This document shows positions 1-64,000 of a stretch of 64,000 nt of DNA, piece by piece (the first letter of the stretch is position 1; every line of letters starts with the position of its first letter). The notes beneath the pieces were generated by a model. The model did not search any database and was not told where the DNA came from. It saw only the letters and a list, made by a program, of their open reading frames with translations. The stretch is from assembly GCA_004194705.1 (NCBI GenBank), contig SADC01000006.1, positions 124,001 to 188,000 on the forward strand, written 5' to 3'. This DNA comes from Ditylenchus dipsaci. Its lineage: Eukaryota; Nematoda; Chromadorea; Rhabditida; Anguinidae. Position numbers and translations under genes: made by a program.

Positions 1-749
1 TCCCAAATTATCATGTTTCATGTGAAATAGTGTTGAACAATAAATCGCTAACTTTTTTAAAATAAAAGTAGGTTCTTCCAAATTTTTTATAGTCTTGAAA
101 TTCGAAATAATAAGAACTCAATCAATCAAAACACAAAGCGAGAAATGTATTGATATAGGAAACAGTTGAGCTAGTAGCACAATGTTAATAGAAAAAATTT
201 CTGTCCATATCAATAAAAATTTATGTCTTTTGATTCACAATCTTACAAGCTGCAGTCTACTCTCGTTTATCCGACACCTACCCCCTTTCTAACCGTCCGT
301 TCTAATCCGACCTGTCACTTTTGATGGGTCGGATGATTGATGACCCGGGGACAATACAACACCCCTTACTACTGGGGGCCTTGTCGTTTTTACGTCTCGC
401 TGCCTTATATTTTTCAATCGACATGTAGTGGAGCTTACTGCTATAGAAGACCCTTCTATCAGAAGGGGGCCTTCTTTTAAAGAATATACGGTAATCAAAC
501 TAGTATTTAGAAGAGTAGTTGCTGAAAAACTTACCGTATTTCCTCTAATAAAGAGCCACACCCTTGTTTTTTGACTAGGATTTTCGATTTACACTTTTAA
601 GATTTTTGGGCATCCAAAAAAGTAGAGGGAATACGGTTAAATTTGAAAAAAGTTTGAATTAATATTTCAAAATGCACTTAAAAACTATTTTTGACTAGTG
701 CTAACATTTTATTTTCACAAACTAAATAAATTTGAAAGGCTTGACTCAC
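1..749. other. No gene recognised; AT-rich, partial TIR element
   Basis: No convincing coding exon. On the minus strand around 80-230 a short hydrophobic reading frame could be a further transmembrane exon of the adjacent receptor, but it runs into a stop and I do not call it. At 532-560 lies the inverted end CCGTATTTCCTCTAATA of the pogo-type TIR family seen several times in the window; a GGCCCCC/GGGGGCC hairpin lies near 375-475. Confidence 0.4.
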
Positions 750-1367
750 CTTTATCCAGCTGCAATGGTATCTCAGGTAATAAAAATCCAGCCATCGCTA
801 GATACCACAGCACAAAAAATCCGATCGAAAATAAAATTAGTTGCTTTTTTGCCTTGTGGTTATATTGCAAAGGAAAAGCCAGGGACAAACATCTATCCAA
901 GGTGAGGAAAACAGACGCTAAAAGGATGGTATGGTTGCATCCATAAAGTCCAAGGCCGAGAAAAAACAAGGTGTACGGATCAATTGGAGAGCTGACTAAA
1001 TATCTTTGGTTTATTTCAAAATATATCTTTGATCGAAGACAAATTTACAAGTAATTACGCAGGTACACCAAGGCTGCATCGGATATTTGGCAGTTTATTA
1101 CATCCGATGCCCGAAAATAACCAATTTTCATAAAAAATTCAACTTTTTATTATAAATTTATCGAAAATATCCAAAATCCGATATCGGATAACCGATATTC
1201 GAGCTTTTCGATACCCGATTTTTTTTCAAATCCGTTGCAGCCCTGGTACAACAAAACTTTGTTCAAATCACCTCTTCTGGGTTTTGTCAGGTATTTTTCA
1301 AGTTAAATTTGCCTTAAAGGGCCATTGCCGTCTAAGACAAAGTTGTCCCCTGCCAATTAAAAAAATC

Positions 1368-1495
1368 CTAATCATTGAACTTCTGTACGGATTTTTTAAC
1401 CTGGTTCTAACAAAACTTTGCCTAAAATTAAATTCTATATCTTGTCTTGTGAGAAACCAAGCTAAAAAATCCGTACAGGAGCTCAATGATTAGGC
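1368..1495. repeat. Foldback repeat
   Basis: Inverted arms around CCTAATCATTGAACTTCTG and its complement near 1480-1495, with AAAATCCGTACAG in both arms. It is preceded at about 1313-1345 by AAAGGGCCATTGCCGTC, the end sequence of the palindromic family at 10910-11117. A poly-G tract follows at 1514-1525. Confidence 0.6.
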
Positions 1496-1689
1496 GCAAA
1501 TTTTCGAATTGGCGGGGGGGGGGGGCAATCCAGAACGCGTGGCCGTGATTCTTTAAAGACCAAGGAAAAAAATACATTTTTTTGGTGTTCTTTTTAGAAA
1601 ATTTGCTTTTTAGCATGAATTTTTTTTATCGGTTTAGCGTATAAAATTCATTGGAAGAAATTCATAGTGAATAAAGAGGCAATTAAAGA

Positions 1690-1925
1690 GCCATATATAG
1701 GCACCCCTTTTTGAAAAAAGGTTGCCTATATCGAGGTTTTACTTTTTTAACCCAAAATTAGTTTTCCTTTCGAAAAACCATCGGCGAAATCGGAATCCTT
1801 ACGATATTTATGTGAAGACTGTCAGAACGAAATGGATGAAAGACTTTGAAAATTGGTTAAAAGACTGTCGGACCTTAGGCGGGAACGAACTTTTGAGGGT
1901 GCCACTATAGCGAGGTTCAACTGTA
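1690..1925. mobile_element. Half copy of mariner-type MITE
   Basis: The right half matches the full copy at 3099-3503: a GTGCCACTATAGCGAGGTT end followed by CAACTGTA, with the recurring internal motifs CGTTCCCGCCTAAGGTCCGACA and CGTAAGGATTCCGAT. The left half is missing. It abuts exon a of the receptor pseudogene. Confidence 0.7.
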
Positions 1926-2396
1926 TTGGCAAACGAGAAGTAAACGTTTGTAAACGATTTCAGAAACTCACGAAAGCTCATTTTGGAAGTCACGTAAATA
2001 TTATGAGGAACAGCAGTACTAAAGCATAATACTTGTGTTATCAAAAAGAAGAGCATAGAACTTGAAATTTTTTTGATTTTATAAAATTTGTTGGCAGAAT
2101 ATTTGCAATAAATTATATGAGACATTAGTGCTAAAGAGCATATTTGGCACCCTAAACCAAAAATATTTAGAAAAAGATTTAATTCAGGCATAAATATAGT
2201 TGAAAACACACAATTGTTGATATATCTTATTGCTTTTAAAAAGCATTTTATTGTGGTTGCCAATTCCTATAACCCAATTAAAATTTTATTTTTTTAATTT
2301 GTACTGTCATGATCAGCACCAGAAAAAATTGTAATCGTGTAAACAAGTGACTCAGATTTTTAACACTCGGTGATTACGCATAATTTTTGAGATTCC

Positions 2397-2929
2397 GGGC
2401 AGGAGCAGCCTGTGTCAAATCACATTGTGCCACCGCAAATAGTGCCAAACTCAAATTGTGCCACCGCAATTATGCCAAATTATACTGTGCCCAATTTGAA
2501 TTGAGCCAAACTCAAATTGTGCCAAAATCAAACTACCAGAATAAAAATAAAAGAATAGGAATAAAAAGAATAAAAATTGATGATTTTTACAGTGAAATGT
2601 ATCAAATCGCGGCACAATTTGCGGTGGCACAATGAGATTTGACACAGGTTGCTCCTGGCAGGGCTTTAAAAACATCCGGAAGATACATCCGGATGTGGAT
2701 GTTTACATCCGAAACATCCACATCCGGCGGATGTGGATGTTGGATGTCAAAAAAATTTGAATCGGATGTCAGCGGATGTTTTCATTGATTTTTCATGGAT
2801 TTTTCTGAGGTTTCGGATGTTTCGGATGTCAAAATTTCACATCCGGATGTCGGATGTGGATGTCAATTTTTTTTGCCGGATGTGGATGTAGGATGTCAAA
2901 AAAAATTTTAAAAGCCCTGGCTCCTTCCC
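2397..2929. mobile_element. hAT-like element, word GTGCCA, 8-bp TSD
   Basis: Ends GGGCAGGAGCAGCCTGTGTC and the near-perfect complement (GGGAAGGAGCAACCTGTGTC when reversed). It is flanked by the duplication GAGATTCC at 2389-2396 and 2930-2937. Both arms consist of repeats of the word ATTGTGCCA separated by CAAA-type spacers. A second element (2659-2919) is inserted near its right end. It belongs with the element at 33012-33505, which has the same GGGCAG terminus but the word TTGCGCCA. Confidence 0.85.
2659..2919. mobile_element. Nested hAT-like element, word GGATGT
   Basis: Ends CAGGGCTTTAAAA and TTTTAAAAGCCCTG; flanks GCTCCTGG and GCTCCTTC form an imperfect 8-bp duplication. The interior is almost entirely the word CATCCGGATGT / GGATGTGGATGT in both orientations. 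It sits inside the element at 2397-2929. Confidence 0.75.
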
Positions 2930-3098
2930 GAGATTCCTGACTCAGATTTTTAGGCTGAACACGTTTAACATTTAAGCTACTCAAAAATTTAATATTTGAA
3001 TCACTTTTGTCTCGAGAGCAACTTCAAATTTTACACTAATGTTAAAACCTAAGCAAAAAGAACATGCTAACCATAATTCCGGTGCTAAAATCTAAATA

Positions 3099-3503
3099 CA
3101 GTTAGACCTCGCTATAGTGGCACCCCACAAGTTCGTTCCCACCTAGGGTCCGACACTTTTTTTAACCCAATTTTCAAAGTCTTTTATTCATTCTGTTATG
3201 ACAGTCTGGTCCAGATATCGTAAGGATTCCGATTTTGCCGATCGTTTTTTGAAAAGATAGAGTGAAACCTCGATATAGTGGCACCCATTTTTGAAATAGG
3301 TGCCACTATATCGAGGTTTTACTTTTTCAACCAAATTTTTTTTTTTTTTTTCAAAAAATGATCGTTAAAATCGGAATCCTTACGATATTTGCGACCCGGC
3401 TGTCATAACAGAATCGATAAAATGTTTCGAAAATTGGGTTAAAAGTGTCGGACCCTAGGCGGGAACGTACTTTTGGGGGTGCCACTATAGCGAGGTTCAA
3501 CTG
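3099..3503. mobile_element. Mariner-type palindromic MITE, full copy
   Basis: Starts CAGTTAGACCTCGCTATAG and ends with the inverse of CAGTTGAACCTCGCTATAG, flanked by TA on both sides (3097-3098 and 3504-3505), as expected for Tc1/mariner integration. It contains a second inner inverted pair (GAAACCTCGATATAGTGGCAC) around a centre near 3290, and the family motif GGGTCCGACACTTTTT. No coding capacity. Confidence 0.85.
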
Positions 3504-4364
3504 TATTGGCAATATGCACGGCGGTGAGGGCAAATGATATCTCCGAAAATAGAGCTTACTTACAGAGGCCATAAAACTCGTACTCTAACAAAATTCGGTG
3601 TGCGAGTTTAACTCATACAAACAAGCAAATTTTGTTAGAATACGATTTTTGTCGAATGTAAATTTTGCGAAAACGAGTTTTGTCAAATGCAAATTTCGTA
3701 GAATATGAGTTTCGTCAAATGCGAGTTTTGCTAATACGAGTTTTGTCAAATGCAAGTTTCGTAGAATGCGAGAAACGCGAAAACGAATCGGCCGTTCCCC
3801 TTACGCAATCCTCATTAAAATTCCTACAAAACAATATTTCATCTATACTCAGGCTGTCTACTGTGAAATAATCTATGTAATTTATTGACCTTTCATAAAA
3901 ACAAAGCTGGCATTTCAGTCCATGTCGCCAGCATCTTATTTGTCAATAAAATTATATATTTCACACCGGAAATTCATGTTTCCTGTTACCCACTTACCTA
4001 TTTTCCTATTACGCCTGCAATCAGAAGTCATTTTTGCTACAGGAAACTGTTATTTATAAATTAGGACTAACACAGTCTCTGTTTTAAAATATGTTTTTTA
4101 TTTAACACTTTTGTTGTTTAATTAGCGGGTCATAGACATGCCACTCCGAAGGTGAAAAAAAAAGCCGAGTACAAATACAAGGGGAAGTGAATGGAAAGTT
4201 CAAATGCAAAATTTGTATTTTTTAATAAATAATAATAAATCTAAGCAAGTTCACTAACTTCGCTAATGACAGTTTATTATGATATAATAAAGCTTCAAAA
4301 AAATGTTAAGTCATTATTTAAATGAAGGACCCCATGGGTCCAATATACTGAAAGGCGACTGTAT
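3504..4364. other. No gene seen
   Basis: Between the MITE and the tandem array I see no supported exon. Around 3590-3780 there are degenerate repeats of the words ACGAGTTTTGTCAAATGC and TTCGTAGAATGCGAG. They resemble the word-repeat elements elsewhere, but I could not find a clear target duplication. Confidence 0.4.
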
Positions 4365-4880
4365 TACAGTCAACTCTTGATACAGTCAACTCTCGATATA
4401 GTCAGCTCTCGATACAATCAACTCTCGATACAGTCCACTCTCGATATAGTCAGCTCTCGGTACAATCAACTCTCGATACAGTCAACTCTCGATATAGTCA
4501 GATCTCGGTACAATCAACTCTCGATACAGTCAACTCTCGATATAGTCAGATCTCGGTACAATCAACTCTCGATACAGTCCACTCTCGATATAGTCAGCTC
4601 TCGGTACAATCAACTCTCGATACAGTCAACTCTCGATATAGTCAGATCTCAGTACAATCAACTCTCGATACAGTCCACTCTCGATATAGTCAGCTCTCGG
4701 TACGATCAACTCTCGATACAGTCAACTCTCGATATAGTCAGATCTCGGTACAATCAACTCTCGATACAGTCAACTCTCGATATAGTCAGATCTCGATACA
4801 GTCAACTTTCGATACAGTCAGCTTTCAATACAGTCAACTCTCGATACAGTCAGCTCTTGATACAGTCAACTCTCAATAAC
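4365..4880. repeat. Tandem array, 16-bp monomer, 48-bp higher-order unit
   Basis: About 32 head-to-tail copies of TACAGTCAACTCTCGA with variants (CAATCAACTC, TAGTCAGATCTCGG). The variants recur in threes, so the true period is 48 bp. 48 is a multiple of 3, which creates a long open but meaningless reading frame. The monomer is nearly identical to the terminal inverted repeat of the mariner-type MITE at 37828 (CAATCAACTCTCGATAAATC). Confidence 0.95.
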
Positions 4881-5121
4881 TCTCAAAATAGCAATAAGCG
4901 CTGGATAAAATAAAATATTTTTTTCAACCGAATATCCTTTTTTCGAAATTTTTCATTAAGAACCCTGGCCAAAGGGTTAAATGAATTCCTGCCTAAATTT
5001 CAAATGCAAGAAAAAAATAGTTTAAAAACATTTTTGACCAAATTAGGTGCGTCTCACGCGAATTTAAATTTCGCGAATAGCTGTACTTATCAAATTGAGT
5101 GGTATTTAAAGAGGCCCCTAA

Positions 5122-5512
5122 CCTTCGCAGGAGTAGAAAAAAGTTACTTTGGTGGTGCGTACATACCCAAAAAAGCCCCTTTTTGGGGGGTTATTTATGG
5201 GTTATCTTTTAGGCTTAGGCTTCGGTAGGCCAGCGCCTGTTAGGCCGTACTAAAGCGAGGTTATTTATAAACTACAGTCCGGTAATGCAGTAGATAAGCG
5301 TTCGTGTTTTTTTAGCCTAAAATAGCATGCAGGTTTGATCCCACGTGATGACATGCTACTTATTTCGGCTTGTTTGACCACCTCTAGAGGTAATTTGGGT
5401 TACTGATTCCGAATCTGGCGTTTGTGTTCCAAACTGCACACCATTTTGGGCAATAAAACACAAAAGCTTATCCACTGCGCCACCAAAGCCACTTTTTTCT
5501 ACTCCCACTAAG
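5122..5512. repeat. Foldback element with tRNA-like segments
   Basis: Inverted arms GGAGTAGAAAAAAGT (left) and its complement ACTTTTTTCTACTCC (right, about 5490-5506). Inside are a plus-strand tRNA-like segment at about 5278-5345 (A-box-like GGTAATGCAGTAGATAAGCG, B-box-like GGTTTGATCCC) and a minus-strand one at about 5440-5490 (GGTGGCGCAGTGGATAAGC). TTAGGCTTAGGC occurs at about 5208-5222. Probably tRNA-derived and SINE-like rather than functional tRNA. Confidence 0.5.
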
Positions 5513-5899
5513 GTGGGAGTCGATTTAACATACACTGTTAATCCCTGTCTGAGCTATAAAAAACAGGAAGGACCTAGACATTCCCCTCTTTTTCTTTACA
5601 ATATTGCCACTTCAATTTTTGAATTAGCTGGAAAACTGGATTGTTATTATCACATTCTGATATCACTATTCAGCAAAACTTTTAATATAAAATCACGTAA
5701 AAACAATTTTTAATAAAGAAGCTGCGTAAATAGCGTTTTCAATATGCAAAACTCACATTGGAAAATACTTTTGACTGCACAGTTAACCCAAACTTTTATT
5801 TTTTTCCGCATTGAAAGTGACTCACCCACACTCAGGCTGCCCAAATACCTTTTAAAAACCACAAAAATATCTCAATTTAACACTTTCCACTGCCAGAAA

Positions 5900-7850
5900 A
5901 TGCTTTTCCAACTAACTTTTTTGCTTATTGTTGCCTATTTTCACCTTGTTTCCAGTCAATGGAACAGCTATTTGAGCAATTCTGAAACTACCACAGTTTA
6001 TCCTGAAGGAGAACTAGTGTCAAGTACTGCTAATCCAGATGCCCCTATCTTGGCTATTTGGCGGTGGATGACGGAAAATCTATGGGAAAGGAGAATATAT
6101 TAGATTCACAGACGACTTTCAGTGCAAAGACTTTGGTTTTAATGCTTTTGTGCAGTGTACATGGCCCATTTTGGGTTCAACCATCAAGGATCTTTTCAGT
6201 TTAGGTAGGTTTTTGGGCTATATAGAATACTCCTCCCCAGCCGCCCGCAAAATTTACTTTTCCTCAAGGGGTAGGATCCGTCAAATCTTTGTTCTCGAGC
6301 ATTCAACACTTTAGTGCTCGAGCAAATCGAAAAAAAAATTGGTCTGCCTTGTCCATCACGGGGAAAAATCCAGAAAAAATTTGAAAAAAAATGAATTAGT
6401 GCCAAATTTTTTTTGGGCTATATGAGTCGTTGACAAAAGGCTGGCCTAACAAAAGTAAACTTTGCGTTGGCTGAGAGAGGATGGGTAGATCTATACTGTG
6501 ACTGATGTTTCAATAAGCCTTTCTTTTAAGTCGTGGCCAAAAAAAACGAATTTTTCATATTTAGACCCCCTCAACTGAGCCTGGATCGCTGGGTCATCGG
6601 ATTGGAGGTCATTTTTCGAGTTTGTGAAATACCATACTTCTTGTGACTTAGCAGCTCAAATGGCTTCACCTGGCATCAGGGCTTGTCCTTCAGAGGCTGA
6701 AACTACCACAAGTGAGCCCACCACCACTACTACAGCCTATAGGTCTTGGAACAATTGGAATAGTTACGCAAGCACGAGCCCCAAAAATGGGTTGGCTAAA
6801 ATAAATGAAACAGATAAATGGTTGGAGATTGAGGTGACTGAAGCTGACGCTGGCTACTGGAGTTCAGTCAATAGCAAAAATAAGTTAAAAGTGACAAAAG
6901 ATGCTGACAACACCATAAGAATAACCATCGATGCTAATGGAGGTGAGGCATTTGATTATTGGGATGGACCTAACAAATTCGGATTTAACGAAACATTTTG
7001 GATGCTGCTGCCAACGGGCCTAAACCTAAGCCAAAATAAGTAGAGAAGAGGTCGTATGACACTAGTGCCACATTTTTATATCAGGGTGACTGCCAACAAA
7101 CCTTTTGTAAAACATTTTCGATTTTCCATCAAAACTTCCAAAAAACAAGACAGCCGATTTTTTATTTAAAAAAGATCTAGCCTTAAAATATTTTAGACAC
7201 TATTGGGCTTTATTTTGTTCCAACCTGAAAACGAACCCAATAATTTTGCAGGAAATCGGCGGCTACTGCTCTCCCAAAAGTCAGGCCACATTCGTTGGAT
7301 GCGGATTCATTGCAAGTACTGTGGGGCTTGGATTGACATCGTGGAGAACTGTGCTCAACGAGTGGTCCACTTCTCCACCGACAAAACCAACACTTTGTCT
7401 GGCACTGCAACTGGCAATCCTTGGTCCACAAACTATGTGCATACTCCAGTAGTAAAAGACGAGGATACTTCAGCTGTACTCCCTGGAGGGGCCAAACCGG
7501 AGGACTACCCAGACGACGAAGAAGAAGAATCCCAAAGCACTACTAGCACCACAACAACCTCCAGCTACTGGTCTTACAGATACACGCAGCCAGTCCAGAA
7601 GCCCAAATTAGTAGTCAAGTTTGCCAGCAACTGCAAACAAGATGTCAGAAATGTAGTGGTGGAACAATTTCACAGACTGGGTCTGGAGCCACCTCCTGAG
7701 CTAGATGAGGAAGAAATTTTGAGCAGTACCACTGAAATGGCCACTACTAAAAAGCAAAAATTGAGAAGAGGAGATGTGCTGGTGCCTAAAGGACAGTTTT
7801 ATAATAGAAAAGTCTGGTTTGCCAACAGCGAATCTAAGTCTGAGGAGTAA
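5900..7850 (+). CDS. Secreted Thr-rich protein of unknown family, multi-exon
   Basis: ATG at 5900 opens a classic signal peptide (hydrophobic LTFLLIVAYFHLVSS, cleavage near SSQ) followed by a Ser/Thr-rich segment. The exon then continues with protein-like sequence (DDFQCKDFGFNAFVQCTWP) to a donor at 6204, but in a different frame. An indel near 6055-6075, or an unseen small intron, is needed. The next exon (from about 6580, phase-compatible) carries FEFVKYHTSCDL, a TTTSEPTTTTT linker and a beta-rich looking segment. The donor may be GTGAGG at 6942. The last exon starts at 7252 after TTTTGCAG and ends at the stop 7848-7850. It has a Cys cluster (CKYCGAWIDIVENC), an acidic DDEEEE run and a second Thr/Ser-rich linker. 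I do not recognise the family. The modular signal-peptide/Cys/Thr-linker style resembles the TIL genes downstream, but no TIL domain is seen. Exon limits in the middle are uncertain. Confidence 0.6.
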
Positions 7851-8344
7851 TGAGAACTTTTGTTATTTGAGTGTGTATTTTGATATAGATTTTTGTCTCT
7901 CTTCTGAGGTTTTTTTATTGTGATAAAAAGTTTTTTTTTCAACCTTAACCAGAATTCTTATCTGTAATATATTTAGCGAAAAGTACTTGGGATGAAAATC
8001 CTGACCTTAACTTCTTTTAATGGTATTCATTCCTTAAAATTATGTATCGTTGCTACAAGAAATTATCGGCAACACTAAAATTCTATTCCGCATTATGAAG
8101 AAAAAGGCTTAAAAACAGGCTCGAAATGACTCAGGGTGAGATATGTCGTTAACTGTATAACTCACTGTAGAATATTCAATCATTTCTACAGTTGCAGTCA
8201 AAAATGAATGACTGTAGAAATATGAAGGATTTTACTTATATTCCCACAGTTATCGAGTGGTCTCAAATTGACTGAGAACGTTTGGGTGGTCATTTAAAGA
8301 TTTTTGACATCACCTCCTCAAAATAGTAAAAGTTTCAATCAAAG
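7851..8344. other. No gene seen; palindromic fragments
   Basis: A 3' flank of the preceding gene followed by copies of the palindromic ACTGTAGAA-type repeat (8150-8260), which recurs at 13620-13690, 18590-18850, 30798-30870, 32050-32110 and 35525-35660. Confidence 0.4.
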
Positions 8345-8985
8345 GCACGTGCACAATGAGTGTCGACCTGAGTGTGAGATTTGGGGTGTTTTTTTTAATG
8401 CGGGAAGAGATTTACTTTTTTTTTCTTCACTGAAGCTTTTTTTTCGGTAGTACCAATTTGTAGCTTTCGGGGCTTCAAATGAGCTATGACAAGTCACATC
8501 TGATCCAAAAATTTGTATAAAAATGCTTAGGGGATCCGCGCTTAGGTCATTACTCGGGTTGACACTCTGTCGAGTATGGGCCTGAGTGTTGACCTGAGTG
8601 CGGACCTAAGCATTTTTACCCCAATTTTTTTTATCAGATGTTATCTGTCAATGGCTCATTTTGAAGCCCTTAATCTTAGCTACAAATTGGTACCAACAGA
8701 AAAAAGTTTCAACCAAGATAAAAAGTACAGCTCTTCCCGCGTTAAAAACACCCCGAATCTCATACTCAGGTCCAGGGACGTATCCTGGGGGAGGTGGGGG
8801 CTGTGGTCTAACCAGGCTAAAGCCTGCCTTTGAAATTTTTAATTTTTTATAAAAACTAGATAAGGGTCGAAAACGGTGTAGGTAAAATGACATTTGGGGG
8901 CTTCAACTATCCCTGAAATTTTGCAACTCCCACCATCCTGAATTTTTTCTGGATACGCCTCTGCTCAGGTCAACACTCATTGTGG
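8345..8985. repeat. Foldback element carrying a hAT-like insertion
   Basis: Inverted arms meet near 8560. The left arm contains GGGCTTCAAATGAGC and TACCAATTTGTAGC, the right arm their complements, and GTGTTGACCTGAGT words lie at the centre. The right arm is interrupted by the element at 8773-8963. Confidence 0.65.
8773..8963. mobile_element. hAT-like MITE with 8-bp TSD
   Basis: Ends CAGGGACGTATCC and GGATACGCCTCTG; flanks CTCAGGTC at 8765-8772 and 8964-8971 are identical. It shares TCGAAAACGGTGTAGG with a second copy at about 39188-39374. Confidence 0.85.
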
Positions 8986-9285
8986 CGTGTTATATGGGCC
9001 AAAAATGTTGTCAGAATCATCTCGGGATCGATCGCTGTTCAGTAGCCTTAGTTTTCAAAAAATATTTATTTCATTCACAAATAGCACTTCCTACTAAATT
9101 AATCTTCAAACTAGTGCCCGAACATTTCGCCAATTCAGCAAAAATTCTGCCCAAAAGAATGTTTTTTTCGGTGGTTTGCTTCAAAGGCCAGCAGAGGTTG
9201 AAGTCTAAACTATTGTTTTTGCACCCACAAATTGCATTGTGCCAGGCTTAATCCAATCCATCACTAATAAATTAATAAATTTCAG

Positions 9286-9332
9286 TAAACATCCTCTGGT
9301 TCGCCAAAGTCATGCGCATCTACAAATGTTAA
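9286..9332 (+). other. Possible terminal exon of a TLC-domain-like gene
   Basis: After the acceptor AATTTCAG a short frame reads VNILWFAKVMRIYKC and stops. The pattern (L/V)N(I/V)xWFxKxxR resembles the C-terminal helix of TLC-domain membrane proteins. No other exon of such a gene was found upstream. A 45-codon open frame on the other strand covers the same bases, so this is a weak call. Confidence 0.2.
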
Positions 9333-10086
9333 AGTGCATGGTGGTTGATCGCACTCAATAAATTCCTGAAACACTTTGCTGCAAAAGCCAACAAATAGGA
9401 AAAAGAAAAGGAATGTCTGCACAAAAACCAGTGGTTAGTCATATTTTTGAAGGAAAAATATTATAAATTTAGACCAAATCTAATCAAAAATGGTCTTCAT
9501 GTATCATATATTTATCATCAGATATGATTGGATTGCCTTATGGCCTAGCCGATAAAAAGCATTTTACTATTAATTAGTATTTTTCAGTGACAGTTTCGAA
9601 TGTGGGAATATCAATTTGTGATGGTTTTCCAATTTTTCGGTACTTTTAGAAAAAATGGGAAATGGATATATGACAGCGCTCTTAAGTTCGTTCCCGCTTA
9701 GGGTCCGATACTTTTTTTACTAAATTTTTAAAGATTTTAAGCCAACCTATTTAGTGCCAAAAATTGCAAAAGTACCAAATTTGCCGATTGTTTTTCAATA
9801 ACTAAATAATTTTGTTGTAAAGACCCGCGGACCTCAATATAAGACCACACTATATTTGAAAAATGTGGTACTATGTAGTGATGTCAGTGGGTCTTTATAG
9901 CAAGATTACTTGGTCATTCACTCACAATTGAAATCATTGCAATTTTGGCACTACATTGAATAATTAAGCTCTTAGGTTGGGTCTAGATTTCGAAAAAATT
10001 TGTGCTGCTTAGTTGCAGTCTTTTTTATAATGTTTTTTCAGGCCAAAGGAAAATCTTCCAAAAACCGATCAAGTGTTGCCGCCAGA

Positions 10087-13000
10087 ATGGAAAGCCAAAA
10101 TCAACAGAGGCAGCGTCAGAACAAAGCGCAAACTAGCAGCAATCAGGGCCAGGAGATGAACTATTTTCTTTTACCCCCTCCTCCCGCTCCGACCACTAAT
10201 CTAGATAATGCTATTGGACTGGAGCAAATGCTGAAAAATGTTGGTGCTTCTCTGACAGCCGTCACTTCTCAACCCTTTGGAACTGGACCGGCTAGGACTT
10301 CAGGAAGAGGCAAGGGAAACAATCAAAGAGTTGGTTAATTTTCCCCTTAGAAGTGTTAAAAAAAAACCTTGGCATACGTATTCTAGTATGTAAAGATAGT
10401 TAACTTCTGAAATTTTCGGAAAACTTTTCGAAATTATTTTGAAAACTTTTGAAGTTTCATAGAAATTATCCCTAAAAGCTCGCAATGCAAAATGAAAGAA
10501 TCCGTCAAAAGAGATTTAAGACTGTATTTTGATATACAGTCGACATACCCTCAAGTTCGTACCCGGCTAGAGTGCGGCCATTTTGACAGCATATGAAGTG
10601 CACCTCCCCCTCCAAAGAGTATTAAAATCGAGGGGTATGAGTTATGGGTGTCGCGCTTATTATTATAATTATTTTTTTTGTAGAAATACCGAGGGTATTT
10701 TACCGCTCCGCGGCGAAAGAGCAGCGCACTCTACAATTCAAGGAATTGGGGTTTTCTGAATATGCATCACCCTGTTCTACGGCTAGAGAACTCATACTCT
10801 TTGGAGGGGGTGCACTTCAACTTTCACATCCATTTTACCTTACTTTACAAAGTCTTTTTTCCCAATCTTAATTGTCAGTCTGGCTTCTGGTCCGATTCGT
10901 ATCAGTAAAGTGCTTAAAAGGCCATTGCCGTCCCGACAACGAGAATTTCAAATGTTTGAATTCGCGCGGGACAGTTCTCTTCGTCTCGCACTGTACTCTT
11001 TTGACTTGCTTCGAATGACTCAAAAGAGTAAAATGAAAGACGAAAGAGAACTGTCCCGCGCCAATTCAAACACTTGAAATTCTCGTTGTCGGAGACGGCA
11101 ATGGCCCTTTAAAGTTGCTTTTAAAATCTTGAATTTGATTTTAGCCTAAAATTTAAGAAAAATTGTTTTCAGCCGAACAACAATCAACAACAACAAGTGC
11201 CGCCTGGAGCTTACAAGTCGACCAGCCCTACCAAACCTGTAGCTACACCTTCCACGCCTCACTACTTCGGAAACCCTATTCCTGAGTTGATTATGGAGGA
11301 TTTGCTGTTCCGCTTCATCAACAATATCCCGACAATGAGGTGAGCATCAGATAAAGTATTATATGTGCCCGAAAAAATTTGCAATCCTCCTAATTGCAGA
11401 AAACCAGCCACATCCGAGTGTGCTTCCAAATCGAGCAGGCCCATTGGTTTTACGTGGACTTCTACTGCTCCAGCCAAGAACACCCTGACTGTAGAAATAT
11501 TGGCTTCAAGGAGTTTGTCCGCCAAGTGTTTTACAAGTGCGATTATTTGCAAAAGTGGAAAAATAATGTTGAATCGGTAGTTTTTGCTGAATTTTTTTAG
11601 GTCAGAAAATATTAGTGATTTTTTAGATCATTGAAGAATTCCGCTTCTATAAATCGAACGTGCCCACCTATGGACTGGTTTTGCTGGACAGTACACTTAA
11701 CTATGTGCTGCTGGTCCAAGGCTATTTTTCTTCCAAAAACAGCTGGGGATTTCCAAAGGGAAAGGTGAGCTGGTTTTGAGCTAATTTTTTAATACAGTCA
11801 ACTTTCGTTAAACTGATACCCCATTCTCAAGTTCGTTCCCGCATAGGGTCCAACACTTTTTACCTCAATTTTGGAAGCTTTTTGCAAAAAGAGGTGCCGG
11901 TTTATCGAGTACCCGCGGGTCTTTACGGTAAAACTGCCGAAATTTCGAAAAACGGTCGCGAAAATGTAAATGCTTGCGATATTTCGAACTAGACTGGCCG
12001 AAGACAACTGACGAAACAATTCGAAAATCAAGGAAAAAAAGTGTCGGACCCTAGGTGGGAACGAACTTGAGGGTGGTGTCGTTGTATCGCAACTCGACTT
12101 TAATAAGAAGAACAACTGGCAAAAGGCTTCAAAAATTGAGGTAAATAAAGTGTCTAACCCTAGGCGGGAACGAACTTGAGGGGGGGGTGTCAGTTTAACG
12201 AAAGTTGACTGTAGGAACTCATAGAAGAAAAGAATTATAGACTTTTAGAGTCAGTCAAATTAGTATCTTTTGTTGATTTGTAGGTGAACGAAGAAGAAAT
12301 GCCAATGCAATGCGCCATTCGAGAAGTTCTAGAGGAAGTCAACTATGATGCAACTGACAGAATTGTTTCGAGCAAACGGCCTTTGCAGTGCTTCCTCAAC
12401 GATACCCTCATACAGTTGTATATTGCCACAGATGTGCCTATGGACCACGACTTTCAGCCGCACTTGCGCAAGGAGATCAGGTCAGTTGTTTATTTGAAAA
12501 AATTCTGAATCAATATTCGAAATAGTATCTTTAAATAGTAGTATCTTACATAGTATCTTACCTGATGTTTAACGCTAATCAAAATTTTACTGCGCGCTTG
12601 GGTAATATCCGAGTAATAAGGTAAACAGATGGTTCAAGATGGTTTTTTCACAAAGATTTCAACTTCATGACATAAGATTACCCATTTTCAAACTATTTCC
12701 AATATTTCGATGAAAACCGTATAAATTTCAGAAAAATCTCGTGGTTCTCCATCTGGGACCTGCCGAAAGACAAGTTCGACGAAAAAGCTTGTAGCAAGCT
12801 CGGTCTCACAGCCAACAATTTCTACACCGTCCTCCCATTTGTCAATGACATCCGCAATTTTATACGCAAGGAGCAGGTCAGACGGCAAAAGTTGCAGCCC
12901 AAGGTCACTATTCTGAGGAAGGATTCCAGTGCTTTCCAACCTGTTATTCCCAGAGGTACCTCTTAAATTCCAATTTTCACCATATAAATAACTTTTTCGC

Positions 13001-15835
13001 AGCCAACTCCCAGCAGAGTCAGTTGAACAGCATCAGTCCCACTTTGGATTCTCCTTCCTGCTCGTCCTCTTTGGTGAAACTGCCTGAGCAAGAGAGCAAA
13101 GGTGCTACTACTGGGACAACAACTGAAAGCATGTTTAAGCCAGTGATATTTGACGCCAGCACTGCTAACCAACCAGCCTCTTTTACTGGGACTGCCTTTT
13201 TGGAGAAGTTTATGGAGCAGCAGAAAAATTCAACTGGACTGCTTCCACAGACTCCAACCGCTTCAATGGTCAACACAAAAGGCAACAGCAATGGTAAGTT
13301 TTTTTGCTTAAATAGATTGTTGGCTAAAAAACGCAGAATTCTGTATTTGGCTGAAACACTTACAGTTAACTACAGACCCAAAGCTAACAACTGTATTTTC
13401 ACAGCTAACTGTGAATGCCTAGCAGCTAAAATAGTTCTGTCTCCCATTTTAGCAACAGGAAATTTTAAAAAATACCGCATTATATCTTATAATTACCCAC
13501 CCCTTAGACTCTTAGAGCTTAGACTCGGGCCGGCGGAGCGACGAATAAGCGTGCTTAAACCTATCTTCAAGCCGGCGCTCCACCGGCGCTTTAACAATCC
13601 TGCTTTTGAACAGTCCTGTAGCACAGTTATCGAATATATTCCATATAATAAATAAATTCTACAGTTATCAACATACAGTTATGGATGTAGCAAAGACTGA
13701 CTTAGGACTCAGGATGAATACTAATCTCACTTAAAAAATTTATAAACACTCCCTTATCCTTATTAAGTTTTCGCCTCGTCTATAATTTTATCGATAACTT
13801 TGGAATTTATCGTGTATTATAAAAAAAAATACAATTATACAATTACTATTTATTTTTTTCTATTTTTCAGTGAAAAAATATTTCAATATTTTTTCAAATA
13901 AAAAACTGAAAAATTTCCATTTTCATTGCCTTCTAATAAATACCGAATTTTTTATTATTTATTTACTCACCCGTCTTTAACCCAGTGTTTAAACTATCCT
14001 ACATTCAATCCACCAATTTTTAGTGCCCACCCCCAAATCCAACAATCCTCCAGCACCCATTGGTAGTGAATCCAAAAGACGTAAAGAGATCAAACAGCCG
14101 AAGCCAGTGCATTCCTTGCCGGCCTCTGGTGCCAGCCTCATCATCAACGTCTATCAAGCTCCATTAGAGACGCCACCACCAAGCAGTCCTACCACCAAAA
14201 ACAATCGCAACAACAAAAACTATGGGGTCAGTCAAATTTTACTCTCTCCCAGTTATCATACTGTAAAATTCTTCATTTCCAGCAATTTTTCGACCAGCCG
14301 AGTACCTCTTCCGCCAGCCCATTCAAACAGCAACAAAATCTTCCACCAGCCAATACCCAAACCAATGCTCACAAAAATACAATAGGAGCAGTTGGCCAGG
14401 TGGTCAACGAATCCCAGCGCTCCAAGCTCAGGCAATCCCACGAAAAACAACATCAAGATCAGCAAAGCAGCCTTCAAAGTCACAATCTAGGCATCAGCTT
14501 GGACCTAGACCAGCTCTTCAGTCGTCCCAAAGATACCAAAAAGAAAGTTGGCAAACACGCCGAAGAATCACTATCCAAACCATTTGGAAGTGGTCAATTA
14601 GGATTTGGCCCTTCCCCAATTACTCCTATTCCGCCAATGGACTTCTCAACACCTCCGCCAGTAGTTAGGTTACTGAAACGAGAGGATGCTAAATCGCCGA
14701 GCACCTTTGCAACTCCAGTTGCTGCAGTCCCATTGGCTCAAATAAATGTGAGGAAAACTCCGGTGCTGGGTCAGAGAAAAGACAAGAATCGGACTCCTAG
14801 GGATCACCAGTGAGTATTTTTTAAAATATGTTTTTTTCTCTTTCCTGCTTCTCCAAGGAAACCAAAATTTTTCAGACCACCTGCCTCCAGAATCCAACCC
14901 CAGGAAGCGATGATATTTGACTTTACTGGCAATGGCAACCGTCCTTTGCAAAGCACACCCAAGCAGGAGCCTGTTAATGACTCACGCCAAAACTCCAGTT
15001 ATAGCCAAAATAGCCAGCCAGCCCACCCTCTGCCATTGACTGCTGCTTCTGGGCCCTACTTCAGCAACAATCAAACATCTGCAGCCAAACCAGATGCTTT
15101 GCTGTGTATCAAATTGTGCAAAGCTTGGCAGAAATTCAAGGTAAATTAATTTTACAGCTCAGGATTTGTTCGGGTCAGTTTGAGAAAGTTAAAATCGAAA
15201 ATATTTTATAAAATAAATATTTAGTTAGTTAAGGTTTGAATGTCCCATTAGCTAAGTTCGAATAAAAGTAAATTTTTTTGCCAATTCTTTTCGTTTTCAG
15301 CTACCCTCGTAATTTTTTTTCTAGAAATCTGAATTACTCAACATCATTTCAGAAAGATGCGTCCATTCGGATGGCTAAAATGATTTTTCATCTAATAAGG
15401 TGGCCTTGGAAGGAAAATTACTTCACTGTAATTTCCCTCACGGCCAATAGGTGTCCACAAAAATGGGTCGCAAAAATTATATAATTAGATTACGGCAGTA
15501 GGCTTGTTATTAGATTTTCAAAGGCTGATTTGTCAGAGCAATCGAACCTGAGCCAGCCCCCCCCCATTAATTTTTAGGCTTAGGAATTAGGCTTAGCCTT
15601 TAGACTTAGGCTTCGGTCCCTAGACATTAGGCTTATGGACAACACTTAATAATTTAGCATTTTTCAAAAAAAAAGTATGGTTTCTGGGGTAACTGAAAAA
15701 TCATTAAGGGTGGGTATATTACAGTAGCTTTGGGGGGGGGGGCATATTCCAGTAGCGTCAATTTAATTTTAAAATTTGAAATTAATTTGCTTTTTATTTC
15801 AGATCGATCGCTCAAGACTCATTTTGCCATTCTGA
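10087..15835 (+). CDS. dcp2: mRNA-decapping enzyme 2 (DCP2), 11 exons
   Basis: Catalytic subunit that removes the m7GDP cap in cytoplasmic 5'-3' mRNA decay. Exons by my reading: 10087-10329, 11173-11339, 11408-11576, 11627-11764, 12284-12480, 12732-12955, 13003-13293, 14024-14226, 14283-14809, 14876-15140, 15803-15835, totalling 818 codons in one frame. The N-terminal regulatory domain contains [16 protein letters not shown] and [15 protein letters not shown]. The Nudix box spans the exon 4/5 junction (GFPKGK then [19 protein letters not shown]) and keeps REVLEE with its catalytic glutamates, but the late Gly of the consensus is Asn. Box-B-like sequence follows ([27 protein letters not shown]). 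The rest is a long Pro/Gln/Asn-rich tail with a KAWQKFK motif near the end. The start is the first Met after a TTTTTTCAG acceptor, suitable for trans-splicing. Introns 1 and 4 carry MITEs. The exon 2/3 junction is the weakest point: the nearer acceptor at 11399 shifts the frame. Confidence 0.92.
10910..11117. mobile_element. Palindromic MITE in DCP2 intron 1
   Basis: Near-complete palindrome with AAAGGCCATTGCCGTC ends, GACAACGAGAATTTCAA inner arms and a TTCGTCTCGCACTGTACTC centre. The same family occurs at about 51930-52210 and, as a fragment, at 1313-1345. Confidence 0.75.
11795..12211. mobile_element. Mariner-type MITE in DCP2 intron 4
   Basis: Starts CAGTCAACTTTCGTTAAAC and ends with its inverse, flanked by TA (11793-11794, 12212-12213). 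It carries the family motif AGTTCGTTCCCGC.AGGGTCC in both orientations. Confidence 0.85.
13294..14023. other. DCP2 intron 7 with repeat fragments
   Basis: Contains TAACTGTA-type palindrome fragments at 13360-13420 and 13620-13690 and a GCCGGCG-rich hairpin at 13528-13590. The hairpin shares CAATCCTGC and GGCGCT motifs with the foldback at 44300-44750. No coding signal beyond the exon boundary. Confidence 0.5.
15141..15802. other. DCP2 intron 10 with telomere-like hexamers
   Basis: Holds a degenerate run of TTAGGC units at about 15573-15650, and poly-C/poly-G tracts of a decayed foldback (15558-15566, 15731-15740). No exon recognised. Confidence 0.6.
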
Positions 15836-16070
15836 AAGATTTGTTAAAGCTATTTGGTGTCAATTCTTCTCGGTCTAGCTACTGAAGCAAGTGATCTGCA
15901 AAAAGATGAACAGCTAGGAGTAGTATTATTTTGTTTAGTGTGTAGCTAGCTTGACTTTTTCGCTGTATTTATTTGAGGTATTATTGAGTGTTGTTAGGTT
16001 AACATTGATAAAGAAAATTATTGTGTGTTGTTTACTGAGATGCGATAAATAAAAAATGAGAAATGCAAAT
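15836..16070 (+). other. DCP2 3' UTR with AATAAA
   Basis: Follows the TGA at 15833-15835. The first poly(A) signal AATAAA is at 16048-16053. No other gene signal in between. Confidence 0.55.
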
Positions 16071-17100
16071 CCGATAGACCGAAAAATTCATGCGCTTAAA
16101 AATAATAATATTAGGTTGCCACACAGTAAAATCGACTTTCCGAAACATTTTGACCTTCTTTTTGTAGAGTTCCATTTGTGACAATGAGTGAATACCACTG
16201 AACATTGGGGAGCCCCTTCCCTCCTCTCCCCAATAGCATGTTACCCGCAACTGAAAGCTTTGAATTTTGGCTATATAATCTCAAATTAAATTCGAGCTGT
16301 TTTATTCGCCATAATTCGAAGTCACGCGAGTGTTCCTGCAGCTCATGTTAATCTCTATAGTATCTGGGAGGGTGGGGAGGTCTGTCACACCTTTGATTTT
16401 GGAGGCCGAAAATGAGTTATAGATCACAAAATCACTTTTGTCGCTAACTTTACCGTGATATGTCAGATGTCAGATGTCAGCTTTCGTTTGAAAAAAAGAC
16501 TGGTTAAAAAAGTGAGTTCGATTAGTAGATATGCTTATTTTTATGAAGGTCTTAGTACGTGGATCGGGGCGGGGTCATGCTTTTTTGACTTTGGAGGCCA
16601 AAAATGGGTCACAGATGGCGAAACCACTTTTTCGCTGAATTTGTCATGTTGCCTAAGATTTCAGCTTTTTCTTTAAAAAAACTGGCCGGCCAAAAATAGC
16701 ACTAATAGAGGATATACCTTTTGGTATGAAGGTTATTTTCATTATAGATGGTGGATTTGAACCTAGATTCTAGGCTGATTTTCGTGTTTAAGCCCAATTT
16801 CAGCCATTTTTCGCAAACTAATGTCGGATGGTTTTCCGGAAACCTATACCCGAATTATTAATAGGTACAAACACAGTGGAGGCGCCGATAGGAGTCTTTT
16901 ACCCCTGGGTTGCACCCTAAGGTAGGTCAGTGATTAATTTTGCATAAATTAAATGTGAACAAAAATCAAATTTACAAAAAATTAAAATTAAAATCGAAAA
17001 ATTGATGTGAAAAAATTTGATGCCTCTAAACAGTGTTTGAACCCGAACTTTAGTGGATTTTTCAAATGTTTTTTTGAAGTTAAATTAAAAAAGTTTGGCG
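16071..17100. repeat. No gene; diverged direct repeat
   Basis: Two diverged direct copies lie at about 16370-16500 and 16565-16690, each reading TTTGGAGGCC.AAAATG followed by CACTTTT.TCGCT and TGTCAG/TTTCAGCTTT. The rest is AT-rich with no exon I can support. Confidence 0.5.
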
Positions 17101-17745
17101 CTACTTGGATATACCCCCACCCGCAAATCAACTTTTTTTAAAAGTGTTTCCAAACACCCTATATCGACCTAAATGACATCAGCAATTCAAAAAAGGCATT
17201 ATTTTTGAGTTTTTGGTCAATTAAAAATTGAGTTTTGGGACCAATTAAAAATACCTCTTTTGACTATTTTTAAAGGGATTTAGGTCATTATTTGGGTGGA
17301 AATGGACCAAAAAGGGGCCAATTTTTAACAAAAAGGAAGATGTTGAACACAGTTTTGTTAACTGGGGCCTGCCGCAAAAATAAACTGTAGTATGGATGCT
17401 TTTTCATGCATCCAAAGTCACTTTCCAGTGATTTGTGTCTAAGGTATGTGGGAGTGCGCATCTCAACCCCGAACAACCAAACCCCCTGAGCTTCCGAAGG
17501 GGGTGAGCACGACTCTTCATCGAAAATGCATTCAGAGGCTGTTTTTGCCAAGCCCCATGTTTAAAAACATGGTAAAATAGGTAAAAAGTCGAAATTTTAA
17601 AATGCTCGAAACTCAATTTTTTATTGACCAGAACTCAAAAATAATGCCTTTTTTGATCTCCTGAGGCCATTTTAGGTAGATATGGGGTGCTTGGAAACAC
17701 ATTTTAAAAAAAGTTGATTTTGGGGGGGGGGGGGTTTAACCAACT
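17101..17745. repeat. Long foldback element enclosing a GC-hairpin repeat
   Basis: Arms with AAAAGGCATTATTTTTGAG and CAAATCAACTTTTTTTAAAA pair with complements at 17630-17720. The centre (about 17390-17560) is a diverged copy of the family with CTTAGACACAAATCACT and GCCCCCTGCGCC-type hairpins. Confidence 0.6.
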
Positions 17746-17767
17746 AGGATCAAAAGTTTTAGTGTTA

Positions 17768-18008
17768 CCGTATTTTCTCAATTAAACCCCATGGGGATTA
17801 TTTTTCAACCCCTTAAAATCAGAAAATTTGAGGCCGATTCCGAGATTTTCGGGTACTCAACCAAAATCTGAAAAGTGGAATCAGGAGTTCTCGTGCTAAT
17901 CAAGAAAACGCAAAAAACAGATTCGCAAAATGTTTGCTCTAGGCTGAGATATAAGGTCCATATAGGGGGGGGATTATTAGAGAGTGGGGGTTAGTAGAGA
18001 AAATACGG
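17768..18008. mobile_element. Pogo-type MITE
   Basis: CCGTATTTTCTCAATTAAAC start and GTAGAGAAAATACGG end, TA on the left (CA on the right). The interior (CTCAACCAAAATCTGAAAAGTG, GCTGAGATATAAGGTCC) matches the copy at 55362-55606. Confidence 0.75.
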
Positions 18009-18208
18009 CATTTAAAATATATTGTCTTTAATCTAAAAAAGAGACGACTTATTCTTTAGCTTTTTGTTTTCAAATATTACAAACTTATTTAAATCAAAGG
18101 GGAAAATTGAAAAAAATTAATTCAGCATGTACCATTTTTTAATATTTTATAGTTTCAATGCGTATTTAAAACAGCAGTTTTTAATATTTTTCGTTATTTG
18201 AAATCCAA

Positions 18209-18350
18209 ATGAAAAATTTGCTTTTTGGATTTTATTTTGTCTTGTTTCCACAGTTTACGGGAAAGATGTAAAGCTGTTTGCTAGACCAAAGGATGGACTG
18301 AAGTCAATAGAGCTCTGGAAGCTTGGCTGCAACATGGTTGTCCTCAATGG
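18209..18350 (+). pseudogene. Signal-peptide exon of copy A with two 1-nt deletions
   Basis: Aligns base by base with the intact 144-nt exon of copy B (29935-30078) but is 142 nt long. One base is missing in the T-run of the signal peptide (GCTTTTTGG against GATTTTTTGG) and one at GATGGACTG (GATGGAACTG in B). Read from the same ATG it stops at once (AAG ATG TAA). About 190 bp upstream is also shared with B. Either copy A has lost its leader or both indels are sequence errors. Confidence 0.8.
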
Positions 18351-21300
18351 GTCAGTTGTTTGATTTTATGGTACAGTCGAGAGAAGGGTAGAAAGCGGTG
18401 GCTTGTTGTCGATTAGCCAATGACTTAGCCAATTCCTAGACAATTACTTTAAATGTTTAATTAATTAAAGGAAAAGTACATAGTACCTTTAAAGTAGGAT
18501 AAGGTCATAAATATCAGATTTGACATGAAACGAGTAAAAACAAGGACAATTTTTGAAAACTTGTTGGTTCCCGCCTTAATTTGTACAGTTATCAACTGGG
18601 CAAAATCTAACTCAGGATGAGTGGGTGTTTTCGCTTCATAAAAGCGCCAAATAAACTTTTTTGATTATGATTTATAGAGGGCAAGGCGTGTTTTGCCTTG
18701 GAAACTATTTGTTTTTGATGATTCGGAATGACCACCCACTCGTTTGGACTCAAAATGAGACCCACCTAATTAACTGTAGAATTATTAGTTTATTACACGA
18801 GAAATTCTACAGTTAATTCGGTGGGTCTCATTTTTGAGTCAGAATGAGGTGATTATTCTGAGACATATAAAAATTTTGAAAAAAAACCACAGGGGAGACC
18901 ACCACAAGGGAGATCGGGGTCGACCTAAAGTTAACTAGTGCCGCATATTCAATGAAAAAACTGTGAAGGTTTTTTTCGGAAGAGCAGAAAATTGCATTTA
19001 TTTTTGTTTTTCATTAACAGGAAGGAAATTGCGACAAGTCCTACAAAAACGGCAGTCAATGTGAGTATGAAGTGCGACGAACCCCAATCTGCGGGCCTGG
19101 CTACTATCGCTCTGGTGGAGATGGTCTCAACTGCATTTTTGAGAAGGATCGACCAGCCACTTGCTCTGGATCCCACACCACCTCCAAGCCTAAGCCCAAC
19201 GATCAAAAGGCTAGATCCCCAACTTCTTCTTCTAAAGCCCCGAAGCCAACTAAGACCACAAAGAGTCCCAAATCGAATTTGACTCAAAAGGCTACAACCA
19301 CCAAGGGCCATAAAAGCTCTAAGCCTACTTCTCGATCTAGTCCAAATCCAGCTCCAAAGCCTACCGTATCAGCAGGGACCAGCAAAAAACCTTGCTTATC
19401 CAATAAGAAGCAAACCCCGGCCCAAAACCCCAGCACCCAGCACAGAAAAAACCCAAGCAATAACCAAACTTCAGGGAATTTTAGCAGTGCAGCTTCTGGA
19501 AGACTAACAAAGGGTTCAACAGCTCTGCCAACATCTAGCCAAACTGACGCGACCACTACATTTACTAGACGCAAATGCAGTTCAAGTAAACATTGCGACT
19601 GGAGCAGGACTAGAACTCGTGCGCCAGGTAATATGTGCTATGGTATAATGAAAGCATGGATAAGTTTTGTTCAAATTTTCGAATTCGCGTTTTTTTCTGC
19701 CAAAAGAGGAGTGATTTCAATATAGATATAGCTGTAGGATTTCTCGTATATTGTTCGAAATATTCTACCGTTGTCAAGTACAGTCCGCAGACCTGTATAC
19801 ATAAATTTTTCCAATCGTAATTTTTACTAATTTTATTTTTTAGCTACCCAGTCTTCTACCCAGTCTAAGACCACCAAAAAACCATTGACCAAGACTTCCA
19901 TTGCCACAGCTCACACAGCTTCTACTGGCCATGTCACTAAGCCATTCACAAAAAACCGGTCTCCAAAGGCAGTTGACCCAACTACCAAAGGTAATAGATA
20001 CCGTATTCTCTCTAATAGAACCACATGTGGTTCTATTTTTCAACCCCCTCGGGGGTGTGGTTCTATTAGAGAGTGTGGTTCTAATAGAGAGTGTGGTTCT
20101 ATTTTCAACCTTCTGAACGTATTCAAGCATTGCAGCATACGCGCATAAATTCTTCATTTCGGGCCTGCTTGGGTTTAGGGGGGACGCTCATTACTATACT
20201 TTTTATTTACTTTTGTCGCTCATGGCAGTCATGGTTATATCGATAACCTATATGAATAGTTTAATAAGTAATTTTGTTGATTAAGGTGATTATTTTCACC
20301 CCGGCCACCATAATCAACTCGATCAACCTAAAAAATAAAATACATATAGTAAAAGTAGGCGTCCTCCTAAACCAGAGCAGGTCCCAAAACTCATTAATAC
20401 TCTAGAGATATATCTTTATTACTATAATCAAATTTTCTTGCGCTTCCTCAAGATCGATTTCTTGTATCTGCTCAGCCAACTTCTTCTCATTTTGCGCGAG
20501 CTTCACCTTGCCTTGACCACTCGGAACCGGCCCAACTTTCTTGAAGCAGTAAGTGGCTTCGCCCCAACATCCATCGGTGGCATTGGGAACTCCGCACGAT
20601 TTGATTGACTCAACGATGAGCTCCTACAAGAGATTATCGCAGGCTTCGACAATCCATTGGAGTTAGACGGCCGTTGGCGCAGCTTGAGGGTCTTAAGGGG
20701 TGTGGCTCTATTAGAGAGGGTGGTTCTAATAGAGAGTGTGGTTCTATTAGAGAGAATACGGTAGTCAATTTTTGCTGTACTTTGATTCTGGCCGATTTCT
20801 GTCCGAAAAACTACAAATTTAAAAATTAAGGCCTTATACTCCAAAGTCTGTGGAATTCCAATTAAAATTATCACTTATTTTATTTTTTAGCTACCCCATC
20901 TCCAATGACTACTAAAAAACCATTGGCGACGTTTTCGACTGCCTCAGTTCACACAGGTTCAAGTAGCCATGTCACTCAGTCATTCACAAAAAACCGGTCG
21001 CCAAAGGCAGTTGACCCAACCACTGAAGGTTAATCTAACCTAATTTTGAATCTTTGTCTTTTAAACCTTTGTACTCACTTTTGATTTTTTGTAATTTTTT
21101 AAATCTCAGGCAAGGTTGGCCAGCGTATGTTAGGACCAACGTGGTGTCTTCAGCCGGCTGAAGTTCAACTAAGCTATCAGCCGGCTGAGGCTGAACGCTG
21201 AGGTGATTTTTTTTACCTGGCTGACGACCGAGGCTGAGGAAAATTTTTGGAAGTCAGCCGGCTGAGGAAAGATATCGTATTAAATTTTTAGCGTTTTTTG

Positions 21301-23760
21301 TTGTTTTAACTGTTTTTTCTGACAATTTTGAAGTCTTCAGTCGATAAAATAATTCAGTGATTAAATTTTCATCCAGGCTATTTTTAATTGTTAAATTTGA
21401 GTCATGCGGCTGAGTTTGGATTCAGCTCGATGAGCTTAACTCAGCCACAAGCTGGCTGAGGCTGATGACTGAGGTAAAAATCTACGCCGGCTGACGGCTG
21501 AGGAAAATTTTCCCAACTCAGCCGGCTGAGGTTGATGGCTGAGATAATCGTCGAGTATACCACCCTGGTTAGGACAGACTCGAACGTATGATATACTCTT
21601 TTCCGAGCCCATTCTAACATACGCTATCAAACCCTTGCCTAAGCATAAGCCTAAAAATTACAAAAATACTAACTGGGAGACCAAAGCAAAAAATCGGCAG
21701 GTATCAAGCATACACCGATTTTTTTCTACACCTTTATACAGCGTGTTTCAAAATTTTCTGACACTTTTAAACGGTTATAATTTATTCACGACTCGAATTT
21801 TAAATTTCTATAAAAGCATATAGACTCAATTTTTATGACATTATTATTTGCTATGTCAAGTCAAAGCCACGATTTTTGCTTTGTCACTAATCAACACCCA
21901 TCCCAACTCCCGATTCCCGCCTGAGGTTGGACTTTTGGACTCTGAGGTTTTCAAAATCAAAGCGAAATTTGTGGTTTTGACTTTATATACCGAGAAAAAT
22001 TCTCATCAAAAACTGAGTCGATCTGCGTTTACAGAAATTCAAAATTTGATCAGTGAAAAAAGTAATGACCGTTTGAAACGTGAAAACCCCAAAATACCCC
22101 CTCCAAAGAGTATTTTTCTCTAAGCCTACCTTTTCGGTTCCCCTGATTTTTTTTTCACCCCAATGCATTGCGATGTGGAGTGTGCTGGTCTTTGGCAGCC
22201 AAGAGACCAAATACCCTTGTTATCGGTGATTGTCGGTGCAAAAGTTGCAAAATAGGTGAAAAATTACAAAAGTTGGCTTAGAGAAAAAATACTCTTTGGA
22301 GAGGAGTTATTTGAGGGATACTGTTCGTTTAAATGTGTTAGAAAAATTTGAAACACCCTGCAGTTTTAGCTCCCATTGCATGCCCCAAAAACGAGTACTA
22401 CTCCAAATGTCCTCAATGTGCTGAATGGCAGTGCAAAAACATCAAACTTGCTAATGACCGTGCAGCCAATGAACACTGTGCTGATGGAAATGGCACCCAC
22501 TGCCCTTACAAAGCTGGTTGCTACTGCAATTTGCACCATGCTAGAAATGACCAAGGAAATTGTGTGCCTAATGATCAGTGCCATCAGAAAGGTTAAAACT
22601 TGGCTCTATAATTATTATTATTAATTATTTTAGTAACTGTGGTTACCCAAACAAAGTCTGTACCTACAACTACTAAGTGCCAGAAAAGCCCCAAGCCAAC
22701 TTCCCGATCCACTCCAAGTCCAGCACCTACGTCTACTAAAGGCATATTGAAGCAAAGCTATTACATTTTAATTTTTTATATTTTTCAGCAACTGTGCCTA
22801 CCCAACCACCTACAACTAAAATGCCCGGTGAATACTCGTTTTTTTTGGCAAACCTATTGCATCCTAATTTTTATTATAAATTTTTAGCAACTTTGCCTGC
22901 ACAACCACCTACAGCTGAAGTATTTGATCTAACCACTAACTGCGGCATATGCATGAATGCGTTAACTTCCCACTGCAGACCCAGTGATTTAAATCTTTAC
23001 CCGTGTTGTGGCCAGATTTTGGAAAATTACGAGGTGGATTAACAAAATAGTCCACTAGAAATACCTTATATCGCGAACAGAGTAACTTTACATCGGAGTA
23101 CCTTGTACAATCAGTATCAGTTGTTTCTAAAAGCGTGTTCCGACTGCTTTTTTTAGCTTTCCTGGTCACAGTGGACCATAGGTTTTTAGATGGCGTACAG
23201 AAATTTTTCGAAAAAGCCTCCAAAGATAATAGTTGGATATGTATACACTCCCTTACCTTAGACATCAATTCGATCAAGACTTTTAATTATACAGGGTGCC
23301 TAACCTTTTTTTGCACAGCTCCAGCCAAAAAAGCATAAAAGAATACCATGAGACCAACTTTTCTGGACATTTAAGTACTTTTTGAGGTTGAATTGCTCTG
23401 GAGAGCCAAGAAAAAAAAGTCAAGTTTGGTCAAAAAAATTATTGAAGAAGTGTCGACAGGCACCCAAAAACATGTTTTAGCCTTTTTGACGGCTAAAGCG
23501 TCGTAAAAAGAAAATTATGAGCATTTTTGAGCAACGCCGTATTGTTTATTTCTGCTTTAGAGCGAATTTGGAAAAGGTCACAGTCGCTCATATGCTTTTC
23601 AAATACTATAAAATTGCAGGACACTCTCCGCAACGCTGATCTTCTCATTATTTATCCTGTGTTAGCTGTAGATGGCCCAAAAACCATAGGCGGCTGTGAG
23701 CAACTTGATCCAAGCTATATTTGTAAAAGTTTTAGATTTTGCTCATCCAAAAAAAACTAA
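18209..23760 (+). CDS. Modular secreted TIL-domain protein, copy A
   Basis: Exons: 18209-18350 (signal exon, see separate entry), 19021-19627, 19844-19990, 20891-21028, 22364-22591, 22634-22741, 22789-22827, 22888-23033, 23620-23760. Exons 2-9 join in one frame of 518 codons including the stop. Order: a Cys-rich module (NCDKSYKNGSQCEYEV, CGPGYYRSGG), a long Ser/Thr/Pro/Lys linker, two copies of a 46-49-residue exon ending in KAVDPTT, a TIL (trypsin-inhibitor-like) domain with 10 Cys (CPKNEYYSKCPQC and GCYCNLHHARNDQGNC), short Thr/Pro linkers, and a C-terminal Cys module (CGICMNALTSHC, YPCCG, YICKSFRFC). TIL domains are known serine-protease inhibitors; inhibition by this protein is inference. 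A poly(A) signal AATAAA lies at 23849-23854. Introns carry a pogo-type element (20001-20761) and a hAT-like element (21137-21567). Confidence 0.8.
20001..20761 (-). mobile_element. Pogo-type element with transposase C-terminal remnant
   Basis: CCGTATTCTCTCTAATAG ends inverted at 20761, TA on both sides, arms repeating GTGGTTCTAATAGAGAG. On the minus strand at about 20390-20640 an open frame reads ELIVESIKSCGVPNATDG, then a Lys/Glu-rich tail. This resembles the segment W..V....I.RSF.KCGI...DG at the C-terminus of pogo/Tigger-type transposases. It lies in the intron between the duplicated linker exons of copy A. Confidence 0.7.
21137..21567. mobile_element. hAT-like element, word GGCTGAGGCTGA
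   Basis: Flanked by GTTAGGAC at 21129-21136 and 21568-21575. Ends CAACGTGGTGT and ATACCACCCTG. Both arms are repeats of CAGCCGGCTGAGG/GGCTGACGGCTGAGG. It lies in an intron of copy A. Confidence 0.85.
21576..22363. other. Intron of copy A, further repeats
   Basis: Contains GCCTAAGCATAAGCCTAA (telomere-like, reversed) at 21637-21655 and a foldback around 21850-22300 whose ends carry AAAGAGTATTTTTCTC and its near complement. No exon seen. Confidence 0.45.
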
Positions 23761-24452
23761 GCCAATACCTATGTTGGATGGATTTTCATTATGAAAAGTT
23801 TAAAATACTCAACTAATTACAATTACTGTTGTGTTAACTAAAAATGAGAATAAATAAATAATTACCAGAAATTCAATAATTACAACTTCATTTTGTGCTT
23901 CATATGTGCCGCAAAAAATTTTAAAAAGTGATTGTAAAAGCAATTGTAAAAGATTGTAAAAAGCAGGAAACAAAATGACTAGTCAAAACTGAAATGTGCG
24001 AAAAAAAACAGGGGACCAAGGCAGAAAAAACGTCCTATTGTCGTATAGGCCCCAGTCATTTCTGAGAAACATAATAATTTCGCCATTTAGACCCGCAAAA
24101 CTTGATATAGCGTCGCCTTTTCGATTTTCAAGGCAATGATATATTAGACTTTGCGGGTCTGAATATGAGATGGCAAATGACCTATTTCAAGACGGGACAA
24201 AAACAAAAAAAAACATTTCGGGACGGACTTTGGACGGGAGAGGTTCAAATTTTTCTGGATGGGGATGCGGGATGGAAAAATGGCCAGATTTGCGTCGGGT
24301 TGGACGGAACGGGAGCACTTGAAGCTGGTGTCCCAAAAGTCTTTTGCGGACTTTTGAGCTCACTTTTGAAATACAAATATTGCAAGTAGAAAATTCCAAA
24401 TATACAGAGTTGTAGCCCTGCATCTACTATTTCAAATATTGAACTTAACTTC
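23761..24452. other. No gene; repeat arms
   Basis: After the copy A stop there is AT-rich sequence, a GACCCGCAAA foldback (24090-24160), CGGGACGGAC-type words (24190-24310), and an arm at 24310-24440 that is inverted at 27066-27180. Confidence 0.5.
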
Positions 24453-24706
24453 ATTATTTTTAGGGTTGTCGAATCGAGCGCTCGATTTCGAACTTTTCGC
24501 TCGAAAGTTCGAAAATTTTCGAATTCCGAGCGGAAATTTCGAATTTCGAGCGCTCGAAAAAAAATTTCGAATTATGCTTTCAAATTTCGAGCGCTCGAAA
24601 AAAAATTTCGAATTATGCTTTCGAATTTTAAGCGCTTATTTTCGAGATATAGTTCGGAACTTGCAGCACAGAAAAAAGAATGTAATGGTGAATTTTTCTT
24701 GTTTTA

Positions 24707-24956
24707 GAAAAATGCCAAGTGAAGTTTGGAAATCGTTTAAGAAAGTCGGTGGAAAGACTATTTTCACTTACGGGGAAGAGATTAGACTGCCAAAGAGTAG
24801 ATCAACAACTCATCTTTCGGGTCACCTGAAATCGGCAAGGCCCAAGGAAAAGTTAGCGAACAAAAATTGGGACCTTCTGAGGCGAAAAAAGCCAGAGCGG
24901 TGCTTTTTGCGACCTCAGAGTCTCCGATCTGCGCCGTTTGATCAAGCACAACTATG
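24707..24956 (+). pseudogene. BED zinc-finger fragment of a hAT transposase
   Basis: After the acceptor TTGTTTTAG an open frame begins MPSEVWKSFKKVGG and continues through STTHLSGHLKS. This follows the BED-finger pattern VWxxFxxxGxx....TxxLxxHL, but the Cys pair expected between the two parts is not visible. No catalytic domain follows; the element is non-autonomous. Confidence 0.55.
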
Positions 24957-25016
24957 AACAAAGAATGGTATTTTTTTCGGCCGCTTATTCGTTTGGTGTG
25001 GTAAAGCGGTCGTGTG

Positions 25017-25600
25017 CATAGTTGGACGCCTCTGAAAAACCACCGCCGCCGCCGCCACCGCCGGCGGCGTCGCCAACACCACCGCCGACGCCGGCGTCGC
25101 CACCGGCGGCGCAAAAACCTTGCTAAATTTCACCGCCGCCACCGCCGCTGCTTTACCACCACCGCCGCCGCCGGCGGCACTTTTTATTTTGCCACCGCCG
25201 ACGGCGCTGCCATCGCCGCCACCGCCGCCGCCAGCTAACGCTTCACTGTCAAAAATTTTTTTTGTTTAATTTATGTTTGTCATAGAATAAAATTTTGCAA
25301 GAGAACAGTAAAATTCTAAATTATGTCATTTTATCATGTTTTCGTAAGATGACCATTCAAAACAAGCATTGTTTTGGTACTTTGTAATTGGTGGTGCCGC
25401 CACCGCCGCCACCGCCGCCGCCACATCGCCGCCACCGCCGCCGCAGCCTAATTACTCCGCCGCACCGCCACCGCCGCCGCCGACCTCATTTTCAGCCGCC
25501 GGCTGCTGCGCCGGCGGCGGCACCTCATATCTTGCCGCCGCCGCCTGGTGGCGCCGCCGGCGGCGGCGCCGGCGGTGGCGGCGGCGGCGATCCAACTATG
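25017..25600. mobile_element. Nested hAT-like element, word GCCGCCACC
   Basis: CATAGTTGGA start and TCCAACTATG end, flanked by GTCGTGTG at 25009-25016 and 25601-25608. The arms (about 25040-25235 and 25390-25590) are nearly pure GCC/GGC words, a striking GC island in AT-rich DNA. The long open frames here are low-complexity artefacts. Confidence 0.85.
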
Positions 25601-25822
25601 GTCGTGTGTGGTCGATTAACCATGGTTTCGATCAATTTGTTTCTAAAAAATCCATTAATGACGCGGCGAAGCCGCTGAAAATTTTCGATTTCAAATCGAG
25701 CGCTCGAAAATTTCGAATTTCGAATGTCGAATCGAGCGCTCGACTCGAAAATTTCGAATTTCGAATATCGAATCGAGCGCTCGACTCGAAAATTTCGAGC
25801 GCTCGACAACCCTAATTATTTT

Positions 25823-26328
25823 AGATAAGTCACCAGTAAGCTCCAAACACTTGTGAAGTCATTTTAAAAAGTTGACAAGCGTTTTCATCCCTTTCAGTTA
25901 TCAAATTTATATTAAATTTAAAGCATCACGAAAAGATTTGCAGTTCAGGAGCCACAAAGCCCATCTTATTTAAGGATTTCTAAAATCAGAGTACTAAGAT
26001 ATGTCCTTCTGGAAAAAATAAATTGCTTCAAAAAATGGCCAAAACCCAACTTTTCCCGATTTTTACGGATTTTGGTCATTTTTGAAGCAATTGGTTTTTT
26101 TCAAAAGGCTGTATCTCAACACTCTGATCTTGAAAAATTATTCGGTAACATTGGTTTTATAGCTCTTCAGCTGCGCTACAACATGACGATAATATTTTTT
26201 TGTGACGCTTTAAATTCAATATAAACTTTGATCACCGAAATGGTTGAATACGCTTGTGAACTTCCTAAAGTGACTTTACACGTGTTTGGAGCTTACTGGT
26301 GATTTATCTAAAATAATTAAGCTAAGTT
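25823..26328. repeat. Foldback repeat
   Basis: Arms GATAAGTCACCAGTAAGCTCC and the complement at about 26290-26312, with CAAACACTTGTGAAGTCATTTT inside. The same family is at 51290-51608. Its outer continuation lies at 24310-24440 and 27066-27180, split by insertions. Confidence 0.7.
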
Positions 26329-27044
26329 GACCCTACTATAAAATAAGAACCCCCCAAACCCCCCCCCCCCCCAACAATTTTTTTTTCAAAATCGTGGTTA
26401 AACCACTCCTAAGTAATTTTTATGCGCTGAAAACGATAAAAAAGTTGTTTTCAGACGTTTTCTGACCAAAAAAGTCGATTTTTTGAAAAAAACATTTTGG
26501 CCAAAATTGGACATTTTCGGGTTTTTACCCCATTTTGATCACTGGAGCTGGGCAAAAAGAGCCTATATATGCATTTTATTGTCAAGAGTACTTCTCTGGA
26601 TCATGTCTACGGTAAGTGTGTGCGCGCATCTCTAACTCTCAAGCCCCCTGCGCCACCTTCGGGGGCGCAGCGGGCTCGGGTCTTGGAGTTGAGATGCTCA
26701 CTCCCACATACCTTAGACACAAATCACTCGAAAGTGACTCTGGATGCATGAAAAAGCATGCATACCAGAGTTTCTTTATGCGGTAGGCCCCAGTTAACAA
26801 AACTATGTTCAAATCCCATCTTTTTAGGTCTCTAGGTACCATTTTTAGGTGATTTACCTTGGTCCCCCAAGGCAAAAAAAAATTTAGTCAAAAATTTTTT
26901 TTCTTAAAAATCAACTTTTTAGGTCAGTAAATGCCCAAAAACACCTTTTCTATCGTTTTCAGCGCATAAAAATTACTTAGGAATGGTTAAAACACGATTT
27001 TGAAAAAAATTGGGGGGGGGGGGGGGGTATTCTATAGTAGCGCC
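26329..27044. mobile_element. Foldback TIR element with 8-bp TSD
   Basis: Flanked by GCTAAGTT (26321-26328, 27045-27052). Ends GACCCTACTATA and the inverse of GGCGCTACTATAGAATACC, next to poly-C and poly-G runs. The middle includes a GC-hairpin repeat copy (about 26570-26790). Related elements: 46340-47246 and 54171-54413. Confidence 0.8.
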
Positions 27045-27180
27045 GCTAAGTTCAATATGCCATTTGAAAGAAGAGATGCTTGGCTATAACCTTGTATATT
27101 TGGAATTTTCGACTTGCAATATTTGTATTTTAAAAAGTGAGCTCAAAAGTCCGCAAAAGACTTTTGGGACACCAGTTATT

Positions 27181-27818
27181 ATGTTGACCGACCAACATCA
27201 AACGGTTATTCCTCGGCTTTTGAAAAGTTATTTTCAGAAGAGTCTCGAAGTTTTGAGCTCCTCAGCGTTCAGACTACAAGATGGAAATAAAAGAATTTTA
27301 TTTTATTTTTCCGTCATGGTCAACTTGTCTCCAGAGGTTTGTCATTTTCACAGATTGTATGTTTTAAAGCTAATAGCTAATATTAATCTATCAATATTTT
27401 AAGCCACAACCGTCTATGACCTCGATTTTTTCTATTCTATTTATACAAACGAACATTGTCGGATACGTCTCTGAACATTTTCTACCTAAAGATGTGAACT
27501 AGAAAACAGCATCAGAATTTGTAATCTTAAAAAACTTAGGTGGCTTATGGTTTTTGGTGTTAGACGCATCTAACTTTGATCCTGGCGGCAACACCCCAGC
27601 GCCGCTATTTTTCGGGGCCGGTGCCAGAATGGAACCGGTGCCTGGCGCCGATTTTAGGGAGATCTTGCGCCCGAGTCGGCGTTAATTTTTTTCAAGCGCG
27701 GAGACATGCTCCCATATATTCGTAAAAAAATGCACCAGAATACACGCATATACCGGTCGGGTGTTCTCGTGTTGGGAATTGGTCTTGGCACGAAAAATCT
27801 CTAATTTTCTAATTTTTG
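27181..27818. other. No gene seen
   Basis: AT-rich sequence with a GC-rich patch at 27590-27690 (GGCGCC, ACCGGTGCC). No exon, tRNA or complete element that I can support. Confidence 0.4.
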
Positions 27819-28875
27819 TAGGGTTGAGTGATCGGTAATTACCCGGGTGATTCTCCGGGTAATTACTCGTGTAATTACCCGGAGAAATACTAAGTATTTC
27901 TCCGTAAAGAAAAATCGGAGAAATACTATTTTTTAGTATTTATTGCAGTTGACATTCGATATTTTTTTCTGAAAACTGTTTTTTTCTGCTGCTCTATTCG
28001 TATTATAGATGGAAAATATAGATGTCCGAATTCAAGCCCTTTTCCTGGTGTTGGAATTACTACAATCGAGTTGAAGAAAGAAATGCAAATGGGAATCTAA
28101 CAGGGGTCGGTTTGTGCAAGTTCTGCAATGCTCGCTACAAGTCACATGTGAAAAGAATGAAGAAACACTTGGAGGTTGGTACTTATAAAAGTATGAAGCA
28201 TTCTAATTTTCTGTTTTGCTTTAGAATTGCGTCGAAGTCGAAGCCGGGAGGCAATGTTTACTTTCTAATTATGCAGGGATCACTTCCCGCTTGAGCCATG
28301 CTTTTCGTTTTCACTACTGGTCTCCTTTTTAATGTCGAAGGTTCGACTCCCAGCTGATACATTTTTTCATTATTTTATTTTTCTGCGATATCTTTTTTAT
28401 TTTCATGCTGATATCTTTTGAATTTTTTATTTTACAAGTATAATTGCTTTATTCATGGAAAATTTTATGGCAATTATGGTCGGCGATTATCACAATCGCC
28501 ACTAACCATTCACTTTTTATTAGGATTATCTATTAACTAATCCACCTACCCTACTCAGCCAGAAATTTTTCGGTTTAGGTATCATCCAGGTGTTTTGAGT
28601 GATATCCAGATGGTTCGGGTACTATCCAGGGGTTTGGGTACCATCCATGTGATTTGGGTAACATCCAGGTGTTTTGGGTGATATCCACATGGTTTGGGCA
28701 CTATCCAGTTGATTTGGGTACCATAACGGTGGTTTGGATACCATTCAGGTGATTTGGGTACCATCCAGATGGTTTAGGTATCAGCAAATAGTATTTCTCC
28801 GCTTTTCGGGTAATTACCGGTAATTACCCGGGTAATTACCTGGAAAGTATTTCTCCGGAGAATTACCCAACCCTA
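27819..28875. mobile_element. hAT-like element, word GGTAATTACC, with BED exon
   Basis: TAGGGTTG start and CAACCCTA end, flanked by AATTTTTG at 27811-27818 and 28876-28883. Arms are copies of GGGTAATTACCCG and GGAGAAATACT. The inside carries a BED-finger exon (28022-28180) and a degenerate 20-bp minisatellite at about 28571-28785 (GGTACCATCCAGGTGATTTG). Confidence 0.9.
28022..28180 (+). pseudogene. BED zinc-finger exon of hAT transposase
   Basis: Open frame with SWCWNYYNRVEERNANG, then CKFCNARYKSHVKRMKKHLE. The CxxC pair and the HxxxxxxxH pair fit the BED-type finger, which is the N-terminal DNA-binding module of hAT transposases. The frame passes a likely donor at about 28173-28180 and no RNase-H-like catalytic part follows. 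Confidence 0.7.
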
Positions 28876-28883
28876 AATTTTTG

Positions 28884-29375
28884 TTCTCTAAAATTCAAAT
28901 TTTAACGGGCCGTGCTTTGTTATTACTTTAGACCGTGGGTTATAAATAACCCCTTTCCTAAAAAAGGGTCATAAATAACCCCTTTAGTACTGCCTAATCG
29001 GCGCTGGCCTACCGAAGCCTAACCTTAAAAAATACCCAATAAATAATCCTCCTAGTGGGTTAGAGAAGAGGTCGAAAGGGTGGTTATTATGGGTTTGTAC
29101 GATAACTTTAATGTCATTGCAAGATTTTTCAAAGTCAAAAAACAAAAAATTAATTTTAAAAATTTGGCGGTAATGCAGAAAATATTGAGAGGTGAAGGAA
29201 AATCGAGGAGAAATTTTTTTTTTGTCAAATTTCAAATCTTATGATGGCAAACATAGCAATCACCAAAAAATATTATTATATTATATTAAATATCAGATTT
29301 TTAATGTACTTGGTAAAAAAAAATCTACGGACCAGTGTTTGAAAAACTCATCCTCATAATAATTATGAGTATAAT
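28884..29375. other. Intergenic repeats
   Basis: 28930-29060 is an inverted partial copy of the segment at 5160-5260 (GGTTATTTAT, GTAGGCCAGCGCC and TTAGGCTT motifs). The rest is AT-rich with no exon seen. Confidence 0.45.
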
Positions 29376-29488
29376 TAGGGTTGTCGAGTACTCGAAATTT
29401 CGAGTACTCGACTCGATATTCGAAACTCGAAAAATATCGAATAATACTCGAAATTACTCGATTTCTAGTACTCGACTCGACAACCCTA
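29376..29488. mobile_element. Miniature hAT-like element, word TCGAGTACTCGA
   Basis: Only 113 bp: TAGGGTTGTCGAG start, CTCGACAACCCTA end, AGTATAAT on both sides (29368-29375, 29489-29496). The interior is purely the word TCGAGTACTCGA and ATATTCGAA-type spacers. Same termini as the elements at 24461 and 27819 but a different word. Confidence 0.9.
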
Positions 29489-29934
29489 AGTATAATGGCT
29501 GTTGTTTCAACCTCATAGTTGTCATTACTTTGAAATTTTCCAGGATCGACCTCGAATCTGATTACACATCTGTCTACCAATTTTTGTGAGGAATCCGATG
29601 CCCTTTTCAGATTCACAAAACGGTTTTCGGTTGCCGAGATATGACCTGTTAGCTGAACTCATAATTACTATGACTATGAGGTCAGTATGAGTTTTGCAAA
29701 CACTGCTACGGATTTTGTGAACAATCTAATATATTGTGCTTGAAAATATTTTATTTATTCTGAAGAAAAGCTAACTTATTCTTTAGTTTTGTTTTAAAAT
29801 ATTGTTAAAATTATTTAAAAAAAATGATAAATTGCAAAAAATTAATTCAGCGTGTACCCTTTTTTAATATTTTATAGTTTCAATGCCGTATTTAAAACAG
29901 CAGTTTTTAATATTTTTCGTTATTTGAAATCCAA

Positions 29935-32900
29935 ATGAAAAATTTGATTTTTTGGATTTTATTTTGTCTTGTTTCCACAGTTTATGGAAAAGATGTAAAA
30001 CTGTTTGCTAGACCAAAGGATGGAACTGAAGTTAATAGAGCTCTGGAAGCTTGGCTGAAACATGGTTGTCCTCAATGGGTCAGTTATTTGATTTTATGGT
30101 ACAGTCGAGAGAAGGGCAGAAAGCGGTAGCTTGTTGTCAATCAATCAGCCAATTGCTAGCCAATTACTTTTAACGCTTGAAATGTTTGTACAAATTACTG
30201 TGTGTGCGCATTTCAACCCCAAGCGCGCACTCACTTACCTTAGACATAATTCCGAGCAAGACTCTTGAACAAAAAGGCATTTAGAGGACCTTTTTGCCCA
30301 GCTCCAGTGACCAAAACAGGTTAGAATAGGCTTTAGTTAATGACTTAATTAATAAGACTTAACTACCTATCGCCAATAAAAGGTCAAAATTAATGGCAGT
30401 GGTAATTTTCTTATAAAAATGCGAAATGGCGGCCAAATGAGGTGCGGCCAAATGAGTGCGGCCAAATGAGTTGCGGCCATATGAGTAGTAACCCAAGTAC
30501 AATGAACAAGTACCGTGAAAATTTGAATTTCCAAAAATTGTCGAATAATTTCAAAAAATTTTTACTGAAATATCCAAAATAACCGTTTTTCGGGATTTTC
30601 CGGCTTTCTTTGCCTAGAATTCAAAATGTTTATCGCTGTCCGGGAAAAGCTTCCGGCTACAAATAGTAAATCGACTATGCTCTACAAGATAGGAAAGACA
30701 GAATTTACGGACTCGTGTATACAGTTTGGAGTGTTCCCTTGTTAGTATTTTAAGTGAATGGTTCTCGCTAAATAGTGTTTGCCAATATTTTTTCTCATAG
30801 ATAACTGTAGAATTTCTCGTATATTATACGAGATATTGTACAGTTATAAACGTACAGTTATCGAGGAGGAAACAACATACTTAGGATGGTTTGAGTTCAG
30901 AATCCCCCCCCCCCCACGGGGACTGATCAGGTGGAGGAGATAACTTCATATTCGCGTTTCTCAACCCCGATTTCATGAGAAAGCCGCGCGTTTTTTTGGT
31001 TCTTTTTTTGGTTCTGAGAAAAAAAAATTTTTTCGAACCACAGGGGGGGGGGGGTGGTGTGTAGAAGTGTCTACAACTAAGCATTACCAATATAGTAGTA
31101 ACAACCATATAGGTAATGCTTAGTTGTAGACACTTCTATATTACCACCCCCCCCCCCCCCACCAAAGAATGTCTAGTGGGTATGGGTATATCAATGGTGT
31201 TGCTAATCTGCATAGATTAAAAAAAAGTCTAATAAGCACTAGGAAATGGATATGCTAGATGAACTAGACATATTACCACCTTTAATAATAAGCAAACCAG
31301 GATCTTAAACCCTAACTAGTAGGAGTGATATCTTCATACTGGTTAATACTTATTAAACCTAGCAATGTATTACTACAAGCACTAATTTTCAATACCACGT
31401 GCTCAGGTATGTTATGGTGGTAACATAGGCAATTATCAAGCATAATACCCCCGAAGGGGCGCAGGGGGCTTGAGAGTTAGAGATGCGCGCACACACTTAC
31501 CTTAGACATGATTCCGAGAAGTACTCTTGACCATAAAATGCATATAGAGTCTCTTTTTGCCACGGCCCAGTTGAAAAACATGGTGAGGCAGTCGAAGAAT
31601 ATAGATATTCAAATTATAATGTTCTGCCATAAAAGTGGTCCCCTTTATTCCCTTCCCCTCCCAATACAGCCCTTATTCCCTTTAAAATTCAAAAGGCGCC
31701 AATTTTAATTTTTCAAATTTTGACTAAAAAACCATGATGACCACCCCCCCCCCCCTGTGGTTCGAAAAAAATTTTTTTCTCAGAACCAAAAAAACGCGCG
31801 GCTTTCTCATGAAATCGGGGTCGAGAAACACGAATATGAAGTTATCTCCTCCACCTGATCAGTCCTCGTGGGGGGGGATTCGTCACTGCAACCCTTAGGA
31901 TAAGTGAGCGTCTTTGCTTTAAAAAAGAACTTAAGAACTTCTTTTGTTTTTGTCTTTTGAGAGAGCAAGGCGAGTTTTGCCCCGTGAACTGTTTTCTCAG
32001 TGATTAAAATGACCGCGCACTTATTCGGACTCAAAATCAGACCCACCGAATAAACTGTAGAATTTTTAGTAAATTACACGAGAAATTATACAGTTAATTA
32101 TACAGTTAGTTAGAAAATTGCATTCATTTTTATTTTTTATTAACAGGAAGGAAACTGCGACAAGTCCTACAAAAACGGCAGTCAATGTGAGTATGAAGTG
32201 CGACGAACCCCAATCTGCGGGCCTGGCTACTATCGCTCTGGTGGAGATGGTCTCAACTGCATTTTTGAGAAGGATCGACCAGCCACTTGCTCTGGATCCC
32301 ACACCACCTCAAAGCCTAAGCACATCAACCAAAAAACTTCTATTGCTTCTAAAGTACCACCTTCTTCCTCAAAAGCCCCTAAGCCAACTAAGACCACAAA
32401 GAGTCCCAAATCGACCTCGAATTTGACTCAAAAGGCTACAACCACCAAGGGCCAGAAAAGCTCTAAGCCTACTTCTCGATCTAGTCCAAATCCAGCTCCA
32501 AAGTCTACCGTATCAGCAGGGACCAGCAAAAAACCTTGCTCATCCAGTAAGAAGCAAACCCCGGCACACAACCCCAGCACCCAGCACATCAAAAACCCAA
32601 GCAAGGACCAAACTTCACGGGCTTTTAGTGGTGCAGCTTCTGGGAGACCATCTTATCCAAACTCTTGGCCACTCACTCCTCGAAGTTCTGGAAGACTAAC
32701 AAAGGGCTCAACAGCTCTGCCAACATCTAGCCGAACTGACGCGACCACTACATTTACTAGACGCAAATGCAGTTCAAGTAAACATTGCGATTCGAGCAGG
32801 ACTAGAACTCGTGCACCAGGTAATACAGGTTGTCACATAAATGAAGCATGGATGTTCAAACATTGGTCGAATTTTTGAATTCGTGGGTTTTTTTCTTTTA

Positions 32901-35900
32901 AATTACTCATCTCAACTCTAGCAATATCGCTACAATTCACCCTGTGGTACAGTTAATCCGTAGCACAGTTAACCGTCCAGTACAGTTAACCCCTAGCACA
33001 GTTAACCGTGCGGGCAGCCGACGATTGCGCCATTTCAAATTGCGCCAATTCAGATTGCGCCACATTCAAATTGCGCCAATGCAGATTGCGCCACTGCAAA
33101 TTGCGCCAAAATCAGATAGCGCCACTGCAAATTGCGCCAAAATCAGATTGCGCCACTGCAAATTGCGCCAAAATCAAATTGCGCCACTACATACTCTAAT
33201 CAAAGTCAGGCAAATGCTTTTTTTTATCTGATCTCAACGAATTTTGTTCCTTTTTACTATTAGGGCTGACTGTTTTCATGTCCTTCAATGACCAATTTCA
33301 GTAAAATGGCCAGAAATTTGCAGGGTTGTAATGGCGCAATGTGCAGTGGCGCAATTCGATTTTGGCGCAATTTGCAGTGGCGCAATTCGATTTTGGCGCA
33401 ATTTGCAGTGGCGCAATTTGCAATGGCGCAATCTGCATTGGCGCAATTTGAATGTGGCGCAATCTGAATTGGCGCAATTTGAAATGGCGCAATCGTCGGC
33501 TGCCCAACCGTGCAGTACAGTTAATCCCTGGCACAGTTAACCGTCCAGTACAGTTAACCCTTTAGCACAGTTAACTTTCTAGTACAATTAATACAATGAA
33601 AATGACCAAATATGTACGAATATATTACCGGTCGTAATATGTACGAATATATTAAAAAATATGTACGAATATATTACCGGTCGTTTGATTGGATTTAAAA
33701 ATGACCGGTCCAATTCCAACCCTATTTGATTGCCCCATATATTAAACTGTATAATTTCTCGTATATTGTTAGAAATAATCTACAGTTCGTTTCAAGAACC
33801 TACCATAAGAGCCCGTCAAATTAGTTTTATTTGTTGGCGAGATTTGACGTTGGCGAGTTTTAAGTGGAATTTTTATACTTCTCAAGTGTAAGGGTGAGCT
33901 AACTGGCTTAGTAGAGTCGGCAGCCCTGCCTAAATTAATTCGTGCGTTTAAAAGTGTATTTATGATTGAAATTCTCACTAATTTTATTTTTTAGTTAGCC
34001 AATCTTCTAGGATCACCAAAAAACCACCGACCGTGTTTTCCATTGCCACAGTTCACACAGGTCATACGGGCCATGTCACTCAGGCATTCACAAAAACCAG
34101 CTCTCCAAAGGCAGTTGACCCAACGACTAAAGGTTAATTTAAATTTTTGCCCTACCCCAATTTTGTGTTAGTCTTTGTGTTGATTTTTTATATTTTTTTA
34201 GAATAGTTTTTTAGAATTAGGCAAGAGCTGCCAGTGTATGCTAGGACAGGCTTAAACATGAGTCTAACATGAGTCTCTGTCTACTTTTGCCTAATCCCGA
34301 TAAATTACAAAAATAGCAACAGGAGAACCACGGCAAAAATAGACATTTTTCTATAGCATTATAGTTTTAGATCCCATTGCATGCCCCAAAAACGAGTATT
34401 ACTCCAGATGCCCTCAATGTGCAGAATGGCAGTGCAAAAACATCAAATTAGCTAATGACCGTGCAGCCAATGAACACTGTGCTGATGGAAATGGCACCAA
34501 CTGCCCTTACAAAGCCGGCTGCTACTGCAATTTGCACCATGCTAGAAATGACCAAGGAAAATGTGTGCCCAATGATCTGTGCCACCAGAAAGGTTAAAAC
34601 TTGGCTCTATAATTATTATTATTAATTATTTTTAGTAACTGTGGTTACCCAAACAAAGTCTGTACCTACAACTACTAAGTGCCAGAAAAGCCCCAAGCCC
34701 ACTTCCCGATCCACTACTAGTCCAGCACCTACGTCTACTAAAGGCATATTGAAGCAAGGCTATTACATTTTTATTTTTTATATTTTTTAGCAACTGTGCC
34801 TACCCAACCACCTACAACTAAAATGCCCGGTAAATACTCGCTTTTTTAAATTTTTTTATGATTTTAAGTAACTGTGCCCACCCAACCACCTACAACTGAA
34901 ACCGTGCCTACCCAGCCACCTCCTACTGAATTGCTCTGCGACAAATGCATGAGTGTTATAAATTCCCACTGCAGATTCAGTGATTTCAATCTTTACCCGT
35001 GCTGTGGACTGAATTTGCAAAATTATAAGGTAAATAAACCAGATGGATCGCGAAAAAAACTCACAAAAACTATCGGTGTTTTTTCTCAAACTATTATTAA
35101 AAATCCAGTTGACGGTAGTTTTCATTCTTTTTGATTTTTTAAATTTTTTGTCGATTTTTTTGTTAACATTTGTAGAGAGCCTTAAACTGACTGAATATTT
35201 ACGGTAATATACGGTATGTGAAATTTCGTATAAGTGTACACAAAGATACCAGCATCGGTTGGGATTGTTATTTTTCCAGATCATTGACAGTAAAAAAGGT
35301 GTAGGCAAAATGGTCTTACAAGGTGCACAATTAGTGGTAAATTAAAGCGGATACGGTAAACTCTACGATTACGCTAATATACTTTTATAAAAAAAAGCCT
35401 CCAAATAAACTTATATTAGGCTGATTTTGGGGAATAAGGCGTCTTTTTGTACCGTTGACTGATTTTTCCAGATGGCTGAGAATAAGCACACAATTATTCC
35501 AAATCATAATGAGACGTGACAAACTAACTGTGAAATTTCTCGAGTAATATACCAGAAAGTTAATTCATATTGTATGATATTAAAAATTCGAATTCTGCAG
35601 TTTTTCTACAGTTATAAATAACTTCAATTTTTTGTATATTACACGAGAAATCTCACAGTTAATTCAGTGAGCCTCAAATTGACAAGCGAGGTACCCTGAC
35701 TGTGACCTGGGGGAAATTCGATAAAAAAAATTGTGCATATTCTTGTAGAGCGTGCCCAAGTTCCTGACATATCTGGCTCCCCAGCTCTGAAGGCCCACAA
35801 AATGTGGTAGAAGGGATCTAAAAACACCTTGATACCTCTATCGTGGCTTTTCATAGCCGACCCTTGGAGGTCGCTTTCACATGTGATTTGGGCATGCTCT

Positions 35901-36250
35901 ACAAAAATACACGTATAAAAAAATTAGTCGAAAACCCAAAGAAAAAAAAATTAAAACCGAGTAGCGCCAAAATCTTTAACGGAACAAAATCATTCTTTAC
36001 CGACAAAATTCGGCCGAAGACAAAAAAAATATTTGGAGGCGTTTCATTCATTATAAAAAAATTGCAGGAAATTCTTGCCAAAGAGGGTCTTCCCTCTCTG
36101 TTCCCTCTGTCAGCTAAAGATAGCGCAAAAAGAGTAGCCGGCTGTGAGCGACTTGATCCACTCTACGTTTGCCAAAGTCTAAAATTTTGCTCACACACAA
36201 AAAGCCAAAATAAGTCAAACATAGAAAAAGTTATTATTTTTGAAAATTGA
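29935..36250 (+). CDS. Modular secreted TIL-domain protein, copy B (intact)
   Basis: Exons 29935-30078, 32147-32819, 33995-34132, 34365-34592, 34636-34743, 34791-34829, 34869-35029, 36068-36250 join in one frame of 557 aa. Residues 1-18 are a signal peptide (IFWILFCLVSTVYG). About 49-95 is a six-Cys module, 96-272 a Ser/Thr/Pro/Lys-rich linker, 273-318 the single KAVDPTT exon, and 319-394 the TIL domain with 10 Cys in standard spacing. 395-443 are Thr/Pro linkers, 444-497 a Cys module (CDKCMSVINSHC, YPCCG), and 498-557 a Cys-containing tail. The intron after exon 5 has a GC donor (AAAG then GCATAT), also in copy A. Likely extracellular; protease inhibition is inferred from the TIL fold. The C-terminal and N-terminal Cys modules I do not recognise. 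AATAAA at 36309-36314. Confidence 0.88.
30079..32146. other. Large intron 1 of copy B, repeat-filled
   Basis: Contains a GC-hairpin family copy (30195-30315), GGCCAAATGAG words (30420-30485), a TAACTGTAGAATTTCTCG palindrome (30798-30850), and two inverted units at 30898-31060 and 31740-31880 with poly-C/poly-G tracts and TTTCTCATGAAATCGGGGT. A second GC-hairpin copy is at 31440-31600. No exon recognised between these. Confidence 0.55.
33012..33505. mobile_element. hAT-like element, word TTGCGCCA
   Basis: GGGCAGCCGACGATTGCGCC at both ends in inverse orientation, flanked by AACCGTGC at 33004-33011 and 33506-33513. Each arm has about ten copies of ATTGCGCCAxxxCAAA. The arms form a near-perfect palindrome around 33240. 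It lies in intron 2 of copy B, within CAGTTAACCGTxCAGTA repeats. Confidence 0.9.
35030..36067. other. Last intron of copy B
   Basis: Holds a TAACTGT/ACAGTTA palindrome group (35525-35665) and a stretch (35680-35790) shared in inverse orientation with 53500-53590 (CCAGGTCACAGTCAGG). It ends with the ATTGCAG acceptor. Confidence 0.5.
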
Positions 36251-36767
36251 AAGAATACAATTAGTATTAATATTATTAATACTAATTTTATTTTAATTAA
36301 CTCAAAGAAATAAAAAAATTATCAGAAGTTTGCTATTACAACAAAAATGAATTATTAATAAAAGAGTACTAGCCAACAGTCAAAAAGTTCTCCATGTACT
36401 CCATGTATTTAAAATAGCTGGTTATGCCTTTCTTTTTCTTAAAAAATTGTGGCTCTATTCCACAATGAGAAGGGGCGTGTTTTTGCTTTAGTTCTCCCTG
36501 TTGTCGTTTCTAAGACTTTTTAGGATATAAGCTTAGGCAAGAGTAGGCCAGCGTGTGTCAGGACGGACTCAAAATATATTTTAACTAGAGACCGCATCGG
36601 GACGCGATCCCGCCCGCCCTGATTGGTCGAGAATCCCGTCGAAATCCCGTCCAATTATTTCCCAAAATCCCGATCCCAAAATTTGTGAAATCGCGGCTGG
36701 CAAATTTGCCAGGCTCTTTTTTCGAAAAATTGATTAGAATGTGTGTCCATTATGGAGTGCTTTGGAA
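36251..36767. other. 3' flank of copy B and repeats
   Basis: AATAAA for copy B at 36309, a GTAGGCCAGCGTGTGTCAGG motif at 36545-36565, and GGGATCG/CCCGATCCC words at 36595-36690 that look like a decayed word-repeat element without clear ends. Confidence 0.45.
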
Positions 36768-37030
36768 CTATTCGTCAATAACAACCACCTCTTGGGTAGC
36801 TCCAACTGAAGTGTTAGTTGTATTACTGGGTACAAATTCTTTGATACTACCCCAGTAACATAGTTTTGATGGGTAAAACCAAGCCGTGTTGAAGATGTTA
36901 TTTGATAAAATATTTTGCTTTAATTCCGATTTTCCGTCAATAACAATGTTTTTGAAACCTAAGAGCTGATAACCTATTGAAGTACGACCTTGAAAGGAGG
37001 AGACTACTTCCTCAGGGGTTATTTGACATT
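36768..37030 (-). CDS. Unrecognised terminal coding exon
   Basis: On the minus strand, after the acceptor AAAATAAG, a frame of 87 codons runs to TAG at 36770-36768. It includes TPEEVVSSFQGRTSIGYQLL, FKNIVIDGKSELKQN and CYWGSIKEFVPSN. Balanced amino-acid composition and preserved hydrophobic spacing suggest real coding sequence rather than chance. The acceptor pyrimidine tract is weak. Upstream exons would lie beyond 37060, where the large inverted repeat now sits. I do not recognise the family; it could be a host gene end or a transposon-borne ORF. Confidence 0.45.
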
Positions 37031-37152
37031 CTTATTTTTTAACATTTAAACTTTTTTTGAAATAAGACTGAGCAAATTCTGTGTGAAATGAGTTAAATTA
37101 TGTTTTTTATAATCACAAAGTCTTGAAAAACTAAAATATTTCGAAAATTATC

Positions 37153-37285
37153 TAATGGCTTGTTCACGTTGTTCTAGTTAGAGTTAGAGTTCGAGTTAGA
37201 GTTCGGGTTTTCAGTTACATGAACACCTCTTACCCGAACTCTAACTCGAACTCTAACTCTAACTCGAACAACGTGAACAAGCCAT
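37153..37285. mobile_element. Palindromic MITE, word GAGTTAGAGTTC
   Basis: TGGCTTGTTCACGTTGTTC start and its exact complement at the end. Arms are GAGTTAGAGTTCGAG words. TAA flanks both sides. A second, partly decayed copy starts at about 40998 in the right arm of the large inverted repeat. Confidence 0.7.
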
Positions 37286-38553
37286 AAGTTGTGGGGTTTG
37301 ATTCGTATCGAGTGAAGTACTCGAAAATTTTGAGTTTGAAAAATATGTGGAGGAAATGTGCTCGATCAAATTTTTTATTTTTAATGGCTTTATTATGCCT
37401 CATTCATTAACTTCAAATTATTGAATTTTTAACCAAAATTTCCACGAAAATTCCATACGGTATATAACGCTTGGCTAAACTTTGTGTTTTCTATCGTCTT
37501 TGAGTATGAAAACTTTTAGAAATGGTTGAAACACAGTTTTGATCAATTTTTTTCCCATCGGCGCCGAGCACACTTTTTAGAGTAATCGTTAAGCAATGTA
37601 TGTCCAATAAAGTTTCAGAGGTACATTCAAAATCCTGATTTTTTCATACATAAGGCTAAAAAGATCCCACAATCAACCCGCGAGTCACCAGCCCACCGCT
37701 ACCCTGCGCTGGACATAGTATTAAAAAGTGTTGAACCCAAAACTTGACTGGGCTGCCTATATAGTGAGTCAACTGCAATTAAATATTTATAAAAATTAAA
37801 AAAAAACTTGACTTTAGTTTGTTACAATCAACTCTCGATAAATCGTCACCCCCAGAAATTCGTTCTCGCTTAGGGTCCAACACTTTTTAAGTTCAATTTT
37901 TAATTTTTTTGCCAAAACTGATTCGTCAGTCTCCTCCGAAGTGTGAAGCAACGATTCCGATTTTGCCGGTCGATTCTCAAAAAAAAATTTTGGCCATGAT
38001 ATAGGGTTCTCACAGTGAGCGGGTGTAGGTCGAAGTCTGGGGGTTGGTTGAGGTCGAGGTAGAGATTGCGGTCGAGGTGTTTCAAAATGCAACTTCGCCT
38101 ATTTTGTGTTGTATTTTTAAAAAAAAGTAAAGTGCTCTCACTTTTACTTTGGTTAACTTTAAAGTTAACCAAGGTTCGGTTTCGGTTCATTTTGGTTCAT
38201 ACTGTGCCATGGATGCCCTCATTCAAATAAAGAAGTGTTTTTTAAAAAATGTATTTATATATTTTATAATATACTTTTATTAAAAAATATAGGTATATTC
38301 TTTATAGTTTTAGTGGATCATTTTAAATTTTTTTATTTATTTGTATTTGTTAAATACTTTTTGCGCTATTTCAAAAAACTCAGAACTGTGACATTTTGAC
38401 ACCATACTGGTGTTTAGCATACAGTCGAAGCTCTCTATAACGACTCTCAAGGGACCGGCTAAACCGAGTCGTTATAGAGAGCGTCGACTGTAGTCAATTT
38501 GCTTAAAAAACTGCCCTTCTAATTCTAAATTAACTGTGTGTTGTGTCTTCTTT
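37228..38553. repeat. Left arm of 1.3-kb inverted repeat
   Basis: Pairs with 39740-41053 over its whole length with few mismatches and small indels. It includes a mariner-type end (CAATCAACTCTCGATAAATC at 37828), a TCGACC/GGTCGAGGT word region (38010-38080) and a complete 69-bp MITE (38422-38490). Confidence 0.85.
38422..38490. mobile_element. 69-bp mariner-type mini-MITE
   Basis: CAGTCGAAGCTCTCTATAAC start, inverse of CAGTCGACGCTCTCTATAAC at the end, TA on both sides. It is essentially two terminal repeats with no body. An inverted copy is at 39804-39872. Confidence 0.85.
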
Positions 38554-38584
38554 CTCTTAGTTTCTCTCCAGGAATTTGTCCAGA

Positions 38585-38656
38585 GGTGGAGGCGTAGTGT
38601 ATTGGCAGCACGTTGGCCCGGTAATCCAAAAGCTGGTTCAATTCCAGCCACCACCA
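38585..38656 (+). other. tRNA-like core of a hairpin-flanked repeat
   Basis: Folds as a tRNA: GGTGGAG pairs with CACCACC with one mismatch, there is an A-box-like GGCGTAGTGTATTGGCAGC, and a 5-bp T stem with loop TTCAATT (B-box GGTTCAATTCC). The anticodon arm is defective (C instead of U before the anticodon, imperfect stem), so it is not a working tRNA. The flanks TTTGTCCAGAGG and CCTCTGGACAA extend the stem. A second copy is at 53777-53849: a SINE-like repeat. Confidence 0.6.
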
Positions 38657-39187
38657 TTTTCCTCTGGACAATCAATTCCATAACACTGTGAATTTAGAAA
38701 ATCTGCGTATATGAAAAATATTTGTTCAAATGTTGAAGTCTCGAGCGAATTATGGGATTTCACACCGAGTTTTGATTTTTTAAACAGTTCTTGAAAATAA
38801 ATGGCAAAAAATGCCAGATTTATACTCAGCGTGTAAATTAGGTCTAGGAGTAGTGTTTGAAAAAAAATTAAGATACACAAAAATTTACCTCGCCCTGGGC
38901 GATGTTTTTTAATTCAACTTGAATACATCCACCCGGACACCCATCTGGTCTTAATTATGAATTATGAACAAATTTTGAAAAATTTCACAGACGTTTTTTA
39001 AAATTGAATTTCACTCAGAAAATCATTTTACAGAATTCCGATGCAAAGTGTGAAAATGTTCTAACAAGTCAAGGTGATGTTTCGGTACAGGTGCGAGTCA
39101 AGTTACGGGTCGAGGTGTAGGTATTGGTTGACGTGAGAGACAGAAACGCCAAGCTCTAAAAAAAGAACACATCCACCTACACTTATA

Positions 39188-39374
39188 CTTGCACAAATGG
39201 GCGAAGCCAGGGGAGGCAGGGGGGTGGCTGAGGGGCTATAGCCCCCCCCCTGTCAGATTTTTCGAACAACATTGCTGATTAAAAACACTATAAAACTCGA
39301 AAACGGTGTAGGGAAAATGACCTCTCTGGGGTCAAAACACCAACCCCCCCAGTCAGATTTTTCAGGCTACGCCT
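39188..39374. mobile_element. hAT-like MITE, same family as 8773-8963
   Basis: Shares CTCGAAAACGGTGTAGG and the terminal GGCTACGCCTCTG, with GGGGGCTATAGCCCCCCC near the left end. The flanks (CTTGCAC / CCTGCAC) are an imperfect duplication. Confidence 0.6.
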
Positions 39375-39477
39375 CTGCCTGCACCTAAAATTGAACTTAA
39401 AAAAGTGTCAGACCCTAGGTGAGAACGAACTTTTGGGGGTGACGGTTTATCGAGAGTTGACTGTATTAAGATTCTAT

Positions 39478-39600
39478 TATTCTAAAAAAAAACCCAGCCA
39501 ACTTAATCTTTAGTTTTTTTGCGTTTAAATATTTATTTAAATAAGGCAAAGATTGCAAAAAATTAATTTAGCGTGTACAATTTTTAAATATTTAATATTG
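39478..39600 (+). pseudogene. Relic of a third TIL-gene upstream region
   Basis: Aligns with the sequence immediately 5' of copies A and B (CTTTAGTTTTT, GCAAAAAATTAATT.AGCGTGTAC, TTTTAATATTT), then breaks at the insertion of a pogo-type element at about 39602. No signal-peptide exon follows. It suggests the tandem family once extended further. Confidence 0.55.
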
Positions 39601-39739
39601 TACCGTATTTCCTCTAATAAGCGCCCCTGCTCCATTAAGCGCCCCCGCTCTAATAAGCGCCCTCCCTGGAGAGGGGTTTGAAAAATAAGCGCCCCTGCCT
39701 AATAAGCGCCCCCCCCTCTCAGGGCTATTTTGCTATTTT

Positions 39740-41053
39740 GAAAGAAGACACAACACACAGTTAATTTAGAATTAGAAGGGCAGTTTTTTAAGCAAATTGA
39801 CTACAGTCGACGCTCTCTATAACGACTCGGTTTAGCCGGTCCCTTGAGAGTCGTTATAGAGAGCTTCGACTGTATGCTAAACACCAGTATGGTGTCAAAA
39901 TGTCACAGTTCTGAGTTTTTTGAAATAGCGCAAAAAGTATTTAACAAATACAAATAAATAAAAAAAAAATTTAAAAATGATCCACTAAAACTATAAAGAA
40001 TATACCTATATTTTTTAATAAAAGTATATTATAAAAATATATAAATACATTTTTTAAAAAACACTTCTTTATTTGAATGAGGGCATCCATGGCACAGTAT
40101 GAACCAAAATGAACCGAAACCGAACCTTGGTTAACTTTAAAGTTAACCAAAGTAAAAGTGAGAGCACTTTACTTTTTTTTTAAAAATACAACACAAAATA
40201 GGCGAAGTTGCATTTTGAAACACCTCGACCGCAATCTCTACCTCGACCTCAACCAACCCCCAGACTTCGACCTACACCCGCTCACTGTGAAACCCTATAT
40301 CATGGCCAAAATTTTTTTTGAGAATCGACCGGCAAAATCGGAATCGTTGCTTCACACTTCGGAGAGACTGACGAATCAGTTTTGGCAAAAAAAATTAAAA
40401 ATTGAACTAAAAAGTGTTGGACCCTAAGCGAGAACGAATTTCTGGGGGTGACGATTTATCACTTGTTGATTTTTACAAACTAAAGTCAAGTCTTTTTTTT
40501 TTATTTTATAAATATTTAATTGCAGTTGACTCACTATATATGCAGCCCAGTCAAGTTTTGGATTCAACACCTTTTAATACTATGTCCAGCGCAGGGTAGC
40601 GGCGGGTTGATTGTGGGATCTTTTTAGCCTTATGTATGAAAAATCAGGATTTTGAATGTACCTCTGAAACTTCATTGGACATACATTGCTTAACGATTAC
40701 TCTAAAAAGTGTGCTCGGCGCCGATGGGAAAAAATTGATCAAAACTGTGTTTCAACCATTTCTAAAGGTTTTTCATACTCAAAGACGATAGAAAACACAA
40801 AGTTTAGCCAAGCGTTATATACCGTACGGAATTTTCGTGGAAATTTCGGTTAAAAATTCAATCATTTGAAGTTAATGAATGAGGCATAATAAAGCCATTA
40901 AAAATAAAAATTTGATCGAACACATTTCCTCCACATATTTTTCAAACTCAAAATTTTCGAGTACTTCACTCGATACGAATCAAACCCCACAACTTATGGC
41001 TTGTTCACGTTGTTCGAGTTAGAGTTCGAGTTAGAGTTAGAGTTCGGTAAGAG
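39740..41053. repeat. Right arm of 1.3-kb inverted repeat
   Basis: Reverse complement of 37228-38553, with single-base differences scattered along it (for example CCGTACGG against CCGTATGG near 40820). A 69-bp mini-MITE lies at 39804-39872. Confidence 0.85.
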
Positions 41054-41756
41054 TGTTCATTAACCAAAACCCAACTCTCTCTAACTTGATCACAACTTAT
41101 ATTTTGTTAAAATTGAAAAGAAAAATTTGATCTTAAGACAAAGAGGAATTTTGATTCTTCTTTTCACGCACAATCAAGATTGACAAGGAGGTCGTAAATC
41201 AATCACTTGGTGAAATCTGCCTGGTTAACTACTAAACACGTATTTTTATATAATAGGTGACCAAGGAAAAATTATTTTTTCATAATTTTTTTGTGTGACT
41301 CTTAGCAAAAAATAAATGCTTCAATGTTGTAAGAAAATCTGTAAAAACATTTGAAAAACATATTTTCTAAAAAATTCAATAACTTCGGTGACAATCTGTG
41401 AAAAACTTCAGGCTTTATTCAGGAAAACACGATTTAAAAAAGGAAATGCTGTCAGAATATTATACAAACTCAGTCCTAAGTGTTCCTCTGAATAATTGCG
41501 CAGCCGCTAAAATATTTGCTAAATCCAATCTTTTGTTTTTTTGAGCACAACTCACTGTCTACTTTCATTGGTGGCAATTCTACTCTACTACAAAAGTGTC
41601 AGGCGAATGGCGAAGGGGTTCAATTAGAGGGGGGGGGGCTACAATTAGAGGGTGGCAAAATCGGCTTAAATAGGCTGATTTTCAGGATGGGCTGATATTT
41701 TTCAACCTTCTTCCTAGGGAAAGTCACTATTAGAGGCAGGGGGGCGGGGGGGGAGG

Positions 41757-41910
41757 TACTCTCAAGCCCCCTGCGCCCCCGAAGGGGGCGCAGGGGCTTG
41801 AGAGTTAGAGATGCGCGCACTCACTTACCTTAGACATGATTCCGAGAAGTACTCTTGACCATAAAATGCATATAGAGTCTCTTTTTGCCACGGCCCAGTT
41901 GAAAAACATG
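41757..41910. repeat. GC-hairpin foldback family copy
   Basis: Perfect hairpin CAAGCCCCCTGCGCC with its complement, followed by GAGATGCGCGCACTCACTTACC and CCGAGAAGTACTCTTGACC. Other copies are near 17390, 26570, 30195, 31440, 46690 and 48940. In several copies AAGGTAAGTG, an ideal splice-donor sequence, lies at a fixed place on the reverse strand. Confidence 0.75.
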
Positions 41911-42314
41911 GCAGGACATCCGAAATAGTCCAGAATTCACTCTTTTATATTTTGCCATGAAGGTGGCCCTTTATTCCCTTCCCCTCCCATTACAGCCCTA
42001 AATCCCTAAAAAATGTTTTGGCGGGAATTCAAAAAAATATTTTTTGAATTTTCTTAAATTTTTTACCTTGGGGGACCAAGGCAAATCGAAATTTTTTTTT
42101 TCGATTTTCGGAAACCAAAGTGTTCCGTGCCTATTCAGAGCACGAGAATCAAAATGAGACGGGTCCTTTCCCCTTCAGGAAAAGTAAATTTTTCGCTAGC
42201 TGGGGGGGGGGAGGAGGTAGGGGCATTCTATAGTGTTACCATAAATACGGGGTATAGACGTTTGGCTACAAATGGGACATTTTTGGCGTTCTGCCCTATG
42301 TTCTGTTTTAGCCA

Positions 42315-42371
42315 CTTAGGCCTACTTAGGCTTAGGCTTAGGCCTTAGGCTTAGGCTTAGGTTTAGGCTTA
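42315..42371 (+). repeat. Interstitial telomeric repeat (TTAGGC)n
   Basis: About nine TTAGGC units with few deviations, followed within 60 bp by AATAAGCCTAAG on the other strand. It sits inside a palindrome (GGGACATTTTTGGCGTTCTGCC and complement). It is duplicated at 47322-47380 with the whole unit. Confidence 0.9.
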
Positions 42372-42501
42372 GGGACTAAAAAAATGTCTTACGAACTACA
42401 AAATAGCTGAAAAAATAAGCCTAAGTGGCTTAAACAGAACATAGGGCAGAACGCCAAAAATGTCCCATTTGGTAGCCAAACGTCTACTAACCATAAATAC
42501 A

Positions 42502-42622
42502 GTGTGCTGCCAGAGGGATTTGAACCAGCAACACTTTTAAATGTGTTTGAAGTTGAATTAAAACAATTTCCGTGCGGGACCAGATACGGACAAGAGATAT
42601 ATTCCCCCTGTGAGTTTGCCAA
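42502..42622 (-). repeat. Short tRNA-related repeat (SINE-like)
   Basis: On the minus strand ends with GTTGCTGGTTCAAATCCCTC, a B-box-containing T arm. The same 120-bp unit occurs at 47508-47628 (minus, duplicate) and 45743-45867 (plus, diverged, ending CTGGCCGCATAC). The long open frame through this part into the receptor exon is therefore not receptor sequence. Confidence 0.6.
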
Positions 42623-44299
42623 AATAATAAAATTGCAGGTTCTTTATTTGTTTCCTTTTGCTGATCCGTGTGCCTATCAAATAGTTGCATGGCAATGTGC
42701 ATTCTTCACGATACCTCATTTGTATTGCCTGAGTGGATTTACACTTTTCCATTTAGTCGTATTTTTGGAGCGTAGTTGTGCTATATTTTACGTGAAGACT
42801 TACGAAAAAATGTCTGTCAAAGCAGGCATTGTTGCTTGTTCCGTTTTTGTAGGCAACTTTTATATACAAAAATTGTGATTTCTGTGAATTTATGATTTAG
42901 ATAATCGCTACTTTAATTTGCTGCTTCTATTTGTTTTACTCGGAAGATTTTAAAATTTCCAAATCTCACTGCAGTGGTTTCACTCAGAAGATTATGCCCT
43001 TTCCAAATCTTACTGCAGTGTCATCTCACCGACCAATTTATCGAAAATGGAGTTTATGAACGAGTTGATGCTAATCACTGACATTTTAGTCACTGTAGGC
43101 GACTGCTTTCTCCGTGGTGTAATTTATAGGCAGAATAAAAGGTAGGCTTTAAAACATGTCTATTAAAAATATCGACATATAAACAGGCAAAAAAAAAAGA
43201 CACAAATTCAAGGTTGTCGGCCGCCCGAAAACCGACATTTTATGTGTTTTACTTTTCGGCTCGGCCGGCCGACAACCCTAGACATCTTACCTTCAGACAT
43301 GCTGAATCCGAAATTGATAGTGATCAATCCGTTAGACTTATTAGCGGTTTGGGTTTTTGGTACTTTTTAACTCGATTTTGAATTTTACCGCAAAATTTTC
43401 ACGCACAATCAAGATTGACAAGGAGGTCGTAAATCAATCACTTGGTGAAATCTGCCTGGTTAACTACTAAACACGTATTTTTATATAATAGGTGACCAAG
43501 GAAAAATTATTTTTCATAATTTTTTTGTGTGACTCTTAGCAAAAAATAAATGCTTCAATGTTGTAAGAAAATCTGTAAAAAACATTTGAAAAACATATTT
43601 TCTAAAAAAAATTCAATAACTTCGGTGACAATCTGTGAAAAACTTCAGGCTTTATTCAGGAAAACACGATTTAAAAAAAGGAAATGCTGTCAGAATATTA
43701 TACAAACTCAGTCCTAAGTGTTCCTCTGAATAATTGCGCAGCCGCTAAAATATTTGCTAAATCCAATCTTTTGTTTTTCTTGAGCACAACTCACTGTCTA
43801 CTTTCATTGGTGGCAATTCTACTCTACTACAAAAGTGTCAGGCGAATGGCGAAGGGTTCAATTAGAGGGGGGGGCTACAATTAGAGGGTGGCAAAATCGG
43901 CTTAAATAGGCTGATTTTCAGGATGGGCTGATATTTTTCAACCTTCTTCCTAGGGGAAAGTCACTATTAGAGGCAGGGGGGGGGGGGGGGGGGTTGATGT
44001 TGTTTACAATTATATGGCGGGGGCTACTATAAGAGTAAATACGGTAATTCACTGCTGGTAGTATAGGAAACTTTTGGTTAAATAAAATTGACATAAAGGT
44101 TAATTGGAGATAAAAATAAAAAGTAATTCAAAGCCTTTGATGTTGAGGAGATTGTTACAGTTGAACACTTAACGGCATAAGTGCCTTTTAAAGTTGGGCT
44201 TCTATCTTAAAATTTTGAAAATAAGTACATTTGCTCTCGATAAATACATTGTAGGGAATTTCAGCAATAACTTTCTATTTCATACCGTGCTTGTTGCTC

Positions 44300-44750
44300 T
44301 TTAAAAAACCATGGTTTTTGGATGCAGCGGCATTTCCGAAATTTGTTTTGCTCCGACTGCTAATTTGGCCATTAATTTTTAAATTGTTTTTGTTTGCATC
44401 TAAAATTTTATCAAAATTTTAAACAATCAACCGTCATAACCGCCGGCGTTAAGCTGGCACCACCGCTGAGACTAGTGCCTAAACTAGTGCCTGGACTAGT
44501 TGTTCAAACGCCGGCTAAGCGCCGGCGTTTGAACAATCCTGCACTTGGTATGCTGTCCTTTCACTCCACCGTAACTACTTGTATCAGCCTTATATATCCC
44601 TGGACTAACAACTTCTTGTCGGGCTCAACTAACACATGAATGTCCATTTTAAATGAAAATAAGAATAACATGTTCGGAATGAAAAAGTGTCCCCTGTCAA
44701 TTTAAATTTCGGAAATGCCGCTGCGCTGAAAAACCATGGTCTTCTAGGTG
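44300..44750. repeat. Foldback element
   Basis: Arms AAAAACCATGG and GCAGCGGCATTTCCGAAAT pair with complements at 44705-44745. The centre carries GCCGGCG/CGCCGG and ACTAGTGCC words. It lies in the large insert of duplication unit 2. 44040-44300 and 44750-45008 hold no feature I can support. Confidence 0.6.
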
Positions 44751-45008
44751 CTAAAAATAAGATTTTGACGTAAAATTTAAAAAAATTTATACCTTTATTG
44801 CTAAAATAAGTATCAATCTCATAGCCCTATTATGAATTAAATATTTTTAACATGCTTGATATCGGCTTGATATCGGATAGCTTGATATCGGCATGGAGTT
44901 GAATGGCTTGCCTTTATTTATTAGCACCTCCAGCATTATATGAAATCGTCAAATAGTCACTTTCAGACATTATTTTTTATTTTTTAAATCTTTAAAATAC
45001 ATATCTAT

Positions 45009-46326
45009 CTATTGTTTTATTTCTCTCCAAATAGGCACTGTATCTTTCAAAGCATTAACAGCTCTAGCAATAGCTTCGTCTAGATATTCGTTGGCTTGTT
45101 CTACAGAGAATGAGGCTATGTTCAAGTCTTTGTATGGGTATTCAGAGTTTAGAAGATTGAGGGAATAGTCATCATTACTAAATTTGTAAAATTAAAATTT
45201 GTTTGGAATTTTTAAATTGATCATTGATTAATACCCGGTGGTCAAAAAGAGAAATATGCCTTAATCAAATAAATGGTAATCAGTACGGAATGTTACTGAT
45301 CGTATTCAATAAAATGTCCTGACTTGAAATCACATAATTTTAGATCATATTCTTGTCGGGCTCAACTTTCTACATTTTATTTAGCATCTGTAATTTTTGC
45401 CAGCACATTTACTACACGGTAATTAATTACTGAAAGTTGGTTTGAAAGAACTAGGTAATTTCGGCATTTTGGCAAAAAAACATGTCTTGTGTTCTGTAAA
45501 ACGTTTTATCTTGAATTTTTTAGGCCATTCACCTTGTATAAGTGTAATTGCGAAATTCTTCGCCGATTTATCGTTCTTTAAAATGTTTTACAAAAAACTT
45601 TGCTACTATGGCAAAATAGGCTGCTCTTTTTTGACTAGAGCCCCTGGGAATTCGGAATCATAATTGAAGGGGTAAATTATCAAGACGCGACTGAAAAAAT
45701 AATTTTCTTAAAGGGGGGGAGGGGGTACATCTCTGTATTATTTTGGTAAACTCACAGTGGGAATACATCTCTTATCCGGGAATACATCTAGTCCCGCATG
45801 GAAATCGTTTCAATTCAAATTCAAACACGTTTTAAGGTTGCTGGTTCAAATCCCTCTGGCCGCATACTTTATTTTTTCACATTTTATTCACGAGTCTAGT
45901 ACGAAATCACCCTGAAGCTCGTGGAAGCACAACGAAAACTTAAGCGCAAAGATGCACGACTATTTGAGCTAAGTACAGCCCGAACCAAGGTAAACACTAG
46001 TAATGTGTTTTCAACCTTTCAAGGCTTTTTCTTTGCTAGATCACATTTGTCAAGGTACTCAGTTTCTGAAGAGAGTATGATTTAAAAAATGCTTTTACCT
46101 GGTTTTCTTGTATTTCGAGTCTAGAAAATCAATATCATACTTTGGGAAAGTAACAGATTAAAAAAAGTTATATAAATTTAAATTTGTTGTCTTTTAAAGG
46201 TTACGTAAAGTTAAGGTGGTTAATGACAATAAATCAATCCTAGAAATAGTTCCATTAAATAAATTGATAATTTTTAACCTTAGAACACATGTGTTTTCTT
46301 CAATGAATTTCTTCAATTCTTCATCA
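45009..46326 (-). CDS. Small two-exon gene, 71 aa, unknown function
   Basis: Exon 1 (46326-46278) starts TG then ATG directly after the acceptor TTATTTCAG, the arrangement of nematode trans-spliced or internal first-Met exons. It reads MKELKKFIEENTCVLR. The donor GTTAAA leaves 2 nt, and exon 2 (45177-45009) begins with 1 nt, giving NDDYSLNLLNSEYPYKDLN, EQANEYLDEAIARAVNAL and a stop after VPIWREIKQ. Phase agreement and amphipathic composition support a real gene, possibly the C-terminal part of a longer one. LKDTVPIWRE recalls the C-terminus of molybdopterin synthase large subunits, but the rest does not, so I assign no function. It lies inside an intron of receptor copy 2 on the opposite strand. 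Confidence 0.6.
45900..45989 (+). CDS. Isolated 90-nt coiled-coil exon
   Basis: Acceptor CGAGTCTAG, donor AAG then GTAAAC, length exactly 30 codons in phase 0. Reads YEITLKLVEAQRKLKRKDAR then LFELSTARTK, a charged heptad-like helix. It lies in the intron of the opposite-strand 71-aa gene. A possible 15-nt micro-exon follows at about 46042-46056 (CTAG acceptor, GTACTC donor). Parent gene not recognised; it could be a captured exon. Confidence 0.4.
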
Positions 46327-46339
46327 CTGAAATAAATAC

Positions 46340-47246
46340 GGCTATACTATAGAATGCCCACCCCAGCTAGCGAAAATTTACTTTTCCTGAAGGGAAAGGA
46401 CCCGTCTCATTTTGATTCTCGTGCTCTGAATAGGCACGGAAACACTTTGGTTTCCGAAAAATCGAAAAAAAAATATTTTCGATTTGCCTTGGTCCCCCAA
46501 GGTAAAAATTTAAGAAAATTCAAAAAAAAAATTTTTTTGAATTCCCGCCAAAACATTTTTAAGGGATTTAGGGCTGTATTGGGAGAGGACAAAAAAGGGC
46601 CACTAATCCCACAGAGCCCATTAACAAGAAGATGTTGAACATAGTTTTGAATACTGGGGCCTACCGCATAAATAAACTCTGGCATGCATACATTTTCATG
46701 CATCCAGAGTCACTTTCGAGTGATTTGTGTCTAAGGTATGTGGGTGTGCGCATCTCAACTCTCAAGCCCCCTACGCCCCCGGAGGGGGCGCAGGGGGCTT
46801 GAGAGTTAGAGATGCGCGCACTCACTTACCTTAGCCATGATTCCGAGAAGTTCTCTTGACCATAAAATGCATATAGAGTCTCTTTTTGCCACGGCCCAGT
46901 TGAAAAACATGGCAGGACATCCGAAATAGTCCAGAATTCACTCTTTTATAATTTTGCCATGAAGGTGGCCCTTTTATTCCCTTCCCCTCCCAATACAGCC
47001 CTAAATCCCTTGAAAAATGTTTTGGCGGGAATTCAAAAAAATTTTTTTTTTGAATTTTCTTAAATTTTTTACCTTGGGGGACCAAGGCAAATCGAAAATA
47101 TTTTTTTTTCGATTTTCGGAAACCAAAGTGTTTCCGTGCCTATTCAGAGCACGAGAATCAAAATGAGACGGGTCCTTTCCCCTTCAGGAAAAGTAAATTT
47201 TTCGCTAGCCGGGGGGGGGGGGGGGGGGGCATTCTATAGTGTTACC
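46340..47246. mobile_element. Foldback TIR element with 8-bp TSD, abutting a splice acceptor
   Basis: GGCTATACTATAGAATGCC start and the inverse of GGTAACACTATAGAATGCC at the end, flanked by ATAAATAC at 46332-46339 and 47247-47254. Long arms with GCTAGCGAAAATTTAC and CGAGAATCAAAATGAGACGG; the centre is a GC-hairpin copy (46690-46900). Its left end lies 5 nt plus one target-duplication copy from the AG of the 71-aa gene's first exon. The right half also exists at 41757-42243. Confidence 0.85.
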
Positions 47247-48339
47247 ATAAATACGGGGTATAGACGTTTGGCTACAAATGGGACATTTTTGGCGTTCTGC
47301 CCTATGTTCTGTTTTAGCCACTTAGGCCTACTTAGGCTTAGGCTTAGGCCTTAGGCTTAGGCTTAGGTTTAGGCTTAGGGACTAAAAAAATGTCTTACGA
47401 ACTACAAAATAGCTGAAAAAATAAGCCTAAGTGGCTTAAACAGAACATAGGGCAGAACGCCAAAAATGTCCCATTTGGTAGCCAAACGTCTACTAACCAT
47501 AAATACAGTGTGCTGCCAGAGGGATTTGAACCAGCAACACTTTTAAATGTGTTTGAAGTTGAATTAAAACAATTTCCGTGCGGGACCAGATACGGACAAG
47601 AGATATATTCCCCCTGTGAGTTTGCCAAAATAATAAAATTGCAGGTTCTTTATTTGTTTCCTTTTGCTGATCCGTGTGCCTATCAAATATTTGCATGGCA
47701 ATGTGCATTCTTCACGATACCTCATTTGTATTGCCTGAGTGGATTTACACTTTTCCATTTAGTCGTATTTTTGGAGCGTAGTTGTGCTATATTTTACGTG
47801 AAGACTTACGAAAAATGTCTGTCAAAGCAGGCATTGTTGCTTGTTCCGTTTTTGTAGGCAACTTTTATATACAAAAATTGTGATTTCTGTGAATTTATGA
47901 TTTAGATAATCGCTACTTTAATTTGCTGCTTCTATTTGTTTTACTCGGAAGATTTTAAAATTTCCAAATCTCACTGCAGTGTCATCTCACCGACCAATTT
48001 ATCGAAAATGGAGTTTATGAACGAGTTGATGCTAATCACTGACATTTTAGTCACTGTAGGCGACTGCTTTCTCCGTGGTGTAATTTATAGGCAGAATAAA
48101 AGGTAGGCTTTAAAACATGTCTATTAAAAATATCGACATATAAACAGGCAAAAAAAAAGACACAAATTCAAGGTTGTCGGCCGCCCGAAAATCGACATTT
48201 TATGTGTTTTACTTTTCGGCTCGGCCGGCCGACAACCCTAGACATCTTACCTTCAGACATGCTGAATCCGAAATTGATAGTGATCAATCCGTTAGACTTA
48301 TTAGCGGTTTGGGTTTTTTGGTACTTTTTTTGTTTTGTT

Positions 48340-49445
48340 TTTTGTTGACCATGTAAAAATTGTTGACTATGAAAAAAATGTTGACCATGAAAAAATTGTT
48401 GACTATGAAAAAAAGTTGACTATGAAAAAAATGTTGACTATGAAAAAAATGTTGACTATGAAAAAAAGTTGACTATGAAAAAAATGTTGACTATGAAAAA
48501 ATGTTGACTATGAAAAAAATGGCTAAACTATACTTTAGTGCGGTTGCTCAAAAACGCGTTTTAAGTATTTTTCTCGACGTAATTCAATGTGAAACGTTCA
48601 AAAAACATGTTTTAAGGTGTGGGAAAAACCAAAAACCGAAAAAAAAATTTTCGTGTTTTTTTTTTTTGCCTTGGGGGACCAAGGCAAATTTTTAAATTTT
48701 GATAAGATAAGCTATTTATGATAAGACAAAGACTTGTGCCGACTACACCTGATTATGAAGAAGATGAACAAGACATCATCGAAGAGGCGGAATTTGATTA
48801 AATACTGTTTTTTGAAAAATGTATGATCAACTATTGAATAAAAATGAATGAACCAAAAATGAAATATAAACATGCTTTGATTTGCAGGGCCTACTGCATA
48901 AAAAAAGTATTATGCGTGTTATATATGCATAATTTGCTTATCGAGTGTTTGGTTTCTAGGGTGCGCTTGTGTGCGCATCTCAACTCCAAGCCCCCAAGCC
49001 CCCTACGCCCCCGGAGGGCGTAGGGGGCTTGAGAGTTAGAGATGCGCACACTAGCTCACCCTAGAAATGAATCCGAGAATAAAAACATGTAATATGCACA
49101 ATATTTTTGCCTTGTCCGGAAATCGAACACTGTGAAAAAGACCGAAAAATACCAATTTTAGACCAAAAAATGAAAATTTTCCAAGAATTTTTTTTTTCGG
49201 TTTTTGGTTTTTCCCACACCTAAAAACATGTTTTTTGAACGTTTCACATTGAATTACGTCGAAAAAAATACTTAAAACGCGTTTTTGAGCAACCGCACTA
49301 AAGTATAGTCCTACCAAAAAAATGTTGACTATGAAAAAATGTTGACTATGAAAAAAATGTTGACTATGAAAAAAATGTTGACCAAGTGAAAATCAGTTGA
49401 CTACGTAAAAATTGTTGATTATGTGAATTTGTTGACTATGCATAT
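48340..49445. repeat. Foldback element with minisatellite arms
   Basis: Outer arms are head-to-tail copies of TTGACTATGAAAAAAATG (48350-48525 and 49318-49440). Inner arms contain GCTCAAAAACGCGTTTTAAG and complement. The middle holds a GC-hairpin copy (48940-49110). Confidence 0.8.
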
Positions 49446-49476
49446 GCGATAAGCGGACCAAGCATATTTTGAGGTA

Positions 49477-50491
49477 CAGTCGACTCTCTGATTAACGTCT
49501 TTCAAGGTACGAGCCCTAAAGGGACGTTAGTCAGAAAGTCGTTAATCAGAGAGATATTTACTTATCTCTTATACGCCGGACGTTATTCGGAGTTTTCATA
49601 ATTTATTTGGCACATAATTACTATGAACAATAACAACCAACAACTAATATAATAATATTGTTTTGTTTTGGAAGAATAGCCGTAACGGACATACCGCATT
49701 TGCTCTAATTGCCGCCCCGGGGTGGCAATTAGAAGCGTGCAATTTTTTCAAAGTTCGAGTGGTTCAAAACTCGTGTTTTATTCACTGTTTGAGCTATGTA
49801 AAAAGGGTGGTAGGTGGATTTGACGGCGGAAAATTTGGCGGCGGAATATTTGGCTGCGGAAAATTTGGCAGAGTTTCAGAAGAGCCATTTTGTATGTTTG
49901 CTTTGGAATTCCAAATTTCTGACACCAGATTCGTGTCCAGCATGGTAGCTTTGCTTAGAAAAATGCTCTTTAGTCTTAAAAATCACTCATATTTCGAGTT
50001 CCGCCCAAGACAAGAAACATTTAAACAAAAAAATTTTAACAATTTTTTTTCTTGAAAAAACATTCAGTCTGTCGAAATGCTTGTTGTCTTGGATGGAACT
50101 CGAAACATGAGTGATTTTTAAGACTTAAAAGCATTTTTTTAAGCAAAGCACTATGCTGGACATGAATCTGGTGTCAGAAATTTGGAATTTCAATGCAAAC
50201 ATACATAATGGCTCTTCTAAAATTTCGCCAAATTTTCCGCCGCCAAATATTCTGCCGCCAAAATTTCCGCCGTCAAATTTTTCGCCGCCATTAGACAAAT
50301 TTTTTGCCGCCATCGGACTAATCGCCGCCACTGCGGCGATTAGAGGGGCGGGGCGGCAATTAGAGGAAATACGGTAAGTTTGAATGTGAATTTAATTGTG
50401 AACAGACGTTATTCGGAGAGTCGTTTATGAGGCTTGGACCGGCTCTAATGGGATGTTAATCAGAGAGGGACGTTTATCAAAGAGTCGACTG
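49477..50491. mobile_element. Mariner-type element, TIR CAGTCGACTCTCTG
   Basis: CAGTCGACTCTCTGATTAAC start, inverse of CAGTCGACTCTTTGATAAAC at the end, TA on both sides. It encloses the element at 49694-50374. No transposase recognised. Confidence 0.85.
49694..50374. mobile_element. Nested pogo-type element, word CCGCCAAA
   Basis: CCGCATTTGCTCTAATTGCC start and the inverse of CCGTATTTCCTCTAATTGCC at the end, TA flanks. The arms contain GGCGGAAAATTTGGCGGCGG-type words and long complementary stretches (CATGTTTCGAGTTCC). Non-coding. Confidence 0.8.
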
Positions 50492-50938
50492 TATATAAAG
50501 CATGCGTGAATTTGACCCCTACTTATTACTAAAATTTTAGAAAAATCGACAACTACAGCTTACAGACGGCATACCAAATAAAAGAAAATGTTTTGTCGAT
50601 AAAACTAATTTTTCCTTTGGCACTGGTGCATTCGTCTATATTTATAAGTTCTTTAATATCACTTTATATGGGGAAAAAGTTATTTTGCTGTCTGATGCTC
50701 TGCAATTTGTGATATTCATGGAAGCAATAACTTTAGTATGTCTATTGTGTAAAAACAAAATTAAGCTCAACCTTTTAAAAGTTGCTTTTAGATTAATGAT
50801 ATTTATGTGGTAGCCACTATCAGCACTTTTTGGTTTTTAACTTTGCAAGCCGAAAACAGGATAAAATCTGCAACGAAAATAAATTTAGAAAATGGTGCTG
50901 ATGTTTATTTCAAGCTTTTTAACCAACAAATACAATGA

Positions 50939-52309
50939 GAATAGAGAAAAATAAAATACTAATATATTAGTGCTACTGCCACTTTGTGCCAATAATGATC
51001 ACTCATCAAATAAAGCAAATAGGACTGGTCTATTCTGAGCACAGTAAGCACTTGGTACTTCCTTACTTTGGTCCGTCACCCTCAATTTGTCCATTTTTCG
51101 TTAAAATTAGACCTGTCTACAGGCTTACCTGAATTTTAAAACTTATTTCGAAAAATTTCCGGCCCGGCATGAAAGTCCGGTGAATAGAATTAGCTGGTGT
51201 ACCAAAAGTTCCATTACGCCTTTTGAGCTTATTTTTTTAAATAAAATTTTTTTTAAATTTTAAATACACAGGGTTGTAGCCCTAACCTTCCTCGTTACAA
51301 TAGAAAAGTCAGCATTCGGCTCTAAACACTTGTGAGATCATTGTAAGAAGTTGACAGGCATTTTATCACTTTAAGTGATATTTTCAAAGGGTCATATCAC
51401 AACTCTTACATTTTCAAAAATTATTGAGTAAAATGGGTTTTGTAGCTCTTGAACTGCGCTTCATTAAGGCTATAAGATAATATCGTAATGATCATATTCA
51501 ATATTCAATAAGACATTTGATCATTTAAAATGATGAAAATGCCTGTCAACTTCTCAAATGACCTCACAAGTGTTTAGAGCCGAGTGCTGACTTTTCTAAA
51601 ATAACCCTCCTAAATTTTATACCTCACTGGAAAGAAGAAAAACAGGGCTACAGCCCCGTGTATATAGAACTTTTTAAGAAAGCAAATTTTGTGGCAAAAA
51701 ATTGGCTCAAAGTTTGTCCGGGAACTTTTGGTACAATTTGATGTGAATAGGGTTGAACTGTGAATAGGGTTTGAACGTCTCCTAAGTAATTTTTATACGC
51801 TAAAACCGATAAAAAAGTAGTTTCCAAACAATTTCCGCACTAAAAAAATAGGTTTTCAAAAAAATATTGGTTACCATAAGTTGACGAATTGCCTTGGTCC
51901 CCAAGGTGAAATATCGTGCATTAAAGGACCATGAAACTTGATAAGCACAGTAATTTGCGGAATTTAAATTCGCGCGGGACCACCCTAATTTTGTCCATAA
52001 TGTTTTTGAATTTTTTTTGTGTGCATTGAAAATTTGAATTTTACTTGTTGATGCAAATGGAAATTTAGCAGATTCAAATGCGCGCGGGACACTTCTCTTT
52101 CGTCTCGCACTTACTCTTTGGAGTTATTTCGAGCGACTTAAAAGAGTACAGTGATTGACGAAAGAAAAGTGTCCATATTCTCATTTGCATCAACAAGTAT
52201 GGTTCTTTAAGGAGGTAAAAACATAATTTAAGGGGTAAACACATATTTTGTTCAAAATTTGAATTTAAAGGGGAAAAAAGTTTAAGGGTGTAACACCAGA
52301 GTTGGCTCG
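50939..52309. repeat. No gene; two foldback families
   Basis: 51290-51608 is a palindrome with TAGAAAAGTCAGCA arms and CACTTGTGAG.TCATT, the family also at 25823-26328. 51930-52210 has GCGCGGGAC and TTCGTCTCGCACT.TACTC, the family of 10910-11117. No exon seen. Confidence 0.6.
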
Positions 52310-52710
52310 GTATCGATATTTGGGCCGGAACCGGAATTTTAGATTTGTGAAACCGGAACCGGAACCGGAATTTCAGTTTTGCTAAAACGGAACCGGAATT
52401 TGACTTTTGCCGAAACCAAAACTGGAGTCGAAAAAAAAAATTCGAAAAATATCGCTGCCGGTTAACATGATTTTTTATATCTATTGATATTTAACACGAA
52501 AATTCGTTCAAAAATTAAAATACGCGTTTAAAATCAGTCGAGCAAGAGCAAAATTATGATAGAGTTAGGATTGGAATTGATATTTGGACCGGAACCAGAT
52601 CCGGAATTTGAGTTTTGTGAAAACCGGAACCGCAATTACATATTTTTTCTCGACTGGAACCTGAATTCAAAAAAGGACCGGAATTCCGGGCCAAGTCTAG
52701 CAAACACATA
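52310..52710. mobile_element. Word-repeat element, word CCGGAACCGGAA
   Basis: Ends near CAGAGTTGGCTCGG and CCGGGCCAAGTCTAG (imperfect inverse). The interior repeats GGAACCGGAATTT with GAAACC spacers. The target duplication is not clear because the flanks are themselves repetitive (AAACACATA). Confidence 0.55.
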
Positions 52711-52844
52711 ATTAAGGGTTGTTTTCAATTAGAGCCTATAAAAATCTAATAATTTGTTCACAAAATTAACATACTACAATAAAGTACTTCTTAAAGCAGC
52801 AAGGTATTTTTGAAAACTCTTTGTTGTTTGTCATACTAAATTAG

Positions 52845-53215
52845 GCCCCTATGCCTGAAGTGAATCTTTTTCTAAATTTTTTTGTGTAACGCTTAAATTA
52901 CGGCAAGGTATCTTTTGCGAAATAATAAATTTCGTCTTTTCTCAATAAACTCGAAAAGATGTTCTCAATGGACTGATACTTTATACTTACCGATGCTTGA
53001 TACTTAATATTTAAGCTGCCAAATATGCTCTACCACACTAATGTCTTATATAATCTTCATCATTGCAGATATTTTACCAAAAATATCTTTAAAGAAAAAA
53101 CATTTAAAACATTTATTCCATGCTTGTTTTTTTGATAACACAAGTATTTGTAATACTTTTGCTTTGATATTTAGAATTTTCAAAGAGAAGTTAACTGTAT
53201 AAGTACTTAACTATA
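52845..53215 (+). pseudogene. Relic of the left-edge chemoreceptor exon
   Basis: TATGCCTGAAGTGAATC and TTTTTCTAAAT at 52848-52885, then GCCAAATATGCTCT, ACACTAATGTCTTATATAAT and TTTTTGATAACACAAGTATT at 53020-53160. These follow the order of the TM1-TM2 exon at 1926-2263 read on its coding strand. An insertion of about 120 bp separates the two parts and the frame is broken. Orientation is opposite to the left-edge copy. Confidence 0.75.
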
Positions 53216-53776
53216 AGGTCATTAAACTATGTGAGAAGTTTACTGTAAGATTAGTGAACTATGTGAGTGGCTAACTATGCGTGTAAGCATTAATAAGGGC
53301 AAATCGTGTGGTTTTTGATAAGTGGTTTTGAATGGTCTTTTATAATTTCTAATATAGACAGGCAAACAGTCAATAGCAAATTATTTGATAATTAATTGGT
53401 CAAATAATTAATTAATTTAGTCTAGAAGTCTAAATATTTAGTGACTAATTATTGTTTCGAGTACGGGTCCAGAATTCGAAAATTACAAGGGATTGAGGCA
53501 CACTTCACAAAAATACACACATAAAAAAAATCACCGAAATTTCTCCAGGTCACAGTCAGGATGCCTCCCTTGTGAGTGAAGTGACAAACCCCGCAGAATG
53601 ACTGGATGAGCTGGACTGGCCCACTGGTTCATGACTAAGGCAACTTAGTGCAAAGCTGGCCCGATGAAAATTTTTACAAGACATTATGATGTTGCATATC
53701 TAACGACGACAGCGAGTGTACTTCAAACCCTCTTGTGTTTCTTTTGTCTTAGTTTCTCTCCAGGAATTTGTCCAGA

Positions 53777-53849
53777 GGTGGAGGCGTAGTGTATTGGCAG
53801 CACGTTGGCCCGTTAATCCAAAGAGCTGGTTCAATTCCAGCCACCACCA
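53777..53849 (+). other. Second tRNA-like hairpin repeat copy
   Basis: Same cloverleaf-like core as 38585-38656, with GTTAATCCAA in the anticodon arm and the same TTTGTCCAGAGG/CCTCTGGACAA style extension. The shared unit runs from about 53733 to 53880. Confidence 0.6.
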
Positions 53850-53892
53850 TTTTCTCTGGACAATCAATTCCATAACAAACCCAAAATTTCAG

Positions 53893-54003
53893 AACTTTAC
53901 ATCAGTAGTACTAATGATCTTAAATATTCTTTCTGAAAAAGGTGTCCTGCGAGCCCGCGCAAAACGTGGGAAATTCTCATCGCCGGCGAAGGTGAAAAAG
54001 TAA
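53893..54003 (+). other. Possible terminal coding exon
   Basis: Acceptor CAAAATTTCAG then 36 codons to TAA: a hydrophobic start (VVLMILNILSEKG) and a basic tail (RARAKRGKFSSPAKVKK). Codons at the end are GC-richer than the surroundings. No upstream exon is identified because the tRNA-like repeat lies directly before it. Confidence 0.3.
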
Positions 54004-54028
54004 ATTAGAATGAGAATGTTTTTGCATA

Positions 54029-54152
54029 CTGTATAACCTCTACCAAATCACCCATGGGGGATTAATTTTTAACCTCCGAAATTTTTGAAATTGTAACTTA
54101 AAAATGGCTTTAACTCTAAAAAAAGAGGTGGAGGTTATTAGAGGTTATACGG
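54029..54152. mobile_element. Small TIR element, CCGTATAACCTCTA ends
   Basis: CTGTATAACCTCTACC start and the inverse of CCGTATAACCTCTAATAACC at the end, TA on both sides. 124 bp, non-coding, same general type as the pogo-type family. Confidence 0.75.
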
Positions 54153-54170
54153 TATGCAGAATATAAAAAT

Positions 54171-54413
54171 TTGACCCTAGTAGCGAATAACCCCCCCCCT
54201 AACGATTTTCACCTTTTTTTACTTTAGTAAAAAGTACCCAAATTTATGTCCCAGACCCCGAAAATGTGCGCAACTCTTAATTAGTCACAACTTCCGTACG
54301 CTGGCCTACCCCAAGCCTAAGGGCTAAGCCTAAACTTGTTGTTTGCAAGGGTAGGTACAGCAATTTTTAAAGGTCGGATGCTTGGGGGGGGCGGTGGTAT
54401 TCGCTACTAGCGC
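54171..54413. mobile_element. Foldback TIR element with poly-C/poly-G, TTAGGC inside
   Basis: GACCCTAGTAGCGAATAACC start and the inverse of GGCGCTAGTAGCGAATACC at the end; flanks are only an approximate duplication. The interior carries GCTGGCCTACCCC and AAGCCTAAGGGCTAAGCC (reverse-strand telomere-like). Confidence 0.6.
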
Positions 54414-55042
54414 CAAAATCTAAAAATGATTCAAAACCCAAAACAGTTTTGCTGAATTGACAACATGGCGCCTTTTCGTCAAAAAAAAACGACCTAATTT
54501 TTAAATTTGAAATTTCTACGATATTTTAACATAACTTTATTTTAATTTTTGCACCATTATGCAGCCCTAAATCTCAGCTTTCTAATGAGCCATACGTAAG
54601 CCATACGTACGGCAGTGGCCGCGTACGGCTTTTTACAGGCCTGGAAAAAAGTGTGATCCCACGATATCCTCCTTGCAAGTCGGCGCTCTAACCAATAGAG
54701 CTATCGGGTCGCCCCAGGCCTGTTTCTTATTTCTCTGCTATCTGCCTCCCTACACATAACAATTAGCTGTATAAGTTCAAAAACTACGTGATTTACGTAT
54801 TTAGATGGACAAACCTAAGCCGAAAACTTACTTTTTTGTTATACGTAAATCTTCAAACTTTTTGAACCATGCACCTTAGTGTTAAAGCTCATCAGACAGC
54901 TGAGATTTAAAGCTACTCGTTGGTGTTAAATTCTTACTAAATATGTTGTTTAAAGTAAGGCGGAAAATTCAAATTTAAAAATTAGACGTCATTTTCACGA
55001 CAAAAGACGCCAGATTTACGACAAAAGGCGCCAAAACTTCTA
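54414..55042. other. tRNA-like segment and foldback
   Basis: On the minus strand at about 54715-54650: CCGATAGCTCTATTGGTTAGAG (good A box) and CTTGCAAGGAGG, but the T arm is decayed (GGGATCACA), so a pseudo-tRNA or SINE head. Around it, GGCGCC.TTTCGTC arms at 54470-54490 are inverted near 55005-55030, making a foldback. Confidence 0.45.
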
Positions 55043-55361
55043 CCTCACACCAGTGTTCTCAATAGTCAGAGGCAGAATGCCAAAGTCAGAGGCAGAATGA
55101 CATCAAAGTCAGAATCAGAAGTCAGAGACAGAATTTTTCAAAGTCAGAATCAGAATAATTGTGATTTTGATTCTGACTTTGAAAAATTCTGACTCTCACT
55201 TTTGATTCTGACTTTGAAAAATTCTGACTATCATTTCTGATTCTGACTTTGAAAAATTCTGACTCTCACTTTTGACTCTGACTTTCAAAAATTCTGACTC
55301 TGATTTCTGATTTTGACTTTCAAACTGTCTGACTATCATTTCTGACTTTTAATTTCATATA

Positions 55362-55606
55362 CCGTATTCTCTCTAATAGTACCACATGTGGATTATTTTT
55401 CAATCAGCCGAAAATCGGACAATTTTGAATTCGATCTTGAGATTTTTCGGTGCTCAACCAAGATCTGAAAAGTGAAATCGGTAGAGCTCGTGGAGTTAAG
55501 AAAATGCATCAAACAGCTTTGCAAAATCCTTTCTCTAAGCTGAGATATAGGTCCTCAAAGTTGGGGTGTGGTTTAATAGAGAGTGTGAACTAATAGAGAG
55601 AATACG
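55362..55606. mobile_element. Nested pogo-type MITE
   Basis: CCGTATTCTCTCTAATAG start, CTAATAGAGAGAATACGG end, TA flanks. Interior as in 17768-18008. Confidence 0.85.
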
Positions 55607-56153
55607 GTAGTCTGACTTTTATTTCTGACATTGAATTGTAATTAATTCCTGTCATCATTTTGCTTTTTTGCTGGATTTTCTTTTGACTTATATAAATTTT
55701 GCTACCAATAGAAAAGTGTTGTTGCTCTGACTTTTGAAAAAATTTTGAGCTCGTTGTTTGGCTATGTTGTTTCATATGACTAGCTTCCAGCGTCGGGTAC
55801 TGGCGTCAACTACCACGCCTAGCTTTTCCGAAAGTGGTATGCCAACAGCTAACTAAAACTTGAGTCACTCCAAATACACAACAGAATAGCTTTCTTAGTA
55901 CAGTGCCTTAATGTGTGCTGCTGCTTAGCGAAGATGGTTTTTTTTGACCAGGACTTATTCGCTTACCTTTTGTAATATATTATTTATTTTACTTTCTTCT
56001 TCTCTCACTCTTGCAAAATGCAGTTCACAAAAGATTTTCGAAACAATTTATTCCAAAGCACTTTTTTAAACAGGTAAATAGTTTTCCTACATATGTTGCA
56101 TCCAAGAATTAGAATTAACAACAAGTTGTGCATCAAGAAGTTCAAATTCAGTT

Positions 56154-56802
56154 TTATTTCTTTGTCCTCTTGTTGCAAGACCAGCTGAGGAGATTACGCG
56201 CTCGATAGGTGCACTCGTTGCGGGAACTGTTAAAATCTCGAGAGCCATAATCGCCAGTGACTTGTACTCCTAGAGCAAACTCATCAAGTGAAGTAATTGA
56301 ATGGCAGAAAATTACCGTATCGATCAGCTTTTGCCAGTAGACTAGTGGGTCAATAGAAGAGCTTGCTGAAGCTTTGGCTGTTATGCCACGTCGCAAGATA
56401 TCCCCAATCCATGATTTCGCTCCGGCTTGAATTCCTGCTCTGCTTTGTCTTTGTTCCAGCTCTTTTTGTGCTATTTCTTCCAAGTACAGGTCTAATTCAT
56501 TTGTCGGTTGCACATTGCTTGTTGACTGTCCCGAAGTTGCTTGGCAATCAATCTAGGATTCTGTCTAATCAATATTTCTATGAGAAATCTTGAAATATTA
56601 CCAACGGTTGGATAGAACTGATCGCAAGCTCCAAATCTCTTTTGCTGACTAAGTGGACTGTGTTAGGATCAAAGCACGCAGCTATAATGTAGATAGGATC
56701 GAATCTGGAGTCCAGTACATCTAACATCCATCCAAACCGAGCACTCAGGATTTTTTCCAGCGTTGTGGCCATGCCATTACCATTTTCCTGAAACACGATC
56801 AA
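56154..56802 (-). pseudogene. hAT transposase C-terminal half, decayed
   Basis: 56802-56578 reads LEKILSARFGWMLDVL and FDPIYIIAACFDPN, the part of hAT transposases that includes the (L/F)DP motif of the catalytic core end. 56513-56154 reads ELDLYLEEIA, then SSSIDPLVYWQKLI. DPLxYW-type sequence is the start of the hAT C-terminal dimerisation region; the downstream part is unrecognisable. Stops and frameshifts separate the pieces; the N-terminal half with the BED finger is not found within the element. Confidence 0.75.
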
Positions 56803-57586
56803 TTAAAAATGAAAACGACAATTCAAATTACAAACTTTAGACTTCAAAATTGACTTTTTGAGAGCTTTCAAGTAGCCATAGCAGAGAGATATTGTCACGT
56901 AACTTTCTCCTTGAATTCGAATGAGCACATTGACCATAATATTCGTAAGTTTATAGACATCCCTCAGGAACTAAAACGAAACGAGATAAGAAAGCGATAG
57001 ACTAACAAAAAACCTCAATTTCAGATGAGTTTAGTTTGTTTTCTGAGAAAAAAGCTGTGAGCAAAGTCAGAATTCAAAGTCAGAGTCAGAAAAAAGTTCA
57101 GAGTCAGAAATGATAGTCAGAATTTTGAAAGTCAGAATCAAAAGTGAGAGTCAGAATTTTCAAAGTCAGAGTCAGAAATGATAGTCAGAATTTTTCAAAG
57201 TCAGAATCAGAAATCAGAGTCAGAATTTTGAAAGACAGAGTCAGAAACTTTCTGATTCTGACTCTGACTTTGAAAATGTTTGATTGTCATTCTGCCTCTG
57301 ATTCTGATTTTAAATTTTCTGACTGTCATTTCTGATTTCTGACTCTGACTTTGAAAATTCTGACTCTCACTTTCAATTCTGACTCTGTCTCTGACTATTG
57401 AGAACACTGCCTCACACCTTTCAAAATTTGAATCTTAGTGTAATAGGGAAATTTGGCGCCAAACGAAAATCTATCAAAAATGGTCAGTTTAAGGCCGTTT
57501 TTGTTCATGCTTCTGATGAGGTTTTTTTTATTTTTGGGTTTCGCATGCTTATACCCAAAATTTTCCTCACATTCAGGGCTTTCGAA

Positions 57587-57942
57587 CAGTGTTGTGAGTG
57601 GCACCGGTGCGGCTCCGGCACCGGTTGCTCACGTCACCGCACCGGTGCCGTGAGTCGGTGCCGGTGCCGAAATTCTGAAAAGGGAAATTACATCGGTGCG
57701 GCACCGGCACCAGGCAGCTCACGGCACCGCACCGGTGCCGTGAGCTGGTGCCGGTGCCGAAAAATTACCAGTTGGTGCGGTGAGCTGGTGCCGGTGCCGA
57801 AAATTCTTCGGTCAGTGCCGTGAGCTGGTGCCGGTGCCTGAATTTTCACGATCGGTGCCGTGAACCGGTGCCGGTGCCGAAATTTTTGGGGTCGGTGCCG
57901 TGAGCTGGTGCCGGTGCCGCAATTCTAAGATTTACAACACTG
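57587..57942. mobile_element. hAT-like element, word GGTGCCGGTGCCG
   Basis: CAGTGTTGTGAG start and ACAACACTG end, flanked by CTTTCGAA at 57579-57586 and 57943-57950. The interior is entirely GCACCGGTGCCGTGAG words. Its terminus CAGTGTT equals that of the element at 55051-57409. Confidence 0.9.
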
Positions 57943-58260
57943 CTTTCGAATAAGCCATCATTTGCCCATGAAACAGTTGAAATTTCAAACCCACAATAAA
58001 TTTCTGTGAAAATTTTCAGAAAAAAATGTCGTCTCATTGACATGATGAGATCTTGCCGAGTTTTTGTGTCTAATTTTTCTCAAACAAAACCGGAGACTAG
58101 ATGGAGGAGTAAATTTGCTGCATTTTGGTAGCAAGGACGTATACAAAATACAAATTTAGGGTGCTTTATACAAAAGTTAGAAGGAAAACGCAAAAACCCC
58201 TATTTTTACTCGAGAAAATGCTAGCTGTTTGCTTCAAACGATCTGCACTTTTAAATTCAG

Positions 58261-58355
58261 GCAAGAAGTAGGCGCTTTGATGCGATGCTCTTTCGAGGAA
58301 ACAGTGGACATTCTGGTTGAGGCAGCTATTCACTGTGAAATTGATCCAGTCAAAG
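58261..58355 (+). pseudogene. RNA polymerase II largest-subunit (RPB1) exon fragment
   Basis: After AAATTCAG an exon of 95 nt reads [20 protein letters not shown] and [11 protein letters not shown], ending at AAAG/GTGGCT. [19 protein letters not shown] is a near-invariant stretch of the RPB1 C-terminal core, before the segment that continues [10 protein letters not shown]. Here the sequence after the donor does not continue RPB1, and no other RPB1 exon is seen. It is therefore an isolated exon-size fragment. Confidence 0.75.
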
Positions 58356-58771
58356 GTGGCTCTATTTACTTTTATGTCATGGTTATGCATTTGTCTCAAA
58401 ACTTCAGGCGTGTCTGAAAACATAATGCTTGGTCATTTAACTAAAGTCGGAACCGACTGTTTAGATCTAGTGGGTCTTTTTGCGAGTGTAGTGTAGTAAT
58501 TTAACCTCTTTCTCAGGTTAACGATCTGTTCGACCGCTTGCTGGATGAATCCGCCCGCCTGGTCAAGTATGACAGGACTCGTACGCTTTCTTCTTGTTGT
58601 ATAGTGTGATTTGTATCACCTGTTGTCTTGCAGTGATATGTTATTCTAGTAGTATATAGGTCTGAACTTCTGTGTTCAGGATCAGTTTGTGTCCGAATAA
58701 AGCTATTAAGAAGTCGTGTGCATTCGTCTCTCTCTAGCTAGTCCCGAGGATACAACATTGGCGTACTCGCA

Positions 58772-59690
58772 ATGGATGTGAATCAATTCCAGCAATTTAT
58801 GGTGGTGCAGCAGCAAGCGATGGCTCAGCAGCAACAGCAGCATCAAGAAGAAATGGCTCAGCAGCAAGCAGCGATGGCTCAAATGGTGGCTCTTCTCCAG
58901 CGGCAGCAGAATGGTGGTGGTGGAGGCGACAATGCTCAGCTAGTGCCTGCCGTGGTTTCAACTCTGCCTCAATTGCCAGACATGGAAGTCTTCAGTGCCG
59001 ATGACAGTGATCCAGCCAAGTTCGAAAATTGGATGGCCCGTTTCAAGTTCTCTCTCGACTGTACAGCTCCGAATATGGTAGATGCCTGCAAGGTGAAGCT
59101 CCTGATGACGAAGCTCTCTGCCGAAGCCTTTGCTGAATACAGAAAGAGTGTCCTGCCCAGAGATGTCGTCGACTTCAGCCTAGAGGAAACGGTTAGTGGT
59201 CTTTCCAAAGTTTTTGCTCATTCTCGCTCTTTGGTGGTGGATCGCTATGAGTGCCTGCGCCTGGTCAAAGATGATGGTGAAGAAATCCGCCACTTCGTCA
59301 ATCGCCTTAAAGGTCAGCTCCGCTTGTTCAAGTTCAGTGCTTTGAAGGAAGAAGAGTTCAATTGCCTGCTCCTGCTTTTGGGTCTCAAGTCAAATGGTGA
59401 TGCAGCTTCGAACAAGAATTCTTCAGCGTCTCAATGAGAAAGGTGACCAAGTCAAGTTCGATGAAATTGTGGAAGAAGCTGCCAGCTATCTCTCGACAAT
59501 TGCCGAAGCGAAGCATCTGGAAAGAAAAGAAGCGCCGTCCTACTTCGGAATCAATCAGGTGGGTCAGAAGAAAGCTCCTCCAAGTCAAGCCTGCTTCCGG
59601 AGTGGTCAAATGCATTGGTCCGAAGATTACCGCTCCAAAAATGCCGAATGCAACAAGTGCGGTCAAATAGGTCACCTCAGCAAGCAGTGT
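58772..59690 (+). pseudogene. Gag of K02A2.6-like gypsy element, frameshifted
   Basis: Starts MDVNQFQQFMVVQQQAMAQQ, a Gln-rich coiled head. Then comes the conserved region with FENWMARFKFSL, KVKLLMTKLS, FSLEETVSGLSKVF and IRHFVNRLKG, the pattern of nematode gag proteins of this class. A frameshift near 59395 separates it from LRTRILQRLNEKGD and a CCHC zinc knuckle CNKCGQIGHLSKQC (59650-59690). Confidence 0.85.
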
Positions 59691-59854
59691 GACGCAATAC
59701 AGCAGTTCCGTCAGTCAAAGAAGAAGTTCCAGAAGCCGTTCAAGCCTTCAAATCAATCAAGCTATGGGTCAACTGCCTTCAAATGCAATCAGTGCAAGTT
59801 CAACAGTTGGGTAAGAAGCCTCAGCTCATCAAGAAGCATGTGCAAATCAATGCC

Positions 59855-60130
59855 GCTTCGTCCTCTTCACTCTCGACACTGGGTCGGAAGTGACAGCTAT
59901 CAATGAGGAAACGTATCAAGCTATTGGCCAGCCTCCAATCTATCAAAGCAAAACGCAGGGTCGTCTCTACATGGGTCAAGCTGCAAGTTTGTCGGTGATG
60001 GTGTCGCCTCCTTCTATGCCAATGGTCGGTCAGTCAAACAAGCTTTCGTGGTGGCTCAGCATGGCTCAATGAATCTGCTAGGGATCAATGCGCTCAACGC
60101 ACTAGGATTCTTGGACATGCCTCTCAATAA
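59855..60130 (+). pseudogene. Retroviral-type aspartic protease remnant
   Basis: In a frame different from the zinc knuckle: FTLDTGSEVTAINEETYQAI with the DTG active-site triad. A further part GSMNLLGINALNALGFLDM resembles the C-terminal segment of retropepsins. Downstream to the 3' LTR no polymerase motif is seen. Confidence 0.7.
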
Positions 60131-61047
60131 GCAGCGATCATGGAAAAGCACCAGCCTTCTCAGCTCCGTCAGTCAAGGGAATCAACCTGCTACAGATCAG
60201 CTCAACTGGTAGCCAGGACCCTTCACAGCCTTCCAAAAGTCGTCTTAGCAGCCAGCATAGCAAGCCGTGCTACACTTGTGGACGAAAGCATTGGAATAGC
60301 AGCTGCCCTCTTCGCAAGTCAAATGCAAGACGTTCCAATCCGCTTGTTGGTCGTCAGTCAGTCTCTCGATTGCCGTCCGATTTTCAAGTGCAGCCTGCAA
60401 AGAAGTCAGTGATCAGTCAAGCAACTAGTCTTTCAGCAAACGTCGTCCGCTTGACAGCTCCGGTTCCAGTTCTCAATCGAAGGAAGGAGTGGACGCAACA
60501 TTGTGCTCAGCAGTCTCGTCTACCAGCAAGTGTAACTTCCCGGTCAGCTCCGCTCCTATCAAAAGATGGAAAGGGAATGGAATACTGTGCTCAGCTCTCT
60601 CATCAAGTACAGCAGGGATTCATCAGTCGAAAGCCGTCTCAAGTGCCAGCCTGGTACAGTGGAAGTTCCTTAGTCAGAAGTCTTCTCAGATGCTGCCAAG
60701 GAAGAAACCAAGAAGGAACAAATCACCAATTCTTCAGAATCTCTGTCCACCCAACCCGTTGTACGGGGAAGGTGTTGTATAGTGTGATTTGTATAACCTG
60801 TTGTCTTGCAGTGATATGTTATTAGTAGTATATAAGGTCTGAACGTCTGTGTTCAGGATCAGTTTGTGTCCGAATAAAGCTATTAAGAAGTCGTGTGCAT
60901 TCGTCTCTCTCTAGCTAGTCCCGAGGATACAACACTTCTCGCAAAATTCAGACCTCCGTTCGTCTCGTCATGCCTGGAGAGCTGGCCAAGCACGCTATCT
61001 CGGAGGGAAGCAAGGCTATGTCCAAGTACAGTGATTCGTTTACATGA

Positions 61048-61874
61048 GCCGAAAATTGCTGACCAGGCATCACCTTCTATTAAAAATCGTCCGTTACCAT
61101 CTTATTTTGTTCCCACATTTGTTCTTTTTCTGACATGAGAATCTCTGCTTGAACTTTCTTTTTCGAATAGAGCGGTGTTGATATAGGGTGTGATAAATTG
61201 GCTTGAAAAATTTGCCCGACAAAATTTTCACGGCACCTTTAGTATATTTATGGACATGATGCATAACTAGTTGTGGGATGCCAGAATATTATTTCCGGAA
61301 CTCATGTTACGGACAAACAAGATTTTGAAAAAGGCATAAGATGTAATTTCTAAACAAAAGATCTTTTGGAGTAAAAGACCGTGTGCTTTTTGCAAAAAAC
61401 AGTTCATTTTGGTGAAGAAAAGACAAAAAATTAAAGAGGCGGGTAAAAACGCCAATTTAATTCTTGGCGTTTTGTTCAAGTTGAACTACAAGGAAATTTG
61501 AATTTTTTTTGAAATTTGAATTTGGTCACAGGTTCAGATCCGTGTGGTAGCAAAAACCTTTTTCTAGTGAAAGTAGACCTTTCAAGTCATAAAAGCGTTT
61601 GTGCCACTTAGGATGGCTGAGAAAACAACCAAGTACCCAGGCAGTAGTACCCAGTTGGTGGTACCCAGGTTGTGATATAATGTTATATCTTTATATGGTA
61701 TTTGGAATGAGTAATTGACTCTGTTTTATTGTCTTTCTAACTTTTTTCGAGCAAAAGTCGACGTGTCAGACGTGTTTTTTTTCTTATCGGCGCAGTTAGC
61801 TTATTGCCTAGTTGACTGACTGTTAAAAGCCAATTTAAAAATACTAACTTATTCAAAAGATCCTATCTTCATGT
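61048..61874. other. No gene seen
   Basis: 3' flank of the H2B fragment without a histone stem-loop, AT-rich DNA, a T-arm-like CACAGGTTCAGATCCGTGTG at about 61527-61550, and GGTACCCAG(T/G)TGG words at 61627-61672 like those at 62999-63200 and 28571-28785. Confidence 0.45.
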
Positions 61875-61947
61875 GGCTCAATAGCTCAGTTGGGAGAGCG
61901 TTAGACTGAAGATCTAAATGTCACCGGTTCGATCCCGGTTTGGGCCA
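61875..61947 (+). tRNA. tRNA-Phe(GAA)
   Basis: Full cloverleaf: acceptor GGCTCAA/TTGGGCC (one G-U pair), D stem GCTC/GAGC, anticodon stem TTAGA/TCTAA with loop CTGAAGA (anticodon GAA at 61908-61910), variable loop ATGTC, T stem ACCGG/CCGGT with loop TTCGATC, discriminator A. No intron. A TTTTT polymerase III terminator lies at 61956-61960. Confidence 0.96.
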
Positions 61948-61960
61948 TTCCTTCCTTTTT

Positions 61961-62345
61961 GCGTTCATTTTTTAATTGAATACAATGGGTGTACGTTTTT
62001 TAGTCTAACCTCTGTATTACGAATTCGGTGCGGAGAGGCCCTAAAGGCGCCGATAAGCTCCTTTTCACCCTAATGTTTAATAGAATGTAAACGCTTTTTT
62101 AACAAGTTTTCTCAGATTTCAGATTTTCTTTTAAGACTTTTGCTAATGCATTGTCCTGCTTCATCCTAATTTTAGTTATTGGCACATTAGTTCATCATAG
62201 CTGCGAGACGGAATCAGCTGCAAAAAAAAGGTTTGCCCAATAAAATTAGTATAAAAATAATGTCGTCTAAAATTTTTGACTATTTCTGTACATTCGACTC
62301 GTGCTATAAAACCACTCATGGGGACCGGCTCAAGGTGGCTTTATA
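61961..62345. other. No feature seen
   Basis: AT-rich flank between the tRNA gene and a MITE. Confidence 0.4.
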
Positions 62346-62774
62346 CAGTCGAACCTCCCGATAGTGTACACCCTAAAAGTTCGTTCCCGCCTAAGGTCCA
62401 ACACTTTTTTTAGCTCGATTTTCTAATTTTTTTTGCTGATTCTGTTTTGACAGTCTGGTCGCAAATATCGTAAGGATTCCGATTTTACCGATCGTTTTTC
62501 ATTTGCCTATATATTTTTTCTCTAAAAAAGCAAAACCTCTATATAGTGTACACCACTTTGAAAATAAGATGTACACTATATAGAAGTTTTGCTTTTTTAG
62601 AGAAAAAATATATAAGCAAATGAAAAACGATCGGTGAAATCGGAATCCTTTCGATATTTGCAGCCAGATTGTCAACACAGAATCAGCAAAAAGTTAGAAA
62701 ATTGAGATGAAAAAAGTGTCGGACCCTATGCGAGAACGAACTTCTGGGTGTACATTTTTAGGAGGTTCGACTGT
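62346..62774. mobile_element. Mariner-type palindromic MITE
   Basis: CAGTCGAACCTCCCGATAG start and the inverse of CAGTCGAACCTCCTAAAAATG at the end, TA on both sides. The centre near 62562 is TGTACACTATATAG palindromic; it carries the CGTTCCCGCCTAAGGTCC family motif in both arms. Confidence 0.88.
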
Positions 62775-62928
62775 ATCGAGATTTGTGGACCGTAAGTTTT
62801 TTCAAGCTGGCCTTATATAGAGTATTCACAGTGAACCACAATCTTCTATCCCAGATATAACAATATCAAAGGGGGTAGCCAGGAGGAGAGTAGCCGGGAG
62901 GAGGTAGCCAGGAGGAGGGTAGCCGGAG

Positions 62929-63376
62929 CGGTACGTGACAATTCATCGTTAGGGACAATTTATCGTCCCTCGTATAAAAGGGACGATTCATCGTCCCTTG
63001 TCCCACTCTGAAGGTGTTACCCAAGTGAGGGTTACCAGGAGGCGGTATTCAGGTAAATATGATTAAGAGGTGGTAAGTTACCATCTCTTACCACTGGTAA
63101 CCAGGGGGAAGTACCAGAGGGGGCATTCAGGTGGTGATACCTAGGCGACATCCAGGTATGGGCACTCAAGATGTGGTACCCAGTTGGAGAGTACACAGTG
63201 GCGGCATTTGGCCCTAGCTTTGATAGTTACCAGTGATAAGATTCATGCAAGGGTAAGGAAAAAGGCATTGACACTTTCCAAGCCTAAAACTTAAAAAAAG
63301 ACGATGAATTGTTCTTTTTTTGAAAGGGACGATGAATTGTCCCTTTTATATAGGGACGATGAATCGTCCGTGTCCG
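62929..63376. mobile_element. Word-repeat element, word GGGACGATNCATCG
   Basis: CGGTACGTGACAATTCATCG start and GACGATGAATCGTCC near the end. Flanks AGCCGGAG / AGCCGGGA form an imperfect 8-bp duplication. Arms hold several GGGACGATTCATCGTCCC words. The middle and the outside flanks are GGTACCCAGGAGG-type degenerate minisatellite, suggesting insertion into that array. Confidence 0.65.
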
Positions 63377-63525
63377 AGCCGGGAGGAGGGTACTCAGGTA
63401 GGTGACATATAATAGATTGATATTTATGTAATTTTCGAAAAAAGATGCTGGCACCGATAGGCGCCTGTTGCTCCTAGTAACTAGCAATGAATACGATTTT
63501 TCACTTTTGAAAAAATTGCCTTTTA

Positions 63526-63615
63526 ATCACATAATTCTAGATCATATGCTCTTTGGGCTCAACTTTCTACATCATATTTAGCTTCTTTACTTTTTGCCAA
63601 CACTTTACTACATGG
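63526..63615. repeat. Dispersed repeat shared with 45330-45420
   Basis: AATCACATAATT.TAGATCATAT, GGGCTCAACTTTCTACAT and TTTGCCA.CAC.TTTACTACA occur in the same order at both places, about 85% alike by eye. Nature unknown. 63616-64000 shows nothing I can support. Confidence 0.6.
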
Positions 63616-64000
63616 TATTTTTTAATACATCGTTCTGAAAATTTATGTGAATTAAAAATTATCGACACTCCAAGAACTTAGGTTATCATCCTATTTACAA
63701 AAATGAGTTCACCATCAATGGTTTTTCAGAGTTTTTTTTAAATATCCTATTTACTGTAAAAGTTTTATTACTTATTCTTTGGAAACTCATCGTTTGGTGC
63801 TTAAAGGCCATTTTTTGTAAAAAAAACTTGTCAAATTCCAAATCGGTTCAGTATAAACAAACATTTAAAAAAGAAAATTTTCAAGATTTTTTGAATTAAA
63901 TTTTTGTCTTGAGCGGATTTGAAATTTGACGATTTTTTAACTCCAAGAGCAGTTTCACATGCAAATTGACTATGTTGAACACGAATTTGGTGTCAGAATT

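Follow-up and report, generated by a model that had tools for sequence, protein, structure and literature searches.

Sister hAT DNA transposons in the nematode Ditylenchus dipsaci share one terminus and one repeat frame in their arms and differ mainly in a short word set into that frame. That is, in 10 of the 11 lineages sampled from the TAGGGTTGTCG family, a triplet has been exchanged in register and the fixed letters of the unit have been retained. Judging from sequence comparison, the word is likely the site that is read by the BED zinc finger of the same element; on this view, finger and word would change in concert, with the tips of the element remaining constant. The window analysed here is the whole stretch of 64,000 nucleotides at positions 124,001 to 188,000 of contig SADC01000006.1 (assembly GCA_004194705.1), and coordinates refer to this window.

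hAT elements in the window and across the genome

The features of the window are as follows (strand given where assigned).

2397-2929: non-autonomous hAT-like element, termini GGGCAGGAGC (inverted, 1 mismatch), word TTGTGCCA, exact duplication GAGATTCC; interrupted by 2659-2919
2659-2919: element nested in the preceding one, termini CAGGGCTTTTAAAA match, word GGATGT
21150-21542: GGCTGA / TCAGCC array with 18 exact copies (both orientations counted), unconfirmed as an element
24461-25814, + strand: TAGGGTTGTCGA hAT element with BED remnant, word CGAGCGCTCG (triplet AGC), duplication ATTATTTT, termini exact across 10 letters
24712-24954, + strand: decayed BED exon in the 24461 element, helix RSTTHLSG; no call by Pfam alone
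25017-25600: CATAGTTGGA element nested in the 24461 element, word GCCGCCACC, duplication GTCGTGTG
27819-28875, + strand: TAGGGTTGAGTG element, word CGGGTAATTACCCG, duplication AATTTTTG
28022-28291, + strand: remnant of a BED-like exon within the 27819 element, zf-BED E=0.0075, under the Pfam cut-off
29376-29488: TAGGGTTGTCGA element of 113 bp, word CGAGTACTCG (triplet AGT), duplication AGTATAAT, termini exact across 10 letters
33012-33505: GGGCAGCCGA element in ACAGTTAACC satellite, word TTGCGCCA, duplication AACCGTGC
55051-57409, - strand: CAGTGTTCTC hAT element, word GTCAGA, duplication CCTCACAC
56090-56269, - strand: remnant of the hAT C-terminal dimerisation region in the 55051 element, Pfam Dimer_Tnp_hAT E=9.4e-8
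57587-57942: CAGTGTTGTG element, word GGTGCCG, duplication CTTTCGAA, termini with 1 mismatch

A sequence-only reading of this DNA had proposed at least nine hAT-like elements with 8-bp target duplications and arms made of arrays of a short word. The arrays are present as described, and eight of the ten proposed elements have an exact 8-bp duplication together with inverted termini (0-1 mismatch per 10 letters); the duplication at 2659 agrees at only 6 of 8 letters (GCTCCTGG/GCTCCTTC), and a search of the flanks of the array at 21137 for a duplication with termini found none. A mechanical scan of the window returned 25 pairs of duplication plus termini (some of them inside arrays or long palindromes, hence not elements), compared with 0-5 per Markov shuffle in ten shuffles.

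The hAT assignment was borne out by the duplications, the inverted termini and the hAT C-terminal region. Coding traces in the window comprise the C-terminal remnant in one element and BED-like exons in two. Genome-wide, the C-terminal dimerisation region was matched in all 150 loci scored (that is, at least 150) from 2005 candidates, and in 13 of 20 fetched hAT loci, accepted by eye, the coding region is flanked by termini and an exact duplication. Short terminal inverted repeats are present in the window elements and the fetched loci alike, and the coding genes are intron-split. As a group, the window elements and their coding relatives consist of hAT DNA transposons and of derivatives that arose from these by deletion.

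It is very improbable that the words are ordinary microsatellites, grown by chance or already in place when the elements inserted. Some of the arrays are indeed detected as tandem repeats; however, the words lie inside exact target duplications and in both arms, and the same terminus and word recur in hundreds of copies. Specifically, we counted ends across the 227-Mb genome with patterns consisting of the terminus plus the first word, which gave 214 ends for 57587, 343 for 55051 and 356 for 33012 (at most 2 mismatches), and 331 for 27819 (at most 3 mismatches), compared with 0 ends genome-wide for the reversed control patterns of all four. These counts, which cover only ends with the terminus and that particular word, reveal families of repeats in which the two go together. 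TAGGGTTGTCGA occurs 2548 times, its reversed control 6 times. In addition, joining the flanks of 33012 minus one duplication restores an unbroken ACAGTTAACC satellite in which the word is absent; the pre-insertion site was thus a different satellite.

Shared termini with different words were also observed, as had been claimed, but the examples named are not all equal. The words of the GGGCAG pair (2397 and 33012) are one base apart (TTGTGCCA and TTGCGCCA), and 27819 has only TAGGGTTG in common with 24461 and 29376 and lacks the 41-bp frame described below (12/25 fixed letters per arm).

A 41-bp frame with an exchanged triplet

In the TAGGGTTGTCG family, a single terminus is backed by words built as CGxyz (palindrome CGxyzz'y'x'CG), no fewer than 12 in number. 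The pattern TAGGGTTGTCG-NNN-CG-N6-CG occurs 991 times in the genome (control, 0), and among 100 matches listed of these 991, N6 is palindromic in 77, with 10 different cores, where chance predicts 1.6. Similarly, a 26-bp segment of the unit was found at 1597 places and its control at 0; among 100 matches listed of these 1597, 83 are palindromic, and 26 of 53 distances between neighbours are 41 bp. The 26-bp matches listed include 17 multi-copy groups, one of which represents two merged elements, and 66 of 70 copies have the majority core of their own group (at most 47 in shuffles).

Contrary to the suggestion that the subterminal address is "replaced wholesale", 10 of the 11 lineages sampled have a best copy of a 51-bp frame (41-bp period) in which 23 or more of the 25 fixed letters are intact, and it is mainly the word letters that differ; the ATC lineage, with 14/25, misses the frame. 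Across 43 pairs of units with different words, identity is 91% at fixed letters vs. 39% at word letters, and an element's own word accounts for 197 of 240 slot letters vs. 35% for other words. For the window element at 24461, the best 3' unit matches 23/25 fixed letters and the best 5' unit only 15/25.

Alternatively, the arm arrays might be homogenised neutrally by slippage and gene conversion, with BED differences hitchhiking and the words unread by the finger. The structure of the arms, tandem 41-bp units of variable number, suits such concerted evolution, but the CG, the palindromic form and the fixed letters are retained where mainly the triplet differs, and homogenisation alone gives no reason for the same constant positions in ten lineages. 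Coding elements also carry one word in both arms, and the BED fingers of Hermes are reported to bind subterminal sites (part of PMC10368747). We consider neutral homogenisation rather unlikely.

The TAGGCTTGG family provides a comparison. Eight in-register ATCCCG copies correspond to ATCCCA at 5/8 and 6/8 sites in two relatives, in which none of the eight sites is left as unchanged ATCCCG. Four TAGGCTTGG/TATGCTTGG elements share 79-83% identity in the hAT C-terminal region and 57-71% in the BED exon.

BED helices and words

The sequence-only reading had also asked whether each word family has its own BED sequence. Within the TAGGGTTGTCG family it does: each word lineage has a distinct helix, and every helix goes with one word in all 34 readable copies (of 40), where shuffles gave at least nine misfits. 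The words AGT and AGG are each paired with two quite different helices. The decayed exon at 24712-24954 has the helix of two other decayed loci (L058 and L059; RSTTHLSG), one residue off the GSTTHLSG of L088 and L092, with word AGC throughout. Pfam zf-BED scores lie above the cut-off for two lineages, AAC and ATT (E=6.1e-5 for one, 1.9e-4 for the other), and below it for GGT and AGC; on the TAGGCTTGG family, zf-BED gave no call.

Counting back from the zinc histidine, the helix residues that vary between words would correspond to Hermes Q64, S66, N67 and R70, which are base-contacting residues (part of PMC10368747). It is important to note that the 34/34 association needs no function, since each helix sits in the same element as its word, and simple co-inheritance could account for it. 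The sole test reaching past common descent, a Mantel test with background sites for comparison, gave a borderline value (P=0.053) that leaves some room for neutral homogenisation.

Among elements with hAT coding sequence, several of them deletion derivatives, all 13 examined have a word common to both arms and rare in the middle. These words are distinct between families and shared within L022/L036/L037 and within L027/L035; those of L020, L026 and L031 partially overlap.

A host factor might recognise the words, or a hairpin might act, instead of the transposase finger. Many words are palindromic and the arms inverted, making foldback structures possible, and a cellular factor has been proposed for Hermes, whose inner sites are partly dispensable (part of PMC10368747). 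However, a host factor would be expected to read a single shared word, yet each family has a different one, and BED helices differ among word lineages. We regard this alternative as quite improbable, and favor recognition by the element's own finger.

Relation to known systems and implications

That hAT BED fingers recognise subterminal sites, and that BED specificity is diverse, is already known; the novelty lies in finding, within one genome, a series of sister elements re-keyed on a preserved array frame. The housefly element Hermes has, likewise, an N-terminal BED finger, short repeats by both ends and 8-bp target spacing, and two of its BED domains bind a quasi-palindrome (part of PMC10368747). 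Its repeats, as given there, are AAGT-like, irregularly placed and asymmetric, whereas the words here stand in fixed-period units, are mostly palindromes in the TAGGGTTGTCG family and vary from one sister element to the next. CGGBP proteins and hAT-19-type transposons combine a BED with a Hermes-type DNA-binding region and have diverse specificities, often CGG or CGC, and for four hAT proteins the motif agrees with sequence in the subterminal regions; that study compares many species and mostly domesticated genes, and the portion used here describes no set of elements from one genome that have termini and array frame in common but different words (PMC8097297). In the mosquito element Herves, both ends carry a short subterminal motif, CG/AATTCAT, to which the transposase binds, but this is a single motif, with no re-keyed sister elements described in the portion used (PMC3143072). 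For the fish elements Tgf2 and Tol2, which make 8-bp duplications, an N-terminal zinc finger is required to bind the transposon ends, but one element was studied, and the corresponding portion describes no word exchange (PMC4890040).

By analogy with Hermes, several BED fingers of one transposase multimer may bind the arrayed words. Tandem units would let a new word spread through an arm via slippage or gene conversion, selection for a matching finger could then fix it, and the new word might free an autonomous element from many non-autonomous copies with the old word. The fullest form of this model, a modular, re-programmable address (a fixed 41-bp rack, a CG anchor, an exchangeable triplet and a BED helix swapped in step) by which an autonomous element changes key and escapes its old-key non-autonomous swarm, is one that we advance tentatively, as a possibility somewhat short of even.

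The elements represent a natural experiment in protein-DNA recognition, with eleven BED lineages, each beside its own word in one DNA molecule and the rest of the site largely constant. If the predicted binding is true, a BED recognition code would become readable from sequence, the way in which a transposase changes along with its dozens of binding sites would become visible, and re-keying as an escape from an element's own non-autonomous parasites would become testable.

Elements in the window and their coding relatives

A mechanical search of the window recovered 25 pairs of 8-bp duplications with inverted termini; ten Markov shuffles yielded 0 to 5 each. The sequence-only reading listed ten elements, at 2397, 2659, 21137, 24461, 25017, 27819, 29376, 33012, 55051 and 57587; eight have exact duplications, but the element at 2659, nested inside that at 2397, agrees in only 6 of 8 letters, and 21137 is a word array around which a search for duplication plus termini found none. 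The insert-free locus, which the same reading had proposed as a check, was reconstructed at 33012: this element is inserted in a foreign satellite, and once the insert is removed the joined flanks continue that satellite in register. Patterns of terminus plus first word recovered 214, 343, 356 and 331 ends genome-wide for four window families (reversed control patterns, 0), counts that give the abundance of that pair and say nothing on the same terminus with other words.

Other features of the window were as follows.

4365-4878: satellite with a 48-bp unit repeated about eleven times, forming a repetitive open frame
19072-19725 and 32198-32878: similar pair of open frames, both starting MRRTPICGPGYYRSGGDGLNC
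21105-21645: imperfect inverted repeat (CTCAGGCAAGG...GCGTATGTTAG, by eye) enclosing the GGCTGA array, which may be part of a different, foldback-type element
37176-41054: very long inverted repeat with many nested inverted matches; GAGTTAGAGTTCG-type arrays lie towards its outer ends
42325-42373 and 47331-47379: two arrays of CTTAGG, the nematode-type telomere word, equal in length and score and ~5 kb apart, possibly marking both ends of a unit that is duplicated or retroelement-like
48343-49423: foldback-like pair of TGTTGACTATGAAAAAAA arrays around inverted inner sequence; a separate 8-bp duplication was not established for this pair
49818-50290: short spacer between inverted ATTTGGCGGCGGAAA arrays, another foldback-like element
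58772-59906: open frames resembling Gag in the frame list, in which a CCHC-type knuckle was seen by eye, suggesting a retrotransposon

The hAT assignment was borne out by a C-terminal remnant in the 55051 element (E=9.4e-8) and by relatives elsewhere in the genome. The 27819 element has a weak BED-like exon (E=0.0075) and the 24461 element a decayed BED exon, the helix of which is identical to those of L058 and L059 (decayed too) and differs by one residue from those of L088 and L092, whose zinc ligands are complete; all five share the word AGC. Searching the genome with the hAT C-terminal region gave 2005 candidates, and all 150 scored matched. Around such matches, 20 loci of ~10 kb each were fetched, and an exact duplication enclosing the coding region was accepted, by eye from the duplication/termini scan, in 13 (L020, L022, L025, L026, L027, L029, L030, L031, L035, L036, L037, L038 and L039). 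Several of these are shortened (L022, L036 and L037 hold little beyond the C-terminal part), and intactness was established for none of the 13. A wider scan of 324 kb listed 37 rows, of which some repeat a locus and two are chance pairs within arrays; known elements are missed by its filters. In each of the 13 coding elements, one word builds both arms and is rare in the middle.

Words building the arms of the coding elements, by terminus
TAGTGATGG and TAGAGATGG elements: GGGAC
CAGGGTTCG: GGGCACA
CAGGGGTGG: CCGGGC
Two TAGGGTTGTC elements: CGGGTA and GTTCGA
TAGTGTTGG: GCGAGA
TAGGCTTGG and TATGCTTGG elements: ATCCCG, ATCCCA and CCCGTT (L020, L026 and L031 partly overlap)

Words and frame behind a shared terminus

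For the TAGGGTTGTCG family (TAGGGTTGTCGA, 2548 genome occurrences vs. 6 for the reversed form), the BED exon was searched genome-wide with 150 matches scored, the search was repeated with a second lineage as query, and 36 short stretches comprising the exon and the arm preceding it were fetched. Each word is denoted by the triplet xyz of its palindrome, CGxyzz'y'x'CG; the sampled words were AAC, AGT, ATT, AGG, GCC, ATC, GCG, AGC and GGT. Since two BED lineages carry AGT and two carry AGG, these make eleven lineages. A pattern tally of first arm positions (991 genome occurrences, control 0) added ACG, ACC and AAT; one terminus is therefore combined with at least 12 words, in agreement with the proposal that elements with identical ends differ in their words. 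Among the tally matches listed, 77 of 100 sites were palindromic (1.6 expected), the remaining 23 including AAGGCT six times.

The words occupy slots of a frame, CGN6CGAAAATTTCGNNNNTCGNNNNTCGNNNCGNNNCGN6CG (51 bp, period 41). It was first read by eye in several lineages, after which 31 arms or copies were scored on its 25 fixed letters. Seventeen scored 22 to 25 (shuffle maximum, 18); the best copy reached 23 to 25 in the GGT, AGT (both), ATT, AGG (both), GCC, GCG, AGC and AAC lineages, while L017, a relative whose word differs, scored 22. The frame was absent from ATC elements (14 of 25) and from window elements 29376 and 27819 (15 and 12), and low single copies occurred in other lineages (24461 left arm, 15; L088, 13). 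Units of different words agreed at 91% of fixed letters vs. 39% of word letters, the choice of best unit being biased toward fixed letters, with word letters playing no part in it. Hence, the view that the subterminal address is replaced wholesale does not hold: words are swapped in register within a preserved frame, not along with their arms. The own word fitted 197 of 240 slot letters, vs. 35% for other words; it did not win in AGC (13 vs. 14 for another word) and tied in one AGG lineage (18 and 18), since single half-sites of these lineages are AAT and AGT. The genome contains 1597 occurrences of a 26-bp frame piece (control 0); among the 100 matches listed, 83 were palindromic, 26 of 53 neighbour distances were 41 bp, and the core was common within its group in 66 of 70 copies (shuffles, at most 47).

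The TAGGCTTGG family, whose arms align in register, shows the same pattern in another form. At the eight ATCCCG positions of L031, ATCCCA stands at 5 in L025 and 6 in L060, and ATCCGG at 4 in L070, with ATCCCG retained at none in these three; L026 and L020 have TTCCCG at 3 and 2 and retain ATCCCG at 4 and 3, and the word change there is therefore partial. Identity among L020, L025, L026 and L031 is 79-83% in the hAT C-terminal region and 57-71% in the BED exon.

The BED finger and its word

Helix and word were both readable in 34 of 40 copies (four lacked a readable helix and two a palindrome in the stretch). The expectation of one word per finger stood in that direction, each of 17 helix readings (decayed copies contributed some of them) having a single word and none two (shuffles gave at least 9 misfits), but not in the reverse, given the two BED lineages each for AGT and AGG. 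Helix and word lie on the same element, and thus descent alone could produce this association. The variable helix positions, counted back from the zinc histidine, coincide with Hermes Q64, S66, N67 and R70, which are reported to touch bases (PMC10368747). Across the 11 lineages, word distance correlated with these positions at r=0.25 (P=0.053), vs. r=-0.02 (P=0.53) for other BED sites, which is a hint only that words track the Hermes-matching positions. An AlphaFold model of the exon was of fair quality over the finger and matched the Hermes BED weakly.

In Hermes, several subunits bind through their BED fingers to short repeats close to the left end (PMC10368747). The specificities of BED-type proteins are very diverse, and for four hAT proteins the motifs occur in their own subterminal regions (PMC8097297). 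By analogy, transposase fingers would dock on the arrayed words; slippage or gene conversion could carry a new word through tandem units, with the finger following or leading, while tips and catalytic part would need no change. Overall, the sequence-only observation is real, and most of its interpretation is right, once corrected on wholesale replacement. We consider our overall reading, including putative finger-word recognition, quite probable, slightly tempered because the own-word fit fails in one and ties in another of ten lineages. Subterminal recognition by hAT elements is of an already known kind; the variant with in-register word exchange is new. A change of word would presumably release an element from the many non-autonomous copies related to it.
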